From positions 1-41,538 of IMG/VR virus record IMGVR_UViG_3300028802_000159: a stretch of 41,538 nucleotides of DNA; one strand, written 5' to 3'. Positions 1-41,538 of the stretch are shown here, in pieces. The stretch is from a virus. The notes beneath the pieces are model-generated. The model worked only from the letters and a program-made list of their open reading frames with translations. It was not told the origin of the DNA and searched no databases. Position numbers and translations under genes: made by a program. How positions within the stretch are numbered: position 1 is the stretch's first letter; every line of letters starts with the position of its first letter.

Positions 1-32
1 GCGGAATTTACCATAGAGACGGGGTGAGACGC

Positions 33-119
33 ATGAGGTTTGACGGATGGGTTTTCATCGTATTCGTTGTGGGTGTCCTTGCGGGCATCGTTGCCATGCT
101 AGTTTTCGGAGGTAACTGA
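33..119 (+). CDS. Small single-pass membrane protein
   Basis: A 28-residue reading frame starts with ATG after a purine-rich GGGGTGAG that can serve as ribosome binding site. Residues 5-25 are almost entirely hydrophobic (Val, Ile, Phe, Leu, Ala, Gly), so the product would be one membrane helix with very short ends. Its stop overlaps the start of the next gene (TGATG), as in a tight phage operon. I do not recognise a family. Tiny membrane proteins in phages can affect lysis or exclusion, but nothing here shows which. The length makes the call uncertain; the start signal and the overlap support it. Confidence 0.5.
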   Translation: MRFDGWVFIVFVVGVLAGIVAMLVFGGN

Positions 120-292
120 TGAAGTACCGTGGTGAGATAGTCTGGGATGAGATATTCGAGGGAGAGTCTGACTCTCATTTCTACCATGCTGAGGGTGACG
201 AAGTTGATGGACTGTTCAACATACTCATGAGTTATGCAGAAGGTGACAACTGCCAAATCACTCAGGTCATGATTACAAAGCAGCCTAAGTGA
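119..292 (+). CDS. Hypothetical 57-residue acidic protein
   Basis: The ATG overlaps the preceding stop, and the frame ends where the glycosylase gene begins (the GTG of that gene overlaps this TGA). The product is acidic and soluble, with several Glu/Asp before residue 30 and no transmembrane segment or cysteine cluster; one Cys lies near residue 46. No family is recognised. It sits directly ahead of the uracil-DNA glycosylase gene and is probably co-transcribed and translationally coupled with it. Confidence 0.55.
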   Translation: MKYRGEIVWDEIFEGESDSHFYHAEGDEVDGLFNILMSYAEGDNCQITQVMITKQPK

Positions 293-882
293 ATCTGCAA
301 CTAGAGGCTATCTACCACGATATAGAGGCAGACATTGCGTTTGCCCATCTTCGCGGTACTGGTGCCAAATTAGTCAAGGGTTACGGTCTAGATGAATACC
401 CACCCATCATGTTCATTGGCGAGGCGCCAGGTGCGCAGGAGGATAAACGTGGAGAGCCCTTTGTTGGTGCAGCAGGACGAGTTTTGGATAGCCTATTGGC
501 TGAAATCCCTCTCACCCGCGAGCAGGTCTTTATTACCAATGTACTCTCTTACAGACCTCCGAAAAATAGAGATCCCGTCGCTGATGAGAAAGCCGCCGCA
601 CTCCCCTACTTAGTTCGACAGATCAAGATTATCCAACCTCGTCTGATTGCGTTACTTGGCAAAGTTGCTCTATCAACATTCTTCCCAGCCGTGAAGATTA
701 GTCAGTTTCATGGGGATCTGATCCAAGAAAGGTTCGTTCCCTTATATCACCCGGCAATTGTGGTATACGATCCTGGCCGCCGAGCGATCATGGTCTCAGA
801 CTTCCGAAAGTTGGTCGGTCACTTAGAGAATGCCTCTGAGTGGCCCGCTTTGCTGCCCCAGAACGACGTAGACCCCTCTTAG
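289..882 (+). CDS. Uracil-DNA glycosylase, family 4-like, lacking Fe-S cysteines
   Basis: The 197-residue product matches the family 4/5 uracil-DNA glycosylase fold, which removes uracil from DNA to start base-excision repair. Visible motifs are the GEAPG start of motif 1 (about residues 44-48) followed by EDKRGEPFVGAAGR, the NVLSYRPPKNRDP segment (about 84-96), and YHPA (153-156) in the second active-site loop. Family 4 enzymes normally bind a [4Fe-4S] cluster through four cysteines; this protein has no cysteine at all. The usual Cys before RPP is Tyr here and the N-terminal CxxC position holds other residues. GTG start overlapping the previous stop. It lies just before the primase and polymerase genes. 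The exact substrate (uracil or another lesion) is not settled by sequence. Confidence 0.85.
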   Translation: MNLQLEAIYHDIEADIAFAHLRGTGAKLVKGYGLDEYPPIMFIGEAPGAQEDKRGEPFVGAAGRVLDSLLAEIPLTREQVFITNVLSYRPPKNRDPVADEKAAALPYLVRQIKIIQPRLIALLGKVALSTFFPAVKISQFHGDLIQERFVPLYHPAIVVYDPGRRAIMVSDFRKLVGHLENASEWPALLPQNDVDPS

Positions 883-955
883 GTGACCTGTACCTAAGAG
901 CCGTTGATCTTGTTAGAGAGCCGTACACGGAGCCGAGAGGGTGATCTTGAACATT

Positions 956-2695
956 ATGGCAATTGCGGGTAATCCTTCTATGGATCCCGAGAAATTCCTT
1001 GACTTCATGTACGGTGACGTTGAGGGGTTCATTTATGCACCAACTAAGGATCCACAGACGGATAAATGGCAAACTCATTGGTTCCGTAACCCTAGTGATA
1101 GAAAACCGGCTATAGAGCATTTTCGTACTCAATCTCCACTTCTAGAGGTCTATTTTGGGCCGGCATTGTACTCAGAACAGCGAGCAACTAAGGAATTTGT
1201 CCTAGGGTCTAATGTTGTGTGGACAGAGTTCGATGGAAACATTCCGAAGGACTGGAAAGAGATTCCGCCGCCCACCATGCGCATACAGTCCAGTGAAAAT
1301 GGTTTTGAACACGTTTACTGGCGCTTGAATGCATTTGAGCATGATATCAAGGTGATAGAGCGCATAAATCGGTCAATCACCTTTAGTTTGGGCGCGGATG
1401 GTTCATCGTGGGATTGCACACAAATCCTTCGGCCTGTCGGGACTTTGAATCATAAGCACGATGGTAGGCCGGTAATTTCACTGACAAACAACGCAATCGA
1501 GTACGATGTAGAGATTTTTGGTAGAGTACCCGAGCCCCCGAGTGTCGCATTTGCGATAGACACAGATAGCCTTCCAGCAGTTATGGATGTTATTGCTAAG
1601 TACAAGTGGAGTCCTACTGACTTCAATTTCTTCAAAGGCGCAGTTAAGCAGCCTGATAGATCGTCTAGCCTTATGCGACTCGCATATATTTGCTGTGAGT
1701 TGCATATGTCTAATGAGGAAGCCTATACAATCCTCTATAACGCTGATGAGCGGTGGAAGAAATACTATAAACGTCACGACAGGCGCGAGCGTTTGCTTGA
1801 CCTTATCACTCGTGGTAGGGCCAAGTACCCGCTCGAAAGTTCCGAGAATATTGGTGGTAAGTACGTTGGCTACCAGTGGGGAGACTTCCTTAATTCCGAA
1901 GTTAAAATTGAGTGGCTTATTCCTGGAGTTTTACAGCGCAAGGGTTACTTCCTACTTACCGGCCCACAAGGTATTGGTAAGACTCAAATCAGTATGATGT
2001 TCGCGCAACATATGGCTATAGGAAAAGATTTTATAGGTTGGCAGTTCGGGAAGCCTAGCAAGATTATATTCTTCTCTATGGAGATGGGCTTTGCTGATCT
2101 TAAGTGGTTTGCTGAGCAACAGAAGAAGTTATTTACGCCCGAAGAACTAGACCTACTACAAGAGAATCTAAAAGTATATCCATTAGGTCATGGCGTACCT
2201 CTCGACGATGAACAGGAGCAAGCAGAGATTGAGTACCTCATCAGAGAGTTCAAGCCCGCAGGTATCATGTTTGATTCACTCGGACTCTCTACCCTTGATG
2301 AACTTGGGCAAGAGAAGGCTGCGAAAGGGATTGCTGCCTTCAATGCAAAGATCCGCGAAGAGTATGATTTGTTTGTGTGGTTCATACATCATCACAGAAA
2401 AGCCCAGGCAACCAATAAGAAACCCAACAAGTTAGAAGATATCTTCGGAAGTATCTACGTCACAGCAACAGCCACAACTATTGTGTCTCTCTGGCAGGTA
2501 GGAGACGATGTTGAGGTCAAGAGTCTTAAGGTCCGTCTGTCTAAACCTTTTAGTCCTTTTCTTATCAGGAGAAACCAGCACCTAGGATTTGATAGAGTCG
2601 AGACTAACTTGAAAGGACTTGAACCCGCACCATTAGAGGAAACAGTAGAGGAAGGAAGTGAAGATGAAGGATCAGGTCCTTTTGACCTCAGCTGA
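956..2695 (+). CDS. DNA primase-helicase (AEP-like primase fused to RepA/DnaB-type ATPase)
   Basis: This 579-residue protein joins two replication activities. The N-terminal part resembles archaeo-eukaryotic-type primases: an acidic EFD pair near residue 92, an EHVYW histidine motif near 119, and LRPVGTLNHK near 160. The C-terminal half is a RecA-fold ATPase: GPQGIGKT Walker A (about 336-343), FFSMEMG, and a Walker B strand ending in MFDS (about 438-441), then FIHHHRK. It would prime and unwind the phage fork for the polymerase encoded next. In-frame GTG 941 and TTG 947 are alternative starts; a GAGGGTGATC ribosome-binding-like stretch overlaps GTG 941, so ATG 956 (or TTG 947) is preferred. 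Its 3' end overlaps the polymerase start. The primase activity is inferred from weak motifs; the ATPase is clear. Confidence 0.85.
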   Translation: MAIAGNPSMDPEKFLDFMYGDVEGFIYAPTKDPQTDKWQTHWFRNPSDRKPAIEHFRTQSPLLEVYFGPALYSEQRATKEFVLGSNVVWTEFDGNIPKDWKEIPPPTMRIQSSENGFEHVYWRLNAFEHDIKVIERINRSITFSLGADGSSWDCTQILRPVGTLNHKHDGRPVISLTNNAIEYDVEIFGRVPEPPSVAFAIDTDSLPAVMDVIAKYKWSPTDFNFFKGAVKQPDRSSSLMRLAYICCELHMSNEEAYTILYNADERWKKYYKRHDRRERLLDLITRGRAKYPLESSENIGGKYVGYQWGDFLNSEVKIEWLIPGVLQRKGYFLLTGPQGIGKTQISMMFAQHMAIGKDFIGWQFGKPSKIIFFSMEMGFADLKWFAEQQKKLFTPEELDLLQENLKVYPLGHGVPLDDEQEQAEIEYLIREFKPAGIMFDSLGLSTLDELGQEKAAKGIAAFNAKIREEYDLFVWFIHHHRKAQATNKKPNKLEDIFGSIYVTATATTIVSLWQVGDDVEVKSLKVRLSKPFSPFLIRRNQHLGFDRVETNLKGLEPAPLEETVEEGSEDEGSGPFDLS

Positions 2696-4487
2696 TTTCG
2701 AGTTTCTCATCCACAGTCTAGAAGGAGCAGAGTATGTCGCATTGGACACCGAAACAACTATCAATGACCTACGGGATGGACGAGGTTATTGTCTTGGAAG
2801 TTCTGTATCATTCCCCTTCGAAACTGAAATACAAAGGGGTCGAATGTCAACTTATCTTCCGTTCAAACACGCCCTTGGAGATAATTACGGTCCAGTTCAT
2901 CTCGCTAAGTTAAAAGAGGTAGTAGAGAAGCAGAACTGTATCATCTTCCACAATGCTCCGCATGACCTGTTTTCTCTACGCACCCTAGGGATAAACTATC
3001 GGGGGAAGTTCTACGATACGTTACTCATGGCTCATATGGTCAATGAGAATTGGCCGAGCAAGGCGCTTGACTGGCTGACTCAAAATGTTTTGGGTGCTGA
3101 CGGAAAGTTACGCGAGCCAGCCTTCAAAGACTTCATCAAGAAGTTTGGTTGGAACGGTCTGCCAAGCAACTTGGTATATGAATATGCCGTACATGACTCT
3201 GATATGACTCTGGACTTGTTCGAGTATCTACTACCTATGTTCATAGAGCAGGGTTTCGATGGAGAGATTTGGGAGGTTGAGCAGCGATGGGTCAGACTCA
3301 TTATGAAGATGGAGCAATCTGGAATAAAGATTGACCAAGAGTTGTGTGCTGAGCAGATCGAACTTGGCAAGGAAACTATGGCTACTATCGTTGCTGAGTT
3401 AGGGTTGAACCCTAGTAGTAGATTAGACCTTGAGCGTTTGCTGCTACTAGAGTTGAGCCTTCCGGTTATGGAGTGGACACCACAAGGTAAGCCGTCATTC
3501 ACCAAGAAAGCAATGCAGGCTTATGAGTTATTGCTATCTGATCTAGGTGACAACAAGACAGCGCAGATGGTACTAGAGTTTCGTGGTTGGCAGAAAACAG
3601 TGAGTGCAAACTATCAGTCCTACATGAATCTTATCTCTCCTGACGGACGCCTCCGGCCACACTTCAAGATTCACGGTACTACGACAGGAAGGTTGTCTTG
3701 TGAGAAGCCTGCGCTACAACAAATACCAAGAGTTTCTGACAAACCCTGGAACGGTAGACTACACCAGGCATTTATACCACAGCCGGGGTATCTCCTATGG
3801 GAACTGGACTATAGTCAGTTGGAGTTACGTCTCGCGGCAGCGTATGCCAAGGAGAAAAGACTTCTGGACATTTTCAATGCCGACGAGGATCGAGATATCT
3901 TTACCGAAATGGCGAAGGATCTCAACTTTACTAGGCATGATACTAAAACCCTAACGTATATGATTTTGTATACAGCAGGCATAGATAAAATTTCAAAAGT
4001 CTGGAAGGTTAGCCAGACACGCGCAAAGGATATCCGTACCAAGTTCATGCGTACCTACCCAGGATTCCAGCGCATGACAAATATGGCGAGTGCTGTAGCG
4101 GCGCGCCAGCATTACGTTAAGTATTGGACAGGCAGAAGGCGCCACATAGAACACCGCGATGAAGCATACAAAGCATTCAACGCTGCAATTCAGGGTGGCG
4201 CCTTCGAGATTGTCAAGCGGAGGATGATCGCAATTGATGATGCGATGCCAGACCTGCGGATGCTACTACAGATCCACGACTCCATTGTTGTTGAGATTCC
4301 AGAGGGCCAGGAGACTGTACTCCTTCCTCAGATACAAGCCATAATGGAAGATACTCCGAAAGAGTTCGGAGTCAGGTTCAAAGTGGAGGTGAAGAAATGG
4401 GGAGGGGAGAAGTGGACGCCGACGGATATTGTATCCACGAGTTCAAGCCTGACGAGTGTGCCTTCTGTCGAGGTAATTGGAAGTTAG
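2664..4487 (+). CDS. polA: DNA polymerase I-type (family A) with 3'-5' exonuclease
   Basis: The 607-residue replicative polymerase has a proofreading domain and a family A palm, with no 5' nuclease. Exonuclease motifs: DTE (residues 28-30), HNAPHDL (96-102) and YAVHD (174-178). Polymerase motifs: TGRLSCEKPALQQIPR near 340-356, motif A DYSQLELR (382-389), motif B with Arg424, Lys428, Tyr432 and Tyr436, and motif C IHDS (537-540). Tyr432 matches the T7-type Tyr at the sugar-selecting position. Motif C is HDS rather than the usual HDE, and the glycines after the two motif B tyrosines are missing. ATG 2664 follows GGAAG at a good distance and is chosen over the in-frame GTG six bases earlier. It overlaps the primase-helicase gene, so the two are coupled. 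Confidence 0.95.
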   Translation: MKDQVLLTSADFEFLIHSLEGAEYVALDTETTINDLRDGRGYCLGSSVSFPFETEIQRGRMSTYLPFKHALGDNYGPVHLAKLKEVVEKQNCIIFHNAPHDLFSLRTLGINYRGKFYDTLLMAHMVNENWPSKALDWLTQNVLGADGKLREPAFKDFIKKFGWNGLPSNLVYEYAVHDSDMTLDLFEYLLPMFIEQGFDGEIWEVEQRWVRLIMKMEQSGIKIDQELCAEQIELGKETMATIVAELGLNPSSRLDLERLLLLELSLPVMEWTPQGKPSFTKKAMQAYELLLSDLGDNKTAQMVLEFRGWQKTVSANYQSYMNLISPDGRLRPHFKIHGTTTGRLSCEKPALQQIPRVSDKPWNGRLHQAFIPQPGYLLWELDYSQLELRLAAAYAKEKRLLDIFNADEDRDIFTEMAKDLNFTRHDTKTLTYMILYTAGIDKISKVWKVSQTRAKDIRTKFMRTYPGFQRMTNMASAVAARQHYVKYWTGRRRHIEHRDEAYKAFNAAIQGGAFEIVKRRMIAIDDAMPDLRMLLQIHDSIVVEIPEGQETVLLPQIQAIMEDTPKEFGVRFKVEVKKWGGEKWTPTDIVSTSSSLTSVPSVEVIGS

Positions 4488-4579
4488 AAGAAGAGAAAAC
4501 CCACGACGCTGAGATGTTCGCCAACATCTTGAAGGGAGAATCATGGGCAAGCCGACGCAGGAACGTGAGATCCGAGTGA
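4397..4579 (+). CDS. Small zinc-knuckle-like protein
   Basis: A 60-residue frame overlaps the polymerase 3' end by 91 bases. It contains CIHEFKPDECAFC near residues 12-24, a Cys-His plus CxxC set that probably binds one zinc ion, followed by a charged helix. Similar short Cys/His proteins are common in actinobacteria and their phages, usually without known function. The large overlap with polA lowers certainty about the start; an in-frame GTG at 4412 would shorten it by five residues. The next gene starts inside its 3' end after a strong ribosome binding site. Confidence 0.6.
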   Translation: MGRGEVDADGYCIHEFKPDECAFCRGNWKLEEEKTHDAEMFANILKGESWASRRRNVRSE

Positions 4580-4752
4580 CGAAGTCCATACCAATTGAGT
4601 TAGTGGACAAGGACAAGAGAGTTGTCTGCACCGAAGCAATAGATTCCTTGGAGGCTGCACTTGAAGTCTACTACGCCAGGGATCTAGCGATGCTCACTCC
4701 CCATATCATTCTCACGGTTCAAATTGCGACGGTTGATCGCTCTCTTGGTTGA
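4543..4752 (+). CDS. Hypothetical 69-residue protein
   Basis: ATG 4543 is preceded by GAAGGGAGAATC, a good ribosome binding site, and overlaps the end of the upstream small gene. The product has a charged N-terminus and a mixed alpha/beta-looking body (KSIPIELVDKDKRVV, then a helix with LEAALEVYYARDL). No family recognised. Its last 69 bases overlap a likely opposing gene on the minus strand, so one of the two 3' ends may not be functional. Confidence 0.6.
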   Translation: MGKPTQEREIRVTKSIPIELVDKDKRVVCTEAIDSLEAALEVYYARDLAMLTPHIILTVQIATVDRSLG

Positions 4753-4935
4753 GATAGAACTAAGAGAACGAAACCCTCCGAGAACACCACAGATATCATC
4801 CCAAAGTTGAGGGTTCTCATTCCATCGGTCAACCCATTCCTGTTCGGAAGGTAAGTGATATCCTGCCTCCTTAAAGTTATCTCTCCAGATTTTCTCAGAC
4901 TCTTCCGTGGTGATATGTTTTGGAGGTTTTCTCAT
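4684..4935 (-). CDS. Possible opposing small gene, 83 residues
   Basis: This is the only minus-strand frame in the left plus-strand block that looks like a real protein. It has balanced composition with amphipathic helices, four Trp (for example SEQEWVDRWNENPQLWDD, about residues 29-46) and a basic C-terminus. Without it, 180 bases before the RuvC-like gene would be empty. Against it: there is no clear Shine-Dalgarno sequence, its 3' end overlaps the 69-residue plus-strand gene, and the ribosome binding site of the RuvC-like gene lies inside its first codons. No family recognised. Confidence 0.45.
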   Translation of the reverse strand: MRKPPKHITTEESEKIWRDNFKEAGYHLPSEQEWVDRWNENPQLWDDICGVLGGFRSLSSISTKRAINRRNLNRENDMGSEHR

Positions 4936-5398
4936 GAATAATCCAAATCACTATCTCTGTGTAGATCCCGGAGGTAGCACAGGCTGGGCCACCTTCAATG
5001 AAATCGCTCTCCCGACAGGGCGGGGAATTGAACGGGGTGTTGAAAACTTCGCCAAGTGGATGAACGAATTGGATCCCCCGCCAGTTCTGATTATCTATGA
5101 GGACTTCCGACTGTTTGGGCATAAGGCAATTGCCCAAGTCGGATCCAAGATGGAAGCATCACAAGCGATAGGCATAATTAAAGCGGCTGCTACGCGATGG
5201 AACTCGGCAATGATCGCGCAGCAGCCGCAGGCTCATAAGTTAGGCGCCATGTATTCAGGCAAGAAACCTGGGGCGCACGCTAACTCTCACGATATTGTGG
5301 CCTATAACCACGGTATCTACTACTTAACACAGCACGGACTAATTGACAGCCGCCTGTCGAAGCGTAAGTTAGTTAACCCTGCAAACAAACGTACATAG
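4934..5398 (+). CDS. RuvC-like Holliday junction resolvase
   Basis: The 154-residue protein has an RNase H-like fold of the RuvC type: VDPGGSTGWA with the first catalytic Asp11, IIYEDF with Glu56, and the C-terminal SHDIVAYNHGIYYL with Asp120. Such phage enzymes cut branched DNA, either resolving recombination intermediates or clearing junctions before packaging. ATG 4934 follows TTTGGAGGTTTTCTC, a strong ribosome binding site, so upstream in-frame starts are rejected. It is the last plus-strand gene of the replication block; its 3' end overlaps the convergent collagen-like gene by 26 bases. Confidence 0.85.
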   Translation: MNNPNHYLCVDPGGSTGWATFNEIALPTGRGIERGVENFAKWMNELDPPPVLIIYEDFRLFGHKAIAQVGSKMEASQAIGIIKAAATRWNSAMIAQQPQAHKLGAMYSGKKPGAHANSHDIVAYNHGIYYLTQHGLIDSRLSKRKLVNPANKRT

Positions 5399-5930
5399 TG
5401 ACTTGTCCGCCTGGTGCGTTGAGTACCAACTCACCGGGTGCAAATCCAGCAGGACAGACTAATGCGGTATTCGCGGGGCCTGGTAATCCGACGGATCCCT
5501 GCGGGCCTGTCGGACCAGTAGGTCCAGGTGAGCCCGGAGTTCCATTAGTTCCTGGTGAACCTTGTAAACCCTGCGGGCCAGATTTCCCAGGTCTACCGCG
5601 AGGTCCGCGAATTCCGCGTAAGCCTCTCGGTCCAGAAATACCTTGAGGTCCCGCTGCTCCTTGGCTGCCATCTATTCCATCCTTTCCCGGTTCTCCTTTG
5701 GAGCCGGGATTTCCTTTTGGACCCACTTCTCCGGGGGGACCGGCTGGTCCCGGAACTTGTACTGTAATCGTAGACGTAGGAGTCGGCGTCGAAGTTTTGC
5801 TAGGCGTGGGAGTCGTTGCACTTTCCGCCTCAGGAAGAGTAGCCGCACCTACAATTGCGCCGACGGCTAGTACGCCAGCAATACTATAACCTACGACGGG
5901 TCTACTTGTCACCCAATTCAGGAGTCCCAT
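5373..5930 (-). CDS. Membrane-anchored collagen-like protein
   Basis: The 185-residue protein has four parts: a short N-terminus and hydrophobic segment (about 13-31) that should anchor it in the membrane; a Thr/Pro/Ser linker (about 37-60); 31 uninterrupted Gly-X-Y triplets (61-153); and a compact C-terminus with two cysteines (159 and 182). Gly-X-Y repeats form collagen-type trimers, and phages often carry them in tail fibres. Here the anchor and the position as last gene of the late operon, right after the holin-like gene, suggest a cell-envelope or lysis role instead. The start overlaps the holin-like frame. It is transcribed against the RuvC-like gene and overlaps its end. Confidence 0.8.
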   Translation of the reverse strand: MGLLNWVTSRPVVGYSIAGVLAVGAIVGAATLPEAESATTPTPSKTSTPTPTSTITVQVPGPAGPPGEVGPKGNPGSKGEPGKDGIDGSQGAAGPQGISGPRGLRGIRGPRGRPGKSGPQGLQGSPGTNGTPGSPGPTGPTGPQGSVGLPGPANTALVCPAGFAPGELVLNAPGGQVTMYVCLQG

Positions 5931-6144
5931 TTTGTCGCCTCATACTTTCCGTGCGCCCCGCTAAGAATCCTGCGAGCAATCCTATCAGGGTGTTGATTAA
6001 ATCGGAGACAATTACAAACCCGCCCTTGTTCTCCGGCTGTACAAATTGTAGAACGATGACAGATATGGCAACAGATACAATAGAAAAACAGATGGTACAA
6101 GCAATTAGTAGTATGAGAAGATCGGTTGTACTTCTATTTCTCAC
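5902..6144 (-). CDS. Holin-like two-helix membrane protein
   Basis: The 80-residue product has two hydrophobic stretches (about 8-34 and 43-64) and a charged C-terminal tail (ESMRRQNGTPELGDK region), the usual shape of a small class II-type holin that permeabilises the membrane at lysis. The GTG start overlaps the stop of the transglycosylase gene (GTGA), and its end overlaps the collagen-like gene by 29 bases. Proximity to three peptidoglycan hydrolases supports a lysis function. No family-specific motif is visible, so another small membrane role remains possible. Confidence 0.6.
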   Translation of the reverse strand: MRNRSTTDLLILLIACTICFSIVSVAISVIVLQFVQPENKGGFVIVSDLINTLIGLLAGFLAGRTESMRRQNGTPELGDK

Positions 6145-6719
6145 CGGCCCATTCTTCTCTTAATCGCACTACTGTATCCTCCGACTGTGGGATATCCTTT
6201 ACCACCTGAACGACTGGTTTTACCCACGGAACCCTCCCCACCATACCAAGCCTGCGCGGCACCTTCCGCACCGTACCTCCTAAAGTATTGCTTTAATTTA
6301 TAGCCAGCCACAGCCTCTTGAAGTTCAGGGCTGTTGAGAAATTTGCTGGTAGAGATAGAATGACCTAGTGCTGCCTTACTCCAACTTGGTATATTAGCCG
6401 GCATGATCTGATATTTTCCGAGCGCACCGCTTGACTTGTTGACTGCGCTATAGTTGCCGCCTGATTCCTGCTTGGCGATAGCATCTACAAATTTCTTAAA
6501 GGCAGCCCCGCCCGAAACACCTGGCGCTGTACCTCTATTAACACCGCTGGGCGTCCCCATTGCGGTGCCAAGGCCCTGGCTTGAATTAGCGGAGACGGGC
6601 GAGGCTGCCATTAGTTGCTGCACCATTGCGGACGCAGGGGATGCTGCTTTGTCCTGCATTTGTTGTGCAGCCTTAGCCTGAAAAGAAGCCAAGTCAAATT
6701 TCGGGATTCGTAGAGCCAT
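6141..6719 (-). CDS. Lytic transglycosylase-like peptidoglycan hydrolase
   Basis: The 192-residue protein has a low-complexity Ala/Gln/Ser/Gly N-terminus (about 1-70) followed by a goose-type/SLT lysozyme-like domain. The catalytic Glu85 sits in AIAKQESGGNYSAVN, followed by the substrate-binding GALGKYQIMP (98-107) and AQAWYGGEG near 155-163. It would cleave the glycan strand of peptidoglycan. There is no signal peptide. The gene lies two bases downstream of the M15 peptidase and overlaps the holin-like gene, so it could act at lysis; the flexible N-terminus would also suit a virion-carried enzyme acting during entry. Confidence 0.8.
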   Translation of the reverse strand: MALRIPKFDLASFQAKAAQQMQDKAASPASAMVQQLMAASPVSANSSQGLGTAMGTPSGVNRGTAPGVSGGAAFKKFVDAIAKQESGGNYSAVNKSSGALGKYQIMPANIPSWSKAALGHSISTSKFLNSPELQEAVAGYKLKQYFRRYGAEGAAQAWYGGEGSVGKTSRSGGKGYPTVGGYSSAIKRRMGR

Positions 6720-6721
6720 TG

Positions 6722-7405
6722 CTACCTCGTGAGTTTGATCGGGTTGAGTAGTCCCGCAATCTCAAAGTGCATGGGGTCTGTGTACTTCCAGTTACCGCCC
6801 CATACCAATCCGTACTTTGCTGCTAACTCAGCAATATGCGGAGGTAGATTGCCACGACCACCACGAGCATTAGGACCAGGGTTAATGTCAATTGCTGCAC
6901 CATAAGAGTGTAGAGACTTCTGACCAGTCCCCGCAATGTTGCGAACATTATATCCACCAATAGTTCCGATGTTGTACTTGCTAGCTAACTCTGTAATGAA
7001 TCCTGTGAACCTAGCCTGGTACTTCTTGTTAACTTGTACGCTCTTACCTGCTGCACGAATGGTTGTCATTTGCTTAGAACTAGTGGTCAGTCCAGCCTTA
7101 CCTAATGGTACACCCTTACCCTTGATACCATTGAGAGCAGTTTTAGATGAGCCAGTATAAGCAGGCGCAGCACCCGCCATACTCTGTGCCATGCTTGCAT
7201 AGTTTGATTGTGCATGAGCATATGCCTGATCCCCGCGAGCACGCATTGCTGCTTCTGCTGCTTGCAATTGATCTGCTGCTGTTTGTTGTTGCTGTTCTCT
7301 CTGAGCCTGCCGACGAGCAACTAAATCTTCTACCTCGACATTCTGCTGATCGACAAAGTTCTGTGTAATAGCCTTGAGAGTTTCACTCCATTGGTCACTT
7401 CGCAT
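6722..7405 (-). CDS. M15-family peptidoglycan peptidase with coiled-coil N-terminus
   Basis: The 227-residue protein ends in an M15 (VanY/L-Ala-D-Glu peptidase-like) domain: SLHSYGAAIDINPG supplies zinc ligands His166 and Asp173, and WKYTDPMHFE supplies the third ligand His213 with a nearby acidic residue. It should cut peptide stems in the cell wall. The first 80 residues are rich in Gln, Ala and Glu and look like a coiled coil, unusual for a soluble endolysin and suggestive of attachment to the virion. Its start overlaps the 3' end of the large virion protein gene by 11 bases. Confidence 0.85.
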   Translation of the reverse strand: MRSDQWSETLKAITQNFVDQQNVEVEDLVARRQAQREQQQQTAADQLQAAEAAMRARGDQAYAHAQSNYASMAQSMAGAAPAYTGSSKTALNGIKGKGVPLGKAGLTTSSKQMTTIRAAGKSVQVNKKYQARFTGFITELASKYNIGTIGGYNVRNIAGTGQKSLHSYGAAIDINPGPNARGGRGNLPPHIAELAAKYGLVWGGNWKYTDPMHFEIAGLLNPIKLTR

Positions 7406-10400
7406 TGCTCTGCTTCTTTGCCAGAATCACGTCCGATGCTTTCTTCTTCTTTGGAGTAGTTGCTACGTCCTTAGTGTATGGGCCGGTGTCCTTTAATCCC
7501 ATACCTGTCATCCAGTTAGCAAGTTGTACTGGACTAAATGCAGATCCAGTTTCTTTCTTTCGATAGTACCCAGCACCAAAGGGCTCATTCCCACCTAAGG
7601 GATCCCTACCAGAAATCTGAGTGTACTGTGCAGTACCTGGGAGATTCGTAGCAAAGTATTGAGACTGGTCCTTGATTTCCTTATCTCCAAAGAATTGCTT
7701 ACCCCGAAACTCTTCGATAGGCATTCTTAATAATGGGTTAGTTTGACTCATTACCTGTGCGCCAATAGTACTGGGTCTACCACTAAACATTTCAGCAATG
7801 GCAGTTGGAGGAAGAACGTTAGCACTCCCTACACCATAGCCGCCAAACTTTGGAAAGCCTGGCACGTCCATACCTGGCGCAAATGATGGGCCAATCCCAG
7901 ATTCTCTAATCCAATCCGGCCACGCCTTGTCTGCCGGGAATGGGTCAGCAAATGTACCTGGGTCAATTCCCATCATCGTAGCCCAGGCTGCTTGAGCCTT
8001 AGGAATTGCTACGAGTTTCTTGGGGTTGTGAACAATCCCCTCTACCATCAGGGGAATAGCCTTACGAGTCCACGAATAGAATGGAATCAGCAAGCGCATG
8101 TTTCTGCGCTCAAAGTTAGTTAGATCAGTACCATCAGGGTGCCACTTACGAACAGTTGCCGCTGCATCGTTTAATACGTTATCCGTAATCTCGCCCTTGT
8201 GCTTAGAAAGAATGTCAATGAACATCGCATAGCGAGAGTGATTCTCTGTCTGCTCAGAAACTACACGGCCCCACTTCTCAGCAGTCTTAGCAATTGGTAC
8301 ATGACTTAGCCACGTTCTGCTAGCCCCAGCAATATCTTCTGCGCTGTGCGCGCCGATGATGATTCCCTTTTCCTTAGCTGCTAGGAACACCTGCTGGACA
8401 TTCATCGTAGTACCGTTCTTACCCTTAGACTTTAAGATAATCTTGTGAGCATCTACGTCACGCGCCATAGATCGAGCGTAGGCACCGGGACCTAGTACAT
8501 CTTCAATGTTATCTAGATCCTTGATAACAGAGTTTGCGTACTTGGATACATCAGCAGCCTTAAAGTAAACTCTAGGATTGTTAACGCCCTGCATCCAATT
8601 GAGGAACGTATTGCCAATGTTATTCACAACATGGTGCCGAGGATTCATCACAGTGAACACAGTCTTGTAAGCGCCCATAGAGTTCTCTAGCAACTTACGT
8701 CCCTGTGAACTTGGCTGCTTGAGTTCCTCTAACTTACGCAATGCTACACTCATCTGCTCGGCAACATCCTTCGTGAAGTAGTGACCAGCAATACTCTCTG
8801 TTCCTGTACCAGTGAGTTTGTAGGTGTGCTCGCCGCCTCGTTCTAACTTACCGAAGTTCTTTCCTACATCGTACATAAATGAACGATTAAGCATAGCCTG
8901 TTCAACAGCGTGACGAACCTCAGCCATATGCTGAGTAACGTCATCAACTTGCTGCCATTGTGCAGACTCAAGCCAACGAGAACCTTCTGACAAATCTACC
9001 TTACGGTTCTGTACGTCGTAAGCATACTTGCGCATCTGGGATCTAGACCCAAGGATCCGCAACTCACGATTCACTTCATCCATTGTTATGCCACTACGGA
9101 GAGCCATACTCTGACCTTCAACTACGTTCTCTGCTAATCCTGTTGCGCGCAGAGTATTATCCCACATAGCCTTCATTGCGACAGCCGCTTCATTATCTGC
9201 TGCTGGCATTCCACTACGAAGAAGATCGTGCGCTTCTCTAAGTTGCTGCTTTGTAAATCTCTTCTCTAACTGAGTTAGGTAACTCCTGAACATATTTGTC
9301 TGATCCTGACGGTACGAGATATTCCTCAGCATTGCCTGGTGTAGATCCGCAGACCCTCTATGGGGCTTAAAGGCACCAGCAAATCTACTCCAGATTCCAT
9401 GCTCGACCGCTCTTGAATGAACGTCGTGTACTTGCACGTCTAAAATCTCAGGAGCAGATGCTCCCCCATTCAATTCCGTGGTTAACTCGTCAGCGGCACG
9501 ACGAACACCCGCATCCGCAGGATCTGCCTTGATAGTTCCATTAGCAATTGCAGAAGCACGGTCCAAGAACACCTGACCCTCAGGAGTTTTGGGATACTTC
9601 ATAGCGGCCGCTGCTGCTCTAAAAGTTTTGATGCCGGAGTCCGACATACCTTGCGCTCTAAGAACTCTCTCGTTAATATTTACACGCTTAACAATAGCAT
9701 TCGCTACCTCAGCATCAGATCCATTAAGCGCAACTTCTCGTGCTACTCTAGAGATATCCTCTAAGATAGGCTGCATCATCTTTGCTTCCTTGATGGAAGT
9801 TGCAGCCTCACCAGCATTCATCATCTGGCGCACGGCGTTAATAAACCCAGGCTTGCCACGAACTTCCGCAGGTAAGGTTGCGCCCTTTTCCCCTGCGAGA
9901 TATCTGGCAGTCTGGGTTGCGTACTTAGAAAGCGTGTGTAAATGTGAAACATCACCAGCAGGAAGTTTCTTCCCACGGTTGAACATCTTCTCGAATCCCT
10001 TGCGCCCACCAATCATGTCCTCAATATCAAGGATATTCCAATCGTGGCCCAACTTATTCTTGGGAGAAACGCCCTCTCTCGACAGGCGCTCCATCGCCGC
10101 CCGAGCAATTGCTGAAGCATTGCTGGCTGAGTACGCAATATCCTTAGCCTCTTGCGGAGCGTTCTTCTTGCCTTGTTCGGCAATTATCTTCCGCGCCTCG
10201 TTACGGATATTCTGTACCAAGTCAGCCTGTTCAATTGGATACAGATTCTTTGAGCCATGCTTATCCATTGCTCTGTGTGCAATGTCGCGCTCAACATCTG
10301 TTAACTCTTCAATTGTTCTGATCGGCTTATTCCCACCGCCTGTCGTGCCTGCGTTCCCTGCCATAGACTTGAGAGGATTACCAGCACTATCAATTGCAAG

Positions 10401-11873
10401 GTTAGCGAATAGATCACCCTGGGCTGCGTCATCCATAATCTGATGCGCTGGCTGGCTAGCAGCCAATCCCTGCATAAAGTCACCCTGCGCATGAACATTG
10501 CGCGAGGCTACCATTGGCCCAAGTAACTCTCTTACCTTAGCAGAAGTAGCAGGCTGATTACCTAATGCTTCCTTAAGTGTTGCCAACTCTTCGTGGGTTA
10601 CACCATTCTTCAACAGCGCATTGTCGAAATTCTTAGAAACAGGAGTCATTACTCTGTTGCGAAGTTTAGTTCTTGCAGCCTTAATCTGAGCAGGTGTAGC
10701 ATTCTTACCTACCATCTTACTTAGCGCAAGATCATGCTCAGCAGTAGGAGCCATCTTACCAGCAGCATTACGCTGGAAGAAAGTCTGACCTTCCTTTAAA
10801 GTATAACCAGTACCAGGGTAATCTGGAACCTGACTAACCTGCCTAGTAGCAGCCTTGCGAGCATTCAGATTCTTTGCGACTGCCGCACTAGGAGATTCAG
10901 GGCCAAACTTCGGGCGCAAATCCTCAGTAAAGAGCGCACCCTGACCCTTCATCCTATGAGTTTTCTGGATGACAGTATCAGCAGGCTTTCGCTCTGGGCC
11001 TAAGTGAATCGCCGGCTCTTTCTCACCGAACAGATTTAATTGCTCGCCTGTCGTAAATGGCTGCCGATCACCGGAAGGTAATCCCTTGTCAGCCTTCTCT
11101 AAACCTTCAATTGCCTTAGCACCCTTACCGAGACTCTTTAATTTGCCAGTAGACTTGAGCGCCTTGATAATTGCGCCACCGGGGATATAGGTGAGGGGGT
11201 CCGCGCCAATGTCAATTCCAAATCCAACAGCGGCTTTACCCCACTTGTTATCAATCCCAGCAGCCTTAGCAATCTTGGCCCCTGAAACCTTTTCCTTCCC
11301 CGAGAATCCCTTCCAGAAATCATTGGCGCCTAAAGCGAGTCCGACAGGCGTTGCGTTTACAAGTGCCTTGATCGCTTCGCCTGGACTGAATCCATCCTTG
11401 GAATCCTTCTTAATGTCACGAAGGTTATGTAGCACAACATTCTCTACACCATACATCGGACGAGCAAGTTTGTCCATTGTCCAGTTGAATGCAGACCAGC
11501 CAGACTTGAGAATATTTCCAGAGTCAGAAGCAGGTTCTGTCAGTGGGCTGACAGAACCATAGTGAATTGTCGAGGGAGTGAATCCTCGAACGGTTGCCAA
11601 GGCTAAGTCGTACTCAGAAGGCGCGGCAGTTTGTTGTAGTTTTGCGGAAATACTATCCCAAAAATCCGGGCTCAAAGGCTTGGCAATTCTGTCATAGGGT
11701 GTAGTGATTTTAGTCCCTGTGAACAGAGGATCGAACCAAGGATTGTCGGCCCTGTTCCATTTCTGGCCTGGGCGTCCGGGCTGCATCCGAGTTGTGTAAC
11801 CGTATTTATCGCCCTGATGTTGCCCGCGTCGCTCTAATACTGCTGCCGCAGCCTTCTTGTTCTTCTTGGGCAT
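7395..11873 (-). CDS. Large (1492-residue) virion protein, probably internal/ejected
   Basis: By far the longest gene of the window. The protein is largely helical and soluble, with no signal peptide. Two segments recall very large structural proteins of short-tailed phages: GFGIDIGADPLTYIPGG near residue 220 and RRNMRLLIPFYSWTRKAIPL near 1260. No protease, nuclease or polymerase motif was seen. Its place between the amidase and M15 peptidase genes, in the late operon of a phage without a tape measure, suggests a protein packed in the head and ejected with the DNA, or a structural scaffold for tail extension. The function is inferred from size and context only. Two pairs of the CGACAGGCG word fall in this gene, one copy of each pair on each strand. 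Confidence 0.7.
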   Translation of the reverse strand: MPKKNKKAAAAVLERRGQHQGDKYGYTTRMQPGRPGQKWNRADNPWFDPLFTGTKITTPYDRIAKPLSPDFWDSISAKLQQTAAPSEYDLALATVRGFTPSTIHYGSVSPLTEPASDSGNILKSGWSAFNWTMDKLARPMYGVENVVLHNLRDIKKDSKDGFSPGEAIKALVNATPVGLALGANDFWKGFSGKEKVSGAKIAKAAGIDNKWGKAAVGFGIDIGADPLTYIPGGAIIKALKSTGKLKSLGKGAKAIEGLEKADKGLPSGDRQPFTTGEQLNLFGEKEPAIHLGPERKPADTVIQKTHRMKGQGALFTEDLRPKFGPESPSAAVAKNLNARKAATRQVSQVPDYPGTGYTLKEGQTFFQRNAAGKMAPTAEHDLALSKMVGKNATPAQIKAARTKLRNRVMTPVSKNFDNALLKNGVTHEELATLKEALGNQPATSAKVRELLGPMVASRNVHAQGDFMQGLAASQPAHQIMDDAAQGDLFANLAIDSAGNPLKSMAGNAGTTGGGNKPIRTIEELTDVERDIAHRAMDKHGSKNLYPIEQADLVQNIRNEARKIIAEQGKKNAPQEAKDIAYSASNASAIARAAMERLSREGVSPKNKLGHDWNILDIEDMIGGRKGFEKMFNRGKKLPAGDVSHLHTLSKYATQTARYLAGEKGATLPAEVRGKPGFINAVRQMMNAGEAATSIKEAKMMQPILEDISRVAREVALNGSDAEVANAIVKRVNINERVLRAQGMSDSGIKTFRAAAAAMKYPKTPEGQVFLDRASAIANGTIKADPADAGVRRAADELTTELNGGASAPEILDVQVHDVHSRAVEHGIWSRFAGAFKPHRGSADLHQAMLRNISYRQDQTNMFRSYLTQLEKRFTKQQLREAHDLLRSGMPAADNEAAVAMKAMWDNTLRATGLAENVVEGQSMALRSGITMDEVNRELRILGSRSQMRKYAYDVQNRKVDLSEGSRWLESAQWQQVDDVTQHMAEVRHAVEQAMLNRSFMYDVGKNFGKLERGGEHTYKLTGTGTESIAGHYFTKDVAEQMSVALRKLEELKQPSSQGRKLLENSMGAYKTVFTVMNPRHHVVNNIGNTFLNWMQGVNNPRVYFKAADVSKYANSVIKDLDNIEDVLGPGAYARSMARDVDAHKIILKSKGKNGTTMNVQQVFLAAKEKGIIIGAHSAEDIAGASRTWLSHVPIAKTAEKWGRVVSEQTENHSRYAMFIDILSKHKGEITDNVLNDAAATVRKWHPDGTDLTNFERRNMRLLIPFYSWTRKAIPLMVEGIVHNPKKLVAIPKAQAAWATMMGIDPGTFADPFPADKAWPDWIRESGIGPSFAPGMDVPGFPKFGGYGVGSANVLPPTAIAEMFSGRPSTIGAQVMSQTNPLLRMPIEEFRGKQFFGDKEIKDQSQYFATNLPGTAQYTQISGRDPLGGNEPFGAGYYRKKETGSAFSPVQLANWMTGMGLKDTGPYTKDVATTPKKKKASDVILAKKQSNAK

Positions 11874-12553
11874 TAGCCCACCCTTAATCTAGTCCCAGGG
11901 TCGAAGGGAGGATTGGTGTGAGGGTTCCAACGCCATAACTGCCACTCAGGAACATTGAATCTCTGAGAGATTCCTGGCACAGTATCTCCTGCGCGCGTTG
12001 TGTACCACTTCTTCTTGTCCTCATTCGCCTGCTCATGTAACCACGGAACAATGATAGTCTTGAACTGCTTGATTCGATTAGGCCCAGGACACGTCTTGCC
12101 ACTTACATTGCTCCACTCTCGGAATAGTGTATGGTATCCTACACCATAGCCATGATACTCACCGGGAACCTTGAAGGGATACTTGTGCTCAGCCTGAGTT
12201 TGTAAGATAGCATTCTTGATCGCTGCTAATTGGTAGTCGGTCCATTCTCCGTTGGCTAGTCCTTGTGTTTCACACGAGATAAAGCCGTGCCGTTTGCCAT
12301 CTTTCCCGACCCAACTATTTGCTTTGTAATTAGCATCTGCTTCTCGTGCGGTGTCTCGGTACTGCTGCTTCTCGTTATCCTTAGTCTTGGGAATGTAAAG
12401 GTGAGATTCAATTCCCTTTGATGGACCGTCAAAATAATGGAGAGGCGAAACATTAGACCCCGTAACATGACAGATGAATCCGTGGACAACATCAAGCCTA
12501 GGATCATTAGCCAATGATCCTACGTTGTGGAAGGCGTAGCCCTTAAGTTTCAT
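11873..12553 (-). CDS. N-acetylmuramoyl-L-alanine amidase with LysM domain
   Basis: The 226-residue protein has an Amidase_2 (PGRP-like) domain: zinc ligands His29 (CHVTGS), His141 (GYHTLF) and Cys155 (KTCPGPNR), with the acidic ISCETQG near 92-98. It splits the bond between muramic acid and the stem peptide. Residues about 184-226 (WYTTRAGDTVPGISQRF to the end) form a LysM peptidoglycan-binding domain. There is no signal peptide, so release at lysis would need the holin. The stop of a small acidic gene overlaps its start. It is the best candidate for the main endolysin, although it is separated from the holin-like gene by three genes. Confidence 0.9.
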   Translation of the reverse strand: MKLKGYAFHNVGSLANDPRLDVVHGFICHVTGSNVSPLHYFDGPSKGIESHLYIPKTKDNEKQQYRDTAREADANYKANSWVGKDGKRHGFISCETQGLANGEWTDYQLAAIKNAILQTQAEHKYPFKVPGEYHGYGVGYHTLFREWSNVSGKTCPGPNRIKQFKTIIVPWLHEQANEDKKKWYTTRAGDTVPGISQRFNVPEWQLWRWNPHTNPPFDPGTRLRVG

Positions 12554-12659
12554 CAGGGTATCCTATGTCATTTTCTCCATCGCTGGGGGTTTCTTCTACC
12601 ACTTCTTCTTCCTCTTCGCCTAAATCTTCCTTGATGAGTTCCTCAGGTGTCTCAGTCAT
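12543..12659 (-). CDS. Small acidic protein, 38 residues
   Basis: This short frame fills the gap between the 515-residue basic protein and the amidase. Its ATG overlaps the upstream stop (TGATG) and its stop overlaps the amidase start, which is the spacing seen throughout this operon. The product is extremely acidic, with a run of Glu at residues 15-19 and about 15 Glu/Asp in 38. No Shine-Dalgarno is obvious, so it would rely on translational coupling. No family recognised; an acidic partner of the very basic neighbouring proteins is one idea. Confidence 0.5.
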   Translation of the reverse strand: MTETPEELIKEDLGEEEEEVVEETPSDGENDIGYPDET

Positions 12660-14206
12660 CACTTGTTCATATTCTGGAAGTAGGGAATAGCCAACTGCCG
12701 AAGAACAGCAGGATTAACCCGCTTACCCTTGGGCAAAGAGCCATTGATGTATGTAGCAATTCGAGCAGCCGCTGCTGCTGTCATTCTCTCGCCTGGCTTG
12801 AGGCCAGGAATCTGAGCGTGCTGCTTAGGCTTAATAACTCCCGAAGTAACGGAGGGGTTAGAAGCCATTGTGTTAAGGATATTCAGGTAACTGTCCGCAG
12901 ATTCATTCTTACCCTTTAACTTATTGATATCGGCTGTCAACTTGACAACATATGGAGCATTCTTCAATGCATCTGCTGCTGCCTTTTGTGCGGCTGTTCC
13001 CTTGTCAAGAAGTAACTTAGCAGCAGCCTCCTTGGACTGGCGATTTGCAGCCGTAATGTCTGCACTCAGACCCTGCTTCTTGATACCTAACTCCTGTAGC
13101 ATTACTTCGTTAGAGAATCCCTCTTGACGATACTTCTCAGCCAACTCCTGAATCCCTGATGCCTTGGCAGCAGAGAGACTGGTACGTTGTCCCTGATACT
13201 CTGTTAACTGATCCCTGATCTGCTGTGCTAAATCAGACGTGCGCGAGACGCCTTCATTTCTGGCGCCCTGTGCCATTTCCTTGGTAGTAATCTGAGCACC
13301 CGTACCGATAAGATTCATAGCATTCTGCATACTCTGCTGTTGTAATCCAGCCTGTCCTATATTCTGCTCTGCGGCTGTTGACCGAGCCGTATCCGCATAA
13401 GTTCCTGTGCCAGCCAATCCTAACTTCTGCAAGGCAGCAGCATCCGATGCTGATTGACTAGCGTACTGTCCTTCGAGAGTAGACTTTAACTGAGCCATTC
13501 TATCTGTAGAACCCTGAGTAGCCTGCTGAATAATGGAACTAATGTCTGCACCAGACTGCTCACCAGACTTAGCTAATCCTGCGAACATAGAAGTGAGTGC
13601 TTGCTCACCGGATCTTCCCTGACGCTCTGCTAACGCCTGCGCTCTGTCTAATGCGCTAATTTGGGGGTTGTAGATTTGGGCCGCTGCATTTCGTGCACGG
13701 TCAAGATAAGGGTCGGTAGTTCCTGCTACAGTTGCTGCGGGATTAGTAACTCCCCCGCCGCCACCGCCCCCACCTTTACCTCCGCCACCGCCGCCTCCAC
13801 CTTTACCGCCACGTCCTGCTTTTCCATCGGCACCCTTACCTTTACCACCCTTACCCTTATTCCCATCCTTTTTATTGCTCGCTGAGTTTCGCTTCTTGTT
13901 TGCTGCTGCCGCTGCTGCTGCCTGACGATTCTTCCTTAACTGTCCTACTGCAATCTCAGTAGGAGTTTCTCCACGCTTTGCTCCACCAATTGCGCCACTA
14001 TAGGAGTCTGTAGGTAAGCCTACCTTGCCAGACCTTTGAGCCGCTGACATACGGTTAGTCTCAGCAATCTGACCTCGATGAATTCTCTCATTTGCTGCTC
14101 TCTGCTTAACTTCATAGGCAGGTACGGGATTTCCCGGATGACTCTTCTTTAACTTGACAGGCTTCTTTCTTGTACTAGTGGCAGATGATCCTTGAGACGG
14201 TAGCAT
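12659..14206 (-). CDS. Low-complexity structural protein, probable ejection protein
   Basis: The 515-residue protein begins with a basic region (Lys/Arg-rich, about 1-60) and has a Lys/Gly linker with long Gly runs (about 108-152). It then continues as a long Ala/Gln-rich helical region with no enzyme motif. Composition and position after the tail-machine genes resemble internal proteins of short-tailed phages that pass through the tail with the DNA. The basic N-terminus could contact packaged DNA. Function is inferred from context. TAATG overlap with the gene before it. Confidence 0.6.
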   Translation of the reverse strand: MLPSQGSSATSTRKKPVKLKKSHPGNPVPAYEVKQRAANERIHRGQIAETNRMSAAQRSGKVGLPTDSYSGAIGGAKRGETPTEIAVGQLRKNRQAAAAAAANKKRNSASNKKDGNKGKGGKGKGADGKAGRGGKGGGGGGGGKGGGGGGGGVTNPAATVAGTTDPYLDRARNAAAQIYNPQISALDRAQALAERQGRSGEQALTSMFAGLAKSGEQSGADISSIIQQATQGSTDRMAQLKSTLEGQYASQSASDAAALQKLGLAGTGTYADTARSTAAEQNIGQAGLQQQSMQNAMNLIGTGAQITTKEMAQGARNEGVSRTSDLAQQIRDQLTEYQGQRTSLSAAKASGIQELAEKYRQEGFSNEVMLQELGIKKQGLSADITAANRQSKEAAAKLLLDKGTAAQKAAADALKNAPYVVKLTADINKLKGKNESADSYLNILNTMASNPSVTSGVIKPKQHAQIPGLKPGERMTAAAAARIATYINGSLPKGKRVNPAVLRQLAIPYFQNMNK

Positions 14207-14931
14207 TACAGACCGTACTTGTTCGCTCGCCTACGAATTGCGCCAGTTCTGGCTGACTGCATTCCCAGACCTCGCTGGACTTGGTAGTTAGTTCTCTGAT
14301 TTGCGATATCGGAGATTCGCTTTGAAGCGCCTGTCTGGGCAGCAACTTCTTGGTTCGTAAACTCAGTACCTAAATCCTTGAGAGCGTTCGAGAATACCCC
14401 GGAACTTGCCATTCCTCGGGCTGCATACTCTTCGTTTAACGCCTCAGTAGACTTTGGCTTCTGTGCCTTCAACTGGTTAATCTGTGTAGTCAGATCAGCG
14501 TTTGTCTGATCTTCCTGTTGCTGATAATCCGAAGCAGCCTGAGCGTCCGTAATACCTAGACTTGCTAAGTAGTCACGATACTCTGGATCCATATTCAACC
14601 ATTCATCTTCACTTGGAATGTACTGCTGCTGATCTGCCTCAGGATCGAAACTCATTAAACTTGCCTGCGGTGCTGCTGTCGTCATTTGTCCCTGAGCATT
14701 TGCCTGTTGCCTGCGTTGAACTGCGGTTCCTCCACCTAATCTCTTCTGCATTCCTCCCATCATACCGCCGCCGGACTTCTTTCCACCACCGGCCTTTTTC
14801 GCGGGAGCCTTCTTTGCGGGAGCAGCAGCCTTTTTAGCGGGAGCAGGAGCGTAATGTGGCTGTCCCGGAGCAGAGGCTTTTGCAGCAGGAGCAGGAGCCT
14901 TGGCAGGAGCGGCAGCCTTCTTAGCAGCCAC
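14206..14931 (-). CDS. Structural protein with histone H1-like Ala/Lys/Pro tail
   Basis: The first 50 or so residues are made of Ala, Lys and Pro repeats (PAKKAPAKKA and similar), like histone H1 tails. A Gly-rich stretch then leads to a helical, Gln-rich body ending in basic residues (AIRRRANKYGL). The tail should bind DNA non-specifically. Lying between the nozzle-like protein and a second basic, helical protein, it is probably packaged with DNA or part of the ejection apparatus. GTG start directly after an ideal ribosome binding site (AAGGAGGTTTAA). No family assignment is possible. Confidence 0.6.
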   Translation of the reverse strand: MAAKKAAAPAKAPAPAAKASAPGQPHYAPAPAKKAAAPAKKAPAKKAGGGKKSGGGMMGGMQKRLGGGTAVQRRQQANAQGQMTTAAPQASLMSFDPEADQQQYIPSEDEWLNMDPEYRDYLASLGITDAQAASDYQQQEDQTNADLTTQINQLKAQKPKSTEALNEEYAARGMASSGVFSNALKDLGTEFTNQEVAAQTGASKRISDIANQRTNYQVQRGLGMQSARTGAIRRRANKYGL

Positions 14932-15099
14932 TTAAACCTCCTTCTGTAATCTACGGGCAATTGCGTCCTTGCGAGATTTCTTCTTTCTGTCCCTGTTTCT
15001 ATAGCCTAACTTATCCACAGGGCCAATGTTCGGAGCACTCCGAAGCATTCCATAGACCTTATTACCAGCAGAGTAGGGCTGGAACTGCTTCTGCGTCAC
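14932..15099 (-). CDS. Small basic protein, 55 residues
   Basis: A short frame between the nozzle-like gene and the H1-like gene. GTG start with AAAGGAGGCGTC upstream is a strong ribosome binding site. The start overlaps the upstream stop (GTGA) and the next gene begins immediately after its TAA. The C-terminal half is very basic (RNRDRKKKSRKDAIARR, about 34-50). No family recognised; a role in DNA binding or head completion is only a guess. The signals make it a likely real gene. Confidence 0.7.
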   Translation of the reverse strand: MTQKQFQPYSAGNKVYGMLRSAPNIGPVDKLGYRNRDRKKKSRKDAIARRLQKEV

Positions 15100-16589
15100 G
15101 ACGCCTCCTTTACGGCATGTTCCTTGCTCTTAACAAAAGCAGTCAAGCCAAACAATCTTACCGGACCACGAGAGATAGTTCCGTTGGTAGTCATCTTGAC
15201 TTGAAAGTTCACCTGTCGGAAACGCAAGGCTTTAAGAAATTTAAGGAAGGAACGGACAGGAAGGGGGCTGCCCGTTCCTCCCGTTCCTACTAATTGAATA
15301 TCATTGATATCTGGAGGATTCGGCGCTGGAATTGAAATAGGCGCTACGACAGGCGTAATTATTCCGGTGACGTCATCCACACTTAGAATGTCGCAACCCC
15401 AATAAAAAAGCCTCTTGTAGCGGAATGACGATCCCATATCGTAGTTCTTAGTCTTTGCAGTACAGTTCATTTCTTCTGCTTGAACAGCGTCATATCCATC
15501 ATTCATCTGGAACCATCTGTTCTCATTCGTAAGACAAGATCCAGCATAGAAGATATCGTTAATTGCGCCCGTAGCCTGAATTGGTCCTGGGATAATAGGT
15601 CCAAAGTAGAACGGCGTTTCCCAGGTAGTCCACGCCCGAGTTCTCATTCCGAAGGCGTAGACTTTGTTGTAGTATCTGACCAGTAATCTGTCTGCGAAGA
15701 AGGTAAGGAAAACATCCTCAGCGAATGTACCAGCGGCTGTTGAATCATATAGGAAAGGAACCTTAGCGTTAATCCTGGCGAAGTCGAAGTTGACAACTTC
15801 ATAGACCTCTCCACTGTGATAGATATACATATTGTTCTCATAGAGAGCGACACAGTGGTCACGAGTTACTCCAATTGTACCAGACAGTTTACGGATAACG
15901 CCCTGCTTAGGCGAAGTATCAAATGCAAACACGTAAGTAGAGTCCTGCTTGAGACAAACAATTGAGTCATTGAACACAATAATATCAACGAGGATCTGAC
16001 CGTCACCTTCGTTTACATCAACAAATAAGTCAGTAAGATTCCAAATAGTAGGATCCAAAGTACCAGTAGCATCAGCACCACTGTAATAGATGCGGCTACG
16101 GTTAGTAGGAGCAGTAAGGCCCGGGGCAATATATAACCTACCCTTATGAACAAGAATTGAATTGCCCGGAGGCATCGCCGCAATAGGATTCCATCCACTA
16201 TTCGGGTGCCACCATCCCCCAGGACTTGCTGATCCTCCAGGTTTCGCAGGTAACCAAATCTGATTTCTGAACTGAACCATTGACGTACTCTGAATTGTGC
16301 TAGTGATCTGATTCCAAACCCCCGCTGCGTTTCTCGACCAGACTCCACCAGAGTTCGATCCGATAAGATAAGTACCCTCCATTAAGTACGCAAAGCCGAG
16401 CAGTAACATTCGACCGCCGATTGGCGTATCCGCGAGTCTTACGACAGGCGGACGGGACTTTAGTGATCCGTCGAGGTCAACTTCCATATTTACACAGTCA
16501 ACTAATTCCCTATCAGAAACCATAGAGGGATCGGATTGCGTGTTAATGCCACCCGAGAACGGGCCTAGAACTACGCTAGTTCCTGGCAT
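15096..16589 (-). CDS. Tail nozzle/stabilization-type protein (beta-propeller, P22 gp10-like)
   Basis: The 497-residue protein begins with FSGGINTQSDPSMVSDREL, a pattern typical of short-tail nozzle or stabilization proteins, and continues as repeated beta strands with regular Trp/Gly/Tyr, for example MEGTYLIGSNSGGVWSRN and ALYENNMYIYHSGEVYEV. Such proteins sit below the adaptor and extend the tail tube of P22-like podoviruses. It lies directly after the adaptor gene, the usual order. No long coiled coil or fibre repeats. The assignment rests on fold impression and gene order. Confidence 0.7.
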   Translation of the reverse strand: MPGTSVVLGPFSGGINTQSDPSMVSDRELVDCVNMEVDLDGSLKSRPPVVRLADTPIGGRMLLLGFAYLMEGTYLIGSNSGGVWSRNAAGVWNQITSTIQSTSMVQFRNQIWLPAKPGGSASPGGWWHPNSGWNPIAAMPPGNSILVHKGRLYIAPGLTAPTNRSRIYYSGADATGTLDPTIWNLTDLFVDVNEGDGQILVDIIVFNDSIVCLKQDSTYVFAFDTSPKQGVIRKLSGTIGVTRDHCVALYENNMYIYHSGEVYEVVNFDFARINAKVPFLYDSTAAGTFAEDVFLTFFADRLLVRYYNKVYAFGMRTRAWTTWETPFYFGPIIPGPIQATGAINDIFYAGSCLTNENRWFQMNDGYDAVQAEEMNCTAKTKNYDMGSSFRYKRLFYWGCDILSVDDVTGIITPVVAPISIPAPNPPDINDIQLVGTGGTGSPLPVRSFLKFLKALRFRQVNFQVKMTTNGTISRGPVRLFGLTAFVKSKEHAVKEAS

Positions 16590-17233
16590 TAAACGTCCTC
16601 AACTCTCACAGTGATTGTGGGATAGAAGTCGCGCGCCACCCACTTCTCAGACTCTAACATATCGTTCAGATTGAGATTGAGTTGCTGCTCTTTAAGACTT
16701 GCTGCCTGGTAATCCTCATCTAGTTCATACGCCTGCTTAAGACAATACTCTACAATCCTAGGATGGTAACTCACTGGCAACTCAGGAATGTCAGCATCCG
16801 CTGTTACCTGCTTAGGAATCCTTGAGTAGTAAATTGTCAGCCCGGCTGTCGCAGAGGCATCAGGAACAGGATAGAGATTGATTTGATTCTCCCAGACCCA
16901 GAAGATTCCTGACGCACCCTTTTGATAGTTACTGCTATCCTCAAAGTTTGTAATGTATTCGTCGGCCTGCTGCATAGACATTGGACGCAACTTGTAGTTG
17001 TTGTAGCGGAGCGCCCAAATCTCTAGAACATCTACCGGAGAGGCGTAAACGGCTTGCCCGACTACAATGTTTGCCGTCGCCTTCTGTTCTAGCAAATGAT
17101 TTGCGCCAGCAATCTCCATCTGGCCGTCATTGATCCAGCGCAATATATCCTCACTGGTGACTTGGGCGCCCGCTTCGTCTCCGAAAGTTCGCATGACACG
17201 CGACTTAATCTCACCGACGTTCATTGTCACCAT
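16589..17233 (-). CDS. Head-to-tail adaptor (P22 gp4-like)
   Basis: The 214-residue product is helical at the N-terminus (VGEIKSRVMRTFGDEAGAQVTSEDILRWINDGQMEIA), has a beta middle with LYPVPDASATAGLTIYYSRIPK, then HPRIVEYCLKQAYELDEDYQAA. This pattern is typical of adaptor proteins that bind the portal and receive the tail. It follows the capsid genes and precedes the nozzle-like gene. The frame is open further upstream, but ATG 17233 (or 17224, MNVGEIKS) is preferred because it follows GAGGATC and gives a family-like N-terminus. It overlaps the preceding gene by 23 bases. Confidence 0.75.
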   Translation of the reverse strand: MVTMNVGEIKSRVMRTFGDEAGAQVTSEDILRWINDGQMEIAGANHLLEQKATANIVVGQAVYASPVDVLEIWALRYNNYKLRPMSMQQADEYITNFEDSSNYQKGASGIFWVWENQINLYPVPDASATAGLTIYYSRIPKQVTADADIPELPVSYHPRIVEYCLKQAYELDEDYQAASLKEQQLNLNLNDMLESEKWVARDFYPTITVRVEDV

Positions 17234-17654
17234 GATCCTCAATAGTAAGGCCCTTGCGAACCTTGTACCAGTGAAGCGGTGATTTGAGAACACTCGCCAC
17301 TAAGTCCTGGCGCATCTCAGATTCTTCCATTTGCTTCTTGAGATTGATAACCTCGACTGCTCTGTTGTGAGCGTCGAGTCTAGCTAGTACATCGTGCTTT
17401 GCATTATCGTGTAGCCACAAATGTTCGAGGATTCGTTCATCACATTCCTCAAATGTGGCTACCACCACACCCTTTTCAAAAACCGCCCAACAATGCTCAC
17501 TTGCGTCACGACGTAACTCAGGAGGAATCCAGCCTAGAGCCAGATCAGGATTGTAGTCTCGGATGATTTCTGCAATCCTCATATGGTCCGAGGATACAAA
17601 CCTCCCATCCTCTGTGGCAATGTAACCTAACTCACCGAGAAGAGGATTTTCCAT
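17211..17654 (-). CDS. Hypothetical structural-module protein, 147 residues
   Basis: Soluble, charged protein with MENPLLGELGYIATEDGRFVS at the start and a helical C-terminal half (HNRAVEVINLKKQMEESEMRQDL) ending in SPLHWYKVRKGLTIED. No transmembrane segment or enzyme motif. It lies between a repeat protein and the adaptor gene, overlapping both neighbours, so a head-completion or assembly role is likely. I do not recognise the family. Confidence 0.65.
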   Translation of the reverse strand: MENPLLGELGYIATEDGRFVSSDHMRIAEIIRDYNPDLALGWIPPELRRDASEHCWAVFEKGVVVATFEECDERILEHLWLHDNAKHDVLARLDAHNRAVEVINLKKQMEESEMRQDLVASVLKSPLHWYKVRKGLTIEDHGDNERR

Positions 17655-17935
17655 TAGGGCAACACCCCATTTGCTGCTCGGAGCAGATCCATCAAAGATA
17701 CATGAGCATTGTTTGGTCCGCTAGCCTTGAGAGCATAGTACAGTCTGTCGTTAATTGATGCCTTAGTTCCTGGCGCTGTATTCCTAGCAAAGAGAACATC
17801 ATTGATAGACTTACGAACTCCCCCACCATTTGCTGCATAGATCAGATCATTCTGAGACTTGTGTGCGGAATCTGGGCCACTAGCCTTTTTCGCCATATAC
17901 ATCTTGTCTGTTACCGAAGTTGAGGGGGCAGCCAT
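17654..17935 (-). CDS. Repeat protein of about five 13-20-residue units
   Basis: From ATG 17935 the 93-residue protein is almost entirely tandem units, each starting near an Asp followed by hydrophobics and ending in a Ser: TDKMYMAKKASGPDSAHKS, QNDLIYAANGGGVRKS, INDVLFARNTAPGTKAS, INDRLYYALKASGPNNAHVS and a shorter last one. The frame is open far upstream, but that part overlaps the capsid gene out of frame and looks random, so the later start is chosen. Similar short Asn-Asp-Leu repeats appear in minor capsid or tail proteins of actinobacteriophages. It follows the capsid gene after a strong stem-loop. Confidence 0.65.
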   Translation of the reverse strand: MAAPSTSVTDKMYMAKKASGPDSAHKSQNDLIYAANGGGVRKSINDVLFARNTAPGTKASINDRLYYALKASGPNNAHVSLMDLLRAANGVLP

Positions 17936-17945
17936 AATATTTGCC

Positions 17946-17982
17946 AGGTTTGGGGAGGACCCGAAGGCCCTCCCCCAAACCT
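17946..17982 (-). terminator. Strong stem-loop downstream of the capsid gene
   Basis: Read on the minus strand, an inverted repeat of 13 pairs (AGGTTTGGGG on one side, CCCCAAACCT on the other, with one bulged base) is closed by GCC-TTCG-GGT, a very stable UUCG tetraloop. It begins at the capsid stop codon and ends about ten bases before the next start. There is no U-run, so it is more likely a partial terminator, an mRNA stabiliser protecting the abundant capsid message, or a processing site than a full intrinsic terminator. Confidence 0.65.
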
Positions 17983-19220
17983 TAGCCCTCTGTAATGTCC
18001 TTGAGGACGCCGTGACCGTTTCGCTTGTGAGTTCCCATTTCCGCGTACTGGAACATTGTCGCCTCATAAGCGTCGTAACTTCCAGCAACTCCACCGACTG
18101 CCACAACTCGCTGCCACATTGAACCGTCGCGCTCCATGAAACGCCACTCGTTCTCACGGTACAACTTGATCTGCTTCTCGTCCGGGAAGTAGAGAGTGTT
18201 GTCTGGGCAGTCAATGTCCACGACAATTGGAAGGTCACCCTGGTCCGTCGAGAATGTAAGACCTGTGAATCCACCGTCGAACTTCTGCGTGTTTGTGGTG
18301 CGGCGAGTCTGGACTAATAACTCGAAGTATGCGCGACGAACTCCAAGACCACAGAATCCTACAGAAACCTTACCACCCTGCTGACGAACGCGGTCGGTCG
18401 TGTAAATCATCAGACCTTCCGACAGAGGCCGGTTAGATCCTGCGTTTGCCTCGACTGCGGCCTTCCAGTAAGTTTCCGTCGCTGGGTCAATGTTGTAGAG
18501 CGCACCAGTGTCGTTGACAATTGCAGCAAGTCCTGTGACCTCACGCTTCACAGAACCTGTGCGGACAATCACGTCACCAATTGCCGAAGAGATTGCAGCA
18601 CCGTCGAATGTAATTGCACCTGTCGCGGAGTTGATTGCGGTGATCTGTCGGTTGGAAGCCTTGACTGTTGGTGAAGCAACTCCGAGAGTAGTTCCGTCAA
18701 CAATGTCAATCTGCTGTCCAACTTCGAGATACTTCGATCCGGTTCCTGCGGCGACTGAGAATGTGTTGTTTGTGGTGTTGGCAGCGGAAGCCGTTGCCAT
18801 AGTTCCGACACCGTTCCCATAGAACTGACGGTTCTGGTCCTTGAGTAAGTCAGTCTTGAGTCCAGAGAGTTCCAGATCCGCCGCCGAAGCGAAAGCCTGG
18901 AAGTTACTGTCGGCAAGTTCGAATGTCTGACCAGAGATTCGGCAAGAACCGTACAGGTACTTGAGGGAAACTCGACCAGCATTGTAACCCTGCTGACCTG
19001 GCGCGGGAAGAACTTCGAGTTCGTTTCGAGCACCAATTCCAGAGTTTCGCTTGGTCCTGATTGGGAACACGACATACTTTCCACCAATGTCCGAAGTGAT
19101 TCCCTCAGACGTTCTTTCGATTCGCTTTAATCCTACGACTTCGTTGACTAACTGGTCCGAGATTGGACCCTCATATACCTCCTTGAGAATTGCACTCACG
19201 GAGGTAAGGCTAGCAGGCAT
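17982..19220 (-). CDS. Major capsid protein (HK97-type fold likely)
   Basis: From ATG 19220, preceded by AGAGGTAAT, the 412-residue protein begins MPASLTSVSAILKEVYEGPI and contains VVFPIRTKRNSGIGARNE, SCRISGQTFELA, LKDQNRQFYGNGVG and a beta-rich domain with repeated Asp/Thr/Gly. The helix-plus-loop N-terminus, the central AVEANAG...LMIYTTDRVRQQ part and the C-terminal ENEWRFMERDGSMWQR strand fit phage capsid subunits. It follows directly after the scaffold gene, the usual order. The longer open frame upstream overlaps the scaffold gene and is not capsid-like. A strong stem-loop follows. Confidence 0.85.
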   Translation of the reverse strand: MPASLTSVSAILKEVYEGPISDQLVNEVVGLKRIERTSEGITSDIGGKYVVFPIRTKRNSGIGARNELEVLPAPGQQGYNAGRVSLKYLYGSCRISGQTFELADSNFQAFASAADLELSGLKTDLLKDQNRQFYGNGVGTMATASAANTTNNTFSVAAGTGSKYLEVGQQIDIVDGTTLGVASPTVKASNRQITAINSATGAITFDGAAISSAIGDVIVRTGSVKREVTGLAAIVNDTGALYNIDPATETYWKAAVEANAGSNRPLSEGLMIYTTDRVRQQGGKVSVGFCGLGVRRAYFELLVQTRRTTNTQKFDGGFTGLTFSTDQGDLPIVVDIDCPDNTLYFPDEKQIKLYRENEWRFMERDGSMWQRVVAVGGVAGSYDAYEATMFQYAEMGTHKRNGHGVLKDITEG

Positions 19221-19227
19221 ATTACCT

Positions 19228-19998
19228 CTATCCTTTATTTTGAGCGACGGATTGAAGCATCTGTGCGACAAGTGACCTGCGCCCCTTGTCGTCCAACTCT
19301 GCGGGATTGATAGCCTGGGAGGGAGTTCCACCGCCCGGTGACAGAATTGACGGAGCGGAGGGACGATTGATTGCACTTGCCTTTTCGGAGACGAGATTCT
19401 GAAAACTCTGAACGGCATCTTCTCCGCTCATTCCAGAATCCATCATGGCTAGCACATACCTCTCGTCGTATTCTCCGAACTTCTCCGTCAGTCCGCTCAA
19501 GTAATCGTCCAATTCCTGATCTTCCTGGGCCTGCTGCTGTTCCTCGTGCTGGCCCACAATTATTGCAGCCATGTTCTCATAGCCTTGTTGCAATTGGGCG
19601 ATCCTCGGGTCAACTTCTTCTTCCGCTCCGTACTCTTCGTCCCCTACTTCAGCGTCGCCCTGCTCGCCAATACCCAGATGTTCCGCCAGAGCCTCATAAA
19701 CTTGCTGAGGATTCTCGTTGATGGTTTGCAGGATTGTCATAGCCTGCATCACGTCATCAGGAGCAATTCCCTGGTCTGCGATGTTCTTCCAAGGCTGGTA
19801 TTGCGAGTGTACTTGCTGAAACCTCTCATTTACTCCCTGGTCCCACTTTTGTAAGTGGGGCTTCACGACTCCGTGAAGTTGCGTGGGAAGAATGCCAAGC
19901 AAATCATTCCACGCTGGATTGTCGCCACCACCGGGTTGCTGAACTTCTGCTGGCGCAGCCGCAGCGGCTCCGGCTTCCATTCCTGGCATTTCTCCCAT
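19228..19998 (-). CDS. Scaffolding protein
   Basis: The 256-residue product is acidic, helical and rich in Gln/Glu/Ala, with an Ala/Pro/Gly N-terminus, a central helical region and a long acidic stretch (EQGDAEVGDEEYGAEEEVD, about 112-130). It ends in a flexible region plus a short basic helix (KGRRSLVAQMLQSVAQNKG), a usual capsid-contacting end of scaffolds. It lies seven bases before the capsid gene. No protease motif is visible, so it probably leaves or is recycled rather than cutting itself. Confidence 0.8.
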   Translation of the reverse strand: MGEMPGMEAGAAAAAPAEVQQPGGGDNPAWNDLLGILPTQLHGVVKPHLQKWDQGVNERFQQVHSQYQPWKNIADQGIAPDDVMQAMTILQTINENPQQVYEALAEHLGIGEQGDAEVGDEEYGAEEEVDPRIAQLQQGYENMAAIIVGQHEEQQQAQEDQELDDYLSGLTEKFGEYDERYVLAMMDSGMSGEDAVQSFQNLVSEKASAINRPSAPSILSPGGGTPSQAINPAELDDKGRRSLVAQMLQSVAQNKG

Positions 19999-20050
19999 GA
20001 GATTCCCTCTCCGGCTGTACTCTTAGATTAGAGCCCTGGCCGATTCGATG

Positions 20051-21307
20051 TTACAGTTCTGCTGAGAAATCAAACGTTGCTGTGGCTCCTGATGACGCTC
20101 TAATTAGTGCTCCGCCACCAGCAATTCCAGCGCCTGGTGATGTACCACTAAATTCTGCTTGTTCGTTAGTGCTTGGATTAAAAACAAGTACCGTTAGTGC
20201 TGCTGCTACTGTATTTCCATAGTTAGTAACTGCGGAGGGTGCTGGCATAACTACAGAAGGAATTGTTCGCATAGGTACTGGATATTTAACTACCCAATAG
20301 GGAGATGAAGCAGACCAACACATTCCAATGCACATTGTCTGAGTATTTCCCATTGTCCAACGCCAGAAATATCTCTGACACCAGGCTAACTGTGCAGCAA
20401 TCGGTAATCTCTCGAACGCTGTTACGACAGAACCAGCCTCTAATTGAACATCAGTAATATTTGTTCCAACGTTTTGAATTCCAATACTTGATGCTCTAGC
20501 ATTAAAAGAGGTTCCAGCAGACAACCAAAGAGTAATTTGTAAAAGATCATTATTATTCGTACCAAAAGTTTTTCCTGCATTAGTAGGTACTGTAAATGTT
20601 ACAGAATATTTACCAAGGGCTGACACACCTGATCCAACAAGAATAGGAATTGCACCAATACTTGTCTGAAAAGTAGTTGTTGGTGATCCTCCCGTACCAA
20701 AAGCAGATGTTAATTCAACCCCAATTTTTGAAGTACCTGAACCCATACCTGCTAAAAATGAAAGTGTTACTTGCTTACCGCCAAGCAACATTTGTCCATT
20801 CTCAATAAAGAAATTAAGAATAGAGTAGTCGCCAGCAGCAGATTGACCAGAAACAACATTAGAAACATAAAATCTACCACCAGGATTACCTGCTTGAATA
20901 GGAAATCGTGTTAAAGATGCCGCCCCGCCAGTATGTGCCTTACTTAATCCATCAATACAATAACCACCAGCAGCAAAAGGACCGTCACCACGCTGTGCAA
21001 TTGACATATCCCCGTTGCGGATAACATTCTTGTAAGCTCCAACTACTGATGTATCTGCTGCAATTCTTGCAGCCTGCTCAGCATTATCATTGGCAAGTCT
21101 AGTATTTGCTTCTGTCGTATCTGCATTTGCTCTTGCTGTTGCTTCTGCTGTATCTGCATTTTGTCTGGCTGTTTGTTCTGTCGAATCTGCTGCTGCCCTA
21201 GCAGCAATCTCTGCAATCATTGAGTTATCAAGATAAGAAAGGATTGCCTCAATTTCAGCAGACCAGTTAGGTTTTCCAACTGGCCTAGGAAATGCGGGCA
21301 TTGGCAC
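20051..21307 (-). CDS. Tail fibre/receptor-binding protein with coiled-coil stem (paralogue A)
   Basis: The 418-residue protein starts with a short N-terminus, then a repetitive Ala/Asp/Thr coiled coil (about 30-86, units such as ARQNADTAEATARANADT). From about residue 94 it carries the VIRNGDMSIAQRGDGPFA module, a beta-sandwich that in phage fibres is followed by DVQLEAGSVVTAFERLP and QLAWCQRYFWR (about 293-325). The C-terminal 90 residues are variable beta strands. The same core occurs in the gene at 21903-23000. It probably binds a surface glycan or protein of the host. The Gly/Ser-rich, near-neutral composition fits a fibre tip. Confidence 0.75.
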   Translation of the reverse strand: MPMPAFPRPVGKPNWSAEIEAILSYLDNSMIAEIAARAAADSTEQTARQNADTAEATARANADTTEANTRLANDNAEQAARIAADTSVVGAYKNVIRNGDMSIAQRGDGPFAAGGYCIDGLSKAHTGGAASLTRFPIQAGNPGGRFYVSNVVSGQSAAGDYSILNFFIENGQMLLGGKQVTLSFLAGMGSGTSKIGVELTSAFGTGGSPTTTFQTSIGAIPILVGSGVSALGKYSVTFTVPTNAGKTFGTNNNDLLQITLWLSAGTSFNARASSIGIQNVGTNITDVQLEAGSVVTAFERLPIAAQLAWCQRYFWRWTMGNTQTMCIGMCWSASSPYWVVKYPVPMRTIPSVVMPAPSAVTNYGNTVAAALTVLVFNPSTNEQAEFSGTSPGAGIAGGGALIRASSGATATFDFSAEL

Positions 21308-21903
21308 TATGCATCAGTCCAAATGTTAGAAGCATCCGCTGATGCTGTCCAGATTGAACTCATATCTGGTGGTGCTATCCAATTGTTTTCAATACTAGAA
21401 TCGTAGGGATCCCCATAAAAATCACCATACCCAGAGGTTCCCCAACCTACCCTAGTTTCATCTAAAGAACTCCATGAATCTGAGAAATCTACCGTCGGCG
21501 TCCAAGTATCTGAGGAAATAGAAGCAGCCACCCAATTGGAAACCGCATCTAAAGCACCAGTCCACACAGAACTTTGATCGGCTGTTGGAGTCCAATTAGA
21601 CACAGTATCTGGAATAGCAGTCCAAGCAGAAACAGCATCTACACTTTCATCCCAATCTGGATGCTGGTCTGCTGTCGGATCCCAGAGATTGTAGCTAAAC
21701 TGCTCCCACGATGTTGACCAACTAAATTCAATAATTCCAATTGTCTCCCAGAAAGTTGACCAGGATATTTCAACATCAACTAGCACGTCCCAACTTGTTG
21801 ACCAGTCAATTTGAATTTCAATAAAAGGTACAGTATCCCAGGTAGCAGGAGCATAAATACCCCACTGTCCTGTAAGACTCGACCATAGATTTGGATTAGC
21901 CAT
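21307..21903 (-). CDS. Trp-rich decapeptide-repeat protein
   Basis: The 198-residue protein holds 21 tryptophans, no lysine and a single arginine. The first part has three 14-residue units centred on WSTSW/WSTFW (about 33-75). From about residue 73 tryptophan recurs exactly every ten residues for nine positions in decapeptides such as TPTADQSSVW and TGALDAVSNW, with Asp at the fifth place in nearly all; three more follow near the end. Regular spacing suggests stacked beta strands with a tryptophan ladder, possibly for glycan binding or fibre trimer assembly. Located between two paralogous fibre genes with one-base overlaps on both sides. Not recognised as a named family. Confidence 0.75.
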   Translation of the reverse strand: MANPNLWSSLTGQWGIYAPATWDTVPFIEIQIDWSTSWDVLVDVEISWSTFWETIGIIEFSWSTSWEQFSYNLWDPTADQHPDWDESVDAVSAWTAIPDTVSNWTPTADQSSVWTGALDAVSNWVAASISSDTWTPTVDFSDSWSSLDETRVGWGTSGYGDFYGDPYDSSIENNWIAPPDMSSIWTASADASNIWTDA

Positions 21904-23000
21904 TAGAGTTCCGCCGTGGCTTCAAGATAAGAACCTGCACCAACTGCATACATAACAGTGGCTGCTCGAACAGTCATCGTACCAGAGACAACGACTATAA
22001 CAAGGTCTGCCGAAGCAACACTTGCTGTTTGTACTGCTATAGACGAACACACCCACTCTGCTAATCTATCTGATAATTTCCAACCACTTGCTACTGAGGA
22101 CGCAAAAGTAGGAACTGCACGCATTGTAACAGGAAACTTCCATTCAATATATCCATTTCCCGCACTAGGACAACCACCCCAAGCGGCTACTGCATTCTGA
22201 GCCGGAGCGGTAAATCTATAGAAATATCTCTGGCACCAGGCTAATTGTACTTGCTGAGGAAGTCGCTCAAATGCTGTAGCAACTGGCCCAGCCTCTAATT
22301 GAACAGCCGTTAAAGTAAAAGTAAGATTCTGAATACCGATATTAGAGGCTCTAGCAGCAAACGTAGCACCAGCGGATAACCAGAAATTGATATCTACATA
22401 GTCATTGTTATTAGACCCAAGAACCTTACCTGCAACACTCGGCATGATGAATGTTACTGTGTACTTAGTAAGAGTTGTAGATATCTGTACAGCCTGAATA
22501 GTAGTTAAGACAGACGCTGATGGAGAACCACCAGTTCCAAAAGACTGTACAACTTCAATACCAATCTTGGGAGTACCCGAAGTAGCAGCAGCCCAAAATG
22601 ATAGAGTTACTTGTTTACCAGATAATGTACTTACATCTTCAATTACTGCTGCCTGCATCATATAATCACCAGCAGCAGCGTGCCCTGATACTTGTAAACT
22701 AACATTAAATCTACAACTTGTTTGTTCAACTTGTGCTAGAGTAGCAGCAACTCGTGTTACTCCAACTCCACCTACACTAAAACATATCCAACCATCTAAG
22801 TTATAAATACCATTACCAGCAAAAGCACCATTACCTCGCTGTGCAATTGAGAAATCCCCGTTGCGGATACGATTTCGCCAGAAGGGACCAGCAGCAAAGG
22901 CATCTATCTTGTCAAAGTTATCTGAGAGGTCAGTTTGAACATTAACGTTATCAATAACAGCCGGCTTCCTCAGACCAAGTAGAGCAGTCAAACTTGCCAT
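21903..23000 (-). CDS. Tail fibre/receptor-binding protein (paralogue B)
   Basis: The 365-residue product shares with the gene at 20051-21307 the segments RNGDFSIAQRGNGAFA, SGKQVTLSF, and VQLEAGPVATAFERLP followed by QLAWCQRYFYR. Its N-terminus differs: instead of a coiled coil it has LTALLGLRKPAVIDNVNVQTDLSDNFDKIDAFA, a typical anchor seen in small fibres. The C-terminal 80 residues are unrelated to paralogue A. The pair would give the particle two receptor-binding specificities on one common beta-sandwich. One-base overlaps with both neighbours. Confidence 0.75.
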   Translation of the reverse strand: MASLTALLGLRKPAVIDNVNVQTDLSDNFDKIDAFAAGPFWRNRIRNGDFSIAQRGNGAFAGNGIYNLDGWICFSVGGVGVTRVAATLAQVEQTSCRFNVSLQVSGHAAAGDYMMQAAVIEDVSTLSGKQVTLSFWAAATSGTPKIGIEVVQSFGTGGSPSASVLTTIQAVQISTTLTKYTVTFIMPSVAGKVLGSNNNDYVDINFWLSAGATFAARASNIGIQNLTFTLTAVQLEAGPVATAFERLPQQVQLAWCQRYFYRFTAPAQNAVAAWGGCPSAGNGYIEWKFPVTMRAVPTFASSVASGWKLSDRLAEWVCSSIAVQTASVASADLVIVVVSGTMTVRAATVMYAVGAGSYLEATAEL

Positions 23001-23548
23001 TAGGCTGCCGCCGTTGCGCCTCGCACGGAAAATGCTAACCCATCAGCACTTAGAGCCACGGTATTTTGACACGACCTACGAATCCAGAATGCTTTCACAG
23101 AACTTGGAGGAATAGTTCCTAGTAATAATCCACTTGGCAAATCGCTAGGAGCACTAAAAACAACTCCGACAGGCGGGTTATCTCGGTACACGATTTGCAC
23201 AGCCTGCATATCAGTTGAATTTATAGGACTTGCAGGTGTGGGATCGACTCCAAGTGCAACTGCTGCTCCACCTGCTACATCAGCCGAAATCCATACACGA
23301 GGATTTTGATAACTATTAAGAGGGTTAGAGTTATAGACAAAGACACAAGCGTAATGTATAGCAGATAACGCATTTTCCTCCCCGGTCACGTCACTAAAAA
23401 GAGCATTTAACGTGGCACTAGGGAGAGGGTTATTGGCAATATACTTTCCAAGAGATGTATCCACGCCATTGAATGCCGCAGAGTTTCCATTTAGGCCAGA
23501 GTTAACACTTCCTCTAACCTGCATATCTCCAACGACAATGGCTGACAT
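23000..23548 (-). CDS. Beta-rich structural protein, 182 residues
   Basis: From ATG 23548 the product starts MSAIVVGDMQVRGSVNSGLNG and is beta-rich with many Ala, Gly and Ser. The end (VKAFWIRRSCQNTVALSADGLAFSVRG) resembles phage tail or decoration proteins that form a jelly-roll-like lattice. The frame stays open 66 bases further upstream, but that part coincides with a separate small gene, so the later start is chosen. It precedes the fibre genes and overlaps paralogue B by one base. Family not recognised. Confidence 0.65.
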   Translation of the reverse strand: MSAIVVGDMQVRGSVNSGLNGNSAAFNGVDTSLGKYIANNPLPSATLNALFSDVTGEENALSAIHYACVFVYNSNPLNSYQNPRVWISADVAGGAAVALGVDPTPASPINSTDMQAVQIVYRDNPPVGVVFSAPSDLPSGLLLGTIPPSSVKAFWIRRSCQNTVALSADGLAFSVRGATAAA

Positions 23549-23549
23549 T

Positions 23550-23726
23550 TTACTTCTGTGGCCTGGATAAAGATTGAAGTCTGCGCTTCGTTGCCTGTGC
23601 GTAATCTCCACCACTAGGAGTACCAGCAGTTAATCTAGACTTCATCGTGTTCTTCAACTCATTGGAAGCGACAGCATTTTGAAGGTCAGGAGTTGTCCTC
23701 CGCTTGAGCATTTTCTGAAGGTCCAT
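23550..23726 (-). CDS. Small basic helical protein, 58 residues
   Basis: Short frame between two recognised genes: its ATG overlaps the preceding stop (TAATG) and its TAA lies one base before the next ATG. The product MDLQKMLKRRTTPDLQNAVA onwards is basic and helical, ending in RRLQSLSRPQK. It could be a small assembly or DNA-binding protein. No family recognised. The exact fit between neighbours and the reading-frame continuity make it a likely gene. Confidence 0.65.
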   Translation of the reverse strand: MDLQKMLKRRTTPDLQNAVASNELKNTMKSRLTAGTPSGGDYAQATKRRLQSLSRPQK

Positions 23727-23929
23727 TACTTCTTTTCCTTCTTCTCTTCCGCAGGGTTATCCTTCTTCTTGCCTTCCTTTTTCTCTTCTGCTGCACTATC
23801 CTTTAGCCTTCTCTTGACGGCCGCTTTATTAGGCTGCTTTCCAGTGTGTTTTCCATGAGCCCAAGCCTTTGCAATTTCCGGGTGCTTAGCCCATAGTAAC
23901 TTTCGCTGAGCCTCACTCTTGAAGGGCAT
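23726..23929 (-). CDS. Small conserved phage protein (PFKSEAQRK type)
   Basis: The 67-residue protein begins MPFKSEAQRKLLWAKHPEIAKAW, a pattern I recognise as common in small phage proteins of unknown function, followed by a Lys/Glu-rich tail (EEKKEGKKKDNPAEEKKEKK, ending the protein). Typical of genes near portal and head genes. The role is unknown; the basic/acidic tail could mediate binding to DNA or to structural partners. Confidence 0.8.
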   Translation of the reverse strand: MPFKSEAQRKLLWAKHPEIAKAWAHGKHTGKQPNKAAVKRRLKDSAAEEKKEGKKKDNPAEEKKEKK

Positions 23930-23934
23930 CTCTC

Positions 23935-24165
23935 TTACCTGAACATTCCACCGGAGTCAACTAACTTACGGTAGGCGTAAATCTTGTCATTCTTTGTCAT
24001 ATGCGAGAGATTTGTTGCACCAATCGACGCCGTGAGTGCAGTATCTAGACTAGCCTGGTCGATGTAATTAGCCTCTGTTGCATCTGCAAGTGGAGATTCT
24101 GACAGTCCTCGTCCAACTCGCCTGTCAACAAACCCAAACGTGTGGTCTAAATCAATCGTAGCCAT
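23935..24165 (-). CDS. Hypothetical 76-residue protein next to the portal gene
   Basis: The product has MATIDLDHTFGFVDRRVGRGL at its start and TKNDKIYAYRKLVDSGG at its end. It is soluble, acidic to neutral and without cysteines. Its start overlaps the portal stop by one base (TAATG-type), so it is co-translated with the portal. No family recognised; a head-assembly role is inferred from position. Confidence 0.7.
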   Translation of the reverse strand: MATIDLDHTFGFVDRRVGRGLSESPLADATEANYIDQASLDTALTASIGATNLSHMTKNDKIYAYRKLVDSGGMFR

Positions 24166-26237
24166 TACATTCCTCCTTCCGGTGGCTGTTGAGCCTGAGA
24201 TTCAGCCTGCATTTGGTCCTGCTGAGCGTTCTGTTGCATTTCTGCCTGGGCACCCGCCTGATACTGAATGCCTAGTGAAATGACGTGTTGCTTGACGTGT
24301 TCCTCAAAGATTCCCTTCAAGTGATCTGGCAACATTTCAAACGACTGAGACTTCCGGTACTTGTTGTGGACAGCAATGTGGAGTTCATGCTCATCCCACG
24401 TATTTACTGGCACAAGTGGGGGCGGCAGAAGAGGCTGTCCAGTTTCAGGATCAACTTGTGGAGTAGGCGGCTGACCCGGCGCAGCAGTTTGCATTACACT
24501 CATCATCTGCATCTGAATCATCTCAGGAGTAATTCTCTGCATCCTGAGATTCTCACGCTGGGCCTGTCGCGCATCAAGTTTAATGTTCTCGTAGAGTTTA
24601 GTAATCCCGCCCATTTCCATAACTTCCAGACCATCCTCAGGCTGAATGAATCCCATCTTCATGAGATCCATGACGAAAGCCTGCTTAGCAGCCTTAGAAG
24701 TTGGCAGAGCAGATCCAGCCTCAATGATGATATCTGTATTTCCCCGCAGATCCGCACTTTGAAGAGTCATTGCATCGAAGGATTCATCAGAACCCGTCAC
24801 CTTAATCATCCGCGGCGTGTCCCAGAATTGGACCGCGAACGAGAGAACTTGGTGTCCGAGTTTCTCCATGCCCTCTTCAATTGAGTCAATCGTACCTGCG
24901 AGTTTGGAGTCATCTTGCTCTTGAAGGAAGTTAATCGCTGTAGCAGCAGTAACTCCTGGGGGTACTCTCCCCTTTGAAACTTCGTGTTGCCCCGAGATAT
25001 CATCGAAGTCCATCTGGATTCGAGTAAGTTCGTCTGTTACATATTGCGGGAGCGCCTGCAAAGGCATTGGCTGTGGCGGCTGCATTCCCGCCTTGTAGAA
25101 GATTACCTGACCCGGCTCAGTTGTAATCTGCGCAGGATTTATGGAACCTTGCTGCGCGAGAAGTTGGGGTTTTGCCATTCGGTTCTTCGCTTCAACAATC
25201 TGGCCGCGAGTCCGATTAAACTCTCGCTGAGGTCCAATAAGATCGTTGATAATCGAATCCGAATAAAATTTTCCAGTCTCAATGTGGTCCAACTTAATGA
25301 ATGGGTATTCCTTGTGAATGTAGGGCCACCCCTCAGAACCACTCACAACTTGGTCACCAAGAACGGTGACAACTCCACCCTCGGGGAAGATACTCACCGC
25401 TCCGGGCCGGACCCACATTTCCAAGCAGAGTACCTTATCTGGCAGGGAACTCTGCTTGTTTGTGAATCGTAGAATATGAGCATCCATTAAGTCATTAGCA
25501 GACTTCACGTTTGGGCGAACTGGCCGCCCCATCAGGTCCGTCTGGTAATTCATCTGGACCCACTCAGCCGTTTTAGTCGTTGCGTGAATGACATACGGCT
25601 GATCTTCAATGTCCTGTGCTAGTAAATCTGGCGCAAAGATATTGAATGGCGTTTCCTGGGAGATACAGATATCACCGTACTGATCGGAGTCTCGGTCAAT
25701 AGCCTTTTCATCCCACCAGGACTTAATGAACCCATTTCCAGTTACTAATGTCCAGAACATTGCGCGACGGAGAGTTACTCTAACCTTCTTCCGCCGATAA
25801 ATACTGTCCCAAATCTGCTCACCGGCCTGTGCCGCAAAGATATCAGCGTCATCAGATGACGCAGGATTAACCGTTGCGGAAGGCCGCTGAGAAGTTGTCT
25901 TACTTAACTCAGTTCGAATGAGCGGACGGATTTTGTTAATAACTGGCCTTGCACGCCAATATGGCGCGGGAGGTGTCCATAGTCTCCGAGTTGTTCCGTT
26001 CGGAGTTGGAACCTGCCGCGCCACAACATTTTGCTGACCAAAGTAGAAACTAAGATTTAGTTCCCACTGATATTGAGTTTGTGTTCTGTCGTTTCGCATG
26101 TTATCATATTGCTTATTTATCCATGCCAAAATCTCGTCATGAGCCTTTTGATTTACAGCCGCAATAGGCGCACTAGTTGTTGGAGTCTGACTCGTTCCCG
26201 CTGAGGAAGTCGAGGGCGGCAGACTCTGGATCGTCAT
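24165..26237 (-). CDS. Portal protein
   Basis: The 690-residue protein is the likely twelve-fold portal through which DNA is packaged and ejected. It has an N-terminal Ser/Thr/Pro-rich tail, then ILAWINKQYDNMRNDRTQTQYQWELNLSFYFGQQN, PYWRARPVINKIRPLIRTELS, FWTLVTGNGFIKSWWDE near 155-170, PFNIFAPDLLAQDIEDQPYV, and the helical IINDLIGPQREFNRTRGQ followed by VPPGVTAATAINFLQEQDDSKL, all typical of podovirus-type portals. The C-terminal 50 residues are Gln/Ala-rich (barrel-like). Length suits P22/T7-like portals. The start overlaps the C-terminal part of a membrane protein gene by 65 bases; GGGGAACC precedes ATG. Confidence 0.9.
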   Translation of the reverse strand: MTIQSLPPSTSSAGTSQTPTTSAPIAAVNQKAHDEILAWINKQYDNMRNDRTQTQYQWELNLSFYFGQQNVVARQVPTPNGTTRRLWTPPAPYWRARPVINKIRPLIRTELSKTTSQRPSATVNPASSDDADIFAAQAGEQIWDSIYRRKKVRVTLRRAMFWTLVTGNGFIKSWWDEKAIDRDSDQYGDICISQETPFNIFAPDLLAQDIEDQPYVIHATTKTAEWVQMNYQTDLMGRPVRPNVKSANDLMDAHILRFTNKQSSLPDKVLCLEMWVRPGAVSIFPEGGVVTVLGDQVVSGSEGWPYIHKEYPFIKLDHIETGKFYSDSIINDLIGPQREFNRTRGQIVEAKNRMAKPQLLAQQGSINPAQITTEPGQVIFYKAGMQPPQPMPLQALPQYVTDELTRIQMDFDDISGQHEVSKGRVPPGVTAATAINFLQEQDDSKLAGTIDSIEEGMEKLGHQVLSFAVQFWDTPRMIKVTGSDESFDAMTLQSADLRGNTDIIIEAGSALPTSKAAKQAFVMDLMKMGFIQPEDGLEVMEMGGITKLYENIKLDARQAQRENLRMQRITPEMIQMQMMSVMQTAAPGQPPTPQVDPETGQPLLPPPLVPVNTWDEHELHIAVHNKYRKSQSFEMLPDHLKGIFEEHVKQHVISLGIQYQAGAQAEMQQNAQQDQMQAESQAQQPPEGGM

Positions 26238-26559
26238 AAATTGGTTCCCCTATCCCGGAAGCCCGGTTAAGTTGATCCCATCGTGCCAACTCACTTTGAT
26301 CGTCCATAGGGGTGAAAGCGTCAAAGGTCGAATTCAAGTTGTTCTGATTCATTGTTTCGAGCATCTGGTACGTCAGAGGATCCTTGCTGATTATCTTCGA
26401 CGTCATTTCGCTTATCATCCGATCCCGTTGACTGAGTGACCTCAAGAGGTCCTTGACTATCTCTCCATTGGAGGAATTCTTGATAACGAAATATAAAATC
26501 ATCGCGCTCAGTAGCAGTAAAGGACAGAACAGTACCAATAATGTTGCGGAAGTTGTCAT
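26173..26559 (-). CDS. Membrane protein embedded out of frame in the preceding gene
   Basis: The 128-residue product has an N-terminal hydrophobic segment (about 4-27) and a cytoplasmic-looking acidic helix (IVKDLLRSLSQRDRMISEM, DPLTYQMLETMNQNN, then DDPESAALDFLSGNESDSNN). ATG 26559 follows AGGAGAGA, a strong ribosome binding site. It shares 239 bases with the gene at 26321-26848 in another frame and 65 bases with the portal. Such long double coding is unusual, but both proteins look natural. Related proteins next to portals in other phages could be head-membrane or assembly factors; the function is unknown. Confidence 0.6.
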   Translation of the reverse strand: MTTSATLLVLFCPLLLLSAMILYFVIKNSSNGEIVKDLLRSLSQRDRMISEMTSKIISKDPLTYQMLETMNQNNLNSTFDAFTPMDDQSELARWDQLNRASGIGEPIYDDPESAALDFLSGNESDSNN

Positions 26560-26848
26560 TCTCTCCTGCCAACTTGTTGTTCTCCGACAGGGCCGAGGCT
26601 AACTTCTCTTGAAGAACAGCCTCTTGACTTGGGGCTAGATACCCTAGATGATTCGCAATATCAATAATACAGAGAGCGCAGAAATACACAGCGCCATAGA
26701 AATCAAGATAACATCCAATATCGACAAATGGCCGTCCATCACCAGGGGCTCCACAAAGTACACACTTTGCGGGCTGCATAACTGGACCTGGGAGAACTTG
26801 TACTTTATCAGGACCGCCGTACTCGATCCTCATATCTGGAAGTGACAA
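26321..26848 (-). CDS. Zinc-motif protein with helical C-terminus
   Basis: The 175-residue product has CVLCG (about 29-33), then GCYLDFYGAVYFCALC (about 45-60): paired cysteines that could hold zinc. A helical region (LQEKLASALSENNKLAGENDNF) and an acidic, Ser/Asp-rich end follow. It precedes the membrane-protein and portal genes. The last 239 bases are double-coded. No family recognised. The two cysteine pairs suggest a small metal-binding assembly factor. Confidence 0.65.
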   Translation of the reverse strand: MSLPDMRIEYGGPDKVQVLPGPVMQPAKCVLCGAPGDGRPFVDIGCYLDFYGAVYFCALCIIDIANHLGYLAPSQEAVLQEKLASALSENNKLAGENDNFRNIIGTVLSFTATERDDFIFRYQEFLQWRDSQGPLEVTQSTGSDDKRNDVEDNQQGSSDVPDARNNESEQLEFDL

Positions 26849-26850
26849 AG

Positions 26851-27324
26851 TTACTCAGACTTTTCAGCAGCAGCGCGAGCCTCAGCAGCGCCGGGAGAGC
26901 CAGAAAATTCAGCCTGTTCCTCAAGTTCCTTCTCAGAAAGAGAAGCCCGAGAATCTACAGGAAGTTCCTGGGGAGTGGCGACTAACTCTTCGTTGACCTT
27001 TGGCTCTGTAGTTTCGGAAACACCTAACATCGACGGGTTTGAATTGACATTGTCAGTTAACTGTCCGCCAGTAACAAGGACAGTTCCAGCAACAGCAGAC
27101 GCCTTTTCGAAATCTACGTCTCGACCTTCTGCTCTCGCTCGGAGAACTTCGCCCTGCTCACGCTCAATCTGGTCAAGATAAGGTCCACCATCCCGGCCAG
27201 AAACTCCATCTTGCGCGACGTAATACTTTGACGTTTCGGGAGTTTCTGCTGACTTTGTGCTTGCCTTTGGGGCTTCCTTTGTGCTACCAGAACTTGCAGA
27301 ACTGGTAGACGTAGAATCGGCCAT
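26851..27324 (-). CDS. Ala/Ser/Glu-rich hypothetical structural protein
   Basis: The 157-residue product has a Ser/Thr/Ala/Lys-rich disordered N-terminus (about 1-33), a short core (SKYYVAQDGVSGRDGGPYLDQIEREQGEVL), and an acidic, Glu/Ala-rich end. There is no membrane segment or cysteine. It is the first gene behind an internal consensus promoter, with AAGGAG before the ATG. Being first in a strong unit with portal and head genes suggests an abundant virion or assembly protein. Family unknown. Confidence 0.7.
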   Translation of the reverse strand: MADSTSTSSASSGSTKEAPKASTKSAETPETSKYYVAQDGVSGRDGGPYLDQIEREQGEVLRARAEGRDVDFEKASAVAGTVLVTGGQLTDNVNSNPSMLGVSETTEPKVNEELVATPQELPVDSRASLSEKELEEQAEFSGSPGAAEARAAAEKSE

Positions 27325-27356
27325 GCTGCTCCTTTCAGGGGAACTTTTGTGGCCTC

Positions 27357-27385
27357 AGTATACTACTTTACTGATCCACTGTCAA
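27357..27385 (-). promoter_or_regulatory. Consensus sigma70-type promoter inside the late operon
   Basis: On the minus strand TTGACA (27385-27380) is followed after 17 bases by TATACT (27362-27357). Transcription would start near 27350, giving a short leader with AAGGAG before the gene at 27324. It lies in the 74-base gap after the terminase large subunit gene. It gives the head and tail genes a second start independent of the 32.2-kb promoter. Confidence 0.8.
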
Positions 27386-27398
27386 GGGGCAGTTTCGT

Positions 27399-28940
27399 CT
27401 ACCAAATACCACCGATGAACTCGTCTACTCCTTCAACAGACCATTCAGTCTGCATTGGCTTGTCTCTTAAGAATTCAGGGTCCAAACGGTCCCGGTCAAC
27501 TGCAACAGGAACAGCAGCACCAGGGATTAGTGAGCCATATTGCCGTTCTGGCTCAATAAGTTGCGCACTCGACAATTCAGGCATCAGAGTGAAAAAGTAC
27601 CTGGCGCTGTCAAATGCATGGTCGTCCTTTTTGTGAACTGCATCATATTTATTCAGATCGTCCTGCATCTTACGGGATGAGTAAGTTTTCCAGCGGAGTC
27701 GCTGTAATTCTCGGATTAGATTCACACAGTTCCGAGTTATCAGCCAGGTTGGCCGCTTTGTCTGAGCGTTAATCTTCATGTACTGAACCATGCGGTTAAT
27801 TCCAGACTGAACATCATTATTTCCCAGAACATAGTCAATTCCTCGCTCAGCGTATTCTGTCTGAATACTTGCGCCTGTTACAGCCTGCCGCTGAGAAATT
27901 GCAGGATCAGCCACATAAATATCAGGAATGCGGCCCAGCATACTATTCCTAAGATGGACAAGGTTAGACCAGTAATCAACAGTTCTTTCCGACTCATATG
28001 CCTCGGAGAATGTAACGACAACATTCTCAGGACTGACAGCATGCCAAAGATGAGCAGAAGGATTATTAAATCCATGATCCAGCGACTCATACCATTCCCA
28101 ATCTTTGGGAGGGATGAAGGGATCAACGACGTGAATATCAGGGTCAAAGAGTTTGAAAACAAGTCCGCCAATCTGAATGAATTTACCGTGAATGCGGGAA
28201 TCTCTATCCTCTTTCGACAGGCCGGAGAGGAATGACGAAACTTCGCCCTCTGGCAGATAGGGGTTCTCTGTCATATCTACTTCAATAACTTCTAACTCAG
28301 GATCTTGTCCTGACTTTCCAGGCAGGTAAATATCGTCATAGATCCACGTCATGCCATTCAGCGGAGTCATAGTCATCCACCAATGTCCACCAGTGTCAAT
28401 CAGACGTGTCTTACATTCTGTGAAGATATTCTTGGGCGGTTCCTCGTCGAAATGTGTACCATGACGAGACGTTCCTGCAAACTTTTCTAGTGCCTGCTCA
28501 TACGACATAAACTCAATAGTTGACTCATTTTCTAGTGTCAGTGTTCGGAGTTCTCGGGAATATCCTTTATCCCACGAACCGCCCTTAATCTCTGACAGGG
28601 GCAACCATCGTCCGACAGTAGGTCTGATAATCTTTTCAATTCCGTAGAGGAAATCGACACAGACAATTCTAAGTCTGACCGGCGGTGTCGGAGTAACTCT
28701 GTACGGATGCTTTCCGGTGACAAACCAAATATCTTCAGCAACGCCTCCAGTTGTCTTACCTGCACGGTTTCCTCCAAGATACAACCTTCCTCTCGCGGGA
28801 CTCGTGTGGAATTGAAGTTGCTTCTCATGCGGCTTATACCCATAAATATTCGGCGCGGTCGCCTGTGCTCGGAGTTTTTCAGAGAGTTGCTGACCAATCT
28901 GCTCTAGAGATAACTTGTTGCGATTAGTATTTGATGACAT
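27399..28940 (-). CDS. terL: Terminase large subunit
   Basis: The 513-residue protein is the packaging motor. The ATPase part has Walker A LGGNRAGKTT (about 55-64), Walker B/catalytic HFDEEPP (about 167-173) and the coupling motif MTMTPLNG (about 190-197). The nuclease part has the RNase H-like acidic positions SLDHGF (near 291), VADPAI (near 347) and DDHAFDSARYFF (near 444). It would cut concatemers and pump DNA into the head. The start overlaps the collar-domain gene by 17 bases. It is separated from the small subunit gene by two fibre-type genes, an unusual arrangement. Confidence 0.93.
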   Translation of the reverse strand: MSSNTNRNKLSLEQIGQQLSEKLRAQATAPNIYGYKPHEKQLQFHTSPARGRLYLGGNRAGKTTGGVAEDIWFVTGKHPYRVTPTPPVRLRIVCVDFLYGIEKIIRPTVGRWLPLSEIKGGSWDKGYSRELRTLTLENESTIEFMSYEQALEKFAGTSRHGTHFDEEPPKNIFTECKTRLIDTGGHWWMTMTPLNGMTWIYDDIYLPGKSGQDPELEVIEVDMTENPYLPEGEVSSFLSGLSKEDRDSRIHGKFIQIGGLVFKLFDPDIHVVDPFIPPKDWEWYESLDHGFNNPSAHLWHAVSPENVVVTFSEAYESERTVDYWSNLVHLRNSMLGRIPDIYVADPAISQRQAVTGASIQTEYAERGIDYVLGNNDVQSGINRMVQYMKINAQTKRPTWLITRNCVNLIRELQRLRWKTYSSRKMQDDLNKYDAVHKKDDHAFDSARYFFTLMPELSSAQLIEPERQYGSLIPGAAVPVAVDRDRLDPEFLRDKPMQTEWSVEGVDEFIGGIW

Positions 28941-29613
28941 AAGTCACAGCCGCCCAGGGTGGTAATCTTCCATTGGTTGCACTCACGCCGGAGTTATCGT
29001 TGTAAACAGAGTGATAGTGGTTAGTATTCACACCGCCGGTTCCAAAACTGTGAGCGTGGTCCTGATTCGCTACGTTAGTTAACTTACCGTTCACGGTGTA
29101 TCCTGCACGATATGAACCGCCACCACCAGTGGTAAGAATATCTGCTAAATCATAATAGTGATTGTGGTTAGCACTCTGTCCGCCAGTAGATCCGCTGTGA
29201 GCGTGATCTGCACTCTGCCAATCTGTTGTTTGAGAATTAGACCTAACAGTGTGCGTGTGAGCCGGCAAAATAGCGTCCGCCGATCCACCTACTGTTCCTA
29301 GTGGGAAAGCCCCACTAGACCCAAACAATGTTCGACCCTGCAAGTCAGGCAAGCCGAAAGTATTGACTCCGTCGCCAACTCCCCACGTTGTTCCAATCGC
29401 ATTGTATAGTACACTATCAGTAATTCTATTCTTGACTCCACCAATACAACCATAGTAGCCGTCTGGAATCTTTGCTGATACTCCACCAAAGGGAATGATT
29501 GCTCCTACGAAAACTCCACCAGGGGGACCTGAATCTCCACGGTCACCTTTTGCTCCCGAGGGAATAAGGATCCACAATCCCGTAGTAGGATCACGATACT
29601 TGAGAACAGCCAT
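28924..29613 (-). CDS. Tail collar-domain receptor-binding protein
   Basis: The 229-residue product starts with a short collagen-like piece (GAKGDRGDSGPPGG) and has a phage tail collar domain: VGAIIPFGGVSAKIPDGYYGC, then TTWGVGDGVNTFGLPDLQGRT. The distal half is rich in His-x-His (HTHT, HAHS, HNHY, HAHSF, HYHS), which in other fibres bind metal ions along a slender tip. It should contact the host surface. It lies between terminase small and large subunit genes and follows a second fibre gene. Confidence 0.9.
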   Translation of the reverse strand: MAVLKYRDPTTGLWILIPSGAKGDRGDSGPPGGVFVGAIIPFGGVSAKIPDGYYGCIGGVKNRITDSVLYNAIGTTWGVGDGVNTFGLPDLQGRTLFGSSGAFPLGTVGGSADAILPAHTHTVRSNSQTTDWQSADHAHSGSTGGQSANHNHYYDLADILTTGGGGSYRAGYTVNGKLTNVANQDHAHSFGTGGVNTNHYHSVYNDNSGVSATNGRLPPWAAVTYVIKY

Positions 29614-30974
29614 TAGGTATTCACAGCCCTTGTACTAAATTGCTGTTCACTTAAATTGAAGTTTGCGCCTGCGGCTAATGTAGTAGAGCATGATACAAGA
29701 CCTGTACTCGCAGTTATATCATATCGAAGATGTGCCTGCACGCCACCTGAGTCAGTCCAACCACTTAAAATTTCAGTAGCCGGAGGTCGGTATCCAACAG
29801 GTAGGGTAAATAAAGATGCTGCCGCATTAGCAGTTCTTAAGACCCCTCTAAACTGTACTGCATCACCATCTAGAGATTTTCTAATTTGAGGTTCTGTGAA
29901 AGATCCACCAATCCAGGCAACTCCCGAGGCATACGCAACCCCTGCTGCTGCAAAAGTTTTCCAAATATCCCAATATCCTGCCATAATGTTAACCCAGGGC
30001 ATCCAGGCTAGAGTTGAACTGTTCCAGTTTCGCATGAGACAACCGTTTGTTGCTGCTACTCGACATTCCTGAGAGCAGTTGTTACCATCTTTGTAGGTGA
30101 TAATCTCAGAAGGAACGACAGGCCAACCGTCGCCGGAATTCGTAGCATTCATCAGCGACGTGCCAGGATCGTAATAAGCAGGTGTAGTTACTGCGGGCCA
30201 ACGGTTAGGATCGAGCATCCAGCAGTTTCCGCCAGGACCAGCAGGAACACTCGTGTCTACCCACAAATCTCTCAGACCACTTGGTAAACTAGCGCCGATA
30301 TAGACCTCATCATCCGCTCCACCACCTGCGCCAGACATTAAACCATTAACTTTATTGAACTTAACTACTGATAGATGGGCTATCCCGCCACTTACTCTAT
30401 TTTCTAATTGGAGCGTCCCACCTGAGGTTCTCCATTGCATTTTAACAGTAACAATCCCTGCTGCAATATCACCGGCTACAACGGTGTAGGGTATATGTAT
30501 TGAAGCTGAACATGCAACTCCTGCTGAGACTATATAAAATTCTGCTGTCTTTTTAAGCGATCCTGCAACAACAATAGAACATAGACCAGTTTGTCCCGCT
30601 ATACTGTTATAGAATGAGGCTGAAAACTCAATATATAGTTGATCCCCAGCAGACGCCGCTACCGCCAGTGTAAAACCAGCCATATCTACAAAAGTGGTAC
30701 TCGTTGTAGAAGGCTCTGTTCCGACAGGCGAGGAACTAACTGCTGTCAGCATGTTTGCAGAATCTACTTGTGGGGCTGTCGGATAAGTTAGAGTTTTCGA
30801 CGTAAATCCATCGTGAACATGGTCACCGGGAGAAGATTGGTCGTGACGAATCCCTAGCGTGTGATGTTGTGCCGATACGTCAGTATCTACGTCGGATTTA
30901 GAATGTAGGATGTTAACTTCGCGTGCTGTCGGAGCAACAAGTATATCCTTCGTGTAATCCTGCGGCTCGGTCAC
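29613..30974 (-). CDS. Tail fibre protein
   Basis: The 453-residue protein begins with DYTKDILVAPTAREVNILHSKSDVDT, an N-terminal part like a virion attachment segment with HHTLG and HVHDG. Beta-rich domains follow: a jelly-roll-like region (about 90-215), then GLRDLWVDTSVPAGPGGNCWML, and a C-terminal region with WMPWVNIMAGYWDIW and a beta-sandwich of the SLDGDAVQFRGVL type. No enzyme motif for a depolymerase is evident. It is likely part of the same fibre complex as the collar protein encoded next. Confidence 0.75.
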   Translation of the reverse strand: MTEPQDYTKDILVAPTAREVNILHSKSDVDTDVSAQHHTLGIRHDQSSPGDHVHDGFTSKTLTYPTAPQVDSANMLTAVSSSPVGTEPSTTSTTFVDMAGFTLAVAASAGDQLYIEFSASFYNSIAGQTGLCSIVVAGSLKKTAEFYIVSAGVACSASIHIPYTVVAGDIAAGIVTVKMQWRTSGGTLQLENRVSGGIAHLSVVKFNKVNGLMSGAGGGADDEVYIGASLPSGLRDLWVDTSVPAGPGGNCWMLDPNRWPAVTTPAYYDPGTSLMNATNSGDGWPVVPSEIITYKDGNNCSQECRVAATNGCLMRNWNSSTLAWMPWVNIMAGYWDIWKTFAAAGVAYASGVAWIGGSFTEPQIRKSLDGDAVQFRGVLRTANAAASLFTLPVGYRPPATEILSGWTDSGGVQAHLRYDITASTGLVSCSTTLAAGANFNLSEQQFSTRAVNT

Positions 30975-31618
30975 GATAACTCTCCGACAGGGCTGGGTGT
31001 TTGGGCCGACGGAACTTGCGCTCCGCTAATCTGTCCCAACTCTTCCGCAACTGCTTTCAAAACTTCGGGATCTGGAATATGACGGTAGAGAATGTCGAGA
31101 ATTTTCATCATCAGGAACTCAATGTTGACTTCACCAGCAGTTTTGCTCGACCAACGACCACTGATTTCATAGAACAACTTGATGCTAGCCAGATCGCCAT
31201 TCTGAATGTTACGAGTCAATGCAGCGTGGGCTTCTGGCATAGCATCAGAGAACAATTCCTCAGAACGTTTCGATAGGTAGTCCTTAAAGGCTTTTTGCTT
31301 CAACCAGGCTGAATACTGGCGTGGCGAGATCCCTAATCTCTTCAATTTCTGCCCGGGGGTTGCTAAGTCACCAAAATCTAGCAGAGTATTAGCCAGCGCC
31401 AACTGTAGGGGGTTTAGAAGTTTTCCTTCCAGCGGGACGTTAATGCCACGGTTCTCACAGGCTTCCTGAAAGCCCGCAGATGCGAGAACCTTCCGCACGG
31501 TATCGTTGGCAAGTCCAGTTTCTTTGATGGTCTGGTTAATTGTTGGGACTCTGTTTTCGAGGAACCAACATTGCTCGAAGAAAGTGAGGACTGTGAGTTC
31601 GTCATGCGCTAGTGGCAT
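30971..31618 (-). CDS. terS: Terminase small subunit (probable)
   Basis: The 215-residue protein has two helix-turn-helix-like regions: TINQTIKETGLANDTVRKVLAS (about 26-47) and GQKLKRLGISPRQYSAWLKQKAFKDYLS (about 88-115). A helical oligomerisation part follows (HAALTRNIQNGDLASIKLFYEISGRW). This is the layout of small subunits that bind the packaging site. It is second in the late operon, with the large subunit two genes downstream. The assignment is from architecture and position. The first HTH could mean a regulator instead. Overlaps both neighbours. Confidence 0.7.
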   Translation of the reverse strand: MPLAHDELTVLTFFEQCWFLENRVPTINQTIKETGLANDTVRKVLASAGFQEACENRGINVPLEGKLLNPLQLALANTLLDFGDLATPGQKLKRLGISPRQYSAWLKQKAFKDYLSKRSEELFSDAMPEAHAALTRNIQNGDLASIKLFYEISGRWSSKTAGEVNIEFLMMKILDILYRHIPDPEVLKAVAEELGQISGAQVPSAQTPSPVGELS

Positions 31619-32117
31619 TTCTAATCCCCATTAGGCCGTCTAAGTCATCCTCAGTTAAACCTGCGTCGAGCAGAGCCTCAGCAATCTGACCAGGAAGTTT
31701 GGCGTAGGGATAAGCAGATTCGAAGCGATGTAAAGTTGACTGTGAAACGCAAAGGCTGGTGCAAAAGTTCGCCTGTGACGGCCAATTCCGTATACGCCAC
31801 GTCAAGAAGTCAAAGTTCCCGACAGGCGGGAGTGGTGCTAGGTTTTCACGGACAGTGTGCTGCCAGGCGAAATACTCGTCTCGGATTTCGGAGTGGTCTA
31901 AACCAAGGGCTAGTGAGACTTTCCCGAGAGGTTCTGCAAAGAGACCTTGTTCTAATCGGAGCACGGATAATCGACTTATTCCAGTTCGTTTTGCCACATC
32001 AGCCTGAGAAAGCTTTTGCGACAGGCGGGCTTGCCTATAAGGATTCAAGTTATCACCGTCCGGTGAAACATGGGGATGGATGGAATTGGGCGAAAGATTG
32101 ATCGAGTAGAGAGGCAT
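31602..32117 (-). CDS. Tandem helix-turn-helix DNA-binding regulator
   Basis: The 171-residue product has two XRE-type HTH regions: YRQARLSQKLSQADVAKRTG followed by ISRLSVLRLEQGLF (about 27-60), and SQANFCTSLCVSQSTLHRFES (about 113-133). It is the first gene after a consensus late promoter, with TAGGAG before ATG 32117. It could repress or set the level of its own operon, or bind the packaging region together with the next gene product. Two CGACAGGCG words lie inside this gene (31820 and 32019). Confidence 0.75.
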   Translation of the reverse strand: MPLYSINLSPNSIHPHVSPDGDNLNPYRQARLSQKLSQADVAKRTGISRLSVLRLEQGLFAEPLGKVSLALGLDHSEIRDEYFAWQHTVRENLAPLPPVGNFDFLTWRIRNWPSQANFCTSLCVSQSTLHRFESAYPYAKLPGQIAEALLDAGLTEDDLDGLMGIRNATSA

Positions 32118-32189
32118 TGTAATCTCCTAGGCTGTGGATTTGGCAGGTAATCTTAGCCTAAAAGAGGGGGTTGTTTAGGCTCTACCCAT

Positions 32190-32218
32190 AGTATACACGG
32201 ACTGAACAGGTCTGTCAA
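32190..32218 (-). promoter_or_regulatory. Consensus promoter of the late leftward operon
   Basis: Reading the minus strand, TTGACA (32218-32213) and TATACT (32195-32190) are separated by exactly 17 bases, an ideal sigma70-type promoter. Transcription would begin near 32183, 66 bases upstream of the tandem-HTH gene, and could run through about 27 kb of structural and lysis genes. The same TTGACA-N17-TATACT form recurs at 27.4 kb and, on the other strand, at 40.2 kb, so the phage relies on host RNA polymerase here. Confidence 0.8.
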
Positions 32219-32264
32219 GCGGATAAGTATACGTGCAATGTTTTTGGAAAATCTCGTGATTTGA

Positions 32265-32290
32265 CCGCAGACTAGCTGCGGGTGGAATTG
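32265..32290. repeat. Cassette repeat, copy 0 (partial)
   Basis: A six-pair hairpin (CCGCAG ... CTGCGG, loop ACTAG) is followed directly by GTGGAATTG. The same order, GC-rich hairpin then GTGGAATTT-like arm, is found three more times downstream, once after each of the next three genes. The left arm seen in the other copies is not clear here, so this copy is degenerate or truncated. Confidence 0.45.
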
Positions 32291-32320
32291 GGCGCGGGAC
32301 AAGATGAATCTACGACACTG

Positions 32321-32329
32321 TGCTACACT
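32321..32329 (+). promoter_or_regulatory. Extended -10 element of a probable leaderless gene
   Basis: TGC TACACT matches an extended -10 (TGnTANNNT). Only six bases separate it from the ATG at 32336, so transcription should begin at the A of the start codon. No ribosome binding site is present. Leaderless messages of this type are common in actinobacteria. There is no good -35 box. Confidence 0.55.
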
Positions 32330-32335
32330 TCTCCC

Positions 32336-32782
32336 ATGCCCATCCACCACATCACCCGCCGGGAGGCACCTGTGTTTTACATGTACGCGACGGACGGCAA
32401 TTCAGTGGCGACCATGCCCATCATTGCCAACACCTACGCGGCTGCGAACGAGTCAGCCGTCAATTGGCTGCGCACCTACGATCACGGATTCATTCAGGCT
32501 CGCGTGATTGGCGAGGCCAGCAATCTCATCATGAAGGACGCGCGGCCCGAGGCAATCACGCGATTCATCCTGCCGACCGACGAATTCGCCACGCGATTCC
32601 TCGCAGAGTGGGAGTGGCTGCTGGACGCTGCTGAGATTGACACGCCCGAGGAATTGCTCGCCGCGCCGCACATGATTCCCGAGTCGTGGGTCGCCCAGGA
32701 TGGGGATGAGTTTGTCCCCGCGCATTACTGCCTCGACTGCAACCGTTTCACGGATCACGACACCTGCGATCCCACTATCTGA
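32336..32782 (+). CDS. GC-rich cassette gene 1, hypothetical 148-residue protein
   Basis: The protein starts MPIHHITRREAPVFYMYATD and ends with a Cys/His cluster, HYCLDCNRFTDHDTC, that may bind zinc. The middle is alpha/beta with SAVNWLRTYDHGFIQARVIGE and many acidic residues. Base composition is clearly richer in G+C than the late genes to its left. An in-frame upstream start lies before the -10 element and is rejected. Probably translated without a leader. First of three single-gene units flanked by related inverted repeats. Function unknown. Confidence 0.75.
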   Translation: MPIHHITRREAPVFYMYATDGNSVATMPIIANTYAAANESAVNWLRTYDHGFIQARVIGEASNLIMKDARPEAITRFILPTDEFATRFLAEWEWLLDAAEIDTPEELLAAPHMIPESWVAQDGDEFVPAHYCLDCNRFTDHDTCDPTI

Positions 32783-32790
32783 GATTGGGG

Positions 32791-32808
32791 CTTGCGCGAA
32801 AGCGCAAG
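32791..32808. terminator. GAAA-capped hairpin after cassette gene 1
   Basis: CTTGCGC-GAAA-GCGCAAG is a perfect seven-pair stem closed by a GNRA tetraloop, beginning eight bases after the stop codon. It has no following T-run. It may terminate or stabilise the message of the gene at 32336-32782. Its right arm runs into the cassette repeat that follows. Confidence 0.55.
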
Positions 32809-32856
32809 TTCCACTCAGATTGTTGAGGCGCTCCGCGCCGAGTAGAATTTGTCAAG
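32806..32856. repeat. Cassette repeat, copy 1
   Basis: Outer arms AAGTTCCACTC and GAGTAGAATTT are inverted with two mismatches. They enclose an inner hairpin GGCGC-TCC-GCGCC at 32827-32839, and TGTCAAG follows the right arm. Layout and arm sequences match copies 2 and 3. It lies between cassette genes 1 and 2, upstream of a TATACT at 32865-32870 that may be the -10 of the next gene; no matching -35 is seen. The 183 bases between the two genes hold only these elements. Confidence 0.65.
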
Positions 32857-32965
32857 TCCGTCCGTATACTGAGACGTTGGCGCGCCAGGCTTGCAATGTC
32901 AGCGTGCGCCCGGTATTGTTTGTGTTGTCAGCAAGTCACCAGTCGAAAGTCTAGGAGAATCCGCC

Positions 32966-33142
32966 ATGAAGAACCCTCGCCCCGTCTTTGCCGAGCGCAT
33001 GAATTCCCTGTACTGGCTCATGGGATACAATGCTGCCGAGCGGGGACTTTCGCCCCGGGACCGTTTCAAGGCAGAGCGCCACAATGAGCAGTTTCGTTGG
33101 GGCTACTTCACGTACATTGCTGAGACAGAGGAAATCCTCTAG
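32966..33142 (+). CDS. GC-rich cassette gene 2, hypothetical 58-residue protein
   Basis: ATG 32966 follows AGGAG at a good distance. The product, MKNPRPVFAERMNSLYWLMG onwards, is rich in aromatic residues and Arg, helical and soluble (RDRFKAERHNEQFRWGYFTY). No family recognised. A CCCCGCGCGGGG palindrome lies two bases after the stop (33145-33160 region). It forms its own transcription unit between repeat copies 1 and 2. Confidence 0.65.
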   Translation: MKNPRPVFAERMNSLYWLMGYNAAERGLSPRDRFKAERHNEQFRWGYFTYIAETEEIL

Positions 33143-33460
33143 ACTTCCCCCGCGCGGGGATCACGCCACAATCTTTGTTCCCTCCGTTCTCTACCAATCG
33201 CGCGAACGGCGAGGCGGACAGGAATTGTGAGCGGGAATTGGTCGGCCGACGGGCCGGCCAAATTCCGCCCGGACATTATAGCGCCTCCGGCGCCCGGGTG
33301 GAGTTTGTCAAGTTGATCTTGTATTTAGCAATCTGTAGATTGTTGTCTCACCATGCGAGACGAGTGCGCTAGGATTAGGTGGGGCCCCGGTTCGGGTATA
33401 CACTTGAGTCATCGCAAGGGGGACAGGCCCCACAGAGACAGAGTCGAGAAAGGGTAGACA
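33143..33460. other. Non-coding gap between cassette genes 2 and 3
   Basis: These 318 bases hold no convincing gene. They contain the CCCCGCGCGGGG palindrome, then two overlapping foldings: GCGGGAATTGG (33231-33241) can pair with CCAAATTCCGC (33258-33268), while the latter is also the left arm of repeat copy 2. Such competing stems are the form of an attenuator. Downstream, TTGATC and TAGATT (33313-33341) with 17 bases between them, or TATACACT (33397-33404), are possible promoter elements for the next gene. Neither is a strong match. Confidence 0.5.
33259..33312. repeat. Cassette repeat, copy 2
   Basis: Left arm CAAATTCCGCCCGG (33259-33272) and right arm CCGGGTGGAGTTTG (33294-33307) form a long inverted repeat around GGACATTATA and an inner hairpin GCGCC-TCC-GGCGC (33281-33293). 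TGTCAAG follows, as in copy 1. GGACATT before the inner hairpin is shared with copy 3. Confidence 0.7.
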
Positions 33461-34345
33461 GTGACCAAGCGAGAGAGTAAGATTCAGGTAGAGCAGGCGG
33501 AGGGTCCGCAGGCCGAGAGCGAGGAGTCGATCATGACCGAGGCAGACACAATCACAGAGGCGGAAGCCGCCGAGATTGTCGAAAGTGACGAAGAGTCAAC
33601 GGAAACCGAAGAGATTGCGGAGCCCGCTCCCAATCTCGACGATCTTCCCGAGGGCAAGAAAGTTCTCGCCCTGGGAATCAAGGCAATGGCAGAGGCTGCG
33701 CAGACGGATTACCTCCGTGTCTACGCAATCCTGAATGCGCAGGGCGACCCCGAGAAGTTGCTGGCCGCCGCGCGGGAATCTTCCGAGGACGAGAACGTCA
33801 TCGCAAAGGTGACGGAAGCGCGGGAATTGCAGGAGAGGGTCGCCGCGATTCTCGCAGAGGCGGACGAGATTCTTCGAGAGACGAACGCCGTGGACGTTCT
33901 CTCGGACGAAGATCTCGCAGCCAAGCGCGAGGAACTGGACGGATTCAAGCAGACGTTCTTGGATTCCGTGAACTACGGAGACGAGCACGTCGTGGACGGA
34001 TTCGGGCGACTCTTCGAGGATCTTCCCGGGATGCGCAAGCGGCGCGCAAAGTCTGCTGGCGGGTCGGATTACACGATGACAACGTCGATCAAGCCAAAGG
34101 TCGCGGAAATCACCGTGGACGGAACCGACGTCAAGAATGACAAGGGAAACGCGACATTCACCTACCTGTCGCAGTATCTCAAGAAGATGTCAGGAACCGC
34201 CGTTCCCGTCGGGGATCTTCACAAGGCCTGGCTCGCGGCCGCTGGCACGGACAATGTCGAAGAGGTGAAGGATGACGTGTTCTTCACTTTCCCGATCGGC
34301 GAGAAGTCCTATCAGGTGAAGATCGTTCCGAAGGAAGCCGCCTAA
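33461..34345 (+). CDS. GC-rich cassette gene 3, acidic 294-residue protein
   Basis: GTG start with AGAAAGGG six bases upstream. Residues 1-65 are very acidic and low in complexity (EADTITEAEAAEIVESDEESTETEEI region), followed by helices (LLAAARESSEDENVIAKVTEARELQERVAAILAEADEIL). A separate C-terminal domain of about 85 residues (MTTSIKPKVAEITVDGTDVK to the end) has beta strands and WLAAAG. Codons strongly prefer G/C at the third position compared with neighbouring genes, as expected for a highly expressed or recently acquired gene. A strong terminator follows. No family recognised; acidic N-termini of this kind occur in DNA-mimic and nucleoid-associated proteins, but that is only a suggestion. 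Confidence 0.8.
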   Translation: MTKRESKIQVEQAEGPQAESEESIMTEADTITEAEAAEIVESDEESTETEEIAEPAPNLDDLPEGKKVLALGIKAMAEAAQTDYLRVYAILNAQGDPEKLLAAARESSEDENVIAKVTEARELQERVAAILAEADEILRETNAVDVLSDEDLAAKREELDGFKQTFLDSVNYGDEHVVDGFGRLFEDLPGMRKRRAKSAGGSDYTMTTSIKPKVAEITVDGTDVKNDKGNATFTYLSQYLKKMSGTAVPVGDLHKAWLAAAGTDNVEEVKDDVFFTFPIGEKSYQVKIVPKEAA

Positions 34346-34358
34346 ACTTCCCTTCCCC

Positions 34359-34393
34359 AAATTCCCGGCCCTCGAAATGAGGGTCGGGAATTT
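34359..34393. terminator. Strong bidirectional stem-loop terminator
   Basis: AAATTCCCGGCCCTC pairs with GAGGGTCGGGAATTT over 15 positions (one G-T wobble) around a GAAAT loop. The A-rich left base and T-rich right base make it look like an intrinsic terminator in both directions. It starts 13 bases after the stop of the acidic cassette protein and should isolate that gene from what follows. Confidence 0.8.
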
Positions 34394-34409
34394 GTGCTGT
34401 TGATCTTGA

Positions 34410-34461
34410 AAAATCCACTCGGACATTGTATCGCGCGGAGCGCGATTCCTAGTGGAATTTG
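34410..34461. repeat. Cassette repeat, copy 3
   Basis: Left arm AAAATCCACT and right arm AGTGGAATTT are inverted with one mismatch. They surround GGACATTGT and an inner hairpin ATCGCGC-GGA-GCGCGAT (34430-34446). Order and arm sequences match copies 1 and 2, but the TGTCAAG after the right arm is replaced by GCGCATTG. It follows the terminator of cassette gene 3. Confidence 0.65.
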
Positions 34462-34576
34462 CGCATTGTTAAGTGTTAAGTTAGCCCGAGATTAGCAAGC
34501 GCACGAGCACGACAGGCGTTGTGAATTAGCTCACGCTAATGGCAAAGTTTCAGGCATACAATCTTTTGATCTTCCA

Positions 34577-34628
34577 ATCATTCCTCCGTGGGGGGGGTCG
34601 TTCCTTACCCCCCCACTGCGGAGTGATC
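34577..34628. repeat. Long G-run/C-run hairpin
   Basis: Nine perfect pairs, GTGGGGGGG (34588-34596) with CCCCCCCAC (34608-34616), are extended outward by ATCA-TCC and GGA-TGAT with mismatches. The run of eight G can also form unusual structures. It could block polymerase or mark the origin region; no U-run follows. Confidence 0.6.
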
Positions 34629-34870
34629 TTGGTCGCCGTGCAAACTCGTTTGAAACTGTTTTCAACTATCGTGCCTGGTCAGAGGCACGTCAGTCACCTA
34701 GACACTAAGATAAGTCATGGAGTAACCATCACCCTAATTACCAGACCTGAATCCATGATCTTGTAACTACTTACATTCGATCAAGGCCCTGACCAGGCAC
34801 GATGCAAGATCATCGTTATGTTGCAAATAACTTGATTTTAATTAAATACCATGTTTTCAAACATTAGGCC

Positions 34871-34898
34871 TTGACAGTGAATTGTATAGGAGTATAAT
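34871..34898 (+). promoter_or_regulatory. Consensus promoter of the rightward early operon
   Basis: TTGACA (34871-34876), 16 bases, then TATAAT (34893-34898). The predicted start near 34905 leaves a short leader with AAGGGAGG before ATG 34925. It directly follows the AT-rich part of the control region, so an origin-binding or repressor protein could regulate it. Confidence 0.8.
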
Positions 34899-34924
34899 GG
34901 AGTTAGAGAGAAGGGAGGCCCAAA

Positions 34925-35554
34925 ATGGGCCGCAAAGAGGTCGTTGCTGAGCAGATTGTTCATTGGTTTGAGGACAATAAGACCGATGCTACAATTGAGG
35001 AGATAGCAGCGGGTACTGGCGCTAGTTATGCTACGACTAGGCGGGCGGTGATTGAATTGTGTGAGAGAGGGATGCTACAGAATCCTAATACCCTCCAGTT
35101 CAGAAACGTTAAGTACCGCTTAACTGGCTCAATATCACGGATGCCATACTACAAAGGAATTGCTGGGGATAATCTTCCTATCTCAAATATCTGGAAGATA
35201 ATGACCAGCATGGCTAAGGTGGCGCCGGATAAATTTGAGCCGAAAACGCCGCGAATCCTTGGCTACACAGGAATAGTTAGACTGTTTGCTGCTGCTATGT
35301 ATGCATCGCAGAATGACAACGATAGTGCGAGGCAAGCATTGACTGCGGCTAGGAGAAACCTCATCCAAGCAAGAACTGCTGCTAAGGCAGACCTCATAAT
35401 GCTTGAGAAATTTTTGGGTGACCCTAAGTTGAACCCAAACAACCCACGACAGATGATTCCTGTGTTACTAGAAGATGAGAATAATCCTGTAGATATCCGT
35501 AAGATGTTAGAGGAAATGCAGGAAATCAGCAAGATGATTGGAAACAAAGCATGA
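34925..35554 (+). CDS. Winged-helix DNA-binding protein
   Basis: The 209-residue product begins with a winged helix-turn-helix (EQIVHWFEDNKTDATIEEIA, GTGASYATTRRAVIELCERGML, about residues 9-51), followed by a beta hairpin (TLQFRNVKYRLTG) and a helical region of about 130 residues with many Ala/Arg/Lys. First gene behind a consensus promoter next to the repeat-rich control region. Good candidate for an origin-binding or regulatory protein. The stop overlaps the next ATG (ATGA). No named family recognised. Confidence 0.75.
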   Translation: MGRKEVVAEQIVHWFEDNKTDATIEEIAAGTGASYATTRRAVIELCERGMLQNPNTLQFRNVKYRLTGSISRMPYYKGIAGDNLPISNIWKIMTSMAKVAPDKFEPKTPRILGYTGIVRLFAAAMYASQNDNDSARQALTAARRNLIQARTAAKADLIMLEKFLGDPKLNPNNPRQMIPVLLEDENNPVDIRKMLEEMQEISKMIGNKA

Positions 35555-35811
35555 GACGTGCACTAATTCCCCTCGACCCTAGAGATAAGTTGGCCTCCTG
35601 TGGCGTACAAATCTATTCAGCTAGTTTGCCTAGGCCCTGTCGGAATAGAGCCGTAGGCAGGCTGTCCCCTGAATTACATGCAGGACTAATTAGGGCGGGC
35701 GCGAATCTAGATCCTGACAATAGAAATCTCTGTGAGTTGCATGCTGAGGCAATTGGTCAGTTTATCTGGAACACTCCTATTCCTAAGAGCGATCCGAGTG
35801 GAGAGAGTTAA
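35551..35811 (+). CDS. Small Cys/His (treble-clef-like) protein
   Basis: The 86-residue protein has CGVQIYSASLPRPCRNRA (Cys17, Cys30) and LCELHA (Cys61, His64). A Cys, a Cys-x-Asn and a later CxxH are the form of small zinc domains common in actinobacteriophages. It is translationally coupled to the winged-helix gene by an ATGA overlap. Possibly a DNA- or protein-binding partner of it; no function known. Confidence 0.65.
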   Translation: MRRALIPLDPRDKLASCGVQIYSASLPRPCRNRAVGRLSPELHAGLIRAGANLDPDNRNLCELHAEAIGQFIWNTPIPKSDPSGES

Positions 35812-35841
35812 GGACAATGTGTCTCAGCATGCGAGACGCCC

Positions 35842-35870
35842 TTGCCAGAACAATTCACTCATGTTACAAT
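35842..35870 (+). promoter_or_regulatory. Promoter of the SNF2 helicase gene
   Basis: TTGCCA (35842-35847), 17 bases, TACAAT (35865-35870). Transcription would start near 35877, giving a 40-base leader with GAGAGGTAGAAAG before ATG 35918. Each box differs from the consensus by one base. It lies in the only gap of the region, after the stop at 35811. Confidence 0.7.
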
Positions 35871-35917
35871 GGAGTATACCGAGCAGCACAACAACTAAAG
35901 TCGAGAGGTAGAAAGTC

Positions 35918-37927
35918 ATGAGTGAGAATCTCCCCGAGAAGTCCTCATCCGAGATTGCTGCGGATCTTGTCAAGTTCAAGCAGGAAATGGAGGCGCTGAG
36001 GGAACTCATTCAGCCATTTCTAGACAAGAAGAATGAGATTCAGGGTGAGATTAAGGATCACCGACAGGAGATTGAGCGTCTGAATGCTCTCTCTTTGTCT
36101 ATTGATATGAAGGTCAAGGATTCCAAGGAGAAGATGAAGTCTCTGGAATTCGACCTCAGCCGTAAGTCTCGTGAACTAACAGCCGCGCAACAGCGCGATG
36201 CGATCCGTGAGGAATTCGAGGCGAGCAAGAGTGAGTTCGAGCGAATCACCGCAGGTGCCCCCTGGCGAGAGTTTGCCTTCGATCACCAGATTAAAGGTGC
36301 CATGCATCTTGCCGCTGCCCGTAGAGGAATTCTCGGTGACAAGCCAGGATTGGGCAAATCACTCACAAGTATCATATGGGCTGACATGCTTAAGTCCGAG
36401 CGCATTATTGTTGTCCTACCCAAAGACACAATGTCCAATTTCAAACGCGAATTGGAGCATTGGGCTCCTCATCGCTCGGTGTTCCCCATCGGCGGTGAGA
36501 AAAAGTCCACCAGAAATATCATGCTCAACATGCTCAAGAGTATGCCGAACTTCGTGGCGCTATTCAACTACGATGCATGGCGACGTGACGCTGATTTGCT
36601 GGATGATATCATTGCCTTGAAGGCTGATACGATTATCGTCGATGAAGCGCACAACATGAAGAACTTCTCAACTCTTCGGGCGCGCGGGATTCGCAAGATA
36701 GCACTCACGGCTAACGCTTGCTTCAATTGTGGGGCGGACGTAAAGATTGCTAGTGTGCAGGGTAGTTCATGGAAAACCACCTACGAGTGCATCAATGCTG
36801 ATTGCAAGACGCAATCCGAAAACGCATTCGACTTCTGCTCCATCAAGAATGTCATGCCCATGACTGGCACGACAATCGTGAACAAGCCACAGGATTTATT
36901 CCCCATGCTGAATCTCGTTGACCCGGTGACATTCCCGTCCGAGATTGCATTCCTCAAGGACTTCTGCTACAAGGATAGCTATTCCAACAAGTGGAAGTTT
37001 ACTTACGGTGGCCAAGAAAGACTCATCAAGAAACTACAGACTCAGTTTCTTGTGCGCACACGTAAGGATGCAGGAATCATCCTACCCCCGCAGGACGTGC
37101 AGGTTCACGAGATTGAGTTCGATCACGAGAAGTATCCTGAGCAGTCAAAGGTGCTCAGCAATCTCAACACCTATGCTCAGATTGCGATTGATGATGAGTC
37201 AGCGTATGGAATCCTCTACATCATTGAGTTGATTCTACGCAAGCGACAGGCGTTGGTCTGGCCTGATTCAATTCAGATCAAGAACCCGCGGACCAAGGAA
37301 GTTCTCTACAAAGTCTCAGCGCACGAGTCAATCAAGGTAGACACTGTGATTCACTACGATGAGGAATCACAGGAATGGTCTGGCCTTATCCCCGATCTAG
37401 TTGGATGGGAAGATGACGCATCTGCTGAGGATATGCTCAATAATGGCGAGAGAATTGTTGTGTTCTCTCAGTTCATTAGTCCCCAGGAAGAAATTCTGCG
37501 CCGCTGCCGTGAGGCTGGGATCGCTGCTGTACTATTCAACGGTAGTACCCCTGACCATATTCGGGAGGATATCAAGATCGACATTGATAAGAACTATGCC
37601 TACCTCAATGGTCGTAAGCCAAAATATCAAGTCATCCTCGCACATTACCAGGTCGGGGGTGTGGGACTAAACATGACTGATTTGAGTCAGATGATTATTC
37701 TCGACAATCCTTGGAACCCTGCTGGTGAGGAACAAGCATACAATCGTATCGACAGGATCGGGCAGACCAAGGAAACTACTGTCCACGTTCTAGAGGTACA
37801 GAATTCCATCGACTCATGGATGCGCAGCGTGATTGAGGACAAGCGCGATATGATTCAGGGATTCGAGAAAGAGCAGTCAGTCGCACAAGCATTCATCGAG
37901 GCTATGCGGAATGGAGAGATTCTCTGA
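35918..37927 (+). CDS. SNF2-family DNA translocase with inserted zinc ribbon
   Basis: The 669-residue protein has an N-terminal coiled coil (about 15-110) and then a superfamily 2 helicase core: GDKPGLGKS (140-148), DEAH (242-245), TGTTIVN (316-322), IVVFSQF, VGGVGLNM and QAYNRIDRIGQ. Members track along duplex DNA and remodel protein-DNA complexes; phage versions are thought to assist replication or recombination. Between motif II and motif III sits an extra Cys4 unit (Cys268, 271, 291, 296), a zinc ribbon not usual at this place. It has its own promoter; its stop overlaps the next ATG. Confidence 0.9.
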   Translation: MSENLPEKSSSEIAADLVKFKQEMEALRELIQPFLDKKNEIQGEIKDHRQEIERLNALSLSIDMKVKDSKEKMKSLEFDLSRKSRELTAAQQRDAIREEFEASKSEFERITAGAPWREFAFDHQIKGAMHLAAARRGILGDKPGLGKSLTSIIWADMLKSERIIVVLPKDTMSNFKRELEHWAPHRSVFPIGGEKKSTRNIMLNMLKSMPNFVALFNYDAWRRDADLLDDIIALKADTIIVDEAHNMKNFSTLRARGIRKIALTANACFNCGADVKIASVQGSSWKTTYECINADCKTQSENAFDFCSIKNVMPMTGTTIVNKPQDLFPMLNLVDPVTFPSEIAFLKDFCYKDSYSNKWKFTYGGQERLIKKLQTQFLVRTRKDAGIILPPQDVQVHEIEFDHEKYPEQSKVLSNLNTYAQIAIDDESAYGILYIIELILRKRQALVWPDSIQIKNPRTKEVLYKVSAHESIKVDTVIHYDEESQEWSGLIPDLVGWEDDASAEDMLNNGERIVVFSQFISPQEEILRRCREAGIAAVLFNGSTPDHIREDIKIDIDKNYAYLNGRKPKYQVILAHYQVGGVGLNMTDLSQMIILDNPWNPAGEEQAYNRIDRIGQTKETTVHVLEVQNSIDSWMRSVIEDKRDMIQGFEKEQSVAQAFIEAMRNGEIL

Positions 37928-38181
37928 TGACAAAGCGAGACGGCCCCTACTACATCAACGATCACGGCCTGTCGGAAGATGAGGAAATCCAACGCATCAA
38001 GAGTGGTAGTCTTTCCTTCAAGATTGTCATTGTAGGGAAGGCTATCCCTCCACAGGATTTCGATGACGATGAGCGATTCGGCGCTAACCTCGCGGATCAA
38101 GTGGATGAGGCAATGTATCCCATCATCGACGAACTCAACAAGAGACTTCCTCATCTAGTTATCTATGGAGAGGTACTGTGA
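37927..38181 (+). CDS. Hypothetical acidic 84-residue protein
   Basis: Start overlaps the helicase stop (TGATG). The product has an alternating beta/alpha form: SLSFKIVIVGKAIPPQDFDDDERFG, then a helix DEAMYPIIDELNKRLP and a final strand HLVIYGEVL. No family recognised. Co-transcription with the helicase suggests a role in DNA metabolism. Confidence 0.7.
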   Translation: MTKRDGPYYINDHGLSEDEEIQRIKSGSLSFKIVIVGKAIPPQDFDDDERFGANLADQVDEAMYPIIDELNKRLPHLVIYGEVL

Positions 38182-38285
38182 AGTACGATAATGAATGGAT
38201 CACCCTAAAGGTGCGCCAGATGCAGGAGAAGGAAGTGCAGCGAATCCGAGCGGAATTAGCCAGGGAGGGATCGGATGGGAAGTAA
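38178..38285 (+). CDS. Small charged helical protein, 35 residues
   Basis: GTG start overlapping the previous stop (GTGA), with GGAGAGG upstream. The product is one amphipathic, highly charged helix (LKVRQMQEKEVQRIRAELAREG). It ends inside the next gene, whose ribosome binding site lies in its last codons. Too short for family assignment; the start signals are good, so it is kept with moderate confidence. Confidence 0.5.
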   Translation: MKYDNEWITLKVRQMQEKEVQRIRAELAREGSDGK

Positions 38286-38529
38286 ACGAGAGGATCGGAT
38301 ATTCGCCGCAGTCAACTCACGATTCAACCAACCACCTACAAGAAAGCAGAAGATCATGCCCAGCATTGAGCCGGAGTTCTGGTTCCAGACCTACGCCAAC
38401 ATTGTGACTCTCACGAGTTACATGGCAGACAACAACATGGACGCCCAGGAGATTGCTGACGCAGTCGAGAAGCCCTGGAAGTTCACCGAGATTTTCGAAG
38501 AGGCTCAGGCTGAGTTGGACAATGACTGA
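38275..38529 (+). CDS. Hypothetical helical protein, 84 residues
   Basis: GGGAGGGATCGG precedes ATG 38275. The protein has a basic N-terminus (MGSKREDRIFAAVNSRFNQ) and an acidic helical C-terminus (DAQEIADAVEKPWKFTEIFEEAQAELDND). The middle IEPEFWFQTYANIVTLTSYM is hydrophobic but too polar for a membrane span. No family recognised; overlaps both neighbours in a compact operon. Confidence 0.65.
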   Translation: MGSKREDRIFAAVNSRFNQPPTRKQKIMPSIEPEFWFQTYANIVTLTSYMADNNMDAQEIADAVEKPWKFTEIFEEAQAELDND

Positions 38530-38695
38530 GAAGTCTGACCCAACAGCAGAGGGTGCATTCTTTGCAGACGTGATGAACGATCTGTACAAGAATGCAGAGC
38601 CAGAGGCAATGGCGAGAATCTACATCGACCTCACGACTCGTGATATCTACGAGGAAGTTGTAGACCTCCAGAAGTTTGATCCGCTCCGAAAGTAG
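38522..38695 (+). CDS. Hypothetical acidic protein, 57 residues
   Basis: From ATG 38522, inside the preceding gene's end (ATGACTGA overlap), the product is acidic and helical (GAFFADVMNDLYKNAEPEAMARIYIDLTTRDIYEEVVDLQKF). The longer upstream frame is a shadow of the gene before it. Helical pattern similar in style to its neighbour at 38275. A structured intergenic RNA element follows. Confidence 0.6.
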   Translation: MTEKSDPTAEGAFFADVMNDLYKNAEPEAMARIYIDLTTRDIYEEVVDLQKFDPLRK

Positions 38696-38705
38696 CGGGA
38701 GAACG

Positions 38706-38758
38706 CCTGGCAGGGGCCCGGTAATCCGTCCCCGTCGGATAAGAAAGTCCCTGCCAGG
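38706..38758 (+). ncRNA. Structured RNA element in the early operon
   Basis: A perfect ten-pair outer stem CCTGGCAGGG (38706-38715) and CCCTGCCAGG (38749-38758) encloses an inner five-pair stem ATCCG/CGGAT (38724-38740) with a seven-base loop TCCCCGT, separated by asymmetric internal loops. It fills the largest gap in a series of otherwise overlapping genes. It ends 30 bases before the ribosome binding site of the gene at 38789. It may be a terminator/attenuator, a cis-regulatory element or a small RNA. No T-run follows. Class not recognised. Confidence 0.55.
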
Positions 38759-38788
38759 TCTTGTCCTACTACAGTCAAGGAGTTCACA

Positions 38789-38959
38789 GTGGCAAAAGTC
38801 AGAGTTATACTGCTCTCGTCCGATGAATACTTGGACTTGTGCAGGCTGCTAAATATGGCAGCAGCCAGTCGATCCAAGCCGACAGCAGACCTCGGAAGAG
38901 AAATGCTGGAGATGATTACAGACAAGTCCATCGCCTCAGATATCAAGGAGAAGCCATGA
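38789..38959 (+). CDS. Possible ribbon-helix-helix protein, 56 residues
   Basis: AAGGAG lies six bases before the GTG start. The product has a short beta strand (AKVRVILLS), a first helix (DEYLDLCRLLNMAAASR) and a second helix (TADLGREMLEMITDK), which is the arrangement of Arc/CopG-type DNA-binding proteins. It follows directly after the structured RNA element, so one could regulate the other. Its stop overlaps the next ATG (ATGA). The fold is inferred from pattern only. Confidence 0.6.
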   Translation: MAKVRVILLSSDEYLDLCRLLNMAAASRSKPTADLGREMLEMITDKSIASDIKEKP

Positions 38960-39147
38960 AGGACGAAGTTACTCACGTCGTTGTTGATATGCGACGGAAG
39001 AAGTCCAACGGATATGTCATTGCCATGTTTGTTTATGGCATGGCAAGTAAGGCCGATGCTCACGAAAGGGCCGCGCATATCCGTAAGTCGAGCATTAAGA
39101 AGCGCGGAGAAATCCGCTACGTTCACGTTCGAAGGATTGTTCTCTGA
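38956..39147 (+). CDS. Hypothetical basic protein, 63 residues
   Basis: ATG overlaps the stop of the ribbon-helix-helix-like gene. Beta/alpha pattern: VTHVVVDMRRKKSNGYVIAMFVYGM, helix KADAHERAAHIRKSSI, strand EIRYVHVRRIVL. Basic, no cysteines. No family recognised. The upstream open frame is a shadow of the previous gene, so the later start is used. Confidence 0.65.
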   Translation: MKDEVTHVVVDMRRKKSNGYVIAMFVYGMASKADAHERAAHIRKSSIKKRGEIRYVHVRRIVL

Positions 39148-39392
39148 TGCCACTCAACTTGGGCAAGGTAGTCTACACTGGAAATGAGCACGTCACCTAT
39201 GAATTGGTGCCGTGTCCTGAGTGCGGATCAACAGGTGAAATCACGCTACGTCGGGATGCTCTAGAGGCGTATCACGATGGAGCTTTCATCCAGCACGCTT
39301 TCCCGGAGTTGACCCCAGATATTCGTGAGCGCATGATGACGGGAATCTGTGGCCCTTGCTTTGACAAGTTGTTCGGAGAAGAGGATGAGTGA
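39147..39392 (+). CDS. Small zinc-binding protein, 81 residues
   Basis: CPECG (about 23-27) and CGPC (about 69-72) form a likely Cys4 zinc site around a helical middle (DALEAYHDGAFIQHAFPEL). Acidic C-terminus. Start overlaps the previous stop (TGATG). Similar CPxCG...CxxC small proteins are common in actinobacteriophages; the function is unknown. Confidence 0.7.
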   Translation: MPLNLGKVVYTGNEHVTYELVPCPECGSTGEITLRRDALEAYHDGAFIQHAFPELTPDIRERMMTGICGPCFDKLFGEEDE

Positions 39393-39594
39393 AGCACGGA
39401 ATCATTCAGCATCGTCGAATCGTAGGCGTGCGCCGCGTAAACTTTCGCTTACAAGAAAGACGCCGCCTGTCGTAATCATTAAGCCCGCAACTAGGGTTTG
39501 GACTACAGCCCTAGAGATTGCTGGTGGTGACACTAGGAGATTGGAACCTCTCCCTGATGGAACCGTACTTATTCACAATGAGAGGGTGCGTTAG
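39385..39594 (+). CDS. Hypothetical basic protein, 69 residues
   Basis: ATG 39385 lies within the end of the preceding gene. The first half is very basic and disordered (ASSNRRRAPRKLSLTRKT); the second half has beta strands (PPVVIIKPATRVWTTALEIAG, LPDGTVLIHNERVR). Could bind nucleic acid. One CGACAGGCG word (reverse orientation, 39464-39472) is in this gene. No family recognised. Confidence 0.55.
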   Translation: MSEARNHSASSNRRRAPRKLSLTRKTPPVVIIKPATRVWTTALEIAGGDTRRLEPLPDGTVLIHNERVR

Positions 39595-40147
39595 TTGCCT
39601 TCAAGGATTTCATTCGGAGTGTAACTTCCCGAATGAATGTTGCTGCAATGAGTCAAGTCCTGAGTCTTTACTTAGCGTTGTCCAGGCGCCAGGCTTGACC
39701 ACAGAATTAGATATACCTAGTGGGGGTTTTACAACAGCCGAAGAATACTACGCAACGACTGGGCTGAAAGATCCTCATTCAACCGGAAGAAAGCGAGCGA
39801 AGGAATTATATCCGCTGGATTACGACGCACCGTGCGAGTGGCGGTACTTGAAGTTCGCTGGTGGCGGGGAATCCCCAATCGTAGGTTGCACGAGTGGTAA
39901 ACAACAATCGAGGCATCATGGTCCTAACAAATCCACCGTCTGCAACGAGGAAGGTAATGTCCATCGCATCTGCCACGACTGCCACAATGTTTACCACGGG
40001 ATTAACGATCCTGGGTATATCTGGGGTGACCATATTCGGAGGAATCCTCATGACAGTGAGAGTCTCGCAAGCGATGTTGAACTCGCACAAGAGGCTATCC
40101 GTCGAAGTAAAGGTATCAAGAATGTATCTAGGAATCAAGGCGACTGA
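39578..40147 (+). CDS. HNH endonuclease
   Basis: From ATG 39578 the 189-residue protein has an N-terminal Cys-rich cluster (CVSCLQGFHSECNFPNECCC) and a beta-beta-alpha-metal core: CEWRYLKFAGGG, SRHHGPNKS, then NVHRICHDCHNVYHGIND with the paired histidines and zinc CxxC. This HHGP...NVHRICHDCHN pattern is familiar from actinobacteriophages. It may be a homing enzyme or assist replication or packaging. Starts further upstream give a leader that is a shadow of the preceding gene. It overlaps that gene by 17 bases. Confidence 0.85.
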   Translation: MRGCVSCLQGFHSECNFPNECCCNESSPESLLSVVQAPGLTTELDIPSGGFTTAEEYYATTGLKDPHSTGRKRAKELYPLDYDAPCEWRYLKFAGGGESPIVGCTSGKQQSRHHGPNKSTVCNEEGNVHRICHDCHNVYHGINDPGYIWGDHIRRNPHDSESLASDVELAQEAIRRSKGIKNVSRNQGD

Positions 40148-40161
40148 CCAATGATTGCCCC

Positions 40162-40190
40162 TTGACAGCCTAATGTTCTAATGCTATACT
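40162..40190 (+). promoter_or_regulatory. Consensus promoter before the last gene group
   Basis: TTGACA (40162-40167), exactly 17 bases, TATACT (40185-40190). It is identical in form to the late promoters on the other strand. Start near 40197, with GGAGAGG in the short leader before GTG 40215. It drives the zinc-ribbon, LAGLIDADG-type and exonuclease genes, and presumably genes beyond the window. Confidence 0.8.
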
Positions 40191-40214
40191 TGTCCTATAG
40201 ACGGAGAGGTCGAA

Positions 40215-40469
40215 GTGGAAATACGAGAAAGAGACGAGATAGGTAGACGAATGTACACACCTGAGTTAATGTCAGAGGTCTGTACTTGTACCAAAAAGTG
40301 GGGTTGGACAGCGAATCCAGCAGGTCCAGATTTTGTTTGGGTCGATGCTCAGTGTATGAAGCCTTCCCGCTATTCAGCAATCGAGGATTGCGAAGAGTGT
40401 GGAAGGTTTTTCTTTTGGCCCAAGATTGGGCTTCGCTGGGCCTGTCCAGATTGTTTACCTGATGAGTGA
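40215..40469 (+). CDS. Small zinc-ribbon-like protein, 84 residues
   Basis: GTG start after GGAGAGG in the promoter leader. CTCTKKWGW at about 23-31, then CEECGRFFFW (about 59-68) and ACPDCLPDE at the end give two CxxC pairs of a zinc ribbon; the remaining region has Trp/Phe and one more Cys. An ATG at 40251 is an alternative start. No named family. First gene of a transcription unit containing two nuclease genes. Confidence 0.65.
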   Translation: MEIRERDEIGRRMYTPELMSEVCTCTKKWGWTANPAGPDFVWVDAQCMKPSRYSAIEDCEECGRFFFWPKIGLRWACPDCLPDE

Positions 40470-40815
40470 AGTTGATTGGGCAGCAGGGTTATTTGAAGGT
40501 GAAGGCTGCCTTACGCATAGAATACCGCCTAATCTGCGCCCGGTACTTATACTAAACTCAACAGACCTAGATGTTCTAAAAAAATTTCACAGAGTTGTGG
40601 GAGTAGGTCATATGTGTGCTCCCAATATGAGAAAAGGTAGAGTTCACAAGCCATACTGGCAATGGCAAGTTAGCATTCGTGAAGATGTAGAGTATGTAGT
40701 AGATTTGTTCTGGAATCACTTAGGCGACCGTCGTAAAATGCGTGCAACAGAGTTAGGTCTGGCACCCAATCAAGGAGTCGAGAGTCAAGATGACAATTCA
40801 CAACCGCCTGGTTAA
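40462..40815 (+). CDS. LAGLIDADG-type homing endonuclease-like protein
   Basis: The 117-residue product starts MSEVDWAAGLFEGEGCLTHR, a single LAGLIDADG motif (WAAGLFEGEG) with the catalytic acidic residue. It is followed by strands and helices as in one half of a homing endonuclease (LILNSTDLDVLKKFHRVVGVG, YWQWQVSIREDVEYVVDLFWNHL). One motif implies a homodimer. Such freestanding genes move between phage genomes. ATG overlaps the previous stop; its end overlaps the exonuclease gene by 26 bases. Confidence 0.8.
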   Translation: MSEVDWAAGLFEGEGCLTHRIPPNLRPVLILNSTDLDVLKKFHRVVGVGHMCAPNMRKGRVHKPYWQWQVSIREDVEYVVDLFWNHLGDRRKMRATELGLAPNQGVESQDDNSQPPG

Positions 40816-41538
40816 TCCCCCTCATGCGGGAGACGGCGTGAAGATTATATCCAATTCCGAGGTCGCTGCTTTCCTAGGTTGTGAGCGGCGACACTACTAT
40901 GCCCATTTGTTGGACGGGGGGTACGCGCCGAAACAATTTAGCACAGCATTGTCCCGAGGATTGATCGGCCACGAGGCATTGGGGAATTACTACGAGACTC
41001 TTCGGGACACCCAGGATATCTCGAAAGCGCGCACAGTTATGGTGGACACAGTACATTCTATGGCGCTGGGGTTGAATCCTGACCTCGAAATGCTAGGCGG
41101 ATTGCTCACTCTGCTCAAGAGATATGTAGACTACTATGGGGAGTCTGACCTTGAAGCCTGGGAGATTCTCGCAGTAGAGAAATACTATGAGGTTCCTCTG
41201 ACTGATGACTTCAAGTACGGAATGCGACTTGATTTGCTGGTTAGAAACCGGCAAACGGGTGAGGTTTCTGTTGTTGACCACAAGTTTATCTATGACTTCT
41301 ACACGGCCAATCAGTTACTTATTGATGCCCAACTCCCGAAGTATATCAGCACCGTCATGTTCAACGGTGTCAGAGTTCATAACGGAATCCTCAATCAGAT
41401 CCGCTACCGAATGAAGAAAGGTGGCAACACTGACGATGAGCTGTTTCGTCGGGAGTATGCGGTCTACACAATCAACACCAAGGAACTCCGTAATGTGATG
41501 CAGGAACAGATCATGGTGTCCGAGCGGATTATGGAGCG
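40790..41538 (+). CDS. Cas4/RecB-like PD-(D/E)XK exonuclease (3' end beyond window)
   Basis: 249 residues are visible. Motifs: ISNSEVAAFLGCERRHYY with Cys31, GLIGHEALGNYYE (His61), AVEKYYEVPL (Glu130), RLDLLV (Asp148), VVDHK (Asp163, Lys165) and QLPKY (QxxxY, 181-185). This is the layout of Cas4/AddB-type nucleases, where Cys31 usually joins three C-terminal cysteines to hold an Fe-S cluster; that region lies beyond the window. It probably processes DNA ends in replication or recombination. ATG 40790 starts inside the LAGLIDADG-type gene. Confidence 0.85.
   Translation, partial: MTIHNRLVNPPHAGDGVKIISNSEVAAFLGCERRHYYAHLLDGGYAPKQFSTALSRGLIGHEALGNYYETLRDTQDISKARTVMVDTVHSMALGLNPDLEMLGGLLTLLKRYVDYYGESDLEAWEILAVEKYYEVPLTDDFKYGMRLDLLVRNRQTGEVSVVDHKFIYDFYTANQLLIDAQLPKYISTVMFNGVRVHNGILNQIRYRMKKGGNTDDELFRREYAVYTINTKELRNVMQEQIMVSERIME

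What the first reader, a model, noticed from the sequence alone, without database searches (positions are those of the whole stretch)
1777..39472. CGACAGGCG is strongly over-represented across the whole window
Fifteen exact copies were found by reading; a random 9-mer should occur about 0.3 times on both strands of 41.5 kb. Eleven are on the plus strand irrespective of gene direction, and the word is read in different codon phases and also lies in the non-coding control region, so selection seems to act on DNA. The shorter word CGACAGG is also frequent (roughly 30 copies against about 5 expected). Possible roles: binding sites of a phage regulator (as stoperators in cluster A mycobacteriophages), a Chi-like signal for the host recombination machinery, or a site for replication or packaging proteins. 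Two copies lie within the tandem-HTH gene and a third just beyond it.
Basis: partly seen in the sequence, partly recalled or inferred. Interest (0 to 1): 0.8.

Follow-up and report, generated by a model that had tools for sequence, protein, structure and literature searches.

The report
Phage primase landing sites, genome-wide
The repeated nine-letter DNA word is most likely the place where this virus's own primer-making enzyme starts new DNA strands; related viruses carry their own version of the word, so the enzyme's preferred start sequence can be read directly from the genome.

Summary
In detail: CGACAGGCG occurs 15 times (0.4-0.5 expected; 0.46 under a codon-preserving shuffle, maximum 4 in 1,000) and its core CGACAGG 31 times (about 6 expected). 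It is neither a stoperator nor a host Chi site. Relatives carry different words of one type, NN-ACA-[G/C]: CTACAG, CCACAG, TTTACAG, CCACAC, GCACAC. What carriers share is a primase of the archaeo-eukaryotic (RepB') type, in the window at 941-2695. Such a word ranks in the top three over-represented 7-mers in 85 of 95 primase-bearing loci against 1 of 42 controls (P=3e-24). Two phages of one host strain carry different words; unrelated phages sharing the primase carry one. Read on the template strand, the words are 5'-T-GTN: RepB', ORF904 and NrS-1 primases are reported to use GTG; here N is G, A or C by lineage and follows a helix-bundle residue (Tyr275 here; Phe in GTA lineages), though few independent switches exist. 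Across relatives, sites are evenly spaced on each strand separately (strand-label permutation P about 1e-7), conserved, and replaced when lost. Best reading: primase template sites for Okazaki initiation, with enzyme and word co-evolving. No biochemistry was done.

The parts
941..2695 (+). Proposed reader: AEP primase (about residues 15-200) + helix-bundle region (about 230-300) + RecA-like AAA_25 helicase (314-489)
   Evidence: PF13481 E=9e-16; RepB_primase PF16793 in 12 of 14 relatives; profile hits RSF1010 RepB' 3h20/3h25 at E=8e-6 and 5e-5; phrog_3123 E=5e-62
1763..1765 (+). Codon of Tyr275, the residue that best follows the word's variable base (Y in 20 of 20 CG-word rows; F in 30 of 32 CT-word rows)
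   Evidence: first of 474 columns
1777..1785 (+). CGACAGGCG, proposed primase site
10080..10088 (+). CGACAGGCG, proposed primase site
11342..11350 (+). CGACAGGCG, proposed primase site
15347..15355 (+). CGACAGGCG, proposed primase site
16442..16450 (+). CGACAGGCG, proposed primase site
23167..23175 (+). CGACAGGCG, proposed primase site
30722..30730 (+). CGACAGGCG, proposed primase site
31820..31828 (+). CGACAGGCG, proposed primase site
32019..32027 (+). CGACAGGCG, proposed primase site
34510..34518 (+). CGACAGGCG, proposed primase site (intergenic)
37244..37252 (+). CGACAGGCG, proposed primase site
5351..5359 (-). CGACAGGCG, proposed primase site
10337..10345 (-). CGACAGGCG, proposed primase site
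11045..11053 (-). CGACAGGCG, proposed primase site
39464..39472 (-). CGACAGGCG, proposed primase site
3682..3688 (+). CGACAGG core copy
5013..5019 (+). CGACAGG core copy
26585..26591 (+). CGACAGG core copy
28215..28221 (+). CGACAGG core copy (CGACAGGCC)
30116..30122 (+). CGACAGG core copy (CGACAGGCC)
30985..30991 (+). CGACAGG core copy
36062..36068 (+). CGACAGG core copy
37750..37756 (+). CGACAGG core copy
1433..1439 (-). CGACAGG core copy (CGACAGGCC)
5506..5512 (-). CGACAGG core copy (CGACAGGCC)
15212..15218 (-). CGACAGG core copy
18619..18625 (-). CGACAGG core copy
24563..24569 (-). CGACAGG core copy (CGACAGGCC)
34165..34171 (-). CGACAGG core copy
35636..35642 (-). CGACAGG core copy
37968..37974 (-). 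CGACAGG core copy (CGACAGGCC)

Best explanation
The word marks template sites where the phage's own archaeo-eukaryotic-type (AEP, RepB'-like) primase-helicase (941-2695) starts primers, mainly for repeated lagging-strand (Okazaki) initiation. On the template strand the site reads 5'-CGCCT-GTC-G-3': the primase recognises GTC(G), which replaces the GTG reported for related AEP primases, and starts opposite the T just 5' of it, giving a primer that begins 5'-AGGCG. Shown by computation here: the over-representation, its link with the primase gene across phages, lineage-specific words, and, across relatives, even per-strand spacing, conservation and turnover. Inferred: that the primase physically reads the site, the exact start nucleotide, and that Tyr275 in the helix bundle reads the changed base.
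For: (1) Every primase-bearing relative examined closely has its own over-represented NN-ACA-[G/C] word. A word of this type ranks in the top three 7-mers in 85 of 95 AEP-bearing loci against 1 of 42 controls, P=3e-24. (2) Co-occurrence: AEP is found in 20 of 20 word-positive and 0 of 5 word-negative genomes; the RecA-like helicase, PolA, Sak4, Cas4 and SNF2 each break the pattern. Zuko, picked as a negative, had the word and then proved to hold the AEP domain. (3) Unrelated phages of Pseudomonas, Serratia, Yersinia, Brevundimonas, Desulfofustis, Gordonia and Mycobacterium with a homologous primase have the word. (4) The word class follows the primase tree: 10 changes on 79 rows against 38.6 for shuffled labels. 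(5) Residue 275 is the first of 474 columns in separating CG- from CT-word lineages. (6) Same-strand spacing is even: strand-label permutation z=5.3-5.7, complete genomes alone P=0.0014, while control words are clumped. (7) Sites are conserved 114 of 224 against 66 expected, with 70 gains. (8) RepB', ORF904 and NrS-1 primases are reported to use 5'-GTG-3', in ORF904 and NrS-1 through the helix bundle (PMC4434180, PMC8718748).
Against: There is no biochemical or genetic data. The AEP assignment of the window protein rests on profiles: Pfam finds RepB_primase in 12 of 14 relatives but not in the window's own sequence, and no usable structure model was obtained. The window's own sites are not significantly even per strand (P about 0.26-0.28). 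No genome shows a clear strand switch that would mark a replication origin. The residue-275 link rests on only 2 (well supported) to 4 independent pairs. Seven of 95 AEP-bearing loci do not show the word among their top five 7-mers. SNF2 helicase is also present in all 20 positives, though also in 3 of 5 negatives.
Confidence: 0.85

Rival explanations
1. Binding sites of a phage DNA-binding regulator, as stoperators of cluster A mycobacteriophages: a phage HTH protein binds many dispersed sites and blocks transcription.
For: Many exact asymmetric copies dispersed through genes; HTH proteins at 30971-31618, 31602-32117 and 34925-35554; word specificity varies between relatives, as repressor specificities do.
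Against: The word type follows an AEP primase in phages of unrelated families and hosts, and no gene family other than AEP and SNF2 is shared by nearly all carriers without breaking the pattern. Same-strand even spacing is not expected of double-strand operators. The HTH gene 30971-31618 matches terminase small subunits.
Confidence: 0.05
2. Chi-like or other host-determined signal: the host recombination or segregation machinery reads the word.
For: Short asymmetric word, over-represented on both strands, like Chi.
Against: Phages of one host strain have different words: Jasmine and Molivia on Arthrobacter ATCC 21022, Nonagon and Shrew on Curtobacterium NRRL B-729. PatrickStar on Gordonia, without the primase, lacks a word of the type.
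Confidence: 0.02
3. The word is read by another protein of the shared replication/recombination module (SNF2-type helicase, Cas4-like nuclease, Sak4-type ATPase, PolA or the RecA-like helicase), for instance a phage-encoded Chi analogue.
For: These genes often travel together with the primase; SNF2 is present in all 20 word-positive genomes.
Against: SNF2 is also in chi, F8 and PatrickStar, which lack the word. Sak4 is in phiHSIC and FP_Lugh without the word and is not detected in the window. PolA is not detected in Nonagon; Cas4 not in Molivia or Nonagon; the RecA-like helicase not in Molivia, Nonagon or Zuko, all with the word.
Confidence: 0.06
4. Compositional or codon artefact, or chance.
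For: Parts of the word (CAG, GGC) are common in coding DNA.
Against: Codon-preserving shuffle mean 0.46 against 15; near-absence of most one-mismatch neighbours; conservation above same-composition words; 35 random viral loci give 1 top word with ACA[CG].
Confidence: 0.01

Closest known systems
AEP (archaeo-eukaryotic) primase recognition: RSF1010 RepB' (GTG in ssiA), pRN1 ORF904 (template 5'-GTG-3'), NrS-1 PrimPol (5'-TTTGGTTA-3' and 5'-GTGA/GTGG-3')
   Same: Same primase superfamily by profile; template-strand words contain GTG in the CCACA[C/G] lineages; a helix-bundle domain follows the catalytic domain and in ORF904 and NrS-1 is needed for site recognition.
   Different: In the window and most relatives GTG has become GTC or GTA; sites are 6-9 nt and strongly over-represented, tens per genome and evenly spaced per strand, whereas RSF1010 has one ssi per strand and is thought to use leading-strand mode (PMC4434180).
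T7 gp4 primase sites 5'-(G/T)2GTC-3'
   Same: Short template sites for Okazaki initiation with primers beginning with A; similar working density (about 26 strong sites and about 3 kb Okazaki fragments, PMC12839067; about one CGACAGG per 2.7 kb per strand here).
   Different: T7 primase is a DnaG-type enzyme unrelated to AEP; its sites are 5-mers selected from about 177 candidates on the lagging-strand region (PMC12839067); no over-representation is reported in the passages read.
Stoperators of cluster A mycobacteriophages
   Same: Many dispersed asymmetric exact sites; specificity differs between relatives.
   Different: Stoperators are read by an immunity repressor as duplex DNA (own knowledge); here the word type follows the primase and spacing is regulated per strand.
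Chi (RecBCD) sites
   Same: Short, asymmetric, over-represented.
   Different: Here the word is phage-specific, not host-specific.

Membership tests
AEP primase, RepB'-like (RepB_primase, PF16793) | Catalytic domain profile and motifs (DxD, SxH, conserved PGTxNxK region) | tested here: met
   PF16793 in 12 of 14 family members (not the window itself); profile hits PDB 3h20 and 3h25 at E=8e-6 and 5e-5; D98, H124 and W127 invariant in 39 relatives
AEP primase, RepB'-like (RepB_primase, PF16793) | AEP fold with following helix-bundle domain | tested here: inconclusive
   Single-sequence AlphaFold2 model unusable (pLDDT 32); the aligned job was interrupted and could not be rerun. Conserved W-x-K-[FY]-x-x-R region seen in alignments
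AEP primase template site | Recognition motif 5'-GTG-3' or a variant, with initiation just 5' of it | tested here: inconclusive
   Word pattern fits: template-strand words are 5'-T-GTN, N = G, A or C; motif from PMC8718748 and PMC4434180. The window itself has GTC, not GTG; the start point was not measured
AEP primase template site | Primer synthesis at the word by the cognate enzyme | not testable with these tools
   needs purified protein
AEP primase template site | Presence follows the primase gene, not host or other genes | tested here: met
Stoperator system | Word read by a phage repressor shared by carriers | tested here: not met
   no regulator family is shared by the carriers at the sensitivity used; phages sharing the primase but otherwise in unrelated families have the word
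Chi site | Word fixed by the host's recombination enzyme | tested here: not met
   different words in phages of the same host strain

The most novel reading that the evidence does not exclude
The sites are not only selected but partly written by the enzyme: an AEP primase that lays down DNA-containing primers with a fixed 5' sequence, whose primers are retained, would convert near-matches into perfect sites. That would explain the rarity of one-mismatch neighbours and the per-strand even spacing as a self-propagating mark that changes whenever the primase specificity changes.
Probability: 0.07. Interest if true: 0.9.

Novelty: new variant of a known kind. Interest (0 to 1): 0.77.

Why it matters
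If right, the start sequence of a whole family of viral primases can be read from genome sequence alone, with tens of sites per genome and natural specificity variants (GTG, GTA, GTC) ready for biochemistry. It would give an in vivo view of how often and where primers are laid on each strand, a question that is hard to answer even for T7, where only a small fraction of candidate sites is used. It also offers a candidate specificity residue in the helix-bundle domain and a simple way to assign AEP primase specificities in uncultured phages. I found no report of such words in the open papers searched.

Tried and rejected
Exact word in nearest IMG/VR relatives: absent, which first looked like a refutation until each relative proved to have its own word. 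DNA-level search for close phage relatives: none. IMG/VR relatives by the window's primase sequence alone: none, the profile was needed. Strand switch marking an origin: no significant changepoint in 16 genomes. Evenness of the window's own sites: not significant. Independent-pairs test of residue 275: concordant but too few switches for significance. NrS-1 record not held under the accession tried, so its word could not be counted. Rfam and tRNA searches of the window: nothing. Considered and rejected: codon artefact, host Chi, stoperator, packaging or recombination proteins of the shared module.
Full report
Observation. CGACAGGCG is present 15 times, 11 on + and 4 on -, at the stated places, and is the commonest 9-mer of the 41,538-base window, an IMG/VR virus record. 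Third-order Markov expectation is 0.42; a synonymous-codon shuffle of 53 predicted genes, with non-coding stretches shuffled by base, gives a mean of 0.46 and a maximum of 4 in 1,000. CGACAGG has 31 copies against 5.8 and 6.2. Of the 27 one-mismatch neighbours 20 are absent. Nothing outside the 9-mer is strongly conserved except a T or C two bases before it. The apparent strand bias is not significant.

What the phage is. The window encodes a phage whose portal, primase and polymerase are distantly related to Cellulosimicrobium DS1, Microbacterium Shocker, Arthrobacter Jasmine/Casserole and the metagenomic ctEqG8; Jasmine is a podovirus (PMC5513430).

The turning point. The nearest IMG/VR relatives lack CGACAGGCG, but counting all words showed that each relative has its own: TCTACAGG (L009), CCGCCACAG (L010), AGCGACAG (DS1), CCTTTACAG (Shocker, 38 against 0.7 expected), TCCTACAGG (ctEqG8), TCCCACAG (Jasmine, Casserole). 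All share ACAG with variable bases before it. Phages of quite different families that were chosen only because they carry a homologue of the window's primase-helicase (941-2695) also have such a word: Pseudomonas PMBT14 and Lebethron, Serratia Serbin, Microbacterium Juicer (GGCCACAC, 41 against 2.8), Gordonia Fribs8 (CCACACC), Brevundimonas Strzyga and a Desulfofustis phage (CCACAGG).

The reader protein. The N-terminal domain is an archaeo-eukaryotic-type primase: the family profile hits the RSF1010 RepB' primase structures 3h20 and 3h25 (E=8e-6 and 5e-5), Pfam finds RepB_primase in 12 of 14 relatives but not in the window's own sequence, and DxD, SxxxxH and WDxxQxLRxPxTxN motifs are conserved. 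A W-x-K-[FY]-x-x-R region follows, then a RecA-like helicase.

Controls. IMG/VR profile searches gave about 110 loci with the primase. Counting loci of 10 kb or more and the annotated phages, a word with [CGT][CGT]ACA[CG] is the top 7-mer in 67 of 95 and in the top three in 85 of 95; in 42 loci without the primase (random viral contigs checked by profile, plus five annotated phages and three SNF2-bearing contigs) it is in the top three once (P=3e-24). Some of the 95 loci are related to each other, so the P value overstates independence; the contrast remains very large. The single exception, L140, is a 30.5 kb fragment whose missing part may hold the gene. Among annotated genomes the AEP domain is in 20 of 20 with a word and 0 of 5 without, while the RecA-like helicase, PolA, Sak4, Cas4 and SNF2 each break the pattern; an all-against-all comparison found only AEP and SNF2 shared by nearly all carriers without gaps, and SNF2 is also in three word-less phages. 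Molivia and Nonagon have the AEP domain with a different C-terminal part and still have words (GCACAC, AGCACAGG). Zuko was chosen as a negative, had the word, and then proved to contain the AEP domain.

Not host-determined. Jasmine and Molivia grow on the same Arthrobacter strain, and Nonagon and Shrew on the same Curtobacterium strain, yet their words differ.

What the word is. Published AEP primases RepB', ORF904 and NrS-1 are reported to use template 5'-GTG-3', in ORF904 and NrS-1 recognised with the help of the helix-bundle domain, and NrS-1 starts mainly one base 5' of the motif (PMC4434180, PMC8718748). On the template strand the words here read 5'-T-GTN: N=G in CCACA[C/G] and GCACA[C/G] words, A in CTACAG and TTACAG words, C in CGACAG words. 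The window's site is 5'-CGCCT-GTC-G, and the implied primer starts 5'-AGGCG; this start is inferred from the literature rule, not measured. Word class follows the primase tree (10 changes on 79 rows, 38.6 for shuffled labels) and CG words appear in at least three separate places in it. Of 474 columns the one that best separates CG- from CT-word lineages is residue 275 in the helix-bundle region: Y in 20 of 20 CG rows, F in 30 of 32 CT rows. Only two well-supported independent pairs exist, so this is suggestive only.

Spacing. Within each strand, sites are more even than random placement (z about 7.5-7.9 over 56-58 genomes and loci). When positions are kept and strand labels shuffled, the even same-strand spacing is lost (z=5.3-5.7; complete genomes alone P=0.0014), whereas control over-represented words in the same genomes are clumped. 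In Nonagon and Shrew the two orientations nearly alternate along the genome. Each strand thus keeps its own regular supply, as expected if single strands are read at intervals. The window's own sites do not reach significance alone. No genome shows a clear strand switch, so forks probably cross the genome in both directions, or both strands are primed; this is inference.

Selection and turnover. Between close relatives 114 of 224 sites are intact against 66 expected from words of the same composition, while 70 sites are present only in the second genome: sites are conserved, and lost ones are replaced.

Conclusion. The best reading is a set of primase template sites for Okazaki-type initiation that co-evolve with the phage primase. 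The kind (primase sites) is known; the long, over-represented, per-strand spaced form and the lineage-specific change of GTG appear new in the open literature searched. Biochemistry is lacking, and structure prediction could not be completed.

Noticed in passing
L013 (Microbacterium phage Shocker), e.g. 522, 538, 680, 695, 721, 879, 1915, 1927, 44321, 44343: A second over-represented word, TACCCTA(A): 25 copies of the 7-mer against 0.8 expected, several shortly upstream of start codons and in terminal regions; also in L098 and L116. Probably a promoter or regulator site.
   Followed up: partly
L081-L105 clade (e.g. L087, L090, L096, L102): The primase gene is split into two neighbouring ORFs, one with the AEP domain and one with the helix bundle plus helicase, in a whole clade of IMG/VR phages.
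   Followed up: partly
L140 (IMGVR_UViG_3300003324_000042, 30.5 kb): SNF2-bearing fragment with a top-ranked NN-ACA-[G/C] word but no AEP primase found on the fragment.
   Followed up: no
window 34585-34625: Intergenic G-run/C-run inverted repeat (ccgtgggggggg ... acccccccactgcgg) in the non-coding region that also holds a word copy at 34510.
   Followed up: no
window 289-882 (+): Uracil-DNA glycosylase superfamily gene directly upstream of the primase-helicase.
   Followed up: no
window 2356, 7709, 10586, 14427, 19632, 26985, 33589, 34009, 36671, 40391, 40997: ACTCTTCG occurs 11 times against 1.5 expected; unexplained second word of the window.
   Followed up: no
L146 (Curtobacterium phage Nonagon): No PolA-type polymerase, Cas4-like nuclease or RecA-like helicase of this module detected, yet an AEP primase with a very even AGCACAG site grid.
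   Followed up: partly
L154 (Gordonia phage PatrickStar): ACAGGAGA/CAGGAGAA over-represented (12 and 14 copies) without the AEP primase; looks like ribosome-binding sites rather than primase sites.
   Followed up: no
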